Below are positions 1 through 64,000 of a stretch of DNA of 64,000 nucleotides, piece after piece. Under the pieces are notes generated by a model. The model was not told the DNA's origin, did not search any database, and saw nothing but the letters and a program-made list of their open reading frames with translations. The position numbers were made by a program, and so were the translations under genes. The stretch is from Microbacterium sp. SL75 (GTDB taxonomy: Bacteria; Actinomycetota; Actinomycetes; Actinomycetales; Microbacteriaceae), in NCBI RefSeq assembly GCF_026625865.1, contig NZ_CP113067.1:3224001-3288000 (forward strand). Direction: 5' to 3'. Every line of letters starts with the position of its first letter. The stretch's first letter is position 1.

Positions 1-481
1 CTACACCGCCGGCTTCGCCCTGCGCGTCGACAGCAGCACCGAGGTGCCGGGGCCGCAGGGTCTCGTCGCCAGCCGCGTGCTCGGCGCCCCCGGCGGTGGG
101 GTACGACTTCCGCTCAACGTCGCCCCTCCGATCCTGGCCGGGGAACGTGCCGGCGCCGCCCTGCCCCAGCACGTCGCCTTCGCGTGCAGCGACGTACGGG
201 CCCTCGCCCGGTCCGCCCGCGAACGGGGCTTCGTCCCGCTGGCGATGCCGCGCAACTACTACGACGACCTCGCGGCGCGTTTCGAGATGACGGATGCCGC
301 TGTCGATGAGCTGCGCGAGCTGCATCTGGGCTACGACCGCGACCACGCGGGGGAATACCTGCACTTCTACACGCGCACGATCGGGGAGGTCTTCCTCGAG
401 TTCGTCGAGCGCGTCGACGGGTACACGGGCTACGGCGCGGGCACGGCCCCCGTGCGGCTCAGCGCCCAGGGGCGGCGCTGA
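1..481 (+). CDS. 3-dehydroshikimate dehydratase / HPPD-like protein, C-terminal part (5' truncated)
   Basis: The reading frame is open from the first bases of the window and stops at 479-481, so only about 159 C-terminal residues are visible. They resemble the 4-hydroxyphenylpyruvate-dioxygenase-like (VOC) half of the two-domain 'sugar phosphate isomerase/epimerase plus HPPD' proteins (QuiC type). The HPPD-like end has a run ending FLEFVER, where the Glu corresponds to the last metal ligand of the VOC fold. In the family the N-terminal TIM-barrel half dehydrates 3-dehydroshikimate to protocatechuate. The next gene is a type II dehydroquinase, which fits a quinate/shikimate catabolic pair. The catalytic half is outside the window, so a plain HPPD cannot be excluded, although the shortened C-terminal sequence argues against it. 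Confidence 0.7.
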   Translation, partial: YTAGFALRVDSSTEVPGPQGLVASRVLGAPGGGVRLPLNVAPPILAGERAGAALPQHVAFACSDVRALARSARERGFVPLAMPRNYYDDLAARFEMTDAAVDELRELHLGYDRDHAGEYLHFYTRTIGEVFLEFVERVDGYTGYGAGTAPVRLSAQGRR

Positions 482-494
482 TAGCGTGCCAGGC

Positions 495-953
495 ATGACC
501 ACCCCCCGCCGTCTCCTGCTCGTCAACGGCCCGAACCTCAACCTGCTCGGGACGCGCCAACCCGAGATCTACGGCCGCGAGACCCTCGCCGACGTGGAGC
601 GCGTGACGACGGAGGCCGCCGACGGGCACGGACTGGAGGTCCGCGCCGTCCAGAGCAATCACGAGGGGGTGCTGATCGATGCGATCCACGCCGCACGTCT
701 GGACTGCGCCGGGATCGTGATCAACGCCGGAGGGCTGACGCACACCTCGGTCGCGCTGCGGGATGCGCTGGCATCCGTCGCCCTTCCCGTCGCCGAGGTG
801 CACATCTCGAACATCAAGGAGCGCGAGAGCTTCCGCCGCTTCTCCTACATCGAAGACGTCGCCGTGGTGCACGTCATCGGCGAAGGAGTGCCCGGCTACG
901 CCCGCGCCGTCGACCTCCTGGTCGAGGTCCTCTCGGGGCGGGCCGACGGCTGA
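495..953 (+). CDS. aroQ: Type II 3-dehydroquinate dehydratase
   Basis: This 152-residue protein is the usual length for type II dehydroquinase, which interconverts 3-dehydroquinate and 3-dehydroshikimate as a cytoplasmic dodecamer. The N-terminus has the NGPNLNLLG signature, followed by Arg21 and the catalytic Tyr26 in EIYG. The middle has QSNHEG, and the HISN motif near residue 100 carries the catalytic His. A TAGCGT hexamer at 482-487 lies 7 nt before the ATG and there is no Shine-Dalgarno, so a leaderless transcript is plausible. The upstream gene ends 14 nt earlier and is a dehydroshikimate-dehydratase-like enzyme, so the protein could serve quinate catabolism as well as aromatic biosynthesis. 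Confidence 0.95.
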   Translation: MTTPRRLLLVNGPNLNLLGTRQPEIYGRETLADVERVTTEAADGHGLEVRAVQSNHEGVLIDAIHAARLDCAGIVINAGGLTHTSVALRDALASVALPVAEVHISNIKERESFRRFSYIEDVAVVHVIGEGVPGYARAVDLLVEVLSGRADG

Positions 954-966
954 CGGCGGGGATCGC

Positions 967-972
967 GTAGAC
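967..972 (+). promoter_or_regulatory. Probable -10 element (TAGACT) for efp-nusB
   Basis: TAGACT follows CG, as in several other promoters of this window (5260, 7448, 19914, 30375). It would give a leader of about 45 nt before efp. No convincing -35 box is visible. Confidence 0.5.
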
Positions 973-1025
973 TCTGACGTCGGGCTCTCGCCCACTTCGA
1001 CTCACGAAACGGAATATCGGCACTC

Positions 1026-1586
1026 ATGGCATCCACTGCAGACATCAAGAACGGCGTCGTCCTGAACATCGACGGTCAGCTCTGGAGCGTCGTGGAGTTC
1101 CAGCACGTCAAGCCCGGAAAGGGCGGCGCGTTCGTCCGCACGAAGCTGAAGAACGTCATGAGCGGCAAGGTCGTCGACAAGACCTTCAACGCCGGCGCCA
1201 AGATCGAGACCGAGAACGTCGACCGCCGCGACTTCACGTACCTCTACAACGACGGCGACGGCTTCGTCTTCATGGACGTCGCCGACTACGACCAGATCAC
1301 GGTCGGTGCCGCCACGGTCGGTGACGCCGCCAACTTCCTGCTCGAGAACCAGCAGGTCCAGATCGCGCTCAACAACGGCAACCCCCTGTACGTCGAGATG
1401 CCGCCGTCCGTCATCCTCGAGGTGACGTACACCGAGCCCGGCCTGCAGGGCGACCGCTCGTCGGCCGGCACCAAGCCCGCCACCGTCGAGACCGGCTACG
1501 AGATGCAGGTTCCCCTGTTCCTCGAGACCGGCACCAAGATCAAGGTCGACACTCGCACCGGCGAGTACCTCGGCCGCATCAGCTGA
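1026..1586 (+). CDS. efp: Elongation factor P
   Basis: The 186-residue product matches EF-P length. It binds between the P and E sites and relieves stalling at polyproline stretches. The KOW-like N-domain has the tip loop with Lys32 in PGKGG, the residue that reaches the peptidyl-transferase centre; the OB-fold domains and the conserved C-terminus ending GEYLGRIS follow. Actinobacterial EF-Ps of this kind generally keep an unmodified Lys tip, and no modification gene (epmA, earP) is present in the window. The gene begins ATGGCATCC, one copy of the over-represented heptamer. nusB starts 2 nt after the stop, so the two are co-transcribed. Confidence 0.97.
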
Positions 1587-1588
1587 CG

Positions 1589-1999
1589 TTGAGCGCCCGT
1601 ACCAAGGCGCGCAAGCGCGCCCTCGACATCCTCTTCCAGGCCGACGTGCGCGGCGAGGAGCTGTCGATCATGCTGGCCACCGAGGCCAAGCGCGCGGCGA
1701 ACGAGCCCGCTCGCGAGTCTTCGTGGCTCTATGCCCGCGACATCGTGGACGGCGTGATCGACAACCGCGACGCGATCGACGAGCAGATCACCACCTTCTC
1801 GAAGGATTGGTCGCTGCAGCGCATGCCCGCCGTCGACCGTGCGCTGCTGCGCATGGGCACGTGGGAGATCCTCTACAACGACGAGGTGCCCACGGCCGTC
1901 GCGATCGACGAGGCCGTCGAGCTCGCCAAGGAATTCTCGACCGACGACTCCGGCTCGTTCGTGCACGGCGTGCTGGCGCGGATCGCGCGATCGTCCTGA
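1589..1999 (+). CDS. nusB: Transcription antitermination factor NusB
   Basis: This 136-residue all-helical protein starts SARTKARKRALDILFQAD, the classic NusB N-terminus, and carries the W-x-x-x-R-M-P-x-V-D-R core near residue 70. NusB binds boxA RNA with NusE (S10) and supports antitermination of rRNA operons. The start is TTG, 2 nt after the efp stop and without its own Shine-Dalgarno, so translation is probably coupled to efp. The efp-nusB order is conserved in actinobacteria; in many relatives the pyr operon follows directly, whereas here three accessory genes intervene. Confidence 0.95.
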   Translation: MSARTKARKRALDILFQADVRGEELSIMLATEAKRAANEPARESSWLYARDIVDGVIDNRDAIDEQITTFSKDWSLQRMPAVDRALLRMGTWEILYNDEVPTAVAIDEAVELAKEFSTDDSGSFVHGVLARIARSS

Positions 2000-2105
2000 C
2001 CCCTTCCGACGTGTTCCGACGCGGCCCCGACTTCCCGTCGGCGGCCGCGTCGCGTCGTTCCGACTCCCGGGGCAGCGCCGTTTCGCCTGCCGCGGCCCCC
2101 ACCCC

Positions 2106-2178
2106 ACGCATAAACGCTCTGCGCGCGCATAAACGCGAAGACACCGCGTTTATGCGCGCGGGCCGCGTTTCTGCGCGC
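2106..2178. repeat. 19-bp-pitch palindromic element, copy A
   Basis: This is an extragenic palindrome built from four decamers. GCATAAACGC begins at 2108 and 2127, and its inverse begins at 2146 (GCGTTTATGC) and 2165 (GCGTTTCTGC), exactly 19 bp apart each time. The inner arms, around a 7-nt centre (AAGACAC), can pair perfectly over about 15 bp. The element lies in the 241-bp gap between nusB and the helicase gene, far from any start codon. Five related copies occur at 26741, 26968, 27202, 56748 and 56913. Confidence 0.9.
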
Positions 2179-2240
2179 CGAGAGGTCGCCGGGGGCGACG
2201 TTCCGGCCGCGATGTCGGAGGTCAGCGGAAGGATCGTGCC

Positions 2241-5189
2241 GTGACCTCGTGGCGCGACCTCGTCCCCGAGGGCGCGCGGACCGCGTTCGAGCCGCTCGCC
2301 CTCGGCGTCGAGCTGCGCCAGCGCGAGGCCTACGACCCGTCGCGCTGGGAGGCGCGAGCGGTGGTGCCCGTCACGCCGCGATCGCTGGCGAAACGGCAGG
2401 ACGACCTGCAGCTGGTCGCCCGCCCCCTCGTGCGTGGGTCACGAGACGCGTGGATCCGCGCGGATGCCACGTGGGATGCCGTCCGGCGGTCCTCCGGCCG
2501 GTTCTACCCCGCACACGTGAGGTGGTTCGCCGAGCTCCACGCCCTGGCGCAGGCCCTGCGCACGGCGGGTCCCTTCGCCCCGTCGGGGGACACCGTGGCG
2601 CTCGACGCCATCGACTCGCCGCTGCTGTGGCCGCACCTGGCCGCGGCCGAGGGTCTCGGCATCCCTCTCGTTCCGATGCACGCGCAGCAGCGTGTGCGAC
2701 TCGCTCGTGAAGCGACGGCGCGTGTGGCCCTCGACGCGGTGGGTCAGGGAGCACTGCGTGTGTCGGCGGCCCTCGAGCTCGACGGGCGGTCGACGGATGC
2801 CGCGCACGCCCGCGCCATCGGCGACTCGGGGCTGTTCGCCTATGCGATCGACGTCGACCCGGTGCCGATCGTGCTGGCCGCCGTCGATCTGCCCGCACCG
2901 CTGCCGTCGCTGCTCGGGGCTCCGCCGGTCGATGTGCCGCCGTCCGAGGCCGCCGAGTTCGTGGCGGAGGTCTATCCCCGGCTCGCTCGGCGCGCGCCCC
3001 TGTCGGTGGGGGCGGGGGTTCCGGCCCCACCGCCGGCACGCCCGACCCTCGAGGTGGCGGTCGGCTACGAGGACGACGTCGTGACCTACCGGCTCACCTG
3101 GGCGTATCCCGGCGGTCTCCGTGTCGCCTACGGCTCAGACGCAGACGACGGCGAACGCGAGGTGCGCGCCGAGGCACAGATCGGTGAGCGGTTCGCGACG
3201 GCGTGGGCGGCGGCAACCGACCTGCCGATCGCGGCGAGCGCGATCCTGCGTGATGCCGATGCCGCCGTCTTCGCGACGCGCGTGCTGCCCACCGTCGATG
3301 TGCTCGACGAGGTGCGGGTGCGCACGACCGGCACCGCCCCGGCGTTCCGCGAGCTGCGGGGCGACCCGTCGCTGCGCATCACCGCGGTGGAGTCCCTCAA
3401 CCGCGATTGGTTCGACCTGGGGATCGTCGTGACCATCGAGGGGCGCACGATCCCGTTCGGGATGCTGTTCTCGGCCCTGTCGCGCGGGAGGACACGGGTC
3501 AAGCTCTCGGACGGCGCGTGGTTCTCTCTCGCGCATCCCGCCCTGCAGCGTCTGCGGGAACTGTTGGAAGAGGCCGCGGCCCTCGACGAGTGGGAGACGG
3601 GTCCGCGTCTTTCGCGTACCCATATGTCGCTGTGGGCCGAGTTCGAAGACCTGGCCGACCAGTCCGACGCCGCCGTCGAATGGCGCGGTCTCGCTCGGGC
3701 CCTGCGCGGTGTCGCCGACGTACCGGACGTGCCGACGCCCGCCGGATTCTGCGCCGAGCTGCGCCCGTACCAGCGCGAGGGGCTGTCGTGGCTCGCGTTG
3801 CTGCACGCGCACCGGCTCGGCGGCATCCTGGCCGATGACATGGGTCTCGGCAAGACGCTGCAGCTGCTCGCCCTGGTCGCGCACACGCGTGCGCTCGGCC
3901 AGACCCGCCCCTGGCTCGTGGTCGCCCCCACGTCTGTGCTGCCCACGTGGCGCGACGAAGCCGCGCGTTTCGCCCCCGATCTGCGGGTCGCCCTGGTCGA
4001 GGCCACGTCGGTGCGTCGCACGCGGACGGTCGCCGAGATCGCCGCGGGCGTCGACGTCGTGGTCGCCCCCTACGGGGTCGTGCGCACGGATGCCGAGGAG
4101 TTCGGCGTGCCGCACTGGGGCGGTGTCGTCCTCGACGAGGCGCAGTTCGTGAAGAATCCGGCGACGCGGATCCATCGCGCGATCGCGTCGCTGACCACGG
4201 ATGCCGTGTTCGCGGCGACGGGGACCCCGATCGAGAACGGCCTCGACGACCTCTGGGCGCTGCTGGCGCTCACCGCCTCCGGGCTGTTCCCCTCGATCCG
4301 GCAGTTCCGCGAGGACTACACGCGCGCGATCGAGCAGCTGCCCGCGGATGCCCCGACCGCGATCTCGGCGGCCGCGGCGAGCGCGCACCGCGAGAAGACA
4401 CTGGAGCGGCTTCGTCGACGCGTGCGACCGTTCCTCTTGCGCCGAACGAAGGATGTCGTGGCATCCGATCTGCCTCCCAAGCAGGAGCAGGAGATCGCCG
4501 TCCCCCTCGGCCCCGCCCATCAGGAGCTCTACGACCGGGTCCTGCAGCGCGAGCGGCAGAAGGTGCTGGGTCTTCTCGACGACCTCGATCGGCAGCGCTT
4601 CATCGTGTTCCGGTCCCTGACCCTGCTGCGCATGCTCGCCCTGGCGCCGGGGCTCGTCGACGAACGCGACGCGCACCTCGGGTCGGCGAAACTCGACGTT
4701 CTGCTCGAGCGCCTCGTCGAGGTGGCCGCCGAGGGGCACCGCGCGTTGGTGTTCAGCCAGTTCACGTCGTTCCTCGACCTCGCCGCCCAGAGGTTGGATG
4801 CCGAGGGCCTGTCGTACGCGCACCTCGACGGCTCCACCACCCGGCGCGGGGACGTGATCGACGGGTTCCGCGGGGGAGACGCCCCGGTGTTCCTCATCAG
4901 TCTCAAAGCGGGTGGGTTCGGTCTGACCCTCACCGAGGCCGAGTACGTGTTCGTTCTCGACCCGTGGTGGAACCCCGCCGCGGAGTCGCAGGCCATCGAC
5001 CGCGCTCACCGCATCGGGCAGACCAAGAGCGTGTTCGTGTACCGCCTCATCGCCGCGGGCACGGTGGAAGAGAAGGTTCGGGCTCTGCAGCATCGGAAGG
5101 CTGCGCTGTTCGACGCGGTGATCGACGACGGCGACGCGTTTGCGGCCGCCCTGGACGCCGACGACATCCGGGGACTGCTGGGGCCGTGA
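2241..5189 (+). CDS. SNF2-family DEAD/DEAH helicase (bacterial Swi2/Snf2 ATPase)
   Basis: The predicted protein has 982 residues. The first ~480 residues are a poorly conserved bacterial N-terminal region. The SNF2 ATPase core follows, with the Q-motif region LRPYQREGLSWL near 505, Walker A ADDMGLGKT (Lys538) and Walker B DEAQ (632-635). The C-terminal helicase lobe has DPWWNPAAESQAIDRAHRIGQ near 910-925. Such proteins are dsDNA translocases that often remodel RNA polymerase or nucleoprotein complexes. No SWIM zinc finger, methylase or nuclease is encoded nearby, so there is no sign of a DISARM- or restriction-type system. The start is GTG, with GGAAGGA 8-14 nt upstream. The gene stands alone in a small insertion between nusB and the pyr operon. 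Confidence 0.9.
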   Translation: MTSWRDLVPEGARTAFEPLALGVELRQREAYDPSRWEARAVVPVTPRSLAKRQDDLQLVARPLVRGSRDAWIRADATWDAVRRSSGRFYPAHVRWFAELHALAQALRTAGPFAPSGDTVALDAIDSPLLWPHLAAAEGLGIPLVPMHAQQRVRLAREATARVALDAVGQGALRVSAALELDGRSTDAAHARAIGDSGLFAYAIDVDPVPIVLAAVDLPAPLPSLLGAPPVDVPPSEAAEFVAEVYPRLARRAPLSVGAGVPAPPPARPTLEVAVGYEDDVVTYRLTWAYPGGLRVAYGSDADDGEREVRAEAQIGERFATAWAAATDLPIAASAILRDADAAVFATRVLPTVDVLDEVRVRTTGTAPAFRELRGDPSLRITAVESLNRDWFDLGIVVTIEGRTIPFGMLFSALSRGRTRVKLSDGAWFSLAHPALQRLRELLEEAAALDEWETGPRLSRTHMSLWAEFEDLADQSDAAVEWRGLARALRGVADVPDVPTPAGFCAELRPYQREGLSWLALLHAHRLGGILADDMGLGKTLQLLALVAHTRALGQTRPWLVVAPTSVLPTWRDEAARFAPDLRVALVEATSVRRTRTVAEIAAGVDVVVAPYGVVRTDAEEFGVPHWGGVVLDEAQFVKNPATRIHRAIASLTTDAVFAATGTPIENGLDDLWALLALTASGLFPSIRQFREDYTRAIEQLPADAPTAISAAAASAHREKTLERLRRRVRPFLLRRTKDVVASDLPPKQEQEIAVPLGPAHQELYDRVLQRERQKVLGLLDDLDRQRFIVFRSLTLLRMLALAPGLVDERDAHLGSAKLDVLLERLVEVAAEGHRALVFSQFTSFLDLAAQRLDAEGLSYAHLDGSTTRRGDVIDGFRGGDAPVFLISLKAGGFGLTLTEAEYVFVLDPWWNPAAESQAIDRAHRIGQTKSVFVYRLIAAGTVEEKVRALQHRKAALFDAVIDDGDAFAAALDADDIRGLLGP

Positions 5190-5259
5190 GGGGCGGGGGT
5201 GGCGACTGCGCGTTGCCCCGACACCCCGCGCTCCCCGGACGCTCGCAGCCGTGCGCGCG

Positions 5260-5265
5260 TAGACT
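5260..5265 (+). promoter_or_regulatory. Probable -10 element (TAGACT) for the MBL-Rieske gene
   Basis: TAGACT lies 30 nt before the ATG at 5296, giving a short leader that contains AGGAGCGG as the ribosome site. Confidence 0.5.
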
Positions 5266-5295
5266 CTTCGGGTTCGCCAACGACACAGGAGCGGC

Positions 5296-6879
5296 ATGAA
5301 GATCACCGGCCTCGGCCACGCGGGAATGTTCATCGAGACGCGCGGCGGCAGCATCATCTGCGACCCCGTCATCGGCCCGAGCTTCTTCGGCTCGTGGTTC
5401 CCCTTCCCCGACAACCGCGCCCTCGACTGGGAGCGTTTCGGCAAGGCGGACTTCCTGTACATCTCTCACCGCCACCGCGATCACTTCGATCCGGCGATGC
5501 TGGAACGCTACGTGTCGAAGGACATCAAGGTGCTCCTGCCCGAGTACCCGACCGACGACCTCGAGCAGGACCTCATCGCGCTCGGCTACACGAACCTCAT
5601 CCGCACCGAGGCCGGCGTGCCCCTGCAGTTCGGCGACCTGAAGCTCATGGTGACGCCGCTGCGCGCCCCCTCCGACGGTCCGATCGGCGACTCGTCGCTG
5701 TCGCTCGACGACGGCACCGCGTCGATCCTCAACCAGAACGACTCGCACCCGCTCGACCTCGACAAGCTGTTCGACTTCGGCAAGCCCGACGCGTACTTCA
5801 CGCAGGTCTCCGGCGCGATCTGGTGGCCCATGGTCTACGACCTGCCCCAGGACGCGAAGCAGAACTTCGCGCAGCTCAAGCGCGACGCGCAGAACAAGCG
5901 CGCGATGTACTACATCGACAAGGTGGACGCCGAGCACGTGTTCCCGATGGCCGGTCCGCCGATGTTCCTGCGCGAGGAGCTGTTCCGCTACAACGGCACG
6001 GGCCTCGAGAACGACTCGATCTTCACCGACCAGCGGGAGTTCCTCGCGCACATGAAGGAGCAGCGCCCCGACCAGAAGGGCTACCTGTTCCTCCCGGGGA
6101 CCGAGGTCGAGGTGCAGGGGTCGGACGTCACCGTCACCCAGACGCTGTACACGGATGCCGAGATCGAGCGTGTCTTCGGTGACAAGTGGAACTACCTGGC
6201 CGAGCAGCGCGACAGCCGTCAGGCAGAGGTGCGGGCCGAGGAGGCCACTCGCGCGGAGGTCATCCCCCCGGCGGAGATGCTCGCCGCGATCAAGGAGTGG
6301 TGGGAGCCGCTGCTGCGTCGTGCCCGCACGATCCGCAACGGTGTCGGCGGCATGGTGCGCTTCCGCATCGGCGAGCTCGACATGGTCGTGGACTTCCCCA
6401 AGGCGAAGGTCCGGGAGTACGCGGGCGAAGAGTGCATCTACTGGTACACGATCCCCGCCGACCTCGTGTCGACGAACATCCGGGATCACGAGATCGACTG
6501 GTCGAACTCGATCTTCCTGTCGATGCAGTTCGAGGTGGGTCGTTCGGGCAAGTTCAACGAGTTCCTCACGACGTTCCTCAAGTGCCTGTCGCGCGACCGC
6601 ATCGAGTACGTCGAGAACTGGTACGCCGAGCAGTCGGATCAGACCGAGGATGCCGAGATCGACGGGTGGACCGTTCAGCGCCGCTGTCCGCATCTGCGCG
6701 CGGACCTCACCAAGACCGGCAAGATCGAGAACGGCGTGCTGACGTGCTCGCTGCACGACTGGAAGTGGGACCTGGCCAGCGGTCGCTGCTTGACCACGAC
6801 GGGTCACCCGATCCGCTCCACGCCCAGCGGCGAGCGCGCCGAGGCCGAGCGGGCTGCCGCCGAAGTCGCCGCTGGCTGA
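5296..6879 (+). CDS. MBL-fold / Rieske [2Fe-2S] fusion protein, CMAH-like
   Basis: This 527-residue protein has two recognisable modules. The N-terminal half is a metallo-beta-lactamase fold starting GLGHAGMFIET, with the metal motif H58-x-H60-x-D62-H63. The C-terminal part carries a Rieske cluster motif, C464-P-H466 and C484-S-L-H487, near the end of the chain. Rieske plus MBL is the domain set of CMP-N-acetylneuraminate hydroxylase, but that enzyme has the Rieske domain first and here it is last. The likely role is oxygenation of an unidentified substrate, with the Rieske centre feeding electrons to an MBL-bound metal; this is inference. The VOC protein gene starts 4 nt after the stop codon and probably belongs to the same transcript. 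Confidence 0.8.
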   Translation: MKITGLGHAGMFIETRGGSIICDPVIGPSFFGSWFPFPDNRALDWERFGKADFLYISHRHRDHFDPAMLERYVSKDIKVLLPEYPTDDLEQDLIALGYTNLIRTEAGVPLQFGDLKLMVTPLRAPSDGPIGDSSLSLDDGTASILNQNDSHPLDLDKLFDFGKPDAYFTQVSGAIWWPMVYDLPQDAKQNFAQLKRDAQNKRAMYYIDKVDAEHVFPMAGPPMFLREELFRYNGTGLENDSIFTDQREFLAHMKEQRPDQKGYLFLPGTEVEVQGSDVTVTQTLYTDAEIERVFGDKWNYLAEQRDSRQAEVRAEEATRAEVIPPAEMLAAIKEWWEPLLRRARTIRNGVGGMVRFRIGELDMVVDFPKAKVREYAGEECIYWYTIPADLVSTNIRDHEIDWSNSIFLSMQFEVGRSGKFNEFLTTFLKCLSRDRIEYVENWYAEQSDQTEDAEIDGWTVQRRCPHLRADLTKTGKIENGVLTCSLHDWKWDLASGRCLTTTGHPIRSTPSGERAEAERAAAEVAAG

Positions 6880-6882
6880 CCC

Positions 6883-7293
6883 GTGCCGGGGTTCCATCAC
6901 GTCGAGGTCTGGGTCGCCGACCCGGTCGTGGCGCGCGCGGACTGGGGGTGGTTGCTCGACCAGCTCGGATTCAAGCGCAGCGCCGAGTGGACCGAGGGGG
7001 AGTCGTGGGCCGCGGGGGAGTCCTACCTCACCCTCACCACGTCGCCCAATCTGTCCCGTCCCGATCACGACCGTCGCGCCCCGGGTGTGAACCACCTGGC
7101 ATTCCGCGGGGGTTCTCGAGCGCGCGTCGACGAGATCATGGCGTCCTGCTCGGATCACGGTTGGCGGCCCCTCTACCAAGAGCGCTATCCGTTCGCCGGC
7201 GGTCCGGCCCACTACGCCGGATGGATGGAGAACTCCGCCGGCTTCAAAGCAGAGATCGTCGCCGACGAGGACGAGACCCCGACCCTCGACTGA
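6883..7293 (+). CDS. VOC-family (glyoxalase/bleomycin-resistance-like) protein
   Basis: The product has 136 residues with the glyoxalase-fold pattern: PGFHHVEVWVADP at the N-terminus, APGVNHLAFR in the middle and ENSAGFKAEIVADEDE near the end. His and Glu in these segments are the usual metal-ligand positions. The start is GTG, only 3 bases after the stop of the MBL-Rieske gene, with no separate promoter. The substrate is unknown; pairing with an oxygenase suggests a dioxygenase or isomerase step on the same compound. Confidence 0.85.
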   Translation: MPGFHHVEVWVADPVVARADWGWLLDQLGFKRSAEWTEGESWAAGESYLTLTTSPNLSRPDHDRRAPGVNHLAFRGGSRARVDEIMASCSDHGWRPLYQERYPFAGGPAHYAGWMENSAGFKAEIVADEDETPTLD

Positions 7294-7447
7294 CGCGCCC
7301 TGCGAAGGCGGCGCCAGCCGAATGACATGGCACGCTCCTCGCCGGATGCGCGGGTGCGGCCGACGGCGGCGGGGTCGCCGAGCTACCCCGCTGATACGGA
7401 CCCCCGCCGCACAGCTTCTCTCCACGGCATCCGGCCAGCCCACCCGC

Positions 7448-7453
7448 TAGACT
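7448..7453 (+). promoter_or_regulatory. Probable -10 element (TAGACT) of the pyr operon
   Basis: TAGACT lies in the 219-bp gap before pyrR. It would start a leader of about 50 nt that includes the PyrR-binding hairpin. Apart from one GGCATCC heptamer at 7426, nothing else is recognised in 7294-7447. Confidence 0.55.
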
Positions 7454-7472
7454 GGTCCGAGAACCACAGCAA

Positions 7473-7505
7473 CCTTTAACCCCGTCCCGTGAGGCGGAGA
7501 AGGGA
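7473..7505 (+). promoter_or_regulatory. Putative PyrR-binding hairpin overlapping the pyrR ribosome site
   Basis: The segment GTCCCGTGAGGCG matches the known PyrR RNA-binding loop consensus (ARUCCNGNGAGGYU). It is flanked by CCTTTAACCC on the left and GGAGAAGGG on the right, which can pair as CCUU/AAGG and CCG/CGG with an internal bulge. The right arm contains the GGAGAAGGGAG Shine-Dalgarno of pyrR. This is the layout described for mycobacterial PyrR translational repression, in which UMP-bound PyrR stabilises the hairpin and hides the ribosome site. No terminator/antiterminator pair follows, so translational control is more likely than attenuation. Confidence 0.75.
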
Positions 7506-7512
7506 GCGGCGG

Positions 7513-8043
7513 ATGAATACGCGCACCGTCATGCACGATGCCGATATCGCCCGCGCTTTGACGCGCATATCGCACGAGATCCTGGAGTCCAACAAAGGAC
7601 CGGAGGGACTCGTCCTCCTCGGCATCCCGACCCGCGGCGTCACGCTCGCGAATCGGATCGGCCCTCTCGTCAGCGAGTTCGGCGGTGCTCCCGTCGCGGT
7701 CGGCTCCCTCGACGTGACGATGTACCGCGACGATCTGCACCGCAATCCCACGCGGTCCCCGCGGAAGACCGAGATCCCCGCCGGGGGCATCGACGGCAAG
7801 ACGGTCGTGCTGATCGACGACGTGCTGTTCTCGGGCCGCAGCATCCGTGCCGCCCTCGACGCTCTGCAGGACATCGGCCGCCCCGCCGCCGTGCGCCTTG
7901 CGACGCTGATCGACCGCGGTCACCGCGAACTGCCGATCCGCCCCGACTTCGTGGGCAAGAACCTCCCCAGCGCCCGCGACGAGCGTGTCAACGTGCGCCT
8001 CGCCGAGATCGACGGCGTCGAGGAGGTGACGATCGAATCATGA
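7513..8043 (+). CDS. pyrR: PyrR: pyr operon RNA-binding regulator / uracil phosphoribosyltransferase
   Basis: The protein has 176 residues, typical of PyrR. It has the type I phosphoribosyltransferase fold with the PRPP-binding motif [17 protein letters not shown] near 97-113 and the N-terminal RISHEILE helix. PyrR binds its own leader RNA when UMP is high and can also convert uracil and PRPP to UMP. The ATG at 7513 is preceded by GGAGAAGGGAG; an in-frame upstream start at 7489 would lie inside the RNA-binding site and is rejected. The stop overlaps the pyrB start (ATGA), so it heads a tightly coupled operon whose order matches the mycobacterial pyrR-pyrB-pyrC-x-carA-carB-pyrF. Confidence 0.95.
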
Positions 8044-9008
8044 GGCACCTCCTCGACACGCAGCGCCTCGGGCGCGATGACGCCCTGCAGATCCTCGACG
8101 TCGCCGAAGACATGGCCGACACCCAGCGCCGCGAGGTCAAGAAGCTTCCGACCCTGCGCGGAAAGACCGTCGTCAACCTCTTCTTCGAGGACTCCACGCG
8201 CACGCGCATCTCGTTCGAGGCCGCCGCCAAGCGCCTCTCCGCCGACGTCATCAACTTCTCGGCGAAGGGCTCGAGCGTCAGCAAGGGCGAGTCGCTCCAG
8301 GACACCGCGCAGACCCTTCAGGCGATGGGGGCGGATGCCGTGGTCATCCGCCACGGAGCCTCCGGCGCTCCTCGGACCCTCGCGACCTCCGGCTGGATCA
8401 GCGCGGGCGTGGTGAACGCCGGCGACGGCACGCACGAGCACCCGACCCAGGCCCTGCTGGACGCGCTCACGATCCGCAAGCGCCTGTTCGGCGACGACAG
8501 CCGCGGCCGCGACCTCAGCGGCATCCGGGTGACGATCGTCGGCGACGTGCTGCACTCGCGCGTCGCGCGCTCGAACGTCTGGCTGCTGCACACCCTGGGC
8601 GCCCAGGTCACCCTTGTCGCCCCGCCCACGCTCGTGCCGCAGGACGTCAGCGGGTGGCCCGTGGAGATCGACTACGACCTCGATCATGCGATCGCAGCGG
8701 GTCCGGACGCCCTCATGATGCTCCGCATCCAGCTCGAGAGAATGAGTGCCGCGTATTTCCCGACTGAACGGGAGTATTCCCGCCGGTACGGTCTCGACGC
8801 GCGGCGTTTGCAGGCTCTGCCGGACGGTAGCATTGTCCTGCACCCCGGTCCGATGAACCGGGGTCTGGAGATCTCCGCCGAAGCCGCCGATTCGCCTCGT
8901 TCGACGGTGCTCGAGCAGGTCACGAACGGTGTCTCCGTGCGGATGGCCGTTCTCTACCTGCTTCTGGCGGGCGAACGGCCCCACACCGAGAAAGAGGACC
9001 TCCGATGA
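8040..9008 (+). CDS. pyrB: Aspartate carbamoyltransferase catalytic subunit
   Basis: The 322-residue protein forms N-carbamoyl-L-aspartate from carbamoyl phosphate and aspartate, the committed step of UMP synthesis. The phosphate-binding loop S52-T-R-T-R56 and the HPTQALLD segment are intact. No pyrI regulatory-chain gene is present, as usual in actinobacteria, so control is expected at the level of expression through PyrR. The start overlaps the pyrR stop by 4 bases, and its own stop overlaps the pyrC start in the same way. Confidence 0.97.
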
Positions 9009-10327
9009 GCCACGCCACCCCCCAGACGCTTCTGGTGCGCGGCGCGCGCATCGAGGGCCACGATGCCACCGATCTCCTCGTGCGCGACGGGGTCGTCGCC
9101 GAGACCGGTTCCGGTCTGTCGCACGCGGGCGCCACGGTCGTCGACGCCGATGGGCTCATCGCCCTGCCCGGTCTGGTCGATCTGCACGTGCACCTTCGCG
9201 AACCGGGGTACGAGGCGTCCGAGACGATCCTGACCGGCTCCCGGGCGGCCGCCGCCGGTGGCTTCACCACCGTCTTCGCCATGCCCAACACCTCGCCCGT
9301 GGCCGACACCGCGGGCGTGGTCGAGCAGGAGCTCGCCCTCGGCGAGGCCGCCGGCTATGTGCACGTGCAGCCGATCGGCGCCGTGACGGTGGGACAGAAG
9401 GGCGAACGTCTCGCCGAGCTCGGCGCGATGGCCGATTCGCGCGCTCGCGTCCGCGTCTTCAGCGACGACGGGTTCTGCGTCTTCGACCCGCTCATCATGC
9501 GTCGCGCGCTGGAGTACGTGAAGGCGTTCGACGGCGTCATCGCCCAGCACGCCCAGGACCCCCGCCTGACCGAGGGCGCCCAGATGAACGAGGGCGCCGT
9601 CTCGGCCGAGCTCGGTCTCGCCGGCTGGCCCGCGGTCGCCGAGGAATCGATCATCGCCCGCGACGTCCTGCTGGCCGAGCACGTGGGCTCGCGCCTGCAC
9701 GTGTGCCACCTCAGCACCGCGGGTTCGGTCGACATTATTCGCTGGGCCAAGAAGCGGGGCGTCAACGTCACCGCCGAGGTCACCCCGCATCACCTGCTGC
9801 TGACCGACGAGCTCGTGCGCGACTACGACGCCCGCTTCAAGGTCAACCCGCCGCTGCGCCGCGAAGAGGACGTCCTCGCGGTGCGCGAGGGCCTGGCCGA
9901 CGGCACGATCGACATCGTGGCCACCGACCACGCTCCGCACCCCACCGAGGCGAAGGCCTGCGAGTGGGCGGCGGCGGCCAACGGCATGGTCGGGCTCGAG
10001 AGCGCCCTGCGGGTCGTCCATCAGGCGATGGTCGAGACGGGCCTGATGACCTGGGCCGACGTCGCCCGGGTGATGTCGGCGACCCCGGCGCGCATCGGTC
10101 GCCTCGACGGCCACGGCACGCCCGTGGCCGAGGGACAGCCCGCCACCTTCACGCTCTACGACCCGCGCCCCTCGCGTGCGTTCGGACTCGACGATCTCGC
10201 GGGACGCAGCACGAATTCGCCCTACCTCGGCCGGGAGCTGCCCGGAGAGGTGCGCTGGACCGTGCGTGCCGGCATCCCGACCGTCGCCGACGGTGCCGTG
10301 CTCGACGCCCCCGGAGCGCTCTCGTGA
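9005..10327 (+). CDS. pyrC: Dihydroorotase
   Basis: The 440-residue amidohydrolase cyclises carbamoyl aspartate to dihydroorotate. The metal motif H61-V-H63 sits in [10 protein letters not shown], and later metal and substrate residues appear in EVTPHHLLL and [10 protein letters not shown]. Length and motifs match the actinobacterial/Bacillus type rather than the short E. coli type. ATGA overlaps on both sides place it in the middle of the translationally coupled pyr operon. Confidence 0.96.
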
Positions 10328-10827
10328 GCCGCGAGGGCGCCCTGCTCGTCATGGTCGGCGTGGCCGTCGTCTTGCTCGCCCTGCTCGCGTGGGCCTGGGT
10401 ACGACGAACGCGGCGCGATGCGCGCTACTCCGCCCCGGTGGGGGAGCTGGCCGAAGGCGCCGTCGAGACGGCGGTGTTCTCGGGGCTCTACGTCGCCACG
10501 ACCCGGCACGACGAGCCGCTCGAGCGGCTCGCCATCAAGGGTCTCGGCTTCCGCTCCCGCCTCGACGTCACCGTCACCACGGCGGGCGTCGCGCTCGACC
10601 TCCGAGGCCAGCCGCGCATCGTGCTCGACCGCGACCGCCTGGTGGATGCCGCTCAAGCCACCGTCGCCATCGACCGCGTGGTCGAGCGCGACGGCCTGAC
10701 GCGCGTCAGCTGGCGCATCGACGACGAGACCGTCGTCGACACCTACCTCCGACCCCAGGATGCCTCGGCGAAAGCCCTCGCCGACGCCATCCGTCCCCTC
10801 ATCACCACGACAGGAAGCGACGCATGA
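10324..10827 (+). CDS. Conserved membrane protein between pyrC and carA
   Basis: This 167-residue protein has one N-terminal transmembrane helix (about residues 5-25, [19 protein letters not shown]), then Arg-rich cytoplasmic flank VRRTRRD, then a soluble domain of about 135 residues with a PH-like strand pattern. A gene at the same place, described only as a possible export or membrane protein, exists in the mycobacterial pyr operon. Its function is unknown; strict co-occurrence with carbamoyl-phosphate genes suggests a structural or assembly role at the membrane. It starts with GTG inside the pyrC stop (GTGA) and ends in an ATGA overlap with carA. Confidence 0.85.
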
Positions 10828-11988
10828 CCGCCCTGATCAGTTCCTCGCGCCTCACGCGAGACCCCGCCGTCCTCGTGCTCGAAGACGGCACCCGCTACAC
10901 CGGCCGTGCCTACGGCGCACGCGGCGAGACCCTCGGCGAGGTCGTCTTCGCCACCGGCATGACCGGCTATCAAGAGACCATCACCGACCCCTCGTACGCG
11001 GGTCAGATCGTCCTGCAGACCGCGCCCCACATCGGCAACACCGGCGTGAACGAGGAAGACCCCGAGTCGCGTCGCATCTGGGTCGCCGGCTACGTCGTGC
11101 GCGACCCCTCGCGCATGGTGTCGAACTGGCGCGCCGACCGTTCGCTCGACGACGCCCTCGTCGAGGACGGGATCGTCGGCATCTCGGGCATCGACACCCG
11201 CGCGGTCACCCGCCGCATCCGCTCGTCGGGCAGCATGCGCGGCGGCGTCTTCTCGGGCGAGGCGGCGAACCTCGCTCCCGACGAGCAGCTGCGCCGCGTG
11301 CTCGAGGCCCCGGGCATGGCGGGCCGCAACCTGTCGGCCGAGGTCTCGGTCACCGAGGTCGAGGTCACGCCCGCCACGGCGGAGCGGATCGGCAACCTCG
11401 CCGTCCTCGACCTGGGCGTCAAGCAGTCCACGATCGTGAACCTCGCGGCCCGCGGCTTCGACGTGCACGTCTTCCCGCAGTCCGCCACGATCGACGACAT
11501 CCGCGCGATCGAGCCGGTCGCGGCCTTCTACTCGAACGGTCCCGGCGACCCCGCGGCATCCGACCAGCACGTCGAGCTGCTCCGCGCCGTCCTCGGCGAC
11601 GGCCTGCCGTTCTTCGGCATCTGCTTCGGCAATCAGCTGCTGGGGCGCGCCCTCGGCTTCGGCACGTACAAGCTGCCGTTCGGACACCGCGGCATCAACC
11701 AGCCGGTGCTCGACAAGACCACCGGCCGCGTCGAGATCACCTCCCAGAACCACGGATTCGCCGTCGACGCCCCGCTCGATCAGGTCGTCGACAGCCCGAA
11801 CGGCTTCGGCCGCGTCGAGGTGAGCCACATCGGCCTCAACGACAACGTCGTCGAGGGGCTACGCGCCCTCGACATCCCCGCGTTCAGCGTCCAGTACCAC
11901 CCCGAGGCGGCCTCGGGCCCGCACGACGCCAACTACCTGTTCGACCGCTTCCGCGAGATGGTTCTCGCGACGATGGAGACCAAGAAGA

Positions 11989-11996
<8 letters not shown>
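10824..11996 (+). CDS. carA: Carbamoyl-phosphate synthase small (glutaminase) subunit
   Basis: The 390-residue subunit hydrolyses glutamine and passes ammonia to CarB. The class I amidotransferase triad is visible: Cys267 in [11 protein letters not shown], then His359 and Glu361 in QYHPEA. The N-terminal CarA domain starts [16 protein letters not shown] second in-frame upstream extension exists but is the shadow of the preceding genes; the ATG at 10824, overlapping the previous stop, is the sensible start. Its 3' end overlaps carB by 8 bases. Confidence 0.97.
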
Positions 11997-15272
<3,276 letters not shown>

Positions 15273-15276
<4 letters not shown>

Positions 15277-16133
15277 GCGACACCTTCGGACAGCGGCTCA
15301 GCGCCGCCCTCGACCTGCACGGCGCCCTGTGCGTCGGCATCGACCCCCACGCCGCGCTGCTGTCGGCGTGGGGGCTGGATGCCACGGCCGAGGGCGCGCG
15401 CGAGTTCGGCCTGCGAGTGGTCGAGGCCGCCCGCGGGCGGGTCGGCGTGGTCAAGCCGCAGGTGGCGTTCTTCGAGCGGTACGGCTCCCGCGGTTTCGCC
15501 GCGCTGGAGGACGTGATGGCGGGCGCCCGCGACGCCGGGCTCCTGGTGATCGCCGACGCCAAGCGCGGTGACATCGGTACGACCATGGAGGGCTACGCCC
15601 ACGCGTGGCTCGAACCCGGCTCGCCCCTCGAGGCGGATGCCGTGACCCTGTCGCCGTACATGGGTGCCGACTCGTTGCGCGACACGCTGTCGCTCGCGGT
15701 GCACCACGGAAAGGGCGCGTTCGTGCTGACCGCGACGAGCAACCCCGAGGCGCGTGCGCTGCAGAGCGCGATCGTCGACGACGCGCAAGCCGTGGGCGAT
15801 CACGAGCATGTCGCCGCGCGCGTGGCGCACGACGTCAACCAGGCCAACATCGGCGCACCCGGGGCCCTGGGTCCCGTGGGAGTCGTCGTCGGAGCCACAG
15901 TGGACCGCACCGCTTTCGGCCTCGGAGACGTGGCTCTGGCGGGCATGCCGATCCTCGCTCCGGGTTTCGGCGCGCAGGGGGCAGCCCCTGCCGATCTGCG
16001 CCGCCTCTTCGGTTACGTCGCGAAGGCCGTCGTGGCCAACGAGAGCCGAAGCATCCTCGCGGTCGGACCCGACCGTCTCGCCACCCGCATCGATGAGCGC
16101 GCCGCGCTCTACCGGGAGTCCCTGCATGGCTGA
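15273..16133 (+). CDS. pyrF: Orotidine 5'-phosphate decarboxylase (type 2)
   Basis: The 286-residue decarboxylase makes UMP from OMP. The catalytic network D95-A-K97-R-G-D100 is present, and length and sequence match the actinobacterial type 2 family rather than the short E. coli form. The start is GTG overlapping the carB stop, and the stop lies 8 bases inside the next gene, so the following guanylate kinase is on the same transcript. pyrD and pyrE are not in the window. Confidence 0.95.
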
Positions 16134-17031
16134 AACCCGTCGCCCACCCGAGGTAGACCGCGCCGCCGCCTCGCGCCGCGCCGTCGAGGCCCGTCGCGAG
16201 CGCGCCGCGCTCAAGCGCGACGTGTCGACGCGCGTCATCTCGCCGCAGGAGCTGCTGCGCCGGGGACTCGCCGACCCGCTCTCCGCGGCCGGTGCAATGC
16301 GCGTGACGGAGTTCCTCACGGCGATCCCCGCGATCGGCGAGAGCAAGCGCGACCGCATCCTCGCCTCGCTCTCGATCTCGCCGGTGAAACGCCTCGGCGG
16401 CCTCGGCACGCGCCAGCGCGACGCCCTGCGGCAGTACCTCGACACGCGCTGGCCCGAGCCCGGGCCGCGTGAGGGCCGCAGTCGTCTCATCGTGCTCGCC
16501 GGACCCACCGCGGTCGGCAAGGGCACGGTCGCCGCCCACATCAAGCAGAACTACCCCGAGATCCACCTCTCGGTCTCGGCCACCACCCGTGCGCCGCGCC
16601 CGGGCGAGGTCGAGGGCGAGCACTACTACTTCGTCGACGACGCCGAGTTCGACCGTCTGGTCGCCTCGGGAGAGCTGCTGGAGTGGGCCGTCGTGCACAA
16701 CAAGAACCGCTACGGCACTCCGCGCGCACCCATCGAGCAGGTGCTCACCGGCGGCGGCACCGCCCTGCTCGAGATCGATCTGCAGGGTGCCCGCCAGGTG
16801 CGCGCCGCCGATCCTTCGGCGACCCTGGTCTTCCTGCTGCCGCCGAGCTGGGACGAGCTCGTCCAGCGTCTGGTCGGGCGCGGGACCGAGGATGCCGAGG
16901 AGCGTGCCCGACGATTGCGCACGGCGCGTGTCGAACTCGCGGCCCAGAACGAGTTCGACTACCGCGTCGTGAACGAGAACGTCGACTCGGCCGCTGCGGA
17001 GGTCGTCGCCCTGGCGGCGGCACAGCGCTGA
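16126..17031 (+). CDS. gmk: Fusion of mIHF nucleoid protein and guanylate kinase
   Basis: This 301-residue protein joins two proteins that are separate neighbours in mycobacteria. Residues about 10-108 match mycobacterial integration host factor mIHF, including the helix-two-turn-helix segment MRVTEFLTAIPAIGESKRD and the VKRLGGLGTRQR arm. Residues from about 120 form guanylate kinase, with P-loop G126-P-T-A-V-G-K132-G-T, SVSATTRAPRPGEVEGEHYYFV for GMP binding, and a lid RxxxRG near 245. The kinase phosphorylates GMP to GDP. A DNA-binding domain tethered to it could place it on the nucleoid or stabilise it; that is inference. The start ATG overlaps pyrF by 8 bases, so translation is coupled to the pyr operon. 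Confidence 0.93.
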   Translation: MAETRRPPEVDRAAASRRAVEARRERAALKRDVSTRVISPQELLRRGLADPLSAAGAMRVTEFLTAIPAIGESKRDRILASLSISPVKRLGGLGTRQRDALRQYLDTRWPEPGPREGRSRLIVLAGPTAVGKGTVAAHIKQNYPEIHLSVSATTRAPRPGEVEGEHYYFVDDAEFDRLVASGELLEWAVVHNKNRYGTPRAPIEQVLTGGGTALLEIDLQGARQVRAADPSATLVFLLPPSWDELVQRLVGRGTEDAEERARRLRTARVELAAQNEFDYRVVNENVDSAAAEVVALAAAQR

Positions 17032-17159
17032 GCGGTCACCGGCGCGCACCGTCGGTCGACGGCGGGATGGACTCCCGCGACCTCGCTGCCGGTCCCCGCG
17101 AGGTTGCGCCACGTTACACCTGACTCGGCGGACGACGGCGATGCCGCCAGGGTGGGGGC

Positions 17160-17987
17160 ATGCCCCTTGCCGTTCGTCCTCCCGCTGTCGGTCGTAGCGC
17201 CGCGCCCCGCGGAACCGTCTCGCTCCGAGGCGTCGAGCGCACCTTCGGCGCGACGCGCACCGTGCTGCGCGGCATCCAGCTCGATCTGGCGCCCGCCGAG
17301 ATCGTCACCGTCATCGGTCCATCGGGTTGCGGCAAGTCGACGCTCCTGCGCCTCCTCGGCGGGTTGGACAGCCCCACCGCCGGCCGCATCACCGTGGACG
17401 GCACGGCCGTGCGCGCCACCGATGCCCGCACAGCGATGGCGTTCCAGGAGCCGCGCCTGCTGCCCTGGCGCACCCTCGCCCAGAACGTCGCGCTCGGGCT
17501 CCCGCGCAGCACCGACCGGCGCTCCGGAACGGCCCGCGTGGCCGAGCTGCTCGACCTCGTCGGGCTCGAGGCCGCTGCGGCGCACCGTCCGCGCGAGGTC
17601 TCCGGAGGAATGGCGCAGCGTGCCTCGCTCGCGCGAGCGCTCGCCCGCGACCCCGAGGTCCTGCTGCTCGACGAGCCGTTCGGCGCCCTCGACGCCCTCA
17701 CCCGGCTGCGTATGCAGGACCTGCTGCTCGAGATCCACGCATCCCGCCCCACCACCATCGTGCTCGTCACGCACGACGTGGAAGAGGCGCTGTACCTCGC
17801 CGACCGGGTCGTGCTCCTGCGTGCGCTCGGCGACGACGATGCCGCGTCGTCCGTCTCGCGCGTGATCGAGGTACCGGGCGCCCGTCCTCGCGATCGCGCC
17901 GACCACACCCTGACCGCCCTGCGCGTCGAACTCCTGAACGGGCTCGGCGTGCACACTGTCCATCACTCTCGCCAGGAGACCCCATGA
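17160..17987 (+). CDS. ABC transporter ATP-binding protein, sulfonate/nitrate/taurine type
   Basis: The 275-residue ATPase has Walker A GPSGCGKST (Lys59), Q-loop in FQEPRLLPWRT, signature SGGMAQRAS beginning at Ser148, Walker B LLLDEPFGALD and the switch His in VTHDVEEAL. The EPRLLPW sequence is typical of SsuB/TauB/NrtD ATPases. It opens a three-gene transporter inserted between gmk and rpoZ, where actinobacterial synteny normally has no such genes. The 128-bp gap upstream holds no recognised site. No monooxygenase (ssuD) is adjacent, so the substrate is uncertain. Confidence 0.92.
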   Translation: MPLAVRPPAVGRSAAPRGTVSLRGVERTFGATRTVLRGIQLDLAPAEIVTVIGPSGCGKSTLLRLLGGLDSPTAGRITVDGTAVRATDARTAMAFQEPRLLPWRTLAQNVALGLPRSTDRRSGTARVAELLDLVGLEAAAAHRPREVSGGMAQRASLARALARDPEVLLLDEPFGALDALTRLRMQDLLLEIHASRPTTIVLVTHDVEEALYLADRVVLLRALGDDDAASSVSRVIEVPGARPRDRADHTLTALRVELLNGLGVHTVHHSRQETP

Positions 17988-19027
17988 GCCCCCTGTCCCG
18001 CCGCCTCGTCCCCGCCACCGCGATCGCGGGGGCGCTCGTCCTCGTGCTCACCGGATGCCTCGCCGGCGAGAACGCTCCCTCCTCGGCCGGAGCAGGCGGT
18101 GCCTCCGCGGCGGGGGAGTGGTCGACCGACACCGTGACCTTGGACTTCGCCACCTACAACCCGCTCAGCCTGATCGTGCGCGACCAGGGACTCGTCGAGA
18201 AGGCCCTCGGCGACGCGGTGACGGTCGAATGGGTGCAGTCGGCCGGCTCGAACAAGGCCAACGAGTTCCTGCGAGCGGGATCCATCGACGTCGGCTCCAC
18301 CGCGGGGTCGGCTGCCCTGCTGGCCCGAGCCAACGGATCGCCCATCAAGGTCATCGACATCTACTCCCAGCCCGAATGGTCGGCCCTGGTCGTCTCCGCC
18401 GACAGCGACATCACCTCGGTCGCCGACCTCGCCGGCACGTCGATAGCTGCGACGCCGGGTACGGATCCGTACTTCTTCCTCCTGCAGGCGCTCGAGACCG
18501 CCGGACTCGGGCTCGATGACGTGCAGCTGCAGAACCTGCAGCATGCCGACGGTCGCGCGGCCCTGGCCGCCGGTTCGGTCGACGCCTGGGCGGGATTGGA
18601 CCCGATCATGGCCGCCGCGGAGGCTGAGTCGGGCGCGAAGCTGCTGTATCGCAACGTCGATTTCAACTCGTACGGTTTCCTCAACGCGACCGAGGACTTC
18701 ATCGACAACCATCCCGACGTCGCACAGGTGGTCGTCGACGCATACGAGCAGGCCCGCACGTGGGCACTCGAGAACCCCGACGAGACCGCAGCGCTGCTGG
18801 CGGAGGTCGCCGGCATCGATCCGTCGGTGGCCACCACCGTCATCGGCAAACGCTCGAACCTCGATGTGAGCGGTATCCCCGGCGACGATCAGCTCGCGGT
18901 GCTGCGCGTGATCGCCCCCGTGCTCGTCCAGTCCGATGCCGTGCAGGGTGGTGACCAGGCCGTGCAGACGGCCCTCGAGTCGATCGTGCACGACGACTTC
19001 GCCCGCTCCGCGACAGGCGATCGATGA
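17984..19027 (+). CDS. ABC transporter substrate-binding lipoprotein (SsuA/NrtA-like)
   Basis: The 347-residue protein has a lipoprotein signal with lipobox LTGC (Cys25). The mature domain resembles aliphatic-sulfonate or nitrate/taurine binding proteins: FATYNPLSLIVRDQGLVEK, then GSNKANEFLRAGSIDVG, then IAATPGTDPYFFLLQALE. The gene overlaps the ATPase stop (ATGA) and the permease start (ATGA), so the three are translated as a unit. Ligand identity cannot be told from sequence alone. Confidence 0.92.
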   Translation: MSPLSRRLVPATAIAGALVLVLTGCLAGENAPSSAGAGGASAAGEWSTDTVTLDFATYNPLSLIVRDQGLVEKALGDAVTVEWVQSAGSNKANEFLRAGSIDVGSTAGSAALLARANGSPIKVIDIYSQPEWSALVVSADSDITSVADLAGTSIAATPGTDPYFFLLQALETAGLGLDDVQLQNLQHADGRAALAAGSVDAWAGLDPIMAAAEAESGAKLLYRNVDFNSYGFLNATEDFIDNHPDVAQVVVDAYEQARTWALENPDETAALLAEVAGIDPSVATTVIGKRSNLDVSGIPGDDQLAVLRVIAPVLVQSDAVQGGDQAVQTALESIVHDDFARSATGDR

Positions 19028-19878
19028 CCGCCGGCGCCAGCCGCTTCGCGGTCGAGGCGCGGACGGGGCGCACCGGGGTCGCAGACCAGGGGGGAGTCAC
19101 CGTGGCGGCGACGCGCTCGTTCTGGTCACGACCGGCTGTGCACGTGGTCGGGGGACTCGTCATCCCCGTCCTGCTTCTCGCGGTCTGGCAGATCACCACC
19201 TCGGTCGGGCTCGTGCCGGTGTACCGGCTGCCTCCGCCCGCGTCCGTCGTCACCGCCGCCGTCGGTCTGGCGGAGTCCGGGGAGTTGTGGCGTCATATCA
19301 CCATCTCGATGCAGCGGGTGCTGGTCGGCTTCACCGTGGGTTCGCTCGTCGGGCTGGCGGTCGCGGCCCTGGTGGGCCTCACCCGTGCGGGGGACGTGCT
19401 GTTGAGCCCCACTCTCGCCGCCATCCGTGCGATCCCCTCACTCGCTCTCGTTCCGCTCCTGCTGCTGTGGATGGGGATCGGCGAGGATTCGAAGGTCACC
19501 CTCATCGCCGTCGGCGCCTTCTTCCCGATCTTCACGACCGTGGCCGGCGCCCTGCGTCACGTCGACGCGCAGCTCGTCGAGATGGGGCGCTCCTTCAGCC
19601 TGCGCGGCTGGGAGTTGTTCCGCGCGGTGCAGCTGCCGGCCGTCGTGCCCTCCCTCGTCTCGGGACTGCGGCTGGCGATGGCGCAGTCATGGCTCTTCCT
19701 GGTCGCTTCCGAGCTCATCGCCGCGTCGATGGGCCTCGGATTCCTCCTGACGCTGTCGCAGCAGAACGGCCGCGTCGACCGCATCCTGCTGACCATCGCG
19801 CTGCTGGCGGTTCTGGGGGCGCTGTCCAACGCCATCCTCAGCGTGATCGAGAAGCGTCTGCTGCGCCGCTGGACGTGA
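19024..19878 (+). CDS. ABC transporter permease (SsuC-like)
   Basis: The 284-residue membrane protein has an N-terminal helix (about 40-58) and further helices through to residue 275. The BPD-transport inner-membrane signature [20 protein letters not shown] is the EAA loop that docks to the ATPase. It closes the transporter operon. The first ~35 residues are Ala/Gly/Thr-rich and poorly conserved, so a later start (for example the GTG near 19099) is possible. Confidence 0.9.
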
Positions 19879-19913
19879 CGGCGGTCCCGACGCGATATTG
19901 CAGCCCGGCGCGG

Positions 19914-19919
19914 TAGACT
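19914..19919 (+). promoter_or_regulatory. Probable -10 element (TAGACT) for rpoZ
   Basis: TAGACT lies 68 nt before the rpoZ ATG. An out-of-frame ATG at 19926 is exactly 6 nt downstream, the spacing seen for leaderless starts here, so the transcript may begin at that ATG. Confidence 0.55.
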
Positions 19920-19981
19920 GGTCGAATGCTTCGGCGCTCCCGGCGCCGCATCCACCTCATCCGCCGCACCAGGAGGTTCCC

Positions 19982-20236
19982 ATGGCCGGACGTGACAAGG
20001 GCATTATCGACCCGCCCATCGACGCTCTGCTCGACAAGGTCGACTCGAAGTACCAGCTCGTCATCTACGCGTCCAAGCGCGCGCGTCAGATCAACGACTA
20101 CTACTCCGACCTGCACGAGGGAAACCTCTTCGACAACGTGGGCCCGCTCGTGGACTCCACCGTCGAGGACAAGCCCCTGACGATCGCTCTGCACGAGATC
20201 CACGAAGACAAGCTGCGCCTGCGCGCTGCGGAGTGA
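19982..20236 (+). CDS. rpoZ: DNA-directed RNA polymerase omega subunit
   Basis: The 84-residue omega subunit helps fold and stabilise the beta' subunit. Its core has [20 protein letters not shown], the conserved omega helix, followed by [19 protein letters not shown]. The ATG is preceded by a perfect AGGAGG at 19971-19976. In most actinobacteria rpoZ follows gmk and is followed by coaBC; here an ABC transporter separates it from gmk and coaBC is absent. Confidence 0.95.
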
Positions 20237-20279
20237 TCCCCAGCCTGCGCACTCTCGTGATCTGTTCACAGATGTGACG

Positions 20280-20312
20280 ATGCCCCGGGCGGCCGATCGC
20301 CGCCCGGGGCAT
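20280..20312 (+). terminator. GC-rich hairpin after rpoZ
   Basis: Two perfect 14-bp arms (20280-20293 and 20299-20312) surround a CGATC loop. No T-tract follows. A CATACT hexamer at 20310-20315, overlapping the right arm, is a candidate -10 for metK, so terminator and promoter abut. Confidence 0.65.
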
Positions 20313-20352
20313 ACTTGTGCCCATCCCCGCCCCACACTTCTCCGGAGTCGCC

Positions 20353-21546
20353 TTGACCGACCTGCGCCTTTTCACGTCCGAGTCCGTCACCGAGGGTCAC
20401 CCCGACAAGATCTGCGATCAGATCTCCGACAGCATCCTCGATGCCATCCTCACCGAGGACCCCACCGGTCGCGTGGCCGTCGAGACGCTCGTGACGACGG
20501 GCCTCGTGCACGTGGCCGGCGAGGTGTCAACGAGCGCCTACGTCGAGATCCCGGCGATCGTTCGCGACGTGGTCAACCGCATCGGGTACACCTCGAGCGA
20601 CACCGGCTTCGACGGTGAGTCGTGCGGCGTCTCCGTCTCGATCGGGGCGCAGTCGTCCGACATCGCCGCGGGCGTCAACAAGGCGTTCGAGCAGCGCGAG
20701 CGCGGCTCCGTCGACCCGCGCGACCTCCAGGGTGCCGGCGATCAGGGCATCATGTTCGGCTTCGCCACCAACGAAACCCCCCAGCTCATGCCGATGGCCG
20801 CCTGGACCGCCCACCGCATCGCCGAACGTCTGGCATCCGTCCGCAAGGACGGATCGCTGCCGTTCCTGCGCCCCGACGGCAAGACGCAGGTCACCCTCGG
20901 CTACGACGGCCTCGTGCCCCGCACGGTCGACTCCGTCGTGCTGTCGACCCAGCACCACCCCGACATCTCGCAAGAAGACCTGCGCGCCGAGGTGCAGGCC
21001 GCGGTCATCGACCCCGTGCTGGCCGAGACCGGCCTCGAACTGCCCGACGTGAAGTACTACATCAACCCCGCCGGTCCGTTCGTCATCGGCGGCCCGAAGG
21101 GCGATGCAGGCCTCACGGGCCGCAAGATCATCATCGACACCTACGGCGGCGCGTCGCGCCACGGCGGAGGCGCCTTCAGCGGCAAGGACCCGTCGAAGGT
21201 CGACCGCTCGGCGGCGTACGCCATGCGATGGGTCGCGAAGAACGCGGTCGCCGCGGGTCTCGCCGACCGGCTCGAGGTGCAGGTCGCCTACGCGATCGGC
21301 AAGGCCAACCCCGTGGGCCTGTACGTGGAGTCGTTCGGCACCGCACACGTCACCGACGAGGCCATCGTGCGCGCGATCCGCGAGGTGTTCGATCTGCGTC
21401 CGGCCGCGATCGTCGACCAGCTCGACCTGCTGCGGCCGATCTACGCTCGAACCGCGACGTACGGTCACTTCGGCCGCGAACTGCCCGACTTCACGTGGGA
21501 ACGCACCGACCGCGTCGACGAGCTGCGTACCGCCGCCGGACTCTGA
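20353..21546 (+). CDS. metK: S-adenosylmethionine synthetase
   Basis: The product is 397 residues if translation starts at TTG 20353, which has CGGAG 7-8 nt upstream; an in-frame GTG at 20317 would add 12 residues but lies at the edge of the hairpin and too near the likely transcription start. Conserved motifs include [13 protein letters not shown], the GAGDQG loop and [15 protein letters not shown]. The enzyme makes SAM from methionine and ATP. No SAM riboswitch fold is visible in the short leader. Confidence 0.95.
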
Positions 21547-21622
21547 CGGTGACCGGGGGAGTGCGCTCCGCCCGCCCACAGGTCTTCCCGCGCGACGGCG
21601 TTCACGGCGGGGGAGTCTCCTC

Positions 21623-23605
21623 GTGAGCGAGCGTCGCGTGGCGCGCGTGCAGCTGGAGTCGCCCGTGCCGCAGCTCGACCGGCTATTCGACTACGCCGTC
21701 CCTCATCCGCTGGTCGCCGACATCGCCCCGGGCGTCCGGGTCAAGGTGCCGTTGCGCTCGGCGGGGAGGATGATGGACGCCTTCGTCATCGACGTGGTGG
21801 CCGACGACGGCTCGGAGAGACCGCTGTCAGCGGTCGAGGCGGTCGTCTCGCCCATGTCGGTGCTGCCCGAGCGGCTCTACACGCTGGCGCGGCGGGTGGC
21901 CGATCGTGCGGCGGGGTCGGTGAGCGACGTGCTGCGCCTCGCGGTGCCCAAACGCATGGTCCGCGCCGAGAAGGCGTGGGCTGCCGCCCCCGCACCCACC
22001 CCGCCCGAGGTCGTTCCCGCCGCCCTCGAGCGCGCCACGGCGACCCTCGCTCCGTACGCGGGCCTGGCCGCCGCCCTCGACGCGGGGGAGCGGATCGCCC
22101 TCGACGCGCCTCCCCATCCGCACGCCGAACTGCCGCGCGGAGCCTGGGCCGACCTCCTCGCGTCCGCCGCGGTGCACACCCTCGCCCGCGGGCGCAGCGC
22201 CGTGCTCGTGGTCCCCGACTACCGCGACCAGGCGCAGCTCATGGCGGCGCTGGGCGAACTCGTGAGCCCGGATGCCATCGTCCGCGACGACTCCGACCAG
22301 TCCGGCCCGGCTCGCTATGCGCAGTACCTCCGCACCCTCGCTCCGGTGCCGTGCATCGTCGTCGGCCGCCGTTCGGGCGTCTACGCCCCCGCGCACGACA
22401 CCGCGCTCGTGGCGATCTGGGACGACGGCGACACGCTTCTCGCCGAGCCCCTCGCCCCCGGTGTCCACGCGCGCGATGCGGCCCTCGTGCGCCAGGAGAT
22501 CGAGGGCTCGGCCCTGCTGTTCGCCGGGCACACCCGCACCACCGACGTCCAGCGGCTGGTCGAGGTCGGATACGTCCGCGACATCCCGCAGACGCGCAGG
22601 CCGAGCCCGCGCGTGGTGCTCAGCGCGACGCGAGAGGGAGAACAGCGGCAGTCGCGCGTTCCGTCGTCGGCGTTCGCCGCCGCTCGCGAGGCTCTGCAGC
22701 ACGGTCCGGTGCTCGTGCAGGTCGCTCGTCCCGGGTACGCGCCCTCTCTCGTGTGCGCCGATTGCCGGCGCCCCGCGCGCTGTCAGCACTGCGCGGGCCC
22801 CCTGCGCGCGGCCCGGCCCGGCGCCACTCCCGTGTGCGCCTGGTGCGGCCGCAGCGCCCACGCCTGGGCGTGCGGACACTGCGGCTCGACCAAGCTGCGC
22901 ATGGCCTCCTCGGGCAGCGAGCGCACCGCCGACGAGCTCGGCCGAGCCTTCCCGAACACGCGCGTGATCGTCGCCGACGGCGCCCACCCGGTGGCCGAGG
23001 TCGACGCCGCCCCCGCTCTGGTGATCGCCACGCGCGGCGCGGAGCCCCTCGCTCGCGGAGGCTATCGCGCCGTCATCCTGCTCGACGGCGACCGGATGCT
23101 GCAGAACGAGGCCCTGCGCATCGCCGAGCACTGTCTGCGCTGGTGGTCGAATGCCGCGGCCCTCGCCGCCCCTGGCGCTCCGGTGCACCTCGTGGGAGTC
23201 GCCGGCCCCGTCGCCCGGGCCCTCGCCACCTGGACCCAGCCCGCCTACGCCCGCGCCGAACTGCTCGAGCGGCTTCCCCTGCGCATGCCCCCGGCCGTGC
23301 GCGTGGCCAGCGTCGACGGACACGCCCGGAGCGTCGACGTGCTGCTCGAGTCGCTGCGCGAGAGCGTGCCCGACCTCGACGCTCTCGCGATCCTGGGCCC
23401 GGTCGACACCTCCGCCGACCCCGACACCTCGACCTCGCGCGCCCTCGTGCGCTTCGACTACGCCCACGGTCGCGCCGTGGCCGATGCGCTGCGCGCGGGG
23501 GTCATTGCCGATGCCCTCCGGGCGCGCAAGTCGCGCAAGGATCGCGGCCCCAAGCCGCGCAGTACGCTCAGAGTCCGCCTCGACATCCCCGAGCCCGACC
23601 TCTGA
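21623..23605 (+). CDS. priA: PriA-like primosomal protein N', helicase motifs lost
   Basis: The 660-residue protein is shorter than E. coli PriA. The N-terminal DNA-binding region is recognisable (VPQLDRLFDYAVP). The Walker A lysine motif is absent: the segment before RGRSAVLVVPDY has no GxGKT. The DEEH box reads WDDGD. The zinc-binding region is intact, with paired cysteines CADC, CQHC, CAWC and CGHC around residues 376-422. Actinobacterial PriA is known to lack the ATPase motifs, so it probably loads the replisome at restarted forks without unwinding. The start is GTG at 21623 with GGGGGAG 8-14 nt upstream. Position between metK and fmt matches actinobacterial synteny. Confidence 0.9.
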   Translation: MSERRVARVQLESPVPQLDRLFDYAVPHPLVADIAPGVRVKVPLRSAGRMMDAFVIDVVADDGSERPLSAVEAVVSPMSVLPERLYTLARRVADRAAGSVSDVLRLAVPKRMVRAEKAWAAAPAPTPPEVVPAALERATATLAPYAGLAAALDAGERIALDAPPHPHAELPRGAWADLLASAAVHTLARGRSAVLVVPDYRDQAQLMAALGELVSPDAIVRDDSDQSGPARYAQYLRTLAPVPCIVVGRRSGVYAPAHDTALVAIWDDGDTLLAEPLAPGVHARDAALVRQEIEGSALLFAGHTRTTDVQRLVEVGYVRDIPQTRRPSPRVVLSATREGEQRQSRVPSSAFAAAREALQHGPVLVQVARPGYAPSLVCADCRRPARCQHCAGPLRAARPGATPVCAWCGRSAHAWACGHCGSTKLRMASSGSERTADELGRAFPNTRVIVADGAHPVAEVDAAPALVIATRGAEPLARGGYRAVILLDGDRMLQNEALRIAEHCLRWWSNAAALAAPGAPVHLVGVAGPVARALATWTQPAYARAELLERLPLRMPPAVRVASVDGHARSVDVLLESLRESVPDLDALAILGPVDTSADPDTSTSRALVRFDYAHGRAVADALRAGVIADALRARKSRKDRGPKPRSTLRVRLDIPEPDL

Positions 23606-23655
23606 GCGGCGGCACCCCACCCCGTCCGTCCGTTCCCGAGAGTCTGAGGAGACCC

Positions 23656-24573
23656 ATGCGCCTCGTCTTCGCCGGCACACCCGCCGTCGCCGTCCCGTCG
23701 CTGCGAGCCCTGGCATCCGGCCCGCACGAGATCGCGGCTGTCGTCACCCGCAGCGACGCCCCGCTCGGGCGCAAGCGCGTCCTCACGCCGTCACCGGTCG
23801 CGCAGGCGGCCGCCGAGCTCGGCATCCCGATCATCAAGGCCGACCGGCTCGACGCCGACGTCACCGAACGCATCACCGCCCTCAACGCCCAGCTGGGTGT
23901 GATCGTGGCCTATGGCGGTCTCGTTCGCGAACCGCTGCTGTCGACCCCCGCGCACGGGTGGATCAACCTGCACTTCTCCCTGCTGCCTCGCTGGCGCGGC
24001 GCGGCCCCCGTGCAGCGCGCCCTCATGGCCGGTGACACGGCGACGGGAGCGAGCGTCTTCCAGCTGGTGGCCGCGCTCGACGCCGGAGACGTGTTCGCCG
24101 AAGAGCGCTACGACATCCCTGCCGGGGCCACTTCGGCCGACCTGCTCGACTCCCTCGCCGAGATCGGCGCCCCCCTGCTCGCGCGTGTCGTCGACGGTAT
24201 CGCCGACGGCTCCGCGGTCGCCGTTCCACAGCAGGGCGACCCCACCCTGGCCCCCAAGCTCACGCTCGAAGACGGCGCCCTCGACCTGACGCGGGATGCC
24301 GAGAGCCTCCTGCACCAGATCGCCGGAGTCACCCCCGAGCCCGGCGCTCACACCACGCTCGAGGGGGCGCGCTTCAAGGTGCTGCGCGCGACTCCCGCCG
24401 AGGCCCCGCCGCTGCCGCCCGGCCGGGTCGTGGCATCCGGAAAAGACGTTCTGGTCGGCACCGGGACCACTCCTCTCCGCCTCGAGACGGTCCAGCCGTC
24501 CGGCAAGGGCGCGATGCCCGCCGGTGACTGGTTCCGGGGCCTGCGTTCGAGCGAACCGGTGCTGGGCGCATGA
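23656..24573 (+). CDS. fmt: Methionyl-tRNA formyltransferase
   Basis: The 305-residue enzyme formylates initiator Met-tRNA with 10-formyl-THF. MRLVFAGTPAVAVPSL opens the Rossmann domain; INLHFSLLPRWRGAAP contains the catalytic Asn/His region, and the Asp follows in LDAGDVF. The C-terminal OB-like domain (about 205-305) binds tRNA. The ATG at 23656 has GAGGAG 5-10 nt upstream. Its stop overlaps rsmB (ATGA). Confidence 0.96.
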   Translation: MRLVFAGTPAVAVPSLRALASGPHEIAAVVTRSDAPLGRKRVLTPSPVAQAAAELGIPIIKADRLDADVTERITALNAQLGVIVAYGGLVREPLLSTPAHGWINLHFSLLPRWRGAAPVQRALMAGDTATGASVFQLVAALDAGDVFAEERYDIPAGATSADLLDSLAEIGAPLLARVVDGIADGSAVAVPQQGDPTLAPKLTLEDGALDLTRDAESLLHQIAGVTPEPGAHTTLEGARFKVLRATPAEAPPLPPGRVVASGKDVLVGTGTTPLRLETVQPSGKGAMPAGDWFRGLRSSEPVLGA

Positions 24574-25940
24574 GCGTGCAGGGAGCACGCGCCGTCGCCT
24601 TCGAGGTGCTGCGGGCAGTGTCGGGGGACGAGGCCTACGCCAACCTCCTGCTGCCGCACGCGATCGCTCGACAGCGGCTGGATGCCAAGGACGCCGGACT
24701 CGCGACCGAGCTGACCTACGGAACCCTCCGTCGACGCGGAACGTACGACGCGATCATCGCGGTGGCCGCCGACCGCACGGTCGACCGCATCGACCCCGCG
24801 GTCCTCGACGCCCTGCGCCTCGGTGTGCACCAGCTGCTCTCGACCCGCGTGGCCTCCCACGCCGCGGTGAACGAATCGGTCGAGCTCGCCCGCCGTCACG
24901 GCGGCGGCAAGGGGGCTGCGGGCTTCGCGAATGCGGTCCTGCGCCGCGTCTCGCGCGACAACCCCGGAGAGTGGATGCAGCGCATCGCCGCCGGCGCCCG
25001 CAGCGACGACGAACGCATCGGCCTGACCACCTCGCATCCCGTATGGATCGTGCGGGCGCTGCGCCGCGCGTTGACCGCCGAGGGCCGCGCCGACGAGCTC
25101 GAGGGACTGCTCGAAGCCGACAACGTCGCCCCGCGCGTCGCGATGATCGCCCTGCCGGGCCTCGCCGAGGTACCCGAAGACGCGACCGCCACGAGATTCG
25201 CTCCGACCGCCTTCACCACGCGCGGGGGAGACCCCGAAGGCCTCATCCGTTCCTCGCACGGCCGTATCCGCGTGCAGGACGAAGGCTCTCAGCTCGCAGC
25301 GCTGGCCCTCAGCCGAGCGCTGCCGGTTCGAGAGGGGGAGCGGTGGCTGGACCTGTGCGCGGGCCCCGGCGGCAAGACCGCGCTCCTCGCGGCCGAGGCG
25401 CTGGCGCACGGCGCGCACCTCGACGCCAACGAGATCGCGCCGGCCCGAGCGGGACTGGTGCGCCAGGCCGTGGCATCCGTCCCCCTCGAGGTCGAGGTGA
25501 GCGAAGAGGACGGGCGCGTTCGCGCGGCCCGGATGCCGGGCGAGTACGACCGCATCCTCGTCGACGCCCCGTGCACGGGGATCGGCGCGCTGCGTCGTCG
25601 TCCCGAGGCCCGGTGGCGCAAGACCCCCGCCGACGTGCCGGATCTCACCGCCCTGCAGCAGGAGCTCGTGCTCGCGGCGTTCGAGGCACTCAAGCCCGGC
25701 GGGGTGGTGGCGTACGTCACGTGCTCGCCGCACCTCGCCGAGACCTCGGGGGTGCTCGCCGAGGTCAAGCGCGCGCTCGGCGAGGCGGCCGAAGAGCTCG
25801 ATGCCCGCGCCGTGGTGCGTTCGATCGCGCAGGACGAGATCGATCTGCCCGAGCAGGCCGACGGTTCGCTCCGCGCGCAGCTGTGGCCCCACCGCCACGG
25901 CACCGACGCGATGTCGATCGCCCTGCTCCGAAAGCGCTGA
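24570..25940 (+). CDS. rsmB: 16S rRNA m5C967 methyltransferase
   Basis: The 456-residue protein has an N-terminal NusB-like domain (residues 1-150) and a SAM-dependent methyltransferase domain. Motif I is DLCAGPGGKTALLAAEA near 262, and two cysteines in DAPCTGIGALRRRPEARW and VTCSPHLAETSG act as catalyst and releasing base. It methylates C967 of 16S rRNA. ATGA overlap with fmt shows co-translation, an order conserved in actinobacteria. Confidence 0.95.
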   Translation: MSVQGARAVAFEVLRAVSGDEAYANLLLPHAIARQRLDAKDAGLATELTYGTLRRRGTYDAIIAVAADRTVDRIDPAVLDALRLGVHQLLSTRVASHAAVNESVELARRHGGGKGAAGFANAVLRRVSRDNPGEWMQRIAAGARSDDERIGLTTSHPVWIVRALRRALTAEGRADELEGLLEADNVAPRVAMIALPGLAEVPEDATATRFAPTAFTTRGGDPEGLIRSSHGRIRVQDEGSQLAALALSRALPVREGERWLDLCAGPGGKTALLAAEALAHGAHLDANEIAPARAGLVRQAVASVPLEVEVSEEDGRVRAARMPGEYDRILVDAPCTGIGALRRRPEARWRKTPADVPDLTALQQELVLAAFEALKPGGVVAYVTCSPHLAETSGVLAEVKRALGEAAEELDARAVVRSIAQDEIDLPEQADGSLRAQLWPHRHGTDAMSIALLRKR

Positions 25941-26022
25941 CTCCGACTTCCCGCGCGTGCGTAGCCGGAACCTGCTGCCGCGCCCCCGCCGGGAGCGACA
26001 GCCGCGCACCCATAATGGTCGG

Positions 26023-26694
26023 GTGCCTACCGACGCCCCGCGCATCAACCCGAGCATCCTCGCCGCCGACTTCGTGAACATGGAGGCCGAGCTCGCGCGC
26101 ATCGCGGGTGCCGATTTCGTGCACGTCGACGTGATGGACAACCACTTCGTGCCGAACCTCACCTTCGGTCCCCAGATGGTCGGCCGCATCCAGGAGACCA
26201 GCCCCGTCCCACTCGACGTTCATCTCATGATCGACGACCCCGACCGTTGGGCACCGGACTACGCCGAGCTCGGGGCCGCTTCCGTGACCTTCCACCTGGA
26301 GGCCGCGGCATCCCCGATCGCCCTCGCCCGCCGGCTGCGTTCGATCGGCGCTCGCGCCGGAGTGGCGGTCAAACCCGGCACGCCCGTCGAGAACCTCTTC
26401 GAGTCGCTGAACGAGTTCGACCAGATCCTCGTCATGACCGTCGAGCCCGGCTTCGGCGGCCAGTCGTTCATGCCCGAGACCATGCCCAAGCTCCGCGCCC
26501 TCGCCGACGAGGCGGAGCGCCGCGGCTCGAGCGTGTGGCTGCAGGTCGACGGCGGCATCGGCGAGTCGACCATCGCGCAGGCGGCCGAGGCGGGGGCCGA
26601 CACCTTCGTCGCCGGTTCCGCCGTCTTCGGCGCCGATGACCCCGACCGCGCGATCCAGTCCCTCCGCGCCACCGCCGCCCGCCACCGCCACTGA
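26023..26694 (+). CDS. rpe: Ribulose-phosphate 3-epimerase
   Basis: The 223-residue TIM-barrel enzyme interconverts ribulose 5-phosphate and xylulose 5-phosphate. Motifs include NPSILAADF, VDVMDNHFVPNLTFGP with the catalytic Asp and metal ligand, LDVHLMIDDP, VEPGFGGQ and VDGGI. CATAAT at 26011-26016 lies 6 nt before the GTG start, with no ribosome site between, so the mRNA is predicted to be leaderless. Confidence 0.95.
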   Translation: MPTDAPRINPSILAADFVNMEAELARIAGADFVHVDVMDNHFVPNLTFGPQMVGRIQETSPVPLDVHLMIDDPDRWAPDYAELGAASVTFHLEAAASPIALARRLRSIGARAGVAVKPGTPVENLFESLNEFDQILVMTVEPGFGGQSFMPETMPKLRALADEAERRGSSVWLQVDGGIGESTIAQAAEAGADTFVAGSAVFGADDPDRAIQSLRATAARHRH

Positions 26695-26740
26695 CGGTCG
26701 CGCCCGCTCGGTCCGCCGGCTCCGGGCCAGGCCGCATCTC

Positions 26741-26813
26741 ACGCATAAACGCTCTGCGCGCGTGAAAACGCGTTCTCCCCGTGTTTATGCGCGCGGAGAG
26801 CGTTTATGCGCGC
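26741..26813. repeat. 19-bp-pitch palindromic element, copy B
   Basis: The four decamers begin at 26743 (GCATAAACGC), 26762 (GTGAAAACGC), 26781 (GTGTTTATGC) and 26800 (GCGTTTATGC), each 19 bp apart. The outer arms pair perfectly over 13 bp. It is the first of three elements in the 652-bp gap between rpe and hisE. Confidence 0.9.
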
Positions 26814-26967
26814 CCAGGAGCCCGCTCCGGCCGCATCCGGCACCGGCCCGCACCCGCGCCAGCCCACCGCCCACGCCCCACGCCGGCCCACCACCCGCGC
26901 CCCGCGCCCCGCGCCAGCCCACCGCCCGCACCCCGCGCCGCGCGGCGGCCCGCCGCCCGCTTCACGC

Positions 26968-27039
26968 ACGCAGAAACACGATCCACGCGCACAAACACGC
27001 GCTCCCCGCGTTTATGCGCGCGGAGAGCGTTTATGCGCG
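26968..27039. repeat. 19-bp-pitch palindromic element, copy C
   Basis: The four decamers begin at 26970 (GCAGAAACAC), 26989 (GCACAAACAC), 27008 and 27027 (both GCGTTTATGC). The right arm is intact and the left arm has drifted. Confidence 0.85.
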
Positions 27040-27201
27040 CCCGGGAGCCCGCTCCGGCCGCATCCGGCGCCGGCCCGCACCCGCGCCCGCCCACTGCCCA
27101 CGCCCCACGCCGGCCCACCGCCCCACGCACTGCGCCCAGCGCCCCACGCCCCACGCCCTGCGCGTAGCACCCCGCGCGGCGGCCCGCCGCCCGCACCCCG
27201 C

Positions 27202-27272
27202 ACGCATAAACACGATCCACGCGCACAAACACGCGCTCCCCGCGTTTATGCGCGCGCAGAGCGTTTATGCGT
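27202..27272. repeat. 19-bp-pitch palindromic element, copy D
   Basis: The four decamers begin at 27204 (GCATAAACAC), 27223 (GCACAAACAC), 27242 and 27261 (both GCGTTTATGC). It shares the left-arm changes of copy C, which supports tandem duplication. It ends 75 bp before the hisE start. Confidence 0.88.
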
Positions 27273-27346
27273 GAGAGCACCGGGATGCCGGGACCCCGAC
27301 GCCCGGGCGGACAGCCCCACCCCCGCCGACCCGATACCCTGGACAG

Positions 27347-27610
27347 GTGAAGACCTTCGACGACCTGTTCGCGGAACTCAGCGCCAAGGCCGTCGAGCGA
27401 CCCGAGGGGTCGGGCACCGTCGCGCAACTCGACGCCGGCGTGCACGCGATCGGCAAGAAGATCGTCGAAGAGGCCGCCGAGGTGTGGATGGCCGCCGAGT
27501 ACGAGTCCGACGAGGCCGCGGCCGAGGAGATCTCGCAGCTGCTCTACCACCTGCAGACGCTCATGCTCGCGAAGGGCCTGTCGCTCGAGGACGTCTACCG
27601 ACATCTCTGA
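27347..27610 (+). CDS. hisE: Phosphoribosyl-ATP pyrophosphatase
   Basis: The 87-residue MazG-like protein performs step 2 of histidine synthesis, removing pyrophosphate from PR-ATP. The metal-binding [12 protein letters not shown] helix and [16 protein letters not shown] are typical. A TACCCT hexamer at 27335-27340, 6 nt before the GTG, suggests a leaderless start. It opens hisE-hisG-hisF-hisI. Confidence 0.95.
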
Positions 27611-27656
27611 GCCACGCCCCGCCTCCCACAGCTCACCCCACACGAAAGCCCCCGTC

Positions 27657-28499
27657 ATGCTGCGAATCGCCGTGCCGAACAAGGGGTCGCTCGCCGAGAC
27701 CGCCGCCGAGATGCTCTCGGAGGCCGGATATACCGGACGACGCGACTCGAAAGACCTGTACACCGTCGACCCCGCCAACGAGGTCGAGTTCTTCTACCTC
27801 CGCCCGCGCGACATCGCGACCTACGTCGGCTCCGGAGCGCTCGACGTCGGCATCACGGGCCGCGACCTGCTGCTCGACGCCCGCATGCCCGGCGCGCGCG
27901 AGGTCGAGTCGCTCGGCTTCGCCGGCTCCACCTTCCGCTTCGCCGGTCGTCCCGGTCGCTTCACCGACGTCCAGGACCTCGAGGGTCTCCGCGTCGCCAC
28001 GGCCTACCCCGGGCTGGTCGATGCGTTCCTCGACGAGCGCGGCATCGCCGTTGACATCGTCCCGCTCGATGGAGCCGTCGAGTCGGCCGTCCAGCTCGGT
28101 GTCGCGGATGCCGTGGCCGACGTCGTCTCGACCGGAACGACGCTGCGTCAGGCGGGGCTCGAGATCTTCGGGCCGGTGCTCCTCGAGAGCGACGCCGTCC
28201 TCATCTCGGGTCCGAACGAGGTCGAGGGCACCGAGACGCTGCTGCGTCGCCTGCGCGGCGTGCTGGCCGCGCGCAAGTACGTCCTCGTCGACTACGACCT
28301 TCCCGCGAACCTCGTCGACCAGGCCATCGCCGTCGCTCCCGGCCTCGAGTCCCCGACGATCTCGCCGCTGCGCGACCCCGAGTGGGTCGCCGTGCGAGTG
28401 ATGAGCCCGCGCCGCGACGTGAACCGCGTCATGGACGAGCTCTACGCGATCGGCGCACGCGCGATCCTCGTCACCGAGATCCTCGCCGCGAGGCTCTGA
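27657..28499 (+). CDS. hisG: ATP phosphoribosyltransferase (long form)
   Basis: The 280-residue enzyme commits PRPP and ATP to histidine synthesis. It begins [20 protein letters not shown] and contains [12 protein letters not shown] and the PRPP loop near [14 protein letters not shown]. The C-terminal ~75 residues are the ACT-like regulatory domain that binds histidine, so feedback inhibition is expected. Its stop overlaps hisF (ATGA) after a 46-bp gap from hisE. Confidence 0.96.
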
Positions 28500-29263
28500 T
28501 GACCCTCGCGCGTCGCGTCATCCCGTGCCTCGACGTCGCGGGCGGCCGCGTCGTGAAGGGCGTGAACTTCCTCGACCTGCGCGACATGGGTGACCCGGTC
28601 GAGCTCGCGAAGCTCTACTTCGACCAGGGTGCCGACGAGGTCACCTTCCTCGACGTCACCGCCACGGTCGACGAGCGATCGACGACGTACGATGTCGTCC
28701 GCCGCACCGCCGAACAGGTCTTCATCCCGTTGACGGTCGGCGGGGGAGTGCGCTCTGCCGATGACGTCGCGCGGCTCTTGGCGGTCGGCGCCGACAAGAT
28801 CGGCGTGAACTCCGCCGCGATCGCGCGCCCCGACCTGGTCGGCGAGATCGCCGACCGCTTCGGCGCGCAGGTGATCGTGCTCTCGCTCGATGTGAAGCGC
28901 TCGGCATCCACCCCCTCGGGTTTCGTGGTGACCACCCACGGCGGCCGCACCGAGACGACCCTCGACGCCCTCGAATGGGCGCGCGAGGCCGTCGAGCGCG
29001 GTGCCGGCGAGCTGCTCGTCAACTCGATCGACGCCGACGGCACGAAGCAGGGCTTCGACCTCGAACTCGTCCGCCTCATGCGCCAGGTCGCCGCCGTCCC
29101 GGTCATCGCGTCGGGAGGAGCTGGCGCGCTCGAGCACTTCGCCCCGGCGATCCAGGCCGGCGCCGACGCCGTGCTCGCGGCATCCGTCTTCCACTCCGGT
29201 CAGTTGAGCGTCGGACAGGTCAAGGACGCCATGGCGGCCGAAGGGATCGAGGTGCGCCGATGA
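28499..29263 (+). CDS. hisF: Imidazole glycerol phosphate synthase cyclase subunit
   Basis: The 254-residue TIM barrel has the catalytic Asp12 in [18 protein letters not shown] and the second Asp in the [13 protein letters not shown] region. It joins ammonia from HisH to PRFAR to make IGP and AICAR. hisH is not in this window. The start overlaps the hisG stop and its own stop overlaps hisI. Confidence 0.96.
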
Positions 29264-29598
29264 GCGTCGACCGCGTGAAGTACGACGCCGACGGCCTGGT
29301 CGCCGCGGTGATCCAGCAGTTCGACTCCCGCGAGGTGCTCATGGTGGGGTGGATGGATGCCGAGGCCCTGAACCGCACGCTCACCACCGGCCGTGTGACC
29401 TTCTGGTCGCGCTCGCGCCAGGAGTACTGGCGCAAGGGCGACACCTCGGGTCACATCCAGCTCGTCAGGGGGGCGCGTCTCGACTGCGACGGCGACACCC
29501 TGCTCATCGAGGTGGACCAGATCGGTGCCGCATGCCACACGGGAGACCACACCTGTTTCGACGCCGACGACCTGCAGCCGGTCGTGGGGGAGCGCTGA
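29260..29598 (+). CDS. hisI: Phosphoribosyl-AMP cyclohydrolase
   Basis: The 112-residue zinc enzyme opens the adenine ring of PR-AMP, step 3 of the pathway. Metal-binding cysteines and Asp appear in [13 protein letters not shown] and in the CHTGDHTCF motif. It overlaps hisF upstream and the Trp-associated membrane protein gene downstream by one base (TGATG). In most actinobacteria trpE follows hisI; it is absent here. Confidence 0.95.
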
Positions 29599-30185
29599 TG
29601 CGTCGCGCCCGTTCCTCGGCGGTGCTGGCGATGCTCCTGGCCGGAGCCATCTGCGTGATCGCCTCGACGCAGACCTGGATCGACGTCACCCTCGACGACG
29701 GCGCCCAGCAGACCCTGGCCGTCCCGGGGGCCGAAGCGCTGCCGGTCCTCACGCCGCTGAGCCTCGCCGCTCTCGCCCTGGGCGCCGCCCTCTCGATCGT
29801 CGGGCCCGTGCTGCGCTACGTCTTCGGCGCACTCGGCGTGCTGATCGCGGTCTTCCTCGGCGTCGGCACCGCGCAGATCCTCTTCGCGACCCCGGTCTCG
29901 GCGACGGCGGCGACCGTCACCGATGCGACGGGTATCTCGGGAACGGATGCCGTGGCCTCCCTCGTCTCGAGCTTGGCGCTGACACCGTGGCCGACGGTGA
30001 CGCTGCTCGCGCAGATCGTTCTGCTCGCGGCATCCCTGTTCACCCTCGTCACCGCGCGCCGCTGGGCGTCGGGGGCGAGCCGCAAGTACCGCACCGCGAC
30101 CGAGGCGGGGGCCGAGACAGGCCGCCCGCACGACGCGATCGACTCGTGGGACGACCTCTCGCGCGGCGACGACCCGACCGCCTGA
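29598..30185 (+). CDS. Trp biosynthesis-associated membrane protein
   Basis: The 195-residue protein has four predicted helices (about 8-25, 52-72, 78-98 and 135-155) and an acidic cytoplasmic tail. The opening pattern, with a helix ending IASTQTWIDVTL, matches the Trp-associated membrane protein family that normally sits between trpE and trpC in actinobacteria. Function is unknown, though a role in tryptophan or precursor transport has been proposed from context. It starts at the hisI stop, so it is now translated with the his genes rather than with trpE. Confidence 0.85.
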   Translation: MRRARSSAVLAMLLAGAICVIASTQTWIDVTLDDGAQQTLAVPGAEALPVLTPLSLAALALGAALSIVGPVLRYVFGALGVLIAVFLGVGTAQILFATPVSATAATVTDATGISGTDAVASLVSSLALTPWPTVTLLAQIVLLAASLFTLVTARRWASGASRKYRTATEAGAETGRPHDAIDSWDDLSRGDDPTA

Positions 30186-30322
30186 GGTTCCGCACGCTCC
30201 CGGCTCCCGCCGGGGTCGCCGACACCCGGGCGTCCCGTGTCCCTCGGTCCCGGGACCCCTCACGACGAACACCTGCCTGACGGCGCCGTTCCGCTCGCGC
30301 AGGCGTCTGCCCGGCAGAACCA

Positions 30323-30348
30323 CGAGACGTCGCGACATCGAGACGTCG
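30323..30348 (+). promoter_or_regulatory. Direct repeat upstream of the trp promoter
   Basis: Two perfect copies of CGAGACGTCG start at 30323 and 30339 (16-bp pitch). They end 26 bp before the TAGACT at 30375, the position expected for an activator or repressor site. A separate 12-bp palindrome, GGTCCCGGGACC, lies at 30246-30257. No known regulator consensus is matched. Confidence 0.45.
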
Positions 30349-30374
30349 GCGCGGGGACCGCACCCGCGTTTCGG

Positions 30375-30380
30375 TAGACT
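30375..30380 (+). promoter_or_regulatory. Probable -10 element (TAGACT) for the trpC-trpB-trpA segment
   Basis: TAGACT in TTCGGTAGACTGATCGG lies 47 nt before the HGxxPAAW gene, which has TAAGGAGC as its ribosome site. Confidence 0.55.
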
Positions 30381-30426
30381 GATCGGACGCTTTCCCCCGC
30401 GCTCGCGCGCGACTGTAAGGAGCCCC

Positions 30427-30657
30427 ATGAGCAACCCCATCGGCGACCCCGGCCACGGACACTCGCCCGCCGCCTGGACGGCCGTGATCATCATGCTCGT
30501 CGCTTTCACGCTCGGCACGCTGTTCTTCTGGCTCGACATGCCCGTCCTGGTATGGGCCTCGGTGGGTCTGCTCCTGGTCGGCGCGATCGTCGGCTGGGCC
30601 ATGACCAAGGCCGGCTACGGCGCGAACGGCGCGAAGTCCAACCCGAAGGCTCACTGA
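30427..30657 (+). CDS. HGxxPAAW-family small membrane protein
   Basis: This 76-residue protein contains the defining HGHSPAAW motif at residues 10-17, followed by two transmembrane helices (about 19-36 and 40-60) and a short polar tail. The family is restricted to actinobacteria and is almost always found between the Trp-associated membrane protein and trpC, as here. Function is unknown. The ATG has AAGGAG 6 nt upstream, and the stop overlaps trpC by one base. Confidence 0.88.
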
Positions 30658-31436
30658 TGGCACTGGCCGATCTCACGGCCGGGGCGGTAGAAGACGCCGA
30701 GGAACGCGCCCAGTCGCGCCCCCTCGCCGAGGTCGAGCGCGATGCTCTCGCACAGACGCCTGCGCGGTCGGCGCTGGCGATGCTCGCCCCCGCCGACCGC
30801 GTGAAGATCATCGCCGAGGTCAAGCGCGCGAGCCCGTCCCGCGGCGATCTCGCGGCAATTCCCGACCCCGCTCGCCAGGCCCGCCTGTACGAAGAGGGCG
30901 GGGCGTCCGCGATCTCGGTTCTCACCGAGCGTCGCAAGTTCAAGGGCAGTCTCGCCGACCTCGAGGCCGTGCGATCGGCCGTGAGCGTCCCCGTGCTGCG
31001 CAAGGACTTCATCGCGACGCCCTACCAGGTGCTCGAGGCGCGTGCGTCCGGCGCCGACCTCGTGCTGTTGATCGTGGCGGCCCTCGAGCAGAAGACGCTC
31101 GCCGAGCTCTACGGCCTGGTCACCGACCTGGGCATGACCGCGCTGGTCGAGACGCACTCCGCCGACGAACTCCAGCGTGCGTCCGAGCTGGGCGCCAAGC
31201 TCATCGGCGTCAACGCCCGCAACCTCTCCACTTTCGAGCTCGACCGCGATCTGTTCGGCTCTCTCGCAGATCGTTTCCCGGCCGATGCGATCAAGATCGC
31301 CGAGTCCGCGGTCCTCGCTCCCGCCGACGTCGCGCACTACCGTGCTGCGGGTGCCGATGTCGTGCTCGTGGGCGAGGCTCTCGTGACCGGCGACCCGGTC
31401 GCCACGCTCCGTGCGTTCCTCCAGGAGACGACATGA
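30657..31436 (+). CDS. trpC: Indole-3-glycerol phosphate synthase
   Basis: The 259-residue TIM barrel converts CdRP to indole-3-glycerol phosphate. [15 protein letters not shown] holds the catalytic Lys, [17 protein letters not shown] the second Lys, and [11 protein letters not shown] the phosphate-binding end. It is monofunctional (no TrpF domain). It is translated through one-base overlap with the HGxxPAAW gene and overlaps trpB (ATGA). Confidence 0.96.
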
Positions 31437-32776
31437 CCACCGCTCCCACCCAGAATCTTCGCGGTCAGAAGGGGCCGTTCTTCGGCGACTTCGGCGGCCG
31501 GTACATGCCCGAGTCGCTGATCGCGGCGATCGACGAGCTGACCGCGGTCTACGAGTCGGCCATGGCCGATCCCGAGTTCCACGCCGAGTTGCGCGCTCTG
31601 CTGCACGACTATGCGGGCCGTCCGTCGGTGCTCACCGAGGTACCGCGTTTCGCCGAGCACGCCGGCGGCGCACGCGTCTTCCTCAAGCGCGAAGACCTCA
31701 ATCACACCGGCTCGCACAAGATCAACAACGTGCTGGGGCAGGCGCTGCTCACCAAACGTCTCGGCAAGACCCGTGTGATCGCCGAGACCGGCGCCGGCCA
31801 GCACGGTGTCGCCACCGCGACGGCCGCCGCCCTGTTCGGCCTCGAGTGCGTCGTCTACATGGGCGAGGTCGACACCGAGCGCCAGGCTCTCAACGTCGCG
31901 CGCATGCGTCTTCTCGGCGCCGAGGTCATCCCCGTCACGACCGGGTCGCGCACCCTCAAGGACGCGATCAACGAGGCGTACCGCGACTGGGTCGCCTCGG
32001 TCGAGACGACCAACTACATCTTCGGCACGGCCGCCGGCCCCCACCCCTTCCCGGCGATGGTCCGTGACTTCCAGAAGATCATCGGCGAAGAGACCCGCGC
32101 CGAGTTCCTCGAGCGCCTCGGCCGTCTCCCCGACGCCGTCTTCGCGTGCGTCGGCGGCGGCTCGAACGCGATCGGCATGTTCGATGCGTTCCTCGACGAC
32201 GAGGGCGTCGCCCTCTACGGAGTGGAGGCCGCCGGCGACGGCGTCGACACCCCCCAGCACGCCGCCTCCATCGAGCGCGGTCGTCCCGGCGTGCTGCACG
32301 GCGCGCGCACCTATGTGCTGCAGGACGAAGACGGCCAGACCATCGAGTCCCACTCGATCTCGGCCGGACTCGACTACCCGGGCGTGGGTCCCGAGCACGC
32401 GTGGCTCGCCGACATCGGCCGCGCGCAGTACATCCCCGCCACAGACGACGAGGCCATGCAGGCCCTGCGCCTGCTCTCTCGCACCGAGGGCATCATCCCG
32501 GCGATCGAGTCGGCCCACGCCCTGGCCGGCGCTCTCCGCGTCGGTCGCGAGCTGGGCCCGGATGCCGTGATCGCCATCAACCTCTCGGGGCGCGGCGACA
32601 AGGACATGGACACCGCCGCCCGCTACTTCGACCTGTACGACGCCGAGCACGCTCCGCCGTCGCCCGAGGGCGCCCCGCAGACGCGCGCGGCAGAGGCCGT
32701 GGCATCCGCTCCCGGCTCTCCCGTCGGCGTCACCACCGCACCCGATGCCGCGAGCGGTGCCGGGGTCGAGCTGTGA
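31433..32776 (+). CDS. trpB: Tryptophan synthase beta subunit
   Basis: The 447-residue PLP enzyme joins indole and serine. It opens [16 protein letters not shown], and the PLP lysine is Lys96 in HTGSHKINN; the phosphate loop GGGSNAIG is present. The C-terminus is about 40 residues longer than usual and Ala/Pro-rich, without recognisable structure. The stop overlaps the trpA GTG. Confidence 0.96.
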
Positions 32777-33564
32777 CCTCGCGCGTCTCCGCGGCGATCG
32801 AGGCCGCCCACGCCGAAGGGCGCGGCGCTTTCGTCGGGTACCTCCCCGCTGGGTACCCCGACGTCGCCTCGAGCGTCGAAGCGATCGTCGCCCTCGCGCA
32901 AGCAGGTGCCGACGTCATCGAGCTCGGACCTCCCTACAGCGATCCGGTGATGGACGGTCTGGTGATCCAGGAGGCCACGCAGACGGCGCTCGCCAACGGG
33001 TTCCGCATGCGCGATCTCTTCACGATCATCCGGGAGGTCACCGCGCGCACCGACGTGCCGATCCTCGTCATGACCTACTGGAACCTCGTCGAGCAGTATG
33101 GCGTCGACCGCTACGCCGACGAACTCGTCGCGGCCGGCGGGGCGGGGCTCATCACGCCCGACATCACCCCCGACGCCGCAGCTGTCTGGATCGCCGCGAG
33201 CGAGCGCTCGGGCCTCGACCGGATCTTCCTCGCCGCCCCCACCTCGTCGGACGAGCGTCTGAAGATGATCGTGGAGGCATCGACGGGCTTCGTGTACACG
33301 GTGTCCACCATGGGCATCACGGGGGAGCGGGCGCAGCTCGATGCCGCGGCCCGCGGGCTCGTGGAGCGCCTGCGATCCTTCGGCGCGAAGCACGCGTGCG
33401 TGGGCATCGGCATCTCGAACGCCGAGCAGGTCGCCGGTGTCGTCGAGTACGCCGACGGAGCGATCGTGGGCACCGCGCTGGTCAAGGCGCTCCGCGACGG
33501 CGGCGTCGAGGGTCTGTCGACCCTCGCGCGCGAGCTGTCTGCGGGCACCGCGCGGCGCGCCTAG
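32773..33564 (+). CDS. trpA: Tryptophan synthase alpha subunit
   Basis: The 263-residue subunit splits indole-3-glycerol phosphate. The catalytic Glu and Asp lie in [15 protein letters not shown], and the phosphate site is in [11 protein letters not shown] and AIVGTALV. The start is GTG within the trpB stop. lgt starts 11 bp after the stop but has its own -10 element. Confidence 0.95.
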
Positions 33565-33574
33565 ACTCGAACCC

Positions 33575-34579
33575 ATGACGTTCGCCCTCTCGAGCGCCGC
33601 CTCCGGCGTGCTCGCCAGCATCCCGAGCCCGACCATCTCGTACGTCGACCTCGGTCCGCTCCGCATCCACTTCTATGCCCTGTGCATCGTCGCGGGCATC
33701 ATCGTCGCGGTCTTCCTGACCAACGCGCGCCTGACGCGTCGGGGTGCCGAGAAGTGGGTCGTCATCGACATCTGCCTGCTGGCGGTTCCGCTCGCGATCG
33801 TCGTCGCACGCATCTACCACGTGGCCACGCACGCCGGTTTCTACTTCGGCCCCGGCTCCAACCCGTGGAACATCACGCAGCCGGGCTCCGTCTGGGCCAT
33901 CTGGGAGGGCGGCATCGCCATCTACGGCGCCCTCATCGGCGGTGCGATCGGCGCCATCATCGGATGCCGATGGACCGGCATCCGCTTTTGGACCTTCGCC
34001 GACGCGCTGGCTCCCGGCCTGATCATCGCCCAGGCCATGGGCCGCTTCGGCAACTGGTTCAACCAGGAGCTCTTCGGCCAGCCCACCGACCTCCCGTGGG
34101 GCCTCGAGATCGCCGCGGGCAACCCGGCCATCCCCGTCGGACTGCCATCGGGCACGCTTTTCCAGCCGACTTTCGCGTACGAGGTCATCTGGAACCTGCT
34201 CGGCGCCGCGGTGATCCTGTACGTCGGGAAGCGCTTCACCCTGCAGTGGGGAAAGCAGTTCGCGATCTACCTCGTCTGGTACTCCGCGGGCCGTATCGTC
34301 TGGGAATCCATCCGCGTCGACCCGAGCGACATCATCCTGGGCCTGCGTACCAACGTGTGGGCGGCCATCTTCGGCGTCATCCTCGGCATCGTCATCTTCG
34401 CCGTGCAGTCGCGTCGTCACCACGGCTACGAGCCGTCGCCGTACGTGCCCGGGCGCGAATCGAAGGCTTCGGGGGCTGTAGACTCAGGCGACCCCTCTGA
34501 CTTCGTCGACGTGAGCGAGCCGCCCGCGACGAGCGACACCGTCGGCACCAGCGCCACAAGCAGCCCCGCCACGAACTAA
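33575..34579 (+). CDS. lgt: Prolipoprotein diacylglyceryl transferase
   Basis: The 334-residue polytopic enzyme adds diacylglycerol to lipobox cysteines, the first step for the lipoproteins encoded elsewhere in this window. It has about seven helices, the signature [13 protein letters not shown] and the ...ARIYHVATH segment. The C-terminal ~60 residues are an acidic Ser/Thr/Pro tail. TAGACT at 33562-33567, 7 nt before the ATG and with no ribosome site, indicates a leaderless transcript distinct from trpA. An internal TAGACT at 34479 may serve gltB. Confidence 0.95.
34479..34484 (+). promoter_or_regulatory. Candidate -10 element (TAGACT) for gltB inside lgt
   Basis: TAGACT lies in the 3' coding end of lgt. 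It would give gltB a leader of about 140 nt. It cannot be distinguished by eye from a chance coding hexamer. Confidence 0.35.
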
Positions 34580-34610
34580 TTTCCTGGGCCGACGTCGTCC
34601 CATTCGAAGC

Positions 34611-34631
34611 ATCAACGTGAGGACGGTTGAT
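34611..34631 (+). promoter_or_regulatory. Hairpin with the gltB ribosome site in its loop
   Basis: ATCAAC (34611-34616) and GTTGAT (34626-34631) can pair and present GTGAGGACG, with the GAGGA Shine-Dalgarno, in the loop. The stem ends directly at the ATG (34632). This could modulate gltB translation. Confidence 0.45.
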
Positions 34632-39201
<4,570 letters not shown>

Positions 39202-39209
<8 letters not shown>

Positions 39210-40668
39210 CCCGAAGGGCTTTCTCAAGGTCACGGAGCGCGAGCTCCCTCAGCGCCGGCCGGTGCCGGTGCGCATCATGGACTGGAAAGAGGTGTACGAG
39301 CCGGGTGATTCGGCCGTCATCAAGCGCCAGGCCGGTCGGTGCATGGACTGCGGCATCCCGTTCTGTCACAAGGGCTGTCCGCTCGGGAACCTGATCCCCG
39401 AGTGGAACGACCTCACGTGGCGCGGCGAGGGCCGCGCGGCGATCGAGCGCCTGCACGCGACGAACAACTTCCCGGAGTTCACCGGTCGGCTGTGCCCCGC
39501 GCCGTGCGAGAGCTCGTGCGTGCTCGGCATCAACCAGCCGGCCGTGACGATCAAGCAGGTCGAGGTCTCGATCATCGACGAGGCGTTCGGCAACGGCTGG
39601 GTCGAGCCCGAGCCGCCCGAGCGCCTGACCGGCAAGACGGTCGCCGTCGTGGGCTCCGGCCCCGCCGGCCTCGCCGCCGCCCAGCAGCTCACGCGCGCCG
39701 GTCACACCGTTGCGGTGTTCGAGCGCGACGACCGCATCGGCGGTCTGCTGCGCTACGGGATCCCCGACTTCAAGATGGAGAAGCGCCACCTCGAGCTGCG
39801 CCTTCGCCAGATGCAGGCCGAGGGCACGCGCTTCCGCGCCGGCGTCGAGATCGGCAAGGACGTGTCGTGGAGCGACCTGCGGGCCCGCTACGACGCCGTC
39901 GTGGTGGCGACCGGCTCCACCGTGCCGCGCGACCTGGCGATCCCGGGCCGCGACCTCGACGGGGTGCACTACGCCATGGAATACCTCGTCGAGGGCAACA
40001 AGGCCGTCGCGGGCGATCAGGTGCCGCACCAGATCACGGCGGAGGGCAAGCACGTCGTCGTCATCGGCGGCGGCGACACCGGAGCCGACTGCATCGGCAC
40101 GGCGCACCGTCAGGGCGCGTTGAGCGTGACCAACCTCGCGATCGGCAAGCAGCCCCCGTCCGAGCGCCCGGCCGAGCAGCCCTGGCCGATGATGCCGAAC
40201 CTCTTCGAGATGGCATCCGCTCACGAAGAGGGCGGAGAGCGTTCCTTCCTCGCCTCGACCGTGGAGTTCCTCGGCAACGCCGCGGGAGAGGTGCGCGCCC
40301 TGCGCGTGGCCGAGACCGAGTACGTCGACGGACGACGCGTCCCCAAGAGCGGCACCGAACGCGAGATCCCGGCCGACCTGGTGCTCATCGCGATGGGCTT
40401 CACCGGCCCGGAGCGCGAGCACCTCGAGAGCCAGCTCGGCACGCAGTTCACGAACCGCGGCAACGTGGAACGCGACGCGACCTACGCCACCACCACCCCG
40501 GGAGTGTTCGTCGCCGGCGACGCCGGTCGCGGACAGTCCCTGATCGTGTGGGCCATCGCCGAAGGCCGCGCGGCCGCCGCCGAGGTCGACACGTTCCTCA
40601 TGGGCGAGACGGTGCTACCCGCACCGGTGCGCCCGACCGATGTCGCCATCGGCCTCCTGCCCGCCTAA
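39202..40668 (+). CDS. gltD: Glutamate synthase small subunit
   Basis: The 488-residue subunit transfers electrons from NADPH through FAD and 4Fe-4S clusters to GltB. The cluster cysteines are in [17 protein letters not shown] and [13 protein letters not shown]. The FAD site is [17 protein letters not shown], and the NADPH site is [15 protein letters not shown]. It starts with GTG inside gltB. Confidence 0.97.
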
Positions 40669-40722
40669 GCTGGCAAGGGCCGATCGGCCACTTCCCGAAA
40701 ATTTCACGGAGCTTGAAACCGG

Positions 40723-42168
40723 ATGAGACGCGCCAAGATCGTCGCAACACTCGGGCCCGCCACGTCGTCGTATGAGATGGTTCGCGCCATCATCGACGCC
40801 GGCGTCGATGTCGCCCGCCTGAACCTGAGCCACGGAGACTACTCCGTGCACGACGCCAACTTCGCCAACGTGCGCAAGGCGGCGGAAGACGCCGGACGCC
40901 CGGTCGCCGCCCTGGTCGACCTGCAGGGCCCGAAGATCCGTCTCGGCAAGTTCGAGAACGGCCCTCACGACCTGCTTCCCGGCGACATCTTCAAGATCAC
41001 CATCGAGGACATCCTCGGCACCAAGGAGATCGTCGGCACCACGTTCAAGGGCCTGCCCCAGGACGTTCGCCCCGGCGACTTCCTGCTCATCGACGACGGC
41101 AAGGTCCGCGTCGAGGTCGTCGAGACCGACGGCACCGTCGTCACCACCAAGGTCATCGTCGGCGGCCCGGTCTCCAACAACAAGGGCATCAACCTGCCCG
41201 GCGTGGCCGTGAACGTCCCCGCCCTGAGCGAGAAGGACGAGGCGGACCTCCGCTGGGGCCTGAACGCCGGCGCCGACCTCATCGCCCTCTCGTTCGTCCG
41301 CGATGCGAAAGACATCGAGCGCGTGCACGAGATCATGGCCGAAGAGGGACGCTACGTGCCCGTCATCGCCAAGATCGAGAAGCCGCAGGCGGTCGACAAC
41401 CTCGAAGAGATCATCGACGCGTTCGACGGCATCATGGTCGCCCGCGGCGACCTCGGCGTCGAGCTGCCGCTCGAGGCCGTGCCGATCGTGCAGAAGCGCG
41501 CGGTCGAGCTGGCCCGCCGCATGGCGAAGCCCGTCATCGTCGCGACGCAGATGCTCGAGTCGATGATCACCAGCCCGGTTCCCACGCGCGCCGAGACCAG
41601 CGACGTCGCCAACGCCGTCCTCGACGGCGCGGACGCGGTCATGCTCTCGGGTGAGACCAGCGTGGGCGACTACCCGGTCGTGGTCGTCGAGACCATGGCC
41701 CGCATCGTCGCCTCGACCGAGGAGCACGGCCTGGAGCGCATCGCGCCCCTGACCAACAAGCCCCGCACGCAGGGTGGCGCCATCACCCTCGCCGCCGTCG
41801 AGGTCGCCGACTTCGTCGAGGCGAAGTTCCTCTGCGTCTTCACCGAGTCGGGAGACTCGGCGCGTCGCATGTCGCGTCTGCGATCGACCATCCCGATGAT
41901 CGCGTTCACGCCCGAGCCCGGCATCCGCCGTCGTCTCGCGCTGACGTGGGGTGTGCGTTCGACCCTGGTCGAGCACGTGTCGCACACCGACAAGATGTTC
42001 CTGCAGGTCGACGACTATCTCCTGAGCCACAAGCTGGCCGAGGTGGGAGACAAGGTCGTCGTGATCTCGGGTTCCCCTCCCGGAATCGCTGGCTCGACGA
42101 ACGACCTGCGCGTGCACCGCGTCGGCGACGCCGTCCACGGCGCGGCCCCGGTCTACAAAGAGGTTTGA
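40723..42168 (+). CDS. pyk: Pyruvate kinase
   Basis: The 481-residue glycolytic enzyme converts PEP and ADP to pyruvate and ATP. It begins RRAKIVATLGPATSSYE and has LSHGDYS, the metal region PVIAKIEKPQAVDNL, IMVARGDLGVELP and the ATQMLESM loop. The C-terminal domain (about 350-481) is the allosteric lobe. The ATG follows a GGAG at 40708, 11 nt upstream; TAAGCT at 40666 is a plausible -10. A hairpin terminator follows the gene. Confidence 0.97.
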   Translation: MRRAKIVATLGPATSSYEMVRAIIDAGVDVARLNLSHGDYSVHDANFANVRKAAEDAGRPVAALVDLQGPKIRLGKFENGPHDLLPGDIFKITIEDILGTKEIVGTTFKGLPQDVRPGDFLLIDDGKVRVEVVETDGTVVTTKVIVGGPVSNNKGINLPGVAVNVPALSEKDEADLRWGLNAGADLIALSFVRDAKDIERVHEIMAEEGRYVPVIAKIEKPQAVDNLEEIIDAFDGIMVARGDLGVELPLEAVPIVQKRAVELARRMAKPVIVATQMLESMITSPVPTRAETSDVANAVLDGADAVMLSGETSVGDYPVVVVETMARIVASTEEHGLERIAPLTNKPRTQGGAITLAAVEVADFVEAKFLCVFTESGDSARRMSRLRSTIPMIAFTPEPGIRRRLALTWGVRSTLVEHVSHTDKMFLQVDDYLLSHKLAEVGDKVVVISGSPPGIAGSTNDLRVHRVGDAVHGAAPVYKEV

Positions 42169-42178
42169 CCCTCGAAGG

Positions 42179-42204
42179 CGCGCGCCGGGTCCGCCCGGCG
42201 CGCG
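42179..42204 (+). terminator. Terminator hairpin after pyk
   Basis: An 11-bp GC stem (42179-42189 with 42194-42204) around a TCCG loop is followed by TCTTCG. It lies 11 bp after the pyk stop. Confidence 0.75.
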
Positions 42205-42257
42205 TCTTCGCGTTCCCACCCCGGCGTCCACGCCGGTAAGTTGGGTACGCAACACCT

Positions 42258-42338
42258 GCCGGTGTGGCGGAATGGCAGACGCGGGGCACTCAAAATGCTC
42301 TGTCGAAAGACGTGTGGGTTCGAGTCCCACCACCGGTA
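42258..42338 (+). tRNA. tRNA-Leu (anticodon CAA)
   Basis: An 81-nt class II tRNA folds completely: acceptor GCCGGTG with CACCGGT (one G-U pair), D-arm GCG/CGC, anticodon stem GGGCA/TGCTC with loop CTCAAAA (anticodon CAA at 42291-42293), long variable arm with GTC-GAAA-GAC, and T-arm GTGGG-TTCGAGT-CCCAC. The discriminator is A at 42338, and CCA is not encoded. It reads UUG codons, which are rare in this GC-rich genome. TAAGTT at 42237-42242 is a likely -10. Confidence 0.95.
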
Positions 42339-42408
42339 CCCGAGACAGCACCCGAGCGATCGGGCTGTGATCCGGGGCTTCACGCCCCACCAGACTTAGG
42401 ATGGTTCC

Positions 42409-43029
42409 GTGACTGATCAAGAAGCCGTTCCGGCCAACGCTCCGGCCGCCCCCCGACGCGTCGTGGTCGCGGAAGACGAGTCGCTCATCCGCCTCGACAT
42501 CGTCGAGATCCTCCGCGACAACGGCTTCGACGTCGTGGGCGAGGCCGGCGACGGCGAGACCGCCGTCCAGCTCGCCACCGAGCTTCGTCCCGATCTCGTG
42601 ATCATGGACGTCAAGATGCCGCAGCTCGACGGGATCAGCGCCGCCGAGAAGCTCAGCAAGAACCACATCGCCCCCGTCGTGCTCCTCACCGCTTTCAGCC
42701 AGAAGGAGCTCGTCGAGCGCGCCAGCGAGGCCGGCGCCCTGGCGTACGTCGTGAAGCCGTTCACGCCGAACGACCTGCTCCCCGCGATCGAGATCGCCCT
42801 CGCTCGCTACGAGCAGATCATCACGCTCGAGGCCGAGGTCGCCGATATGGTCGAGCGCTTCGAGACCCGCAAGCTCGTGGACCGCGCGAAGGGCCTGCTC
42901 AACGAGAAGATGGGGCTGAGCGAGCCCGAGGCTTTCCGCTGGATCCAGAAGGCGTCGATGGACCGCCGCCTCACCATGCAGGACGTCGCCAAGGCGATCA
43001 TCGAGCAGCTGGCCCCCAAGAAGGCCTAG
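42409..43029 (+). CDS. pdtaR: PdtaR-type response regulator with ANTAR RNA-binding output
   Basis: The 206-residue protein has a receiver domain (about 18-135) with phospho-acceptor Asp67 in LVIMDVKMPQ, the conserved Thr in LLTAFS and Lys in YVVKPFTP. A coiled linker and the ANTAR domain (about 150-200, KGLLNEKMGLSEPEAFRWIQ) follow. ANTAR proteins bind paired hairpins in mRNA leaders and block termination. It matches mycobacterial PdtaR; its partner kinase PdtaS is not in the window. TAGGAT at 42397-42402 is 6 nt before the GTG, so it is probably leaderless. Confidence 0.95.
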   Translation: MTDQEAVPANAPAAPRRVVVAEDESLIRLDIVEILRDNGFDVVGEAGDGETAVQLATELRPDLVIMDVKMPQLDGISAAEKLSKNHIAPVVLLTAFSQKELVERASEAGALAYVVKPFTPNDLLPAIEIALARYEQIITLEAEVADMVERFETRKLVDRAKGLLNEKMGLSEPEAFRWIQKASMDRRLTMQDVAKAIIEQLAPKKA

Positions 43030-43044
43030 TCAGAACCCTCCGTC

Positions 43045-43075
43045 AAATGGATGCCGCTTCGGTGGCATCCATTTT
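43045..43075. terminator. Bidirectional UUCG-tetraloop terminator
   Basis: An 11-bp stem (43045-43055 with 43064-43074), extended by two pairs to a TTCG tetraloop at 43058-43061, is followed by a T-tract (TTTTTCGTTT). It lies between pdtaR and the convergent thioesterase gene and works in both directions. The arms contain GGATGCC and GGCATCC, an inverted pair of the over-represented heptamer. Confidence 0.9.
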
Positions 43076-43172
43076 TCGTTTCGGCGTGTACCGGGTGGGG
43101 CCTGAATCGTGGGGTCCACCGTGACATCGGGTCGGAGAAGAACCCTTCGACGAGCCCGGGGGCCTCGCGGCG

Positions 43173-43604
43173 TCAGGGACGCGGGGCGTCCTTGATCATG
43201 TTGGTGATGCGGATCGTCGAGCAGCGGCGGCCCTGCTCGTCGGAGACGGCGATCTCGTGCACGGTGAGCGAGCGGCCGAGGTGGACCGGTGTGCACACGC
43301 CCGTCACGATCCCCGATGTCGCCGAACGGGTGTGCGTGGCATTGATGTCGATGCCGACGGCGAGCTTGCCCGCCCCGGCGTACAGATTCGCGGCCATGGA
43401 GCCGAGCGACTCGCCCAGCACCACGTAGGCGCCGCCGTGCAGCAGGCCGACCGGCTGGGTGTTGCCCTCGACCGGCATGATGGCGACGCTTCGCTCGACC
43501 GAGAACTCGACCCACTCGATGCCCATCTTCTCGGCCAGGGCGCCCATTCCGCGCTCCTTCGCCCAGTCGAGGCCGGAAGTCGTGTCGGGGGTCGTGGAGG
43601 TCAT
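43173..43604 (-). CDS. PaaI/YdiI-type hotdog-fold thioesterase
   Basis: The 143-residue hotdog protein has the PaaI-type signature NTQPVGLLHGGAYVVLGESLGSM, where the HGG and Glu form the active site, and IDINATHTRSATSGIVTGV on the next strand. It probably hydrolyses acyl- or aryl-CoA thioesters in the cytoplasm; substrate unknown. Two ATGs are adjacent (43607 and 43604); GAAGG leaves only 2 nt before the first, so the second is preferred. It is divergent from polA. Confidence 0.85.
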   Translation of the reverse strand: MTSTTPDTTSGLDWAKERGMGALAEKMGIEWVEFSVERSVAIMPVEGNTQPVGLLHGGAYVVLGESLGSMAANLYAGAGKLAVGIDINATHTRSATSGIVTGVCTPVHLGRSLTVHEIAVSDEQGRRCSTIRITNMIKDAPRP

Positions 43605-43664
43605 CATCGCCTTCGATCGGGCCGGGGCCGGGGGAGTGTCCGTGGTTCTCGTTACGCTGGAGGG

Positions 43665-46301
43665 GTGACGGATGCCGAAAAGCCTACTCTCCTCGTCGTC
43701 GACGGCCATTCGCTGGCGTATCGGGCGTTCTACGCCCTGCCGGTCGACAACTTCTCGACGAAGGACGGCCAGCACACCAACGGCATCTACGGCTTCCTGT
43801 CGATGTTCGTCAACCTCGTCAAGGCCGAGAAGCCCACGCACCTCGCCGTGGCGTTCGACACCTCGCGCCAGTCGTTCCGCACCCGCGAGTACGCCGAGTA
43901 CAAGGCGAATCGCAGCGAGTCGCCCGCCGAGTTCAAGGGCCAGATCCCTCTCCTGCAGGACTGCCTGCGTGCGATGGGCGTGCCGGTGCTCGCGAAAGAA
44001 GACTTCGAGGCCGACGACATCCTCGCGACCCTCGCCACACAGGGTGAGCAACAGGGCTTCGAGGTGCTCGTGTGCTCGGGCGACCGCGACACGATCCAGC
44101 TGGTCACCGACGACGTGACGCTGCTCTACCCGAACGTGCAGGGCGTCTCGCAGCTCAAGCGGTACGACACCGCCGCCGTGATCGAGAAGTACGGCCTGCC
44201 GCCCGCGCAGTACCCCGAGATCGCGGCGCTGGTCGGCGAGACCAGCGACAACCTGCCGGGTGTGCCCAAGGTCGGCGAGAAGACCGCGGTCAAGTGGCTG
44301 ACGCAGTGGGGCTCGCTCGACGCGCTTCTCGACAACGCCGACAAGATCACTGGTGTGGTGGGCGGCAATCTGCGAGAGCACATCGACGGCGTGCGCCGCA
44401 ACCGCACCCTCAACCGTCTGCTGCGCGACGTCGAGCTGCCCGTCGGCCCGCGAGACCTCAAGATGCACCCGCTCGACGCCCAGGCGGTGCGCGACATCTT
44501 CGCGCGCCTCGAGTTCCGCACCCTGCTGCCGCGCGTGTTCGACGCGCTCGGTGGCGACGCCGGCGAGGGAGAGGAACAGCGCCCCACCGCGACCGCTCCG
44601 GCCGCCGAGCGTCTCGACGCCGAGGCCCTGGCAGCCTGGGCCGCCGCGGCCGAGGGCCCGGTCGGCGTCACTGTCACGCTCGAGGGCTCGCAGCCCACCG
44701 CGATCGGTCTCGCCTCGGCCGACGCCGCGGTCGAGACCGAGTGGACGGATGCCGTGGGCGACGCGCTCGCGTCGTGGCTGGCATCCGATGCCCCCAAGGT
44801 GTTCGCCGATGCGAAGCCGCAGATCAAGGCGCTGGCCCGCCGTGGCCTGACCGTCGGCGCTCTCGCGTTCGACGTCGTGCTCGCGGGGTGGCTCGTGCGG
44901 CCGAGCTTCCCCGACAAGACTCTCGGCGACCTCGTGGAGCGCGTGCTCGACGAGAAGCTCCCCGTGGCGGATCCCACTCAGCTCGTCCCCGAGACCGAGG
45001 GGGCGACCCCCGGGCAGCTGTCGTGGTTCGCCCGCCGGGTGGCCGAGGCCCAGCGGGCCGAGCTCCCCGGCCGCGTCGCCGAGGTGCTGGACGACATCGA
45101 GCTGCCCACGCTCACGGCCCTGGCCGACATGGAGCTCGCCGGCGTCGCCGTCTCGCACGAGAAGCTGTCGAGCTTCTCGAGCGAGCTGGCCGCCCGCGCC
45201 GACGCCCTGGCGCGCGACGCCTACGCAGCGATCGGTCATGAGGTCAACCTCGGCTCGCCGAAGCAGCTGCAAGAGGTGCTGTTCGACGAGCTGCAGCTGC
45301 CGAAGACCCGCAAGACGAAGAGCGGGTACACGACGGATGCCGCGGCCCTCGCCGACCTGCAAGAGAGCGCCGACCACCCCTTCCTCGACCTGCTGCTGCG
45401 CCACCGTGAGGCGACGAAGCTGAAGCAGATCATCGACGCCCTCGACGCGGCGACCGGTGCGGACGGCCGCATCCACACCACCTACGTGCAGACCGGCAGC
45501 CAGACCGGGCGTCTGTCGAGCACCGACCCGAACCTGCAGAACATCCCGATCCGCACCGAAGAGAGCCGGCGCATCCGCGCCGCGTTCGAAGTCGGCGAGG
45601 GCTACGAGACGCTGCTCACGGCCGACTACTCGCAGATCGAGATGCGCATCATGGCGCACCTCTCCGGCGACCCGGGGCTCATCGAGGCGTTCAACTCCGG
45701 TGAAGACCTCCACCGCTTCGTTGGCGCGCGCGTCTTCGGCGTCGAACCCAAAGACGTCACCCCGGCGATGCGCACCAAGGTCAAGGCGATGTCGTACGGC
45801 CTCGTCTACGGGCTCTCGGCGTTCGGGCTGTCGAAGCAGCTGCGCATCGAGCAGTCCGAAGCCAAGAAGCTCATGCTCGAGTACTTCGCCCGCTTCGGCG
45901 CGGTGCGCGATTACCTGCGGGGCTCGGTCGAGCAGGCGCGGCAGGACGGCTACACCGAGACCATCTTCGGTCGGCGCCGCCCGTTCCCCGACCTCACGAG
46001 CATGAACCGCGTCCTTCGCGAGAACGCCGAGCGCGCGGCTCTCAACGCCCCCATCCAGGGCAGTGCCGCCGACATCATGAAGGTCGCCCTGTTCCGCATC
46101 CGCGACGAGCTCGCGGCCGCGGGCCTGCGTTCGCGCGTGCTGCTGCAGATCCATGACGAGCTCGTCGTCGAGGTGGCGGCGGGGGAGTGGGATGCCGTCG
46201 AGCAGATCGTCCGCGCACGCATGGCCGACGCGGCCGACCTCTCCGTGCCGCTCGACGTGCAGATCGGCCGCGGCGGCGACTGGGACGAAGCGGGGCACTA
46301 G
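43665..46301 (+). CDS. polA: DNA polymerase I
   Basis: The 878-residue polymerase has an N-terminal 5'-nuclease domain (1-300: LLVVDGHSLAYRAFYAL, DTSRQSFR, GETSDNLPGVPKVGEKTA). A degenerate 3'-5' exonuclease domain without the DEDD acid set follows. The C-terminal family A polymerase domain has SSTDPNLQNIPIRTE, TADYSQIEMRI and LLQIHDELVVE. Loss of proofreading residues is usual in actinobacterial PolA. TACGCT at 43653-43658, 6 nt before the GTG, indicates a leaderless start. An in-frame extension upstream overlaps the opposite-strand thioesterase gene and is rejected. Confidence 0.96.
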   Translation: MTDAEKPTLLVVDGHSLAYRAFYALPVDNFSTKDGQHTNGIYGFLSMFVNLVKAEKPTHLAVAFDTSRQSFRTREYAEYKANRSESPAEFKGQIPLLQDCLRAMGVPVLAKEDFEADDILATLATQGEQQGFEVLVCSGDRDTIQLVTDDVTLLYPNVQGVSQLKRYDTAAVIEKYGLPPAQYPEIAALVGETSDNLPGVPKVGEKTAVKWLTQWGSLDALLDNADKITGVVGGNLREHIDGVRRNRTLNRLLRDVELPVGPRDLKMHPLDAQAVRDIFARLEFRTLLPRVFDALGGDAGEGEEQRPTATAPAAERLDAEALAAWAAAAEGPVGVTVTLEGSQPTAIGLASADAAVETEWTDAVGDALASWLASDAPKVFADAKPQIKALARRGLTVGALAFDVVLAGWLVRPSFPDKTLGDLVERVLDEKLPVADPTQLVPETEGATPGQLSWFARRVAEAQRAELPGRVAEVLDDIELPTLTALADMELAGVAVSHEKLSSFSSELAARADALARDAYAAIGHEVNLGSPKQLQEVLFDELQLPKTRKTKSGYTTDAAALADLQESADHPFLDLLLRHREATKLKQIIDALDAATGADGRIHTTYVQTGSQTGRLSSTDPNLQNIPIRTEESRRIRAAFEVGEGYETLLTADYSQIEMRIMAHLSGDPGLIEAFNSGEDLHRFVGARVFGVEPKDVTPAMRTKVKAMSYGLVYGLSAFGLSKQLRIEQSEAKKLMLEYFARFGAVRDYLRGSVEQARQDGYTETIFGRRRPFPDLTSMNRVLRENAERAALNAPIQGSAADIMKVALFRIRDELAAAGLRSRVLLQIHDELVVEVAAGEWDAVEQIVRARMADAADLSVPLDVQIGRGGDWDEAGH

Positions 46302-46346
46302 CGGCTCCGGCCGCCCGCGCCCGCGAACCTACGGCCCGGCGAACCG

Positions 46347-46426
46347 GCTGACCGGAGGAGATCCCGAGAACGGGAGCACCCACGATGGCCACAGGCTCCT
46401 CTGTTCCCGGATCTCCTCCCGTCAGC
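46347..46426. repeat. 80-nt inverted repeat between polA and the DUF885 gene
   Basis: The left arm (46347-46371) and right arm (46403-46426) match over GCTGAC, one mismatch, then GGAGGAGATCC, with further pairing to GAAC/GTTC. The inner part can extend through GGAGC/GCTCC. It could act as a polA terminator or be the remnant of a small mobile element. No T-tract or second copy was found. Confidence 0.7.
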
Positions 46427-46447
46427 TCACTCCGCGCCGCTGCGCAC

Positions 46448-46457
46448 GGGGGGGGGG
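46448..46457 (+). repeat. Ten-G homopolymer upstream of the DUF885 promoter
   Basis: A run of ten G residues lies 25 bp before the TAGGCT -10 element, just upstream of where the -35 box would be. Such tracts can change length during replication. Confidence 0.75.
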
Positions 46458-46494
46458 ACGTGCGGACCGGTCCCAGCTTCCCTAGGCTCGGAGG

Positions 46495-48171
46495 ATGACT
46501 GACGCACAACGCACCCCCACGCCGATCGACACGATCGCCGACGCGTGGGTCGACACCCTGGCCGAGCGTGAACCGACTCTCGCGACCTACATCGGGCGTT
46601 TCGAGCACAACGGACGCTTCGGCGACTACAGCCCCCAGGGTGCCGAGGCCCTCATCGCCGACGCCCGCGCGACCAAAGCGGCCCTCGACGGCGCCGACGC
46701 AGTCGATGCGATCGACACCGTCACCAAGATGGACCTGGGCCGCGAGCTCGCGCTGATGATCGAGCAGCACGAGGCGAAGACGCACCTGCGCGACCTGAAC
46801 GTCATCGCGTCTCCCGCGCAGGACATCCGCTCGACCTTCGACCTCATGCCGACGGCGACCGTCGACGATTGGTCGACCATCTCGGCGCGACTCAAGGCCC
46901 TGCCGGGTGCGATCGACGGCTACATCTCGACCCTTCGTCAGGGCATCAGCGAGGGCATCGTTCCCGCTCGCCGCCAGGTGACCGAGGTGGTCACGCAGAT
47001 CGCCCGCTACACCTCCGACACGGGGTTCTTCGCCGAATTCGTGGGCGAGGCTGCTCCCGACGAGGGCCAGCTGCCGGCATCCCTCGCTCGAGACCTCTCG
47101 ACCCACGCCAACGCCGCACGCGTCGCGTACGACTCGCTGGCGTCGTTCCTGTCGTCGGAGCTCGCTCCCGTGGCGGGCGAGACCGACGCGGTCGGGCGCG
47201 AAATGTACGCACTGCACTCCCGGCACTTCCTGGGCGCCGAGATCGACCTCGACGAGACCTACGAGTGGGGCGTCGAGGAACTCGCGCGAATGGTCGCCGA
47301 GCAGGAGGCCATCGCGAACGAGATCCTGCCCGGCGCCACCGTCGAAGAGGCGGTGGCCTTCCTCGAGCAGGACGAGTCGCGCAAGCTCCGCGGCACGAAG
47401 GCCCTGCAGGAATGGATGCAGCGAACGAGCGACAAGGCCGTCGAGGAGCTCGGTCGCACGCACTTCGACATCGCCGAACCCATCCGCAACCTCGAGTGCA
47501 TGATCGCGCCCACGAACGAGGGCGGGATCTACTACACCGGCCCGACCGACGACTTCTCGCGACCGGGACGCATGTGGTGGTCGGTCCCCGAGGGCGTCGA
47601 CACGTTCGACACCTGGCGCGAGCTGACCACGGTCTACCACGAGGGCGTTCCCGGGCACCACCTCCAGATCGCGCAGGCCGTGTACAACCGCGCACAGCTC
47701 AACTCGTGGCGGCGCCTTCTCGCGGGCACGAGCGGCCACGCCGAGGGCTGGGCGCTCTACGCCGAGCGCCTCATGGAGCAGCTGGGCTACCTCGACGATC
47801 CCGCCGATCGCCTCGGCATGCTCGACGGGCAGCGCATGCGCGCCGCCCGCGTGGTGCTCGACATCGGCGTGCACCTGCAGAAGCCGCGCCTGGACGGCAC
47901 CGGAGTGTGGGATCACGACTACGCTCTGGCGTTCATGCTGAAGAACGTGAACATGAGCGAGGAGTTCGTGCGCTTCGAGGTGAACCGCTACCTCGGCTGG
48001 CCCGGACAGGCGCCGTCGTACAAGGTCGGTCAGCGCATCTGGGAGCAGGTGCGCGACGAAGAGGAGCAACGCCGCGGTTCCGACTTCTCGATGAAGCAGT
48101 TCCACACGCGCGCGCTGGACATCGGCGGGGTCGGTCTCGACACGCTGCGCGCAGCGCTGGCATCCGCCTGA
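46495..48171 (+). CDS. DUF885-family putative metallopeptidase
   Basis: The 558-residue protein belongs to the DUF885 family, recognised by H382-E-G-V-P-G-H388-H389, a modified zinc-peptidase motif, and by the GLxxYYxG-like segment GGIYYTGPTDDFSRPG. No signal peptide is visible, so it is probably cytoplasmic. Peptidase activity is inferred from family. TAGGCT at 46483-46488 lies 6 nt before the ATG, indicating a leaderless transcript; the GGAGG in between is too close to act as a ribosome site. Confidence 0.85.
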   Translation: MTDAQRTPTPIDTIADAWVDTLAEREPTLATYIGRFEHNGRFGDYSPQGAEALIADARATKAALDGADAVDAIDTVTKMDLGRELALMIEQHEAKTHLRDLNVIASPAQDIRSTFDLMPTATVDDWSTISARLKALPGAIDGYISTLRQGISEGIVPARRQVTEVVTQIARYTSDTGFFAEFVGEAAPDEGQLPASLARDLSTHANAARVAYDSLASFLSSELAPVAGETDAVGREMYALHSRHFLGAEIDLDETYEWGVEELARMVAEQEAIANEILPGATVEEAVAFLEQDESRKLRGTKALQEWMQRTSDKAVEELGRTHFDIAEPIRNLECMIAPTNEGGIYYTGPTDDFSRPGRMWWSVPEGVDTFDTWRELTTVYHEGVPGHHLQIAQAVYNRAQLNSWRRLLAGTSGHAEGWALYAERLMEQLGYLDDPADRLGMLDGQRMRAARVVLDIGVHLQKPRLDGTGVWDHDYALAFMLKNVNMSEEFVRFEVNRYLGWPGQAPSYKVGQRIWEQVRDEEEQRRGSDFSMKQFHTRALDIGGVGLDTLRAALASA

Positions 48172-48176
48172 TCTCC

Positions 48177-48208
48177 CCGAGGGGCGTCGCCGAGTCGGCG
48201 CCCCTCGG
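48177..48208 (+). terminator. Hairpin after the DUF885 gene
   Basis: The 10-bp stem CCGAGGGGCG / CGCCCCTCGG (48177-48186 with 48199-48208) encloses a 12-nt loop that can pair further (CCG/CGG). There is no T-tract. It lies 5 bp after the stop codon. Confidence 0.65.
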
Positions 48209-48269
48209 CGATGCGGGGGAATACCCCGTCGTCGCGTAAAGTTCATTCATCCGAATGCAAGGAGACCCC

Positions 48270-49340
48270 ATGGACGCCCGTTCCCTCGAGCTCGGCCTCG
48301 ACACCTTCGGAGACATCTCACGCGCCCCCGACGGGTCGCTGCTGTCCGATGCACAGACCATCCGAAACGTCGTGGACCAGGCCGTTCTGGCCGACGAGGT
48401 CGGTCTGTCGTTCTTCGGAGTGGGCGAGCACCACCGCAAGGACTTCGCGGTCACCAGCCCCGAGATCGTCCTGGCCGCGGCCGCCGCGCGGACGAAGAAC
48501 ATCCACCTCGGCACCGCGGTGACCGTGCTCTCGAGCGACGACCCCGTGCGCGTGTACGAGCGCTTCGCCACCCTGGATGCCATCTCGAACGGGCGCGCCG
48601 AGGTCATCCTCGGGAGGGGCTCCTTCATCGAGTCGTTCCCCCTCTTCGGCTACGACCTCGCCGATTACGAGCAGCTGTTCGAAGAGAAGCTGGAGCTGTT
48701 CTCGCACCTGCTGACTGAGAAGCCCGTCACCTGGTCGGGTCGCACGCGCGCCGCGCTCCAGGATGCCGATGTGTACCCCAAGACCGAGACGGGTCTGACC
48801 GCGTGGGTCGGCGTCGGCGGCTCGCCGGAGTCGGTCGTGCGCACGGCCCGCTACGGCTACGGTCTCGTGCTCGCCATCATCGGCGGCTCGGCTGCCCGAT
48901 TCCGCCCCTACGCCGACCTGTATCGCCGTTCGCTGGCAGAGCTCGGCAAACCCCAGATGCCGATCTCGGTGCACTCGCCCGGCCACGTCGCCGAGACCGA
49001 CGAGCAGGCGTGGGACGAGGCTTTCGAGGGCGTCGCCGAGCTCAACAACACCATCGGCCGTGAGCGCGGCTGGCCCGAGTACAACCGCATGCGCTTCCAG
49101 CACGACGTGGGGCCCGAGGGGTCGATGTACGTCGGTTCGCCCGAGACCGTCGCCCGCAAGATCGCCGCGACCGTGCGGGCACTGGGCAACTCACGCTTCC
49201 AGATGAAGATCGCGAGCGGGTCCATCTCGCACGACCGGCTCCTGTCGAGCATCGAGTTGTACGGCACCAAGGTGCGTCCTCTCGTCGAAGTGATGCTCGC
49301 CGACACCCCCGCGTCGGCCGACGCCCCCGGCATCCGGTGA
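48270..49340 (+). CDS. LLM-class flavin-dependent oxidoreductase
   Basis: The 356-residue bacterial-luciferase-like protein has LGLDTFGDIS at the start, FGVGEHHRKDFAVTSPEIVLAA (the typical GEHH motif) and AVTVLSSDDPVRVYE. It is predicted to use reduced flavin in oxygenation or hydride transfer; substrate unknown. The ATG at 48270 has AAGGAG 7 nt upstream; an ATG at 48255 lies upstream of that ribosome site and is rejected. The stop overlaps the start of the MFS transporter, so both may handle one compound. Confidence 0.88.
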   Translation: MDARSLELGLDTFGDISRAPDGSLLSDAQTIRNVVDQAVLADEVGLSFFGVGEHHRKDFAVTSPEIVLAAAAARTKNIHLGTAVTVLSSDDPVRVYERFATLDAISNGRAEVILGRGSFIESFPLFGYDLADYEQLFEEKLELFSHLLTEKPVTWSGRTRAALQDADVYPKTETGLTAWVGVGGSPESVVRTARYGYGLVLAIIGGSAARFRPYADLYRRSLAELGKPQMPISVHSPGHVAETDEQAWDEAFEGVAELNNTIGRERGWPEYNRMRFQHDVGPEGSMYVGSPETVARKIAATVRALGNSRFQMKIASGSISHDRLLSSIELYGTKVRPLVEVMLADTPASADAPGIR

Positions 49341-50671
49341 CCACGACCACCGACACCATTCGGGTGTCCGAACGTCTCGACGCGCTGCCGTTCACCCGTC
49401 GTCACGGGCGGATCCTGGGCGGGTCGGGTCTGGGGTGGGCCCTGGATGCCATGGACGTGGGCCTCATCTCGTTCGTCATCGCGGCCCTCAGCGTGCAGTG
49501 GCAGCTGGCGCCGACGCAGGCGTCGTGGATCGCGTCGGCGGGCTTCGCCGGTATGGCGATCGGGGCGAGCGTCGGCGGGCTGCTGGCCGACCGGTTCGGG
49601 CGCCGCTACGTCTTCGCGCTGACCCTGCTGGTCTACGGTGCAGCGACCGGTGCGAGTGCGCTGGTGGGCGGTCTGGCAGCGCTCCTCGTGCTCCGCTTCG
49701 TCGTCGGTCTCGGGCTCGGGGCCGAGCTGCCGGTGGCCTCGACGTACGTCAGCGAGTTCGCGCCCGCGCGTATGCGGGGCCGGCTCATCGTCTTCCTGGA
49801 GGCGTTCTGGGCCGTCGGGTGGACCGCGGCGGCGCTGATCGGCTACCTCGTCGTGCCGTCGTCCGCCGACGGCTGGCGCTGGGCCTTCGCGCTCGGTGCG
49901 ATCCCCGCGGTGTACGCCCTGATCGTGCGGTGGGGTCTGCCCGAGTCGCCGCGCTGGCTGGCTTCGCGCGGACGCAACGCCGAGGCGATCGTCATCGTGC
50001 GCGATCTCGAAGCCGCGGCCGGTCGCATCGCCCTCGAGGCCTCGACGGAGGGGGTCGCGCCCTCCGCTCCAGCCCCGCGTCCGCGCGTGAGGGCGCTCTG
50101 GGCCCCGGCGCTGCGGGCTCGCACGGTGGCCCTGTGGGTGCTGTGGTTCTGCGTGAACTTCTCGTACTACGGGGCGTTCATCTGGATCCCCACGATCCTC
50201 GTCGCCCAGGGGTACGACCTCGTGCGTTCGTTCGGATTCACCCTCGTCATCACGCTCGCGCAGCTGCCCGGTTACGCGGTCGCCGCCTGGCTCATCGAGG
50301 TCTGGGGGCGGCGCGCGACACTCGCGGCTTTCCTCGCCGGTTCCGCCGTGGCCGCGGTGCTCTTCGGCACGGCAACCGGTGAGGTCGCGGTGATCGCCGC
50401 GGGCATGGCGCTGTCGTTCTTCAACCTCGGCGCCTGGGGCGCGCTCTACGCCGCGACCCCCGAGACATACCCCACGCCGCTGCGCGCCACCGGCTCCGGC
50501 TGGGCCGCGGGCGTCGGGCGGATCGCGTCGATTCTCGCGCCGCTCGCCGTGCCGCCGTTGCTCGGACTCGGGGGCGCCCCGCTGCTGTTCATCGTTTTCG
50601 CGGCGTTCTTCGCGGTGGCCGTGGTGGCGGCACTGTTCCTGCGCGAGCAGCGCGGGCGGGCTCTCGCCTAG
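49337..50671 (+). CDS. MFS transporter (sugar/aromatic acid:H+ type)
   Basis: The 444-residue protein has 12 predicted helices and the MFS motif A GGLLADRFGRRYVFA between helices 2 and 3, plus ELPVASTYVSEFAP in helix 4 and its loop, typical of the aromatic-acid/metabolite-proton symporter family. It starts with GTG in the stop of the flavin oxidoreductase, suggesting transport of that enzyme's substrate or product. Confidence 0.88.
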   Translation: MTTTTDTIRVSERLDALPFTRRHGRILGGSGLGWALDAMDVGLISFVIAALSVQWQLAPTQASWIASAGFAGMAIGASVGGLLADRFGRRYVFALTLLVYGAATGASALVGGLAALLVLRFVVGLGLGAELPVASTYVSEFAPARMRGRLIVFLEAFWAVGWTAAALIGYLVVPSSADGWRWAFALGAIPAVYALIVRWGLPESPRWLASRGRNAEAIVIVRDLEAAAGRIALEASTEGVAPSAPAPRPRVRALWAPALRARTVALWVLWFCVNFSYYGAFIWIPTILVAQGYDLVRSFGFTLVITLAQLPGYAVAAWLIEVWGRRATLAAFLAGSAVAAVLFGTATGEVAVIAAGMALSFFNLGAWGALYAATPETYPTPLRATGSGWAAGVGRIASILAPLAVPPLLGLGGAPLLFIVFAAFFAVAVVAALFLREQRGRALA

Positions 50672-50787
50672 ATCACCCCGAGGCGTCGCGGAGGTGTTCT
50701 CCGCTCGGGCCTCCGGCCGCACGACGGGACCCGTCCCGGAGGGCAGCCGTTGCCTGCGACCGCATCGCGCCCGCGTAGGCTCGAGCC

Positions 50788-51552
50788 ATGGCATCCGTCC
50801 GCTACGTCGCGATCGGCGACTCGTTCACCGAAGGCGTCGGCGACGAACTGCCCGACGGCACCGTCCGGGGCTGGGCCGATCTGGCGGCGCAGGGATGGGC
50901 GGATGCCGCGGGGGAGCCGATCGAGTACGCGAACCTCGCGATCCGCGGCAGGCTCATCGAGCCGATCGTCGCTCAACAGCTCGAGCCCGCGCTGGCGCTG
51001 AAGCCGACGCACCTGTCGTTCAACGGCGGCGGCAACGACATGCTGCGTCCACGAACGGGCATCGACCGCATCGTCGACCTCTTCGACCACGTCGTGCGCC
51101 GCTGCGATGAAGAGGGCGTCAAGCTCATCGTGCTGTCGGGCGCGAACCCCACGGCCGGGCTTCCTCTCGGCAAGGTCATCGAAGCCCGCGGTGATCGCCT
51201 CTCGCGCGCCGTCGAGAAGCGCCTCGAGGGCCGGTCCGATGTGATCACGGCGTACAACTGGTTCGACCGCAAGCTCGCGGGCGGGGAGTTCTGGTCGGTC
51301 GACCGGCTGCACATGAACGCGCGCGGTCATCACCGGGTCGCCGCGCGCGTGATCGAGTCGGTCGGCCTCACCCCGCCCACGGAGTGGTGGAACCTGCGCG
51401 AGATCCCCGAAGCCCAGCGTCTGAAGGGCACCGCCTATTACCGCGAGCACGTCGGCCCCTGGGTCCGCCGGCGTCTTACGGGCACCTCGTCGGGCGACAA
51501 CCGTCAGGCGAAGTTCGGCGGCGGGTGGGTGGAGCTGACGCCGGGGGATTGA
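50788..51552 (+). CDS. SGNH/GDSL-family hydrolase
   Basis: The 254-residue esterase-like protein has the block I motif AIGDSFTEG (nucleophile Ser12), the Gly/Asn blocks LAIRGR and FNGGGNDM, and the D172-x-x-H175 block V (VDRLHMNARGH). No signal peptide is present, so it acts in the cytoplasm; substrate unknown. TAGGCT at 50776-50781, 6 nt before the ATG, marks a leaderless start. Confidence 0.9.
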   Translation: MASVRYVAIGDSFTEGVGDELPDGTVRGWADLAAQGWADAAGEPIEYANLAIRGRLIEPIVAQQLEPALALKPTHLSFNGGGNDMLRPRTGIDRIVDLFDHVVRRCDEEGVKLIVLSGANPTAGLPLGKVIEARGDRLSRAVEKRLEGRSDVITAYNWFDRKLAGGEFWSVDRLHMNARGHHRVAARVIESVGLTPPTEWWNLREIPEAQRLKGTAYYREHVGPWVRRRLTGTSSGDNRQAKFGGGWVELTPGD

Positions 51553-51654
51553 GCGACGTCGTCCTCGGATCGCCGGGTCTCGGCATCCGCTGATCTCTGC
51601 GCACATGCCCTCGTCGAGATGCGCCCCCTGCGAGACTGTGCGCGGGGGGAACAT

Positions 51655-52161
51655 ATGAAGAGAACCGTTTTTGCGCTCATCGTCGCTGTCGCGACCGTCG
51701 CCACCACCACGAGCTGCGCGGCGCACGCCGCAGGCGCATCGGGGCCGACACCGACCCCGAGCATCGCTGCGTCGTACGCATGCCCCACGATGGAGGGCGT
51801 ACAGCTGCCGCCGGAGTGCGCTCCCTACGATCCGGATGCGGCGATGGCGGCGAACGAACGGTATCGCGACCGGATGAGCATCGACGACGACGCGCGCGCG
51901 GCCGCCGAGGATGTCTCGGCCGATATCGTCGCCGTGCTGCGGACGGCAGCCAAGGAGAAGGAGCTGTCGGCCGAGGAGGTCGCCACGCTGCTCGACGAGG
52001 GGGGAGCGCTGTCGCCGCAGGTGCGCGCCGAGGCGAACAGCGTGCTTTTCGCGGCGACCGGGCCGCAGGGCGGCTGCCTTTTCGGAGAGGTGTCCGGCAC
52101 CTCCGTCTCGGTCGAGATCGGCGGCTACATCCTCGACGGTGGGTGCCTGCCTGCGCAGTGA
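51655..52161 (+). CDS. Small lipoprotein of unknown function
   Basis: The 168-residue protein has an N-terminal signal with lipobox-like TTSC (Cys at about 21). The mature part is short, acidic and helical (residues 60-120), then a Gly-rich end with two cysteines that could form a disulfide. No family is recognised. The ATG at 51655 is preceded by GGGGGGA; an earlier in-frame ATG at 51619 would bury the signal peptide and is rejected. Confidence 0.7.
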   Translation: MKRTVFALIVAVATVATTTSCAAHAAGASGPTPTPSIAASYACPTMEGVQLPPECAPYDPDAAMAANERYRDRMSIDDDARAAAEDVSADIVAVLRTAAKEKELSAEEVATLLDEGGALSPQVRAEANSVLFAATGPQGGCLFGEVSGTSVSVEIGGYILDGGCLPAQ

Positions 52162-52180
52162 GCGGGAGACCGGGGCGGCG

Positions 52181-52840
52181 TCAGCCCCTCAGCGACCGCG
52201 GCACTCCGCGGTCAGCGAGTCCGCAGGACTCGTGCATCAACTCGACGATCACGGGGAGATCGAAAGACGGGCTACCGGCGGGGACCGCTTCGACACGGTA
52301 TGTATCACCGTCCACATCAACCCGATAGTCTCCGGCGGCGAAGGGGTGCTCGCCGCCGCGCAGAGAGCCGCTGTCCACCTTGGTAGCCAGCAGACCGTCC
52401 GTCCGGAGGACATCCACCGTCGTGTGCCGCCACGGCGTGCTCTCGCGGACGACGTATCCCGTCGCACACCCGTTCGCGTTGAGCGGCACCACCGAGCTCT
52501 CCAAGAACAGGGCCACCAGAATCCCCGCGGGGATGATTGCGCAGAAGGCGAGGAAGCGTAGCGGGAGGAAGAGCACCAACCACCACCGCGGTGCCGGTAT
52601 CGCGCAGACAAGCGCGAAGAAGGCGACGGCGGACGCCATCCACGCTGCCACGACGATCTTGCCCGCATCCCATGACCCCACGAGCAACTCGGTCTTGCCG
52701 TCGCCCTGCCGGGAGAGAGCCCCCACGCCGGTGATGATCGCGATGGCTAACGCCAGCAGCGTGGCAGCGACGAGGATGACGAGCCCTCGCCACGGGCGGG
52801 CGGATTGCTGTCGAACCGGTGAGGCGGGGACGTCGGTCAC
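52181..52840 (-). CDS. Hypothetical membrane protein
   Basis: The 219-residue protein has four hydrophobic segments (about 16-38, 58-75, 80-98 and 100-120) and a C-terminal soluble region of about 90 residues. No family is recognised. The start is GTG at 52840, without a clear ribosome site. The frame stays open further upstream, but that part is antisense to the neighbouring SDR gene and is rejected. It is convergent with the upstream lipoprotein gene and divergent from the SDR. Confidence 0.65.
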   Translation of the reverse strand: MTDVPASPVRQQSARPWRGLVILVAATLLALAIAIITGVGALSRQGDGKTELLVGSWDAGKIVVAAWMASAVAFFALVCAIPAPRWWLVLFLPLRFLAFCAIIPAGILVALFLESSVVPLNANGCATGYVVRESTPWRHTTVDVLRTDGLLATKVDSGSLRGGEHPFAAGDYRVDVDGDTYRVEAVPAGSPSFDLPVIVELMHESCGLADRGVPRSLRG

Positions 52841-52916
52841 CCGCCCCACCCTGGCAGCATCCCCTGGACAACCCCCGCACACCGAACCCATGGGATCCGA
52901 GGCGCATGATGAGACC

Positions 52917-53726
52917 ATGACTCTCGCACTCGTCACCGGAACCACCAGCGGCATCGGCATGCACACCGCGATCCAGCTCGCGCAACGGGGGGTGACGGTC
53001 GTCGCCACCGTCCGCGACACCGCGCGCGCCGACGCCCTGCGCTCCGCGGCATCCGAGGCGGGTGTCGAGCTCGACATCCGGGCCCTGGATGTGACGGATG
53101 CCGAGGGCGCCCGCGCCCTGATCGAGGCCACGGGCCCCGTGGACATCCTCGTGAACAACGCCGGGCGCGGCGCCGTGGGCACCCTCGAACAGGTGAGCGA
53201 CGACGAGCTGCAGGAGCAGCTCGAGACGAACTACCTCTCGGTCGCGCGTCTGACCCGTCTCGTCCTCCCCGATATGCGTGAGCGGGGGAGCGGCCGCATC
53301 GTGACGGTGACGAGCGTCGGGGGAGCGGTGGGGCAACCGTTCTCCGACGCGTACTGCGGCGCGAAGTTCGCCGTCGAGGGTCTCATGCAGTCGCTCGCCC
53401 CGGTGGTCGCCCCCTTCGGAGTCGATGTGTCGATCGTCGAACCGGCCGCCGTCGCCTCGTCGTTCGTCGACTCGGTGCACCGCGCCGCCCCCGGCCCGTA
53501 CGCGGAACTGCAGCAGGCGTACCTCGACCGCGCGGCGACCTCGTTCGCATCGGCGCAGTCGGCGGAGGACGCTGCGAAGACCGTCGTCGAGGCCGCCACC
53601 ACCTCGGCCCCGCGGTTCCGCTGGCAGACCTCGGATGCCGCGACCCAGTTCGCCGGCCTGTCGCTGGGCGACCTCGACGGTTCGAGTGTGCTGAACGTGA
53701 CGTCGGGGTGGGTGCAACGCGACTGA
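52917..53726 (+). CDS. Short-chain dehydrogenase/reductase
   Basis: The 269-residue Rossmann protein has the NAD(P) motif TGTTSGIG (residues 7-14), NNAGRG, and the catalytic Ser plus Y146-C-G-A-K150. It is an SDR of classical type with unknown substrate. CATGAT at 52905-52910 lies 6 nt before the ATG with no ribosome site, so it is probably leaderless. Confidence 0.9.
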   Translation: MTLALVTGTTSGIGMHTAIQLAQRGVTVVATVRDTARADALRSAASEAGVELDIRALDVTDAEGARALIEATGPVDILVNNAGRGAVGTLEQVSDDELQEQLETNYLSVARLTRLVLPDMRERGSGRIVTVTSVGGAVGQPFSDAYCGAKFAVEGLMQSLAPVVAPFGVDVSIVEPAAVASSFVDSVHRAAPGPYAELQQAYLDRAATSFASAQSAEDAAKTVVEAATTSAPRFRWQTSDAATQFAGLSLGDLDGSSVLNVTSGWVQRD

Positions 53727-53731
53727 GGGGT

Positions 53732-53750
53732 CGCCCCGTTCGCGGGGGCG
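53732..53750. terminator. Short hairpin between convergent genes
   Basis: CGCCCC (53732-53737) pairs with GGGGCG (53745-53750) around a 7-nt loop, 6 bp after the SDR stop and 27 bp before the end of the convergent hydrolase gene. There is no T-tract, and adjacent C/G runs allow alternative pairings. Confidence 0.45.
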
Positions 53751-53776
53751 CCCCGCCCCGCCTGATCGCCCCGCGG

Positions 53777-54718
53777 TCAGTACAGAAGGGCCGCCGGCTC
53801 GAGGTGGGAGGTCTGGTCACCCACCAGGGAGAGTTCGCGCGGATCGATCTTGCGGACCTCGGCCGTGTCGGCCAGGTCGTCGAGACTGATCCAGAAGATG
53901 TTGGGGCTCCGCGTCGAACCGAAGTAGTAGACCCGATTGGTCAGGTCGGCGCCGGCGCGCCACCACGTGGGGTAGACGTCGCCCGTCGAGTACGGTGCGC
54001 CGTAGGGGACCGAGACGTTGGCGATGAGCTGGAATACCCCCGCCACGGCCTCCTCGGTGTTCTCCGGCTCGGGCAGGTAGTGCAGGAAGTACGCCGAACG
54101 CACGAACCTGTCGGCCGAGGTGATGTCACCGGGCGGCTGGAGTTCGCCGCCGAAAGGTCGGTATCGCGACAGGTTCTCCAGCTGCTTGTCGAGCGTGGGG
54201 GAGTTGGCCATGACCGTGTACTCGGGGCCGTGGTGCACGACGAGCTCACCTCCGAGCGGCTCGATGATCGCCGAGTCGCCGGTCGGATCCTCGATCGCGA
54301 TGTGCACCCCGAGCTGCATGCCGCGGAACTCCGGCGAAGTGATGCGCACGCGGCCGATATGCGCGACGGCCTCGGCGACGGTGGCGAAGTTGTCGAGCAG
54401 ATACTGCACCCAGAGAGCATTGGCGACAGAGGGGCGCCCGTCCGGCTCGGGAAATGCGACGTCCTCGGGATCGAGGTACAGGGCGTGCGCCCCGAGTCCC
54501 TTCTCGTTCAGCCCGTCGACGGTGCCGAGGCCCCACATGCTCGTGACGACGCTCGAGTACGACGACGTCCAGGCCAGCGAGTGATCATCGGCGCGACCGT
54601 CGCGGGCCGTGCCGCGGGGAACGAACCACAGTTCGGGTTCGTCGCTCACCGCCCAGTCCATGCAGCGACTGACCGTCTTGGCGACGTCGTTCGTGTTCCA
54701 GAGGATTCGTGTGCACAC
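53777..54718 (-). CDS. Choloylglycine hydrolase / penicillin V acylase-like Ntn hydrolase
   Basis: The 313-residue protein begins V-C-T-R, so Cys2 becomes the N-terminal nucleophile after removal of the initiator, as in bile-salt hydrolase and penicillin V acylase. The WNTNDVAKTVSRCMDW and GLNEKGLGAHALYL segments match the family. No signal peptide is present. Its substrate is a linear amide, possibly an acyl-homoserine lactone or N-acyl amino acid. TACGCT (complement 54725-54730) lies 6 nt before the GTG, so the mRNA is leaderless; its promoter overlaps that of the divergent gene at 54762. Confidence 0.88.
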   Translation of the reverse strand: MCTRILWNTNDVAKTVSRCMDWAVSDEPELWFVPRGTARDGRADDHSLAWTSSYSSVVTSMWGLGTVDGLNEKGLGAHALYLDPEDVAFPEPDGRPSVANALWVQYLLDNFATVAEAVAHIGRVRITSPEFRGMQLGVHIAIEDPTGDSAIIEPLGGELVVHHGPEYTVMANSPTLDKQLENLSRYRPFGGELQPPGDITSADRFVRSAYFLHYLPEPENTEEAVAGVFQLIANVSVPYGAPYSTGDVYPTWWRAGADLTNRVYYFGSTRSPNIFWISLDDLADTAEVRKIDPRELSLVGDQTSHLEPAALLY

Positions 54719-54761
54719 GCGTGCAGCGTATCCCGTCGCCGCGGGGCGATATGGTGCAGAA
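54719..54761. promoter_or_regulatory. Overlapping divergent leaderless promoters
   Basis: Only 43 bp separate the two divergent start codons. The leftward -10 is TACGCT (complement 54725-54730) and the rightward is TATGGT (54750-54755). Each would have its -35 region across the other promoter, so polymerase could occupy only one at a time. Confidence 0.6.
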
Positions 54762-55130
54762 ATGCCCGACATCACGGAGACCCGACCGACCAGCCCCTGG
54801 GGGTGGGTCGGCATGTGGGTGCGCGAGGAGAAGTTCTGGCGCGACATCGGCGCGCGCGTGCTCGCGGGCGTGATCACCGCGGCCGTCGTCTACTCCGGCG
54901 CCCTGCTCCTCGGGTACCTGCACACGCCCGAGATCGGGGCAGGTCTTCTGCTGGCTCTCGGCATCGTCGCGTGCGGCGTCCTGGTCACGGGTAGCGTTCA
55001 CCTGCTCCGGAGCGCCCGAGCACGGGGCCGCGCGGGAAGCTCGCGAAGCTGGCACATCATCGTGGCGATCGTGCTGCTGCTCGCATCGGTTGCCATCGCG
55101 ATCGGCATAGCAACGGACCTGCTGCGCTAG
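54762..55130 (+). CDS. Small hypothetical membrane protein
   Basis: The 122-residue protein has an N-terminal Trp-rich amphipathic segment (WGWVGMWVREEKFW) and three helices (about 34-52, 58-76 and 98-118). No family is recognised. TATGGT 6 nt before the ATG and no ribosome site suggest a leaderless transcript. It is divergent from the Ntn-hydrolase gene. Confidence 0.65.
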   Translation: MPDITETRPTSPWGWVGMWVREEKFWRDIGARVLAGVITAAVVYSGALLLGYLHTPEIGAGLLLALGIVACGVLVTGSVHLLRSARARGRAGSSRSWHIIVAIVLLLASVAIAIGIATDLLR

Positions 55131-55149
55131 CCCTCGTCTTCCTTGGCGC

Positions 55150-55695
55150 TTACGACGGCACGGCCGGCGGATCCCATGAGCACACAGCATCCGCCAGCTC
55201 CGCTACCGTCGACCGGCTGTCGAGATGGAGCACCGGCTTACCCGTCGCCGCGAGCCACGTGTCGTGCTCGAAACGGTTGCGGCCGTCGAAGGTGGGTTCG
55301 TCGTACCCCTCGGCCCACGTTCTGAACACGCGCCAGGCCTCGTCGTCGTGCGGCTGACCTCTGCGGCGGATGACCTCGCGCGCTTCGAGCCGACGCAGGC
55401 GTTCCGTGGGGTCCAGGGTGAGGAAGACGATCGCGTCGCACTCGGCGACGACCGACTCGCCCCACCCGAGCATCGACCCGGAGAGTACCCAGGCGGGGCG
55501 CGACACGAAGATCTCGCGCATCAGCGCGACCCTCTGCATCTCGTCCCTCTTCTGGAGGAACGGGGGAGTGGTCGGCATCCAGAAGTAGTCGTCCGCATCG
55601 GCGTGCGGAACCGCCCACCGCGCGGCCAGCGCGTGACCCAGCGTGGTCGTTCCGCTGCCGCTCGCGCCCAGGATGTGCAGGCGGGAAACATTCAT
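55150..55695 (-). CDS. P-loop nucleotide kinase-like protein (adenylate-kinase superfamily)
   Basis: The 181-residue protein opens RLHILGASGSGTTTLG; in its P-loop G10-A-S-G-S-G-T-T-T18 the usual Walker Lys is replaced by Thr16. A family of small adenylate-kinase-like proteins shares this GSGTTT loop. It also has DADDYFWMPTTPPF and the lid-like RRLEAREVIRRRG. Substrate unknown. The ATG at 55695 lacks a strong ribosome site and lies 14 nt after the end of a degenerate SDR fragment on the same strand. Confidence 0.8.
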   Translation of the reverse strand: MNVSRLHILGASGSGTTTLGHALAARWAVPHADADDYFWMPTTPPFLQKRDEMQRVALMREIFVSRPAWVLSGSMLGWGESVVAECDAIVFLTLDPTERLRRLEAREVIRRRGQPHDDEAWRVFRTWAEGYDEPTFDGRNRFEHDTWLAATGKPVLHLDSRSTVAELADAVCSWDPPAVPS

Positions 55696-55709
55696 CTCGC
55701 CGGGTCCCG

Positions 55710-55814
55710 TCAGGGCAGGATGCTGTCGACGTACCCGCCGTCGACGCGCAGAGCACCGCCGGTGGTCGCCGAGGTCGATGCCGACGCGAGCTCGATCGTC
55801 ATGGTGCTGCTCAT
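55710..55814 (-). pseudogene. C-terminal remnant of an SDR oxidoreductase
   Basis: The minus strand encodes 34 residues ending TTGGALRVDGGYVDSILP, the typical C-terminus of short-chain dehydrogenases (the VDGG block). No Rossmann motif or catalytic Tyr-Lys lies upstream; only about 15 further in-frame codons of Arg-rich sequence precede it. It therefore looks like a deletion remnant, and the deletion seems to have joined the kinase-like gene to foreign upstream sequence. Confidence 0.6.
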
Positions 55815-55917
55815 TCCGGTTTCCACCCTTCGTCGCTTTCGACGCCAGCCCGAGAGGCCTGGGGGAGGTCCGCGGAGCGGCATCAACTCATCAGACTTTA
55901 ATCAAGACACCTCGCGA

Positions 55918-55955
55918 GCACACGTGTGCCTGCCATAGAGTTATCGGGCGATAAC
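55918..55955. promoter_or_regulatory. Promoter with two palindromic operator candidates
   Basis: GCACACGTGTGC (55918-55929) is a perfect 12-bp palindrome. GTTATCG-GG-CGATAAC (55940-55955) is a perfect 7-2-7 dyad. TAGAGT at 55936-55941 is a possible -10 for the lipoprotein gene at 55981, and the second dyad would overlap the start of transcription, a typical repressor position. The AT-rich dyad stands out in this genome. Confidence 0.6.
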
Positions 55956-55980
55956 AACGATCTCGAAAGCGAGGATCGCG

Positions 55981-56622
55981 ATGACCCGCAACCAGATCTT
56001 CACCCGCCGGCGCGCGGCCAGCCGGGCAACGACCGCGCTTGCCGCCTGCCTCGTCGGCGCATCCCTTCTTGCCGGATGCGCCATCGCCATCGACGACACG
56101 CACGACGCACTCACCCCGGGCGAGGACTCATCTTCGAACGACATGGACGTCTCCGACGGCGTGGGGACCCTATCCACGACGACCCCCTTCCCACGCATCA
56201 CGAGTTGCGATCAGGTCGCCGGCGCGCTTGCGTCCTTCGTGAGCGGCATGACGCTGGTCGGCGAGAGCATCGCCGATGACGGCGTGCTCTGCCAGTGGGC
56301 CGCGCCCGACGAAGGCCCCTTCGCCAGCGTGACCGTGGCTGCCGCCGATGACGTTCCGACCCGTGACGCGCTGGAGATGCAGGGCACGATGCTCCACCTC
56401 ACTCCGACGCGCATCGACGACCCGCGCCTGGACGATGTCCGTGGACTCGGCGTCCGGTGGACGACGGACGGCGCGCCCGACAGCCCCGGATACTCCAATG
56501 TGTACGTGCCCGGAGTGTCGATCGAACTGCATGATGGTCGGCACGGCGGCTCGGGCGCCGAGTCCTACGCACCCAGCGATGACACCACGGTGACCGTCGC
56601 GCTCGCAGTGCTCGGCCTCTGA
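55981..56622 (+). CDS. Lipoprotein of unknown function
   Basis: The 213-residue protein has a twin-arginine-like N-terminus (TRRRAASR), a hydrophobic stretch and lipobox LLAGC (Cys33). The mature region begins with an acidic linker, followed by a compact domain with SCDQVAGALASFVSGM and a Cys in LCQWAAP. That pattern resembles actinobacterial DUF3558-like lipoproteins, but the match is weak. The ATG has AAAGCGAGG upstream. It is probably regulated through the dyads before it. Confidence 0.7.
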   Translation: MTRNQIFTRRRAASRATTALAACLVGASLLAGCAIAIDDTHDALTPGEDSSSNDMDVSDGVGTLSTTTPFPRITSCDQVAGALASFVSGMTLVGESIADDGVLCQWAAPDEGPFASVTVAAADDVPTRDALEMQGTMLHLTPTRIDDPRLDDVRGLGVRWTTDGAPDSPGYSNVYVPGVSIELHDGRHGGSGAESYAPSDDTTVTVALAVLGL

Positions 56623-56697
56623 CGTGTCAGCATCACCTGACGCCTGCCCGATCGCGCCAGGGACATGACGGGGAGGGCTTCGTCGGTTCAAGCTGAC

Positions 56698-56711
56698 ATA
56701 ATGTGCATTAT
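56698..56711. promoter_or_regulatory. AT-rich dyad in a gene-free region
   Basis: ATAATG-TG-CATTAT is a perfect 6-2-6 dyad, and its left arm also contains CATAAT, a good -10 hexamer reading toward the palindromic elements at 56748 and 56913. No gene starts downstream on the plus strand before 58600. Confidence 0.45.
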
Positions 56712-56747
56712 CGGCGCACACGCATCGCGCCACCGGCCGTCCCGCGA

Positions 56748-56822
56748 CGACGCATAAACGCTCCGAGCGACCAGAAACGCGAGCACAGCGTGTTTTTGGT
56801 CGCTGGGAGCGTTTATGCGTCG
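56748..56822. repeat. 19-bp-pitch palindromic element, copy E
   Basis: The four decamer positions begin at 56752 (GCATAAACGC), 56771 (CCAGAAACGC), 56790 (GTGTTTTTGG) and 56809 (GCGTTTATGC), again 19 bp apart. Inner sites have diverged jointly so that the arms still pair (GAGCGACCA with TGGTCGCT), evidence that the fold is maintained. Confidence 0.88.
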
Positions 56823-56907
56823 GGATCAGGGCCCGACGGCGCGGCTCATGCCTCAGCGGAGCCCGCTGATCGACCTCGACCCTGCACCGACCCCATGGCG
56901 CGACGAC

Positions 56908-56984
56908 GGCATCCATCAACGCTTCCCGCGCGCACAAACACGAGCACAGCGCGTTCATGTGCGCAGATCGCGTTCATGCGTGCG
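56908..56984. repeat. 19-bp-pitch palindromic element, copy F (degenerate)
   Basis: The sites begin at 56913 (CCATCAACGC), 56932 (GCACAAACAC), 56951 (GCGTTCATGT) and 56970 (GCGTTCATGC). The 19-bp pitch is kept but the arms match less well. It lies just before the 3' end of the dienelactone hydrolase gene. Confidence 0.7.
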
Positions 56985-56996
56985 TCGGCCGGCCCT

Positions 56997-57770
56997 TCAG
57001 CCGAGAACCTCCGCCAGGAACGCCTTCATCGCCGTCCAGCTCCGGCGCTCCGCGACGGCCTGGAACTGCGCTCCGTGCTCGGGGGCGTCGGCATCCGGAA
57101 GCGTGAACGCGTGCAGGGCGTTGGCGTACGAGACCACCTGCCAGTCCACCGACGGCGCGGTGCGCAGGTCGTTCTCAAAGGCGAGCAGGGCGTCGTCGGG
57201 AACGACGGGGTCGGCGGCCCCGTGGAGGACGAGCAGCTTCGCGGTGATTCGTTCCGCCTCGCCCGCCGGTCCGGTCAGCAATCCGCCGTGGAAACTCACC
57301 ACCGCATCGACGGCGGCGCCCGTGCGGGCGAGCTCGAGCACGGACGAACCGCCGAAGCAGTAGCCGATCGCCGCGGTGCGCTGCGAGTCGACCGAGGGTT
57401 GCGAGATCATCTGGTCGAACGCCTCGGTCATCCGCTTACGCCACAGCGGCCGGTCTTGATAGAACCCTCCGGCGACAGCCGCGGCCTCTTCCGCCGACGG
57501 GCGCACGTCCGCGCCGTACACATCCGCCGCGAAGCCCGTGTAGCCGAGGCGAGCGAGCATGTCGCAGCGCATGCGCACGTAGTCGGTCACTCCGAGCCAG
57601 TCGTGGACGACGAGGACTCCCGGGTGTCGCTCCTCCCCTGCCGGTCGAGCGAGGTATCCGCGGTAGTCGACCCCGTCGACGCGGTAATCGACATCAAACG
57701 ATTCGATACCGGATGCCGGGGCGGGTTCGCGATCAAGGATGCCGGAGAGGGCGGCGGAGTACATGGTCAT
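56997..57770 (-). CDS. Dienelactone hydrolase family protein
   Basis: The 257-residue alpha/beta hydrolase has the nucleophile elbow GYCFGG with Cys138, as in carboxymethylenebutenolidase, LVVHDWLGVTDYVR for the oxyanion region, LVLHGAADPVVP with the Asp, and the His in YANALHAFTLP. It would open dienelactones or hydrolyse related esters in the cytoplasm. The ATG at 57770 has GGAG 6 nt upstream. Confidence 0.9.
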   Translation of the reverse strand: MTMYSAALSGILDREPAPASGIESFDVDYRVDGVDYRGYLARPAGEERHPGVLVVHDWLGVTDYVRMRCDMLARLGYTGFAADVYGADVRPSAEEAAAVAGGFYQDRPLWRKRMTEAFDQMISQPSVDSQRTAAIGYCFGGSSVLELARTGAAVDAVVSFHGGLLTGPAGEAERITAKLLVLHGAADPVVPDDALLAFENDLRTAPSVDWQVVSYANALHAFTLPDADAPEHGAQFQAVAERRSWTAMKAFLAEVLG

Positions 57771-57847
57771 GCGGTTCTCCAGGGGGTGAGGAATCGTGTC
57801 GTTCGGAGACTAAACCCCCGACGCCGGAGACAGCCGGGTCTTGCCCC

Positions 57848-58549
57848 TCAGCGCCGACAGACGAAGAACAGCCGCCGCGCGTCGTCTGAAATCGGCTGAT
57901 CGCGCCCACCGCTCGCCTCGACCCGTGCGAAGCCGGCGTCTGCCAGCATCGCCCGCACCTCCGACAGAGCCACGGCGTACTCGGCGATCCTGTCTTCGAC
58001 GACCGTGTCCTCGCGCTCGATCCGCACGTGCCAGTCGAAGCGGTCGTCACCGACGGCGTGAATACGCATCGACACCGTTGCCCCGTCGGCCTCGGCGGTG
58101 TGCTCCTCGCCGGCATCCATCCTCAAACGACCGAGGGTGTTCATGTCGAACAGGAACACCCCGTCGTCCGCCAGGTGCACCGCGGCCGTGGCGAAGACCG
58201 AGGGCCAATCGCTGCCGGGCAGGTGATTGATCGTGTCGTAGACGCACGCAACCACGTCGAACGTGCGTCCCAGCGACAGCGACCGGATGTCGGCTGCGAC
58301 GAACGCGGCATCCATTCCCTTCGTCCGGGCGATCTCGAGCATCTCGGGCGAGACGTCGACGCCCACCTTCTCCCACTCCGCGGGCAGCAGCTCGAGGACG
58401 GCTCCGGTGCCGCAGCCGAGCTCGAGCAGCGAACCCGGCACGACCCCCGACTCCCCCGCACGCCGTTCGACCCACCCGGCGAAGGCCTCGGCCGCCCCGC
58501 TCTGGACGGTGTCGTAGAAGGGTGCGAACTCGGAGTACATGGGCCTCAT
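57848..58549 (-). CDS. Class I SAM-dependent methyltransferase
   Basis: The 233-residue protein opens with MYSEFAPFYDTVQSG, then motif I LLELGCGTGAVLELLP, the acidic VGVDVSPEMLEIA and VACVYDTINHLPGSD. Substrate unknown. The start could also be the ATG at 58540, three codons later. It is divergent from the AEC transporter transcript, with 50 bp between start codons. Confidence 0.85.
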   Translation of the reverse strand: MRPMYSEFAPFYDTVQSGAAEAFAGWVERRAGESGVVPGSLLELGCGTGAVLELLPAEWEKVGVDVSPEMLEIARTKGMDAAFVAADIRSLSLGRTFDVVACVYDTINHLPGSDWPSVFATAAVHLADDGVFLFDMNTLGRLRMDAGEEHTAEADGATVSMRIHAVGDDRFDWHVRIEREDTVVEDRIAEYAVALSEVRAMLADAGFARVEASGGRDQPISDDARRLFFVCRR

Positions 58550-58599
58550 CCCACCACGACGTCACGGACGGGACCAAGACCCCCGCTACGCTCGAAGCG

Positions 58600-58641
58600 A
58601 TGACTCCCCCAGCCGCCCCCGTGCCAGCCCTCGGCGCATGA
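58600..58641 (+). CDS. Proline-rich 13-residue leader peptide upstream of the AEC carrier
   Basis: ATG at 58600 lies 7 nt after TACGCT (58587-58592), the spacing seen for leaderless starts in this window. The frame encodes MTPPAAPVPALGA and stops with TGA overlapping the next ATG (ATGA at 58638). The carrier has no ribosome site of its own, so its translation would depend on ribosomes reading this peptide. Four prolines in 13 codons could slow those ribosomes. Confidence 0.55.
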   Translation: MTPPAAPVPALGA

Positions 58642-59567
58642 GCGGCGTCTTCACCGGATTCGCCGTCGTCGGACTCGCTGTCGTCGTCGGCTACGTCATC
58701 GCCCGCATCGACCTGCTGGGCCCGCACGCGCGACACGTGCTCAGCCGCCTGACGTTCTTCGTCCTCTCGCCGTTCCTGCTGTTCACGGTGCTCGCGAAGG
58801 CCGACGTCGCGACGCTGTTCTCGGCGCTGCTTCCGGTGTCGATGATCACCGCCGCGGTCATCATCGGCGTCTACGCCCTCTTCTCGGCCCTGGTCCTGCG
58901 TCGCCGTGTCGGCGAGACGGTGATCGGCGCTCTGTCGGCGGGCCAGGTGAACAGCAACAACATCGGCATCCCGATCTCGCTGTACATGCTCGGGAACGCG
59001 GCGTACTCGGCTCCGGTGATCCTGTTCCAGTTGCTGGTGCTCATGCCCATCGCGCTGTCGATCCTGGATGCCGCGACCTCGGGATCCCGCAACATCGGGC
59101 GCATCCTCTTGCAGACGGCGAAGAACCCGATGCTCATCGGTTCCGCTCTGGGTGTCCTCGTGGCCCTCCTCGACGTCGACCTGCCGCCCATCGTCTTCGA
59201 CCCGCTGCACCTCATCGCGGGAGCCTGCGTGCCGGTGCTGCTGATGTCGTACGGCATGTCGCTGTACGGCCAGCGCGTGCTCACCGAGCCGGGGAGGCGT
59301 GTCGACGTCGTGATGGCCTCGGCGCTCAAACTCCTCGCGATGCCGGCGTTGGCGTGGCTCGTCGCGACGCTGTTCGCCCTGCCCACCGACCAGGTGTTCA
59401 TCGTCGTCGTGCTCGCGGCTCTCCCGACGGCGCAGAACGTCTTCAACTTCGCGCAGCGCTACGGAGTCGGCGAGATCCTGTCGCGCGACGTCGTCTTCAT
59501 CTCCACCCTCGGCTGCCTTCCGGTGCTGTTCACCGTGGCGCTCCTGCTCGAGCACTCCCCCGCGTAG
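58638..59567 (+). CDS. AEC-family (auxin-efflux-carrier-like) transporter
   Basis: The 309-residue protein has about 10 helices: FAVVGLAVVVGYVIARI at the N-terminus, the AEC-type GQVNSNNIGIPISLYMLGN central motif, and AALPTAQNVFNFAQRYG near the end. The family exports or takes up carboxylates and amino acids; substrate unknown. No Shine-Dalgarno precedes the ATG; the overlap with the 13-codon leader suggests translational coupling. Confidence 0.88.
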   Translation: MSGVFTGFAVVGLAVVVGYVIARIDLLGPHARHVLSRLTFFVLSPFLLFTVLAKADVATLFSALLPVSMITAAVIIGVYALFSALVLRRRVGETVIGALSAGQVNSNNIGIPISLYMLGNAAYSAPVILFQLLVLMPIALSILDAATSGSRNIGRILLQTAKNPMLIGSALGVLVALLDVDLPPIVFDPLHLIAGACVPVLLMSYGMSLYGQRVLTEPGRRVDVVMASALKLLAMPALAWLVATLFALPTDQVFIVVVLAALPTAQNVFNFAQRYGVGEILSRDVVFISTLGCLPVLFTVALLLEHSPA

Positions 59568-59639
59568 CACCGGTCGCACTCGTCGACCCTCGGGTCTAGG
59601 GTGAGACCTGTTCTCAGCTTTTACTCAGAAAGGCTCGCC

Positions 59640-60188
59640 ATGTCGCCCTCCACGACCAGTCCCGCCGTCGGCGCCGTCCGCACTGCGCTCGGCGTCAGCG
59701 GAGTCCTCTCGCTCGTCATCGGTCTGCTCATCCTCATCTGGCCCGGCCGCACCGCCGAGGTCGCCGTCGGCATCATCTCGGTCTACGTGATCATCGCGGG
59801 CCTGGTGAACATCGGCATCGGCCTGTTCTGGCGCTCCGGCTGGGCCCGCATCGGCTACCTCGTCCTCGGCGTGCTCTTCATCGTCGCGGGCATCTTCTCG
59901 TTCGCGAACCTCTCGGCCACGACCGCGTGGTTCGGTGTCTTCATCGGCACCCTGGTCGGCATCCTGTGGATCATCGAGGGCGTCGTCTCGCTCACGACCG
60001 CCGGTCACGCCTCGAAGGCGCGCGCGTGGACGGTCTTCTTCGCGATCGTCAGCATCGTCGCCGGAATCGTTCTGCTGTTCTCGCCGCTGCTGGGCGCGGT
60101 GACGCTGTTCCTGCTGATCGGCATCTCACTGGTCATCCTCGGCGCCTTCCAGATCGTGCGCGCGATCCAGTTCGGCAAGGCCGTCTGA
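59640..60188 (+). CDS. DUF308 / HdeD-family membrane protein
   Basis: The 182-residue protein has six helices in three repeated pairs, a repeat of the form GVLSLVIGLLILIWP ... GVLFIVAGIFSF ... IVSIVAGIVLLFSP, characteristic of DUF308/HdeD. The E. coli member relates to acid resistance; here the role is unknown. The ATG has GAAAGG 7 nt upstream. It is convergent with the S9 peptidase across a strong terminator. Confidence 0.88.
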   Translation: MSPSTTSPAVGAVRTALGVSGVLSLVIGLLILIWPGRTAEVAVGIISVYVIIAGLVNIGIGLFWRSGWARIGYLVLGVLFIVAGIFSFANLSATTAWFGVFIGTLVGILWIIEGVVSLTTAGHASKARAWTVFFAIVSIVAGIVLLFSPLLGAVTLFLLIGISLVILGAFQIVRAIQFGKAV

Positions 60189-60195
60189 CGCCGAT

Positions 60196-60239
60196 AGAAG
60201 AAGGGGCCCGGATGCCACGGCATCCGGGCCCCTTCTTCT
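60196..60239. terminator. Bidirectional 21-bp terminator
   Basis: Two perfect 21-bp arms (60196-60216 and 60219-60239) are separated by AC and lie between convergent genes. The GC core is flanked by AGAAGAA/TTCTTCT, giving a T-rich exit in either direction. The tip contains GGATGCC and GGCATCC, the second terminator in the window with this inverted pair. Confidence 0.92.
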
Positions 60240-60240
60240 G

Positions 60241-62211
60241 TCACCGCACGGGCAGGTACCGGCTCCACCAGTCGAGGACCGCCTCGAAGCGTTGCACGCG
60301 GTGCTGCGGGCGGCCGGAACGCGTGAGCTCGTGATCCTCGCCGGGGAAGACGAGCATCTCGGCGTCGACGCCGTTGCGCTTCAGGGCCGCGTAATACCGG
60401 GTCGCCTGATCGAGCGGGCAGCGGTAATCGAGCTCGGAGTGCAGCACGAGCGTGGGCGTGGCGACCCGATCGACGACGGCCATGGGGCTCTGGGCGGCCA
60501 CGAGCGCCGGGTCGGTGCCGACGTACTCGTCGCCGAAGAACGAGCCGATGTCGCTCGATCCCGGGAAGGCGGCGGGATCGAGGAATCCGCGCTCGACGAT
60601 CGCTCCGGCGAAGCGGTGGTCGTGCGCGATGATCCAGGCGGTCATGTAGCCGCCGTAGGAGCCGCCCATCACGCCGACCCGCTGCGCGTCGAGCCGCGGG
60701 TCGGCCCCGACCACGCCGTCGAAGAAGTCCATGACGTCGAAGAAGTCGAGCGTCCCCATGCGGCGACGGATCGACCGCCCGTGCGCACGGCCGTACCCCG
60801 CGCTCCCCCGCGGATTGCTGTAGACCACGGCGTAGCCGGCGTCGACGAGGACCTGCGTCTCGTCGAACAGGTGCACGCCGTAGGAGGCGTAGGGCCCGCC
60901 GTGGATCTGCAGGATGACGGGGAACGGCCCCTCCCCCTCGGGCACCGCGACCCACCCGTGCACCGGATAGCCGTCACGGCCGGCGATCTCGTGTTCGACC
61001 GGCACCGCGATGCCCGTCTCGCGCGCGGCTCCGCCGAACGCGGTGAGCGCCCGCACCTCGGGCCCGTCGATCGTCACGAGCTCGCCGGAAGACTCGGGAG
61101 ACGCCACGGATGCCACGACCCGCCCCCGCGCGACCGCGTGCCCCGAGACCTCGAGGTCGCCACCCAGCACCTGATCGACCCGCCCGCCGCGCGACACCCG
61201 CAGCAGCCTCAGACGCCCGCGGGTGCGGTCCTGCACGAGGACGTCGTCGCCGTCGAACGAGAGGTGGCTGCCGACCTCGCCGAGGTCGATCGACTCGGGA
61301 TCGGTGAGCAGACGGGGGCCGTCGGCGTCGAGCGCGAAGAGCGCGACGCCGGGAGCGACGAAGTCGGTGCCCTCGTCGCCCACGTCGTTCGCGAGCAGGA
61401 AGACGGTGCCGTCGGGGGCGACGTCGACGCTCGCTACGGAGAGGTTCTCTGCGCGGCCCAGGATCTCGCGCTGTTCGCCGCTGTCGACCGCGATCGCGAC
61501 GATCCGATCGCGCAGGTCGCGGCGCGCCGTCTCGATCACGTCGGGCACGCTGAGCAGTTCGGCGCCGTCGTTCGTCCAGACCACGCCGCTCCAGCTCGTC
61601 TCCCCGTGCGTCAGCGCGGTGGACGCAGCGGCGACGACCGTCTTCTCGGGTGCGTCGAGTCCGGGTGCCGGCTCGTAGAACGGTTCCGCATCGGTGGCGG
61701 GCGCGTCCACGACGAACACGTGCGCGGGTCGATCGAGATAGCCGAGACCGTTCGCATGCCAGCGGATGCCAGTGATCCGGCGCGGCGGTTCGGCTGCGGC
61801 ATCCCGGCCCTCCACGGTGCCGTACCGCCCGGGTTCGGGAACGCGCGCGGTGAAGCCGAGGCGCGAGCCGTCGGGCGACCATGCGAGGTCTGTCACTCCC
61901 CCGGGCTGGTCGGTGACCTGCACGGGTTCGCCGCCCTGTGCGGCGACGACGAAGATCTGGGCGCGGCCCTTCTCATCGGAACGGAGGAATGCGATGGTGC
62001 TGTCGTCGGGCGACAGCCGCGGCGCGCGGTCCGCTACCCCGCGCGTGATGCGGCGCGGGGAGCCGTCCGGCACGTCGACCCGCCACAGCTGACCGACCGC
62101 CCGGTCGGCGGCGAGATCGGGGCGCGAGGTCGCGAAGACCGCGAACGCCCCCGTAGCAGCGATCGCGGGCCGACCGACCCCGATCAGTGTCTGGATGTCG
62201 GTCGGCCGCAT
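60241..62211 (-). CDS. S9-family prolyl-oligopeptidase-like peptidase
   Basis: The 656-residue protein has an N-terminal beta-propeller region with WD40-like Asp-Gly repeats (LSPDDSTIAFLRSD, WSPDGSRLGFTA) and a C-terminal alpha/beta hydrolase: LQIHGGPYASYG oxyanion loop, GVMGGSYGG with Ser518, SELDYRCPLDQA with the Asp, and the His in PGEDHELTRSG. No signal peptide is visible, so it is a cytosolic acylaminoacyl- or oligopeptidase. The ATG at 62211 has GGAGG 9 nt upstream; the GTG at 62217 has it only 3 nt away. It overlaps the SDR stop by a few bases and is co-transcribed with it. Confidence 0.92.
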   Translation of the reverse strand: MRPTDIQTLIGVGRPAIAATGAFAVFATSRPDLAADRAVGQLWRVDVPDGSPRRITRGVADRAPRLSPDDSTIAFLRSDEKGRAQIFVVAAQGGEPVQVTDQPGGVTDLAWSPDGSRLGFTARVPEPGRYGTVEGRDAAAEPPRRITGIRWHANGLGYLDRPAHVFVVDAPATDAEPFYEPAPGLDAPEKTVVAAASTALTHGETSWSGVVWTNDGAELLSVPDVIETARRDLRDRIVAIAVDSGEQREILGRAENLSVASVDVAPDGTVFLLANDVGDEGTDFVAPGVALFALDADGPRLLTDPESIDLGEVGSHLSFDGDDVLVQDRTRGRLRLLRVSRGGRVDQVLGGDLEVSGHAVARGRVVASVASPESSGELVTIDGPEVRALTAFGGAARETGIAVPVEHEIAGRDGYPVHGWVAVPEGEGPFPVILQIHGGPYASYGVHLFDETQVLVDAGYAVVYSNPRGSAGYGRAHGRSIRRRMGTLDFFDVMDFFDGVVGADPRLDAQRVGVMGGSYGGYMTAWIIAHDHRFAGAIVERGFLDPAAFPGSSDIGSFFGDEYVGTDPALVAAQSPMAVVDRVATPTLVLHSELDYRCPLDQATRYYAALKRNGVDAEMLVFPGEDHELTRSGRPQHRVQRFEAVLDWWSRYLPVR

Positions 62212-62213
62212 GA

Positions 62214-62978
62214 TCACTCGCCTCCGAACGAACCCGTGTCTCCGACGAGGCGGGTGTTGTCGGCGGGCACCGGGTCGACCGCGGCGCGGGCCACCTCGGC
62301 CGCGAACTCCGAGACGTTGTAGAGCTTGCCGGCGTCTTCGCGGCGGGCCGAGATCGCGCCGGGGTTCGCGCGCTCGAGCAGGGTGGCCGTGATGGTGCCC
62401 TCGATCATGTCTCCCGAGACGACGGTGAAGCCGATGCCGCGCTCCTCGAGGGCGGGGATCTTCTGGCGCAGAGCGTCTTCGCCGGCGCGCTTGGACAGGG
62501 CGACCGGCTCGTACTCGGGCATGGTCGGGGTGGTGCGGATGAAGTGCGCCTGGTGGCTGGTGACGAAGACCACGCGGGCCTCGGCCGTGAGCAGGGGCAG
62601 GGCCGTCTCGAGCACGTTGACCTGCGCGTCTCGGTTGAGCAGCAGCGCGTAGTCCTCGGCCATGCCCGACTCCATGCCGCCCGAGGCGTTGAGCACGAGG
62701 ATGTCGAGACCGCCGAAGGTGCGCTCGACCTCGTCGAACATCGCCTTCACCGATTCGGGATCGGTGAGGTCGGCACCGACGACGAGAGCCTCGACGCCGA
62801 GCTCGCGCAGCTGCGCGGCAAGCTTCTCGGCGCGCGGCGCCTTGTTGCGGAAGTTGATGACGACGTTCGCGCCGGCCTCGGCGAAGTAGCGGACGGTGTC
62901 GGCGCCGATACCGCGCGACGAGCCGGTGACGAGAGCGGTCTTGCCGCTCAGGGAGCCGGACGGAAGGGTCTGGGACAC
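62214..62978 (-). CDS. SDR-family oxidoreductase
   Basis: The 254-residue protein has TGSSRGIGADTVRYF (NAD(P) loop), LVLNASGGMESG in place of NNAG, and SHQAHF with the later SKRAGEDA. The usual Y-x3-K is not clearly present (YEPVALSK), so the active site is atypical. The start is GTG at 62978 with AGGAG (62986-62990) and a TAGGCT -10 (complement 63015-63020). It is the first gene of a two-gene operon with the S9 peptidase. Confidence 0.88.
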   Translation of the reverse strand: MSQTLPSGSLSGKTALVTGSSRGIGADTVRYFAEAGANVVINFRNKAPRAEKLAAQLRELGVEALVVGADLTDPESVKAMFDEVERTFGGLDILVLNASGGMESGMAEDYALLLNRDAQVNVLETALPLLTAEARVVFVTSHQAHFIRTTPTMPEYEPVALSKRAGEDALRQKIPALEERGIGFTVVSGDMIEGTITATLLERANPGAISARREDAGKLYNVSEFAAEVARAAVDPVPADNTRLVGDTGSFGGE

Positions 62979-63122
62979 GGAAGTTCTCCTGACGATTCGA
63001 AAGATCGACTCCCCAGCCTACCGACCGACCCGGCACCTCCCGGGGGCGGGCAGCCTGTGTGCTGGATGAGAACCGACCCCGGCGGCGCGCCCCGGTGCTA
63101 CGTTCGGGCCAGGAGGCACGAA

Positions 63123-63614
63123 ATGGACGTTCTCTCCACTCCCGACACGTGGGCCTGGATCGGCTGGATCGTGTTGATCCTCGTCTTCGTCGTCATCGAG
63201 ATGCTGACGGGCGAACTGACCTTCCTCATGCTCTCGGGGGGCAGCGCCGCGGGGCTCCTCTCCGACCTGCTTGGCGCGCCGCTGTGGATGCAGGCGATCG
63301 TGGCCGCACTGGCCGCCGTCGCCCTGCTGACCTTCCTGCGGCCTCCGCTGCTCCGGCGTCTGCACCGCGGCGCCGACGAACGCCCGTCCGGTGTCGACGC
63401 CCTGCTCGGCCTCCAGGGTCTCGTGCTGTCGCGTGTGTCGCCCTCTGTCCCGGGGCAGGTCAAACTCACCAACGGCGACGTGTGGACCGCGCGCAGCGAC
63501 ACCGGCATCCGACTCGACCCCGCGACGCGCGTCGAGGTCGTCCGCATCGACGGCGCCACCGCCGTCGTCCGCGCCGTCGTTCCGCGCGCGCACGAAAAGG
63601 AGGTCGCGACATGA
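63123..63614 (+). CDS. NfeD-like membrane protein
   Basis: The 163-residue protein has an N-terminal helix (WIGWIVLILVFVVIEMLTGE), a hairpin helix pair (about 36-68), and a C-terminal OB-fold domain (GLQGLVLSRVSPSVPGQVKLTNGDVWTARS). NfeD proteins pair with stomatin/flotillin-type SPFH proteins in membrane microdomains. It has a perfect AGGAGG at 63111-63116 and overlaps the stomatin gene (ATGA). Confidence 0.92.
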   Translation: MDVLSTPDTWAWIGWIVLILVFVVIEMLTGELTFLMLSGGSAAGLLSDLLGAPLWMQAIVAALAAVALLTFLRPPLLRRLHRGADERPSGVDALLGLQGLVLSRVSPSVPGQVKLTNGDVWTARSDTGIRLDPATRVEVVRIDGATAVVRAVVPRAHEKEVAT

Positions 63615-64000
63615 ACGCCGACAACATCATCCCCGTCACGATCGGATGGATCCTCGCGGCGGCGGTGGTGGTCTTCGTGGTCGTCGTCCTCTTCCGCGCC
63701 GTCCGCATCATCCCGCAAGCGCGGGCGGGCGTGGTCGAGCGCCTCGGGCGGTACCACAAGACCCTCACGCCCGGCCTGAACCTCGTCGTCCCGCTGGTCG
63801 ACCGGGTGCGTCCGCTCATCGACATGCGCGAGCAGGTGGTCTCGTTCCCTCCGCAGCCGGTCATCACCGAAGACAACCTCGTCGTCTCGATCGACACCGT
63901 CGTGTACTTCCAGGTGACCGACGCGCGCGCCGCCACCTACGAGATCGCCAACTACCTCGGAGCGGTCGAACAGTTGACGACGACGACGCTGCGCAACGTG
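63611..64000 (+). CDS. SPFH-domain (stomatin/prohibitin-like) protein, 3' truncated
   Basis: The frame is open to the window end, giving 130 residues. An N-terminal helix (ILAAAVVVFVVVVLFRAVRI) is followed by the SPFH start: GVVERLGRYHKTLTPGLNLV, VDRVRPLIDMREQVVSFPPQ and NLVVSIDTVVYFQVTD. It overlaps the NfeD gene by 4 bases, the usual NfeD-stomatin pair that organises membrane protein quality control. Confidence 0.93.
   Translation, partial: MNADNIIPVTIGWILAAAVVVFVVVVLFRAVRIIPQARAGVVERLGRYHKTLTPGLNLVVPLVDRVRPLIDMREQVVSFPPQPVITEDNLVVSIDTVVYFQVTDARAATYEIANYLGAVEQLTTTTLRNV

What the first reader, a model, noticed from the sequence alone, without database searches (positions are those of the whole stretch)
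2106..56984. Family of intergenic elements with four decamers at an exact 19-bp pitch
Six extragenic copies (2106, 26741, 26968, 27202, 56748, 56908) share one design. GCATAAACGC-type decamers start at x, x+19, x+38 and x+57; the first two are in one orientation and the last two inverted. The pitch is kept exactly in all six, even where the decamers have diverged, and copy E shows compensating changes. Ordinary REP hairpins need only paired arms; the fixed pitch between all four sites suggests a protein that reads an array (19 bp is about 1.8 helical turns), or a mobile element with structured ends. No REP-associated transposase is in the window, and I know of no description of this family.
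Basis: seen in the sequence. Interest (0 to 1): 0.8.

Follow-up and report, generated by a model that had tools for sequence, protein, structure and literature searches.

The report
Four-site repeats with partner nuclease
Dozens of short palindromic DNA arrays scattered between genes of this bacterium appear to belong to a previously undescribed partner gene, predicted to make a DNA-cutting protein, that sits between copies of the same array and whose relatives in other species often sit beside arrays with different letters but the same spacing.

Summary
The six window copies are a 77-bp near-palindrome with four sites at 0/19/38/57. The genome has 52 copies found, all extragenic, all in register.

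The missing partner lies outside the window: a 319-aa protein, without a Pfam or NCBIfam hit, between copies in the nusG-rplK gap. Its predicted fold joins an AbiEi-like DNA-binding half to a Vsr/EDxHD (I-Bth0305I-like) nuclease half. Of 149 genus genomes, 19 have seven or more hits; 18 of these carry a homolog of at least 55% identity, and no other genome does. They are one clade, so this alone is weak. More telling, lag-19 palindromes with other letters flank 40 of 56 named homologs outside that clade and 14 of 28 homologs in other genera. Within the clade letters are homogenised per genome: identity 0.77 between loci of one genome, 0.64 between genomes at one locus.

I infer a nuclease that reads the array and drives its copying or conversion, a logic like REP/RAYT with an unrelated enzyme. 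Binding and cutting are untested. Seven literature searches listed no description.

The parts
2103..2179 (.). Copy A of the four-site element (sites at 2108, 2127, 2146-, 2165-), between the called genes 1589-1999 (+) and 2241-5189 (+)
26738..26814 (.). Copy B (sites 26743, 26762, 26781-, 26800-), in the gap before hisE (rpe-hisE; gene names are mine from the sequence, no family search was run on them)
26965..27041 (.). Copy C (sites 26970, 26989, 27008-, 27027-), same gap
27199..27275 (.). Copy D (sites 27204, 27223, 27242-, 27261-), same gap
56747..56823 (.). Copy E (sites 56752, 56771, 56790-, 56809-), between convergent genes 55981-56622 (+) and 56997-57770 (-); strongest hairpin
56908..56984 (.). 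Copy F (sites 56913, 56932, 56951-, 56970-), same convergent gap; diverged

Best explanation
The elements are the recognition arrays of a dedicated protein encoded elsewhere in the chromosome (contig place 482665-483621, outside the window). The protein is predicted to have an AbiEi-like DNA-binding half and a Vsr/EDxHD-type nuclease half.

Shown by sequence: the four-site geometry; the flanking of the gene by its own kind of element; correlated change of protein and element letters; within-genome homogenisation.

Inferred: one protein copy sits on each site, giving two inward-facing pairs on a fixed 19-bp (about 1.8-turn) ladder. The nuclease halves meet near the variable 7-9 bp centre and cut or nick there. 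Repair from another copy then converts, tandemly multiplies and occasionally spreads the array. The element is thus a non-autonomous repeat kept up by a resident nuclease, as REPs are thought to be kept up by RAYT transposases, but with an unrelated enzyme.
For: (1) The gene lies between elements in the own genome, and a 72% homolog lies between elements in G007. Beside the gene, 14 of 17 clade-1 loci (L130-L146) have an R1 match at E<0.001.
(2) Of 149 genus genomes, 19 have 7 or more R1 hits. 18 of these have a homolog of at least 55% identity and no other genome does (Fisher 2.7e-22).
(3) Letter-blind scan of flanks: 58 of 80 named homolog loci have at least one palindrome with a 19-bp internal repeat, 25 on both sides. 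Split: 18 of 24 clade-1 loci and 40 of 56 others. Genus loci: 25 of 30, 14 both sides; other genera: 15 of 30 loci, which is 14 of 28 genes (two genes were fetched twice). These sets overlap in part. The same scan over 123 kb of 32 control loci gave 4.
(4) Of 104 flank palindromes chosen without regard to pitch, the best internal lag is 19 in 80, other lags in 8, none in 16. Of 92 passing at lag 19, 88 fit the symmetric 77-bp frame. In that frame a faint shared core (A3, A5, C8) is met by 244 of 352 sites; outside clade 1 by 121 of 204, against at most 20 at the other shifts tried.
(5) Protein and element similarity correlate over 55 loci (rho 0.59, 0 of 999 permutations).
(6) Identity 0.77 within a genome between loci against 0.64 between genomes at one locus, 12 of 12 genomes.
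(8) AbiEi binds inverted repeats and its relative Rv2827c occupies four at once (PMC7319586 passages).
Against: The clade-1 genomes form one clade by hisE-hisG DNA (88-92% against at most 83% outside), so the co-occurrence is close to one event. Hits without a close homolog: G063 has 7-9 hits and an empty nusG-rplK gap; G023 has 2 hits (best E 8e-15) but is 83% complete; eleven further genomes have 1-2 weak hits. G090 has a 54% homolog and no R1 hit. Distant homologs occur in 129 of 149 genomes (E<=1e-10), so presence of the wider family predicts little.

22 of 80 named loci, 5 of 30 genus loci and 14 of 28 genes of other genera showed no lag-19 palindrome in the scanned flanks; some flanks were cut by contig ends. 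33 of 104 palindromes also pass at lag 17 and 8 at lag 21, which I ascribe to short repeats inside the words. The second model R2 (other letters) is not exclusive: 13 of the 18 clade-1 genomes also give R2 hits, from 1 to 28, and I did not check whether these are cross-matches or arrays of a second homolog.

Confidence: 0.68

Rival explanations
1. The protein is mainly a regulator. The arrays are its operators: it binds them to control itself and neighbouring genes or to organise the chromosome, and the nuclease half is vestigial or rarely used.
For: The N-terminal half resembles AbiEi, an autorepressor that binds inverted repeats (PMC7319586 passages). Site letters are constrained beyond hairpin pairing: position 4 is mostly T or G in the outer sites without covarying.
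Against: The nuclease acidic residues are invariant in 66 homologs. Arrays are enriched between convergent genes (14 of 29 gaps with elements against 18 of 161 without), where operators are not expected. Arrays also lie downstream of the gene.
Confidence: 0.16
2. The elements are bidirectional transcription terminators or mRNA 3'-end hairpins, and the nuclease link is incidental.
For: Strong hairpins in most window copies, extragenic position and enrichment between convergent genes.
Against: A hairpin alone needs neither four matching sites nor an exact pitch kept across different letters. The nusG gap carries a separate GC-rich hairpin besides the elements. Copy F folds no better than shuffles and copy C only modestly (z -0.23 and -2.7) while their sites stay in register. 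15 of 29 gaps are not convergent.
Confidence: 0.06
3. Classical REP elements mobilised by a Y1 (HUH) REP-associated tyrosine transposase.
For: Similar logic: dispersed, extragenic, palindromic, cognate flanking gene (PMC2817692 abstract).
Against: No Y1_Tnp match in the genome while 5 of 14 control genomes ring. The flanking protein has a Vsr/EDxHD-type predicted fold.
Confidence: 0.02
4. The homolog is a free-standing homing-type selfish gene that happens to target sites in these repeats; the repeats have another cause.
For: The catalytic half matches a homing endonuclease. The gene sits in an intergenic gap that is 84-627 bp (14 of 16 at most 232 bp) in the 16 genomes without the gene in which both flanking genes are visible.
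Against: A selfish gene using pre-existing repeats would not predict arrays of matching letters beside the gene in several separate loci and genera, nor the protein-element correlation.
Confidence: 0.08

Closest known systems
REP / REPIN elements with RAYT (TnpA-REP) transposases
   Same: Dispersed extragenic palindromes; a cognate gene flanked by them; element letters follow the enzyme; abundance goes with the gene (RAYT features from the PMC2817692 abstract).
   Different: The enzyme is a predicted AbiEi-Vsr/EDxHD fusion, not an HUH tyrosine transposase. The unit is a 67-bp four-site array with 19-bp pitch rather than a 20-40 bp palindrome (REP size from the start of the PMC3733652 abstract in the listing).
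AbiEi / COG5340 antitoxins (AbiE type IV toxin-antitoxin)
   Different: Carries a nuclease half; the neighbours seen in clade 1 are nusG and rplK, not a toxin gene. Sites have 19-bp pitch and dozens of genomic copies, against 23-bp repeats in one promoter.
EDxHD homing endonuclease I-Bth0305I and Vsr endonuclease
   Different: It lies between repeat arrays of its own kind, with non-coding copies elsewhere in the genome; introns were not searched for.
DUF559 proteins
   Same: Same motif layout by eye; one of 66 homologs hits PF04480, weakly (E 0.0083).
   Different: The own protein has no Pfam or NCBIfam match and carries the AbiEi-like half.

Membership tests
REP/RAYT | Cognate enzyme is an IS200/IS605-type (HUH, Y1) tyrosine transposase | tested here: not met
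   0 PF01797 matches in own genome, 5 of 14 control genomes ring; partner fold is Vsr/EDxHD-like
REP/RAYT | Enzyme gene flanked by its own repeats | tested here: met
   25 of 30 genus loci have at least one, 14 both sides; 58 of 80 named loci, 25 both sides; so often, not always, and often on one side only
REP/RAYT | Repeat abundance tracks presence of the cognate gene | tested here: met
   18 of 19 multi-copy genomes carry the close homolog, 0 of 130 others; but one clade
REP/RAYT | Extragenic palindromic repeat | tested here: met
   0 of 52 in called genes; hairpins in most window copies
EDxHD / Vsr-type nucleases | Catalytic-domain fold | tested here: met
EDxHD / Vsr-type nucleases | DNA cleavage | not testable with these tools
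   Only conserved acidic residues seen
AbiEi antitoxins | AbiEi-like fold | tested here: met
AbiEi antitoxins | Adjacent DUF1814 nucleotidyltransferase toxin gene | tested here: not met
   A nusG-type neighbour is seen at 17 of 17 clade-1 loci and rplK at 15 of 17 (named through); neighbours of the other clades were not identified and the genome was not searched for DUF1814
Intrinsic terminators | Hairpin followed by a T-run at gene ends | tested here: inconclusive
   Hairpins present; no T-run noticed in the sequences read; the terminator scan was not run
Homing endonuclease genes | Gene interrupts its own target; empty sites in relatives | tested here: inconclusive
   Gap without the gene in 16 genomes, but no target site identified there
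MITE / insertion sequence | Target-site duplication and clean empty site | tested here: inconclusive
   rpe-hisE lacks the element in G009 and G053 but the gaps differ elsewhere too (by eye)

The most novel reading that the evidence does not exclude
A widespread, undescribed class of selfish or domesticated genetic system in Microbacteriaceae. AbiEi-Vsr fusion nucleases each read a private four-site, 19-bp-pitch DNA code, cut it, and drive genome-wide copying and concerted conversion of dozens of non-coding arrays. The code has been rewritten many times while its ruler stayed fixed. It would be a second, independent invention of the REP/RAYT way of life.
Probability: 0.53. Interest if true: 0.93.

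Novelty: categorically new. Interest (0 to 1): 0.85.

Why it matters
REP-like repeats are common non-coding features of bacterial genomes, and for many their maker is unknown (general knowledge, no call). Here a family of repeats and a family of poorly annotated predicted nucleases can be paired by geometry across genera. That gives a likely function to proteins now named hypothetical or antitoxin-like, and offers dozens of natural protein/DNA-code pairs for learning how an AbiEi-type domain reads DNA. It also gives a tractable case of concerted evolution of dispersed sites in bacteria. If the nuclease cuts only the full array, it would be a long-specificity (67-bp, four-site) DNA cutter.

Tried and rejected
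Y1/RAYT transposase: none in the genome. Rfam at gathering scores: only a tRNA in the window. Hairpin alone as the unit of selection: over the six window copies covariation does not exceed shuffles; over 52 own copies pairing agreement exceeds expectation mainly near the inner sites; the 14-sequence type-2 alignment does exceed shuffles on covariation score and cells paired. Phage or plasmid carriage: no phage match; two weak, partial plasmid matches. Solved relatives by sequence: none relevant. In the family sample R1 matches 15 of 398 genomes at E<=1e-4, G000 included, with at most 3 hits in any genome but G000 (12 candidates scored per genome); several of these weak hits look like other-letter arrays of the same plan and others like simple hairpins, judged by eye. 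Empty site with TSD at rpe-hisE: not clean. Genes next to array clusters (ribosomal protein L11, NusG, aldo-keto reductase, VIT1, helicase, GDSL lipase, transporters; the 10 proteins scanned) looked like ordinary neighbours and were dropped as partners. In one search one element of G024 was mis-centred; the test was rerun with small offsets allowed (11 of 12 genomes became 12 of 12).

Literature: ten searches. Searches looked for a description of this family or pairing; titles and starts of abstracts in their listings showed none, and the full texts were not read. Searches found background papers. Only open PMC papers are held. I read the abstract and section list of PMC2817692 and the abstract and passages of PMC7319586; others were seen only as listings.

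Full report
OBSERVATION. The six copies exist and are in register: four sites at 0, 19, 38 and 57, the last two inverted. The unit is a near-palindrome of 77 bp: S1, 9 bp, S2, 9 bp, inverted S2, 9 bp, inverted S1, plus short flanks. An equal S1-S2 spacing on the two arms follows from the palindrome itself. What does not follow is that S1 and S2 are the same word, and that the middle gap equals the arm gaps.

GENOME. A covariance model (R1) from the six copies finds 52 distinct copies in the 3.44-Mb chromosome (150 of 1,956 candidates scored), all with the exact pitch. 36 of the 52 have a neighbour starting within 600 bp; the neighbour distances are 100-371 bp. None lies in a called gene (home-made gene caller). 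Of 29 gaps holding elements, 14 are between convergent genes, 11 codirectional and 4 divergent; of 161 other gaps in the same fetched regions, 18, 115 and 28. Across the 52 x 4 sites, positions 6-8 (AAC) and 10 (C) never vary. Position 4 is mostly T or G and does not covary between outer partners. Positions 1-2 and 4 of the inner sites and the spacer bases next to them agree across the dyad more than expected. So the sites carry letters of their own, with hairpin pairing preserved mainly around the inner pair.

DISTRIBUTION. In 149 genomes of the genus 31 have an R1 match at E<=0.001 and 19 have seven or more hits (at most 32 candidates scored per genome, both strands count). In the family sample 15 of 398 genomes have a match at E<=1e-4, G000 included, none but G000 with more than 3. 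Several of those weak hits are, by eye, arrays with other letters and a similar plan. In other genus genomes a few copies span 74-78 bp rather than 77.

PARTNER. The nusG-rplK gap of the own genome is about 2 kb and holds a 319-aa frame between two elements, which my gene caller had missed. Translated search against the 130 loci then held found one homolog outside the own genome: in G007, 72% identical, beside the best-scoring element of that genome and between two elements. Across the 149 genomes 129 have some homolog at E<=1e-10, but homologs of at least 55% identity occur in 18, one of them (G044) split over two contigs. All 18 are among the 19 multi-copy genomes. The exception is G063, whose nusG-rplK gap is 232 bp and empty. 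G090 has a 54% homolog and no R1 hit; G023 has 2 hits and no homolog but is 83% complete. These 18 genomes form one clade by hisE-hisG DNA as far as tested (16 of the other 17 were compared), so I do not lean on the Fisher value (2.7e-22).

INDEPENDENT TESTS. The gene sits at one conserved place within each group of relatives but at different places in different groups. Homologs of about 45-55% identity sit beside palindromes with other words: CGAGAAACCA, CGAGACACCA, CGAGACCCCG and more, while clade 1 itself has both GCATAAACGC and CGATAAACGC types. In 80 named loci (381 relatives encoded, best 80 kept) the 104 palindromes chosen only for palindromy have best internal lag 19 in 80, other lags in 8, none in 16; 33 of 104 also pass at lag 17. 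58 of 80 loci have at least one lag-19 element: 18 of 24 in clade 1, 40 of 56 outside; both sides in 12 and 13. 88 of 92 lag-19 palindromes fit the symmetric 77-bp frame, and a faint core A3-A5-C8 is met there by 244 of 352 sites, outside clade 1 by 121 of 204 against at most 20 at the other shifts tried. In 14 genomes of other genera 13 have homologs, and 15 of the 30 loci fetched (14 of 28 genes) have lag-19 palindromes, with quite different words such as GAGTGTGAGG, TCGCGGCCCTCG, TATGCGGGTG; of 40 palindromes near those genes the best lag is 19 in 24, another in 2, none in 14. One G398 locus (L266) has arrays of nearly the same word as a dispersed copy on another contig of that genome (L096). 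The same scan on the 64-kb window gives five hits, all known copies, and on 123 kb of 32 control loci gives four, at least two of them solo arrays of the type-2 word.

SECOND MODEL. R2, from 14 type-2 arrays, matches 93 of 149 genomes. It finds nothing in G000, G006, G007 and G027, and in 12 genomes one or more hits lie within about 250 bp of a homolog (G036, G042, G046, G064, G071, G076, G080, G081, G082, G114, G115, G134; places compared). The arrays R2 was built from lie beside named homologs, and some may be the same genomes, so these neighbour hits are partly by construction. Against a clean split: 13 of the 18 clade-1 genomes also give R2 hits, 1 to 28 each. Their nature was not checked.

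CONCERTED CHANGE. At rpe-hisE, the place of copies B-D, 12 of 14 clade-1 genomes with both genes visible have the array, in letters like the other arrays of that genome (11 by R1, one by eye). Two (G009, G053) lack it. The 14 non-clade genomes have no R1 match there; one (G080) has an other-letter array. 17 of 27 array loci from other genomes fall at places where the own genome also has an array; the other 10 matched none of the own array regions. Over 74 arrays of 14 genomes (those at hand, found mostly by R1), identity is 0.77 within a genome between loci (190 pairs), 0.636 between genomes at one locus (739) and 0.654 between genomes at different loci (1,729); 12 of 12 testable genomes agree. 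The place carries no memory while the genome does. This is what conversion or turnover under a resident enzyme would give. Protein and array similarity correlate over 55 loci (rho 0.59); shared ancestry could give part of this.

MECHANISM. Shown: geometry, association, letter change with the protein, homogenisation. Inferred: a protein ladder on four sites, cutting near the variable centre, repair from another copy. Tandem clusters and concerted letters fit repair-driven copying. The fixed pitch fits four protein copies in set contact. Not shown: binding, cutting, movement. My probability that this gene family is the cognate partner is about 0.9; that it acts by cutting, about 0.65.

KNOWN SYSTEMS. 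The logic matches REP/RAYT as stated in the PMC2817692 abstract, but the defining enzyme test fails, so it is not filed as a REP/RAYT. It is not an AbiE system in clade 1 as far as neighbours show. It shares a predicted catalytic fold with EDxHD homing endonucleases. No description was found in the listings (open PMC papers only).

Noticed in passing
52 own copies: At site position 9 the two inner sites are never both A (17 and 18 of 52 have A, overlap 0, hypergeometric p 1e-4, ignoring relatedness of copies). The element may have a hidden polarity.
   Followed up: partly
L113:1501-1577 (G063): All four sites carry GAAC instead of AAAC in a genome that lacks the close nuclease; either a further letter type with another reader or decay. 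Other G063 copies were not read.
   Followed up: no
L144 / G073: The nuclease homolog has an in-frame TGA, and the G073 arrays read (L116, L126) are diverged, with 17 R1 hits in the genome: a possible natural loss of function.
   Followed up: no
L261, L262, L268: More distant homologs are flanked on both sides by simple strong palindromes that did not pass the 19-bp repeat test, suggesting a still wider class of palindrome-flanked nucleases.
   Followed up: no
L321 (G115), nusG-rplK gap: A solo type-2 array sits in the gap that in clade 1 holds the nuclease gene.
   Followed up: partly
L061:4230-4440 and 5750-5920: Low-complexity CACCAG- and GCGGCACGGC-type repeats fill the space around the arrays in the nusG-rplK gap; GC-rich degenerate repeats also separate copies B-D in the window (26830-27200).
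   Followed up: no
G429: One genome of another genus carries 13 matches to the nuclease profile, a promising place to look for several private codes in one cell.
   Followed up: no
L205: A contig labelled Microthrixaceae MAG carries a 47% homolog; perhaps a binning error, not checked.
   Followed up: no
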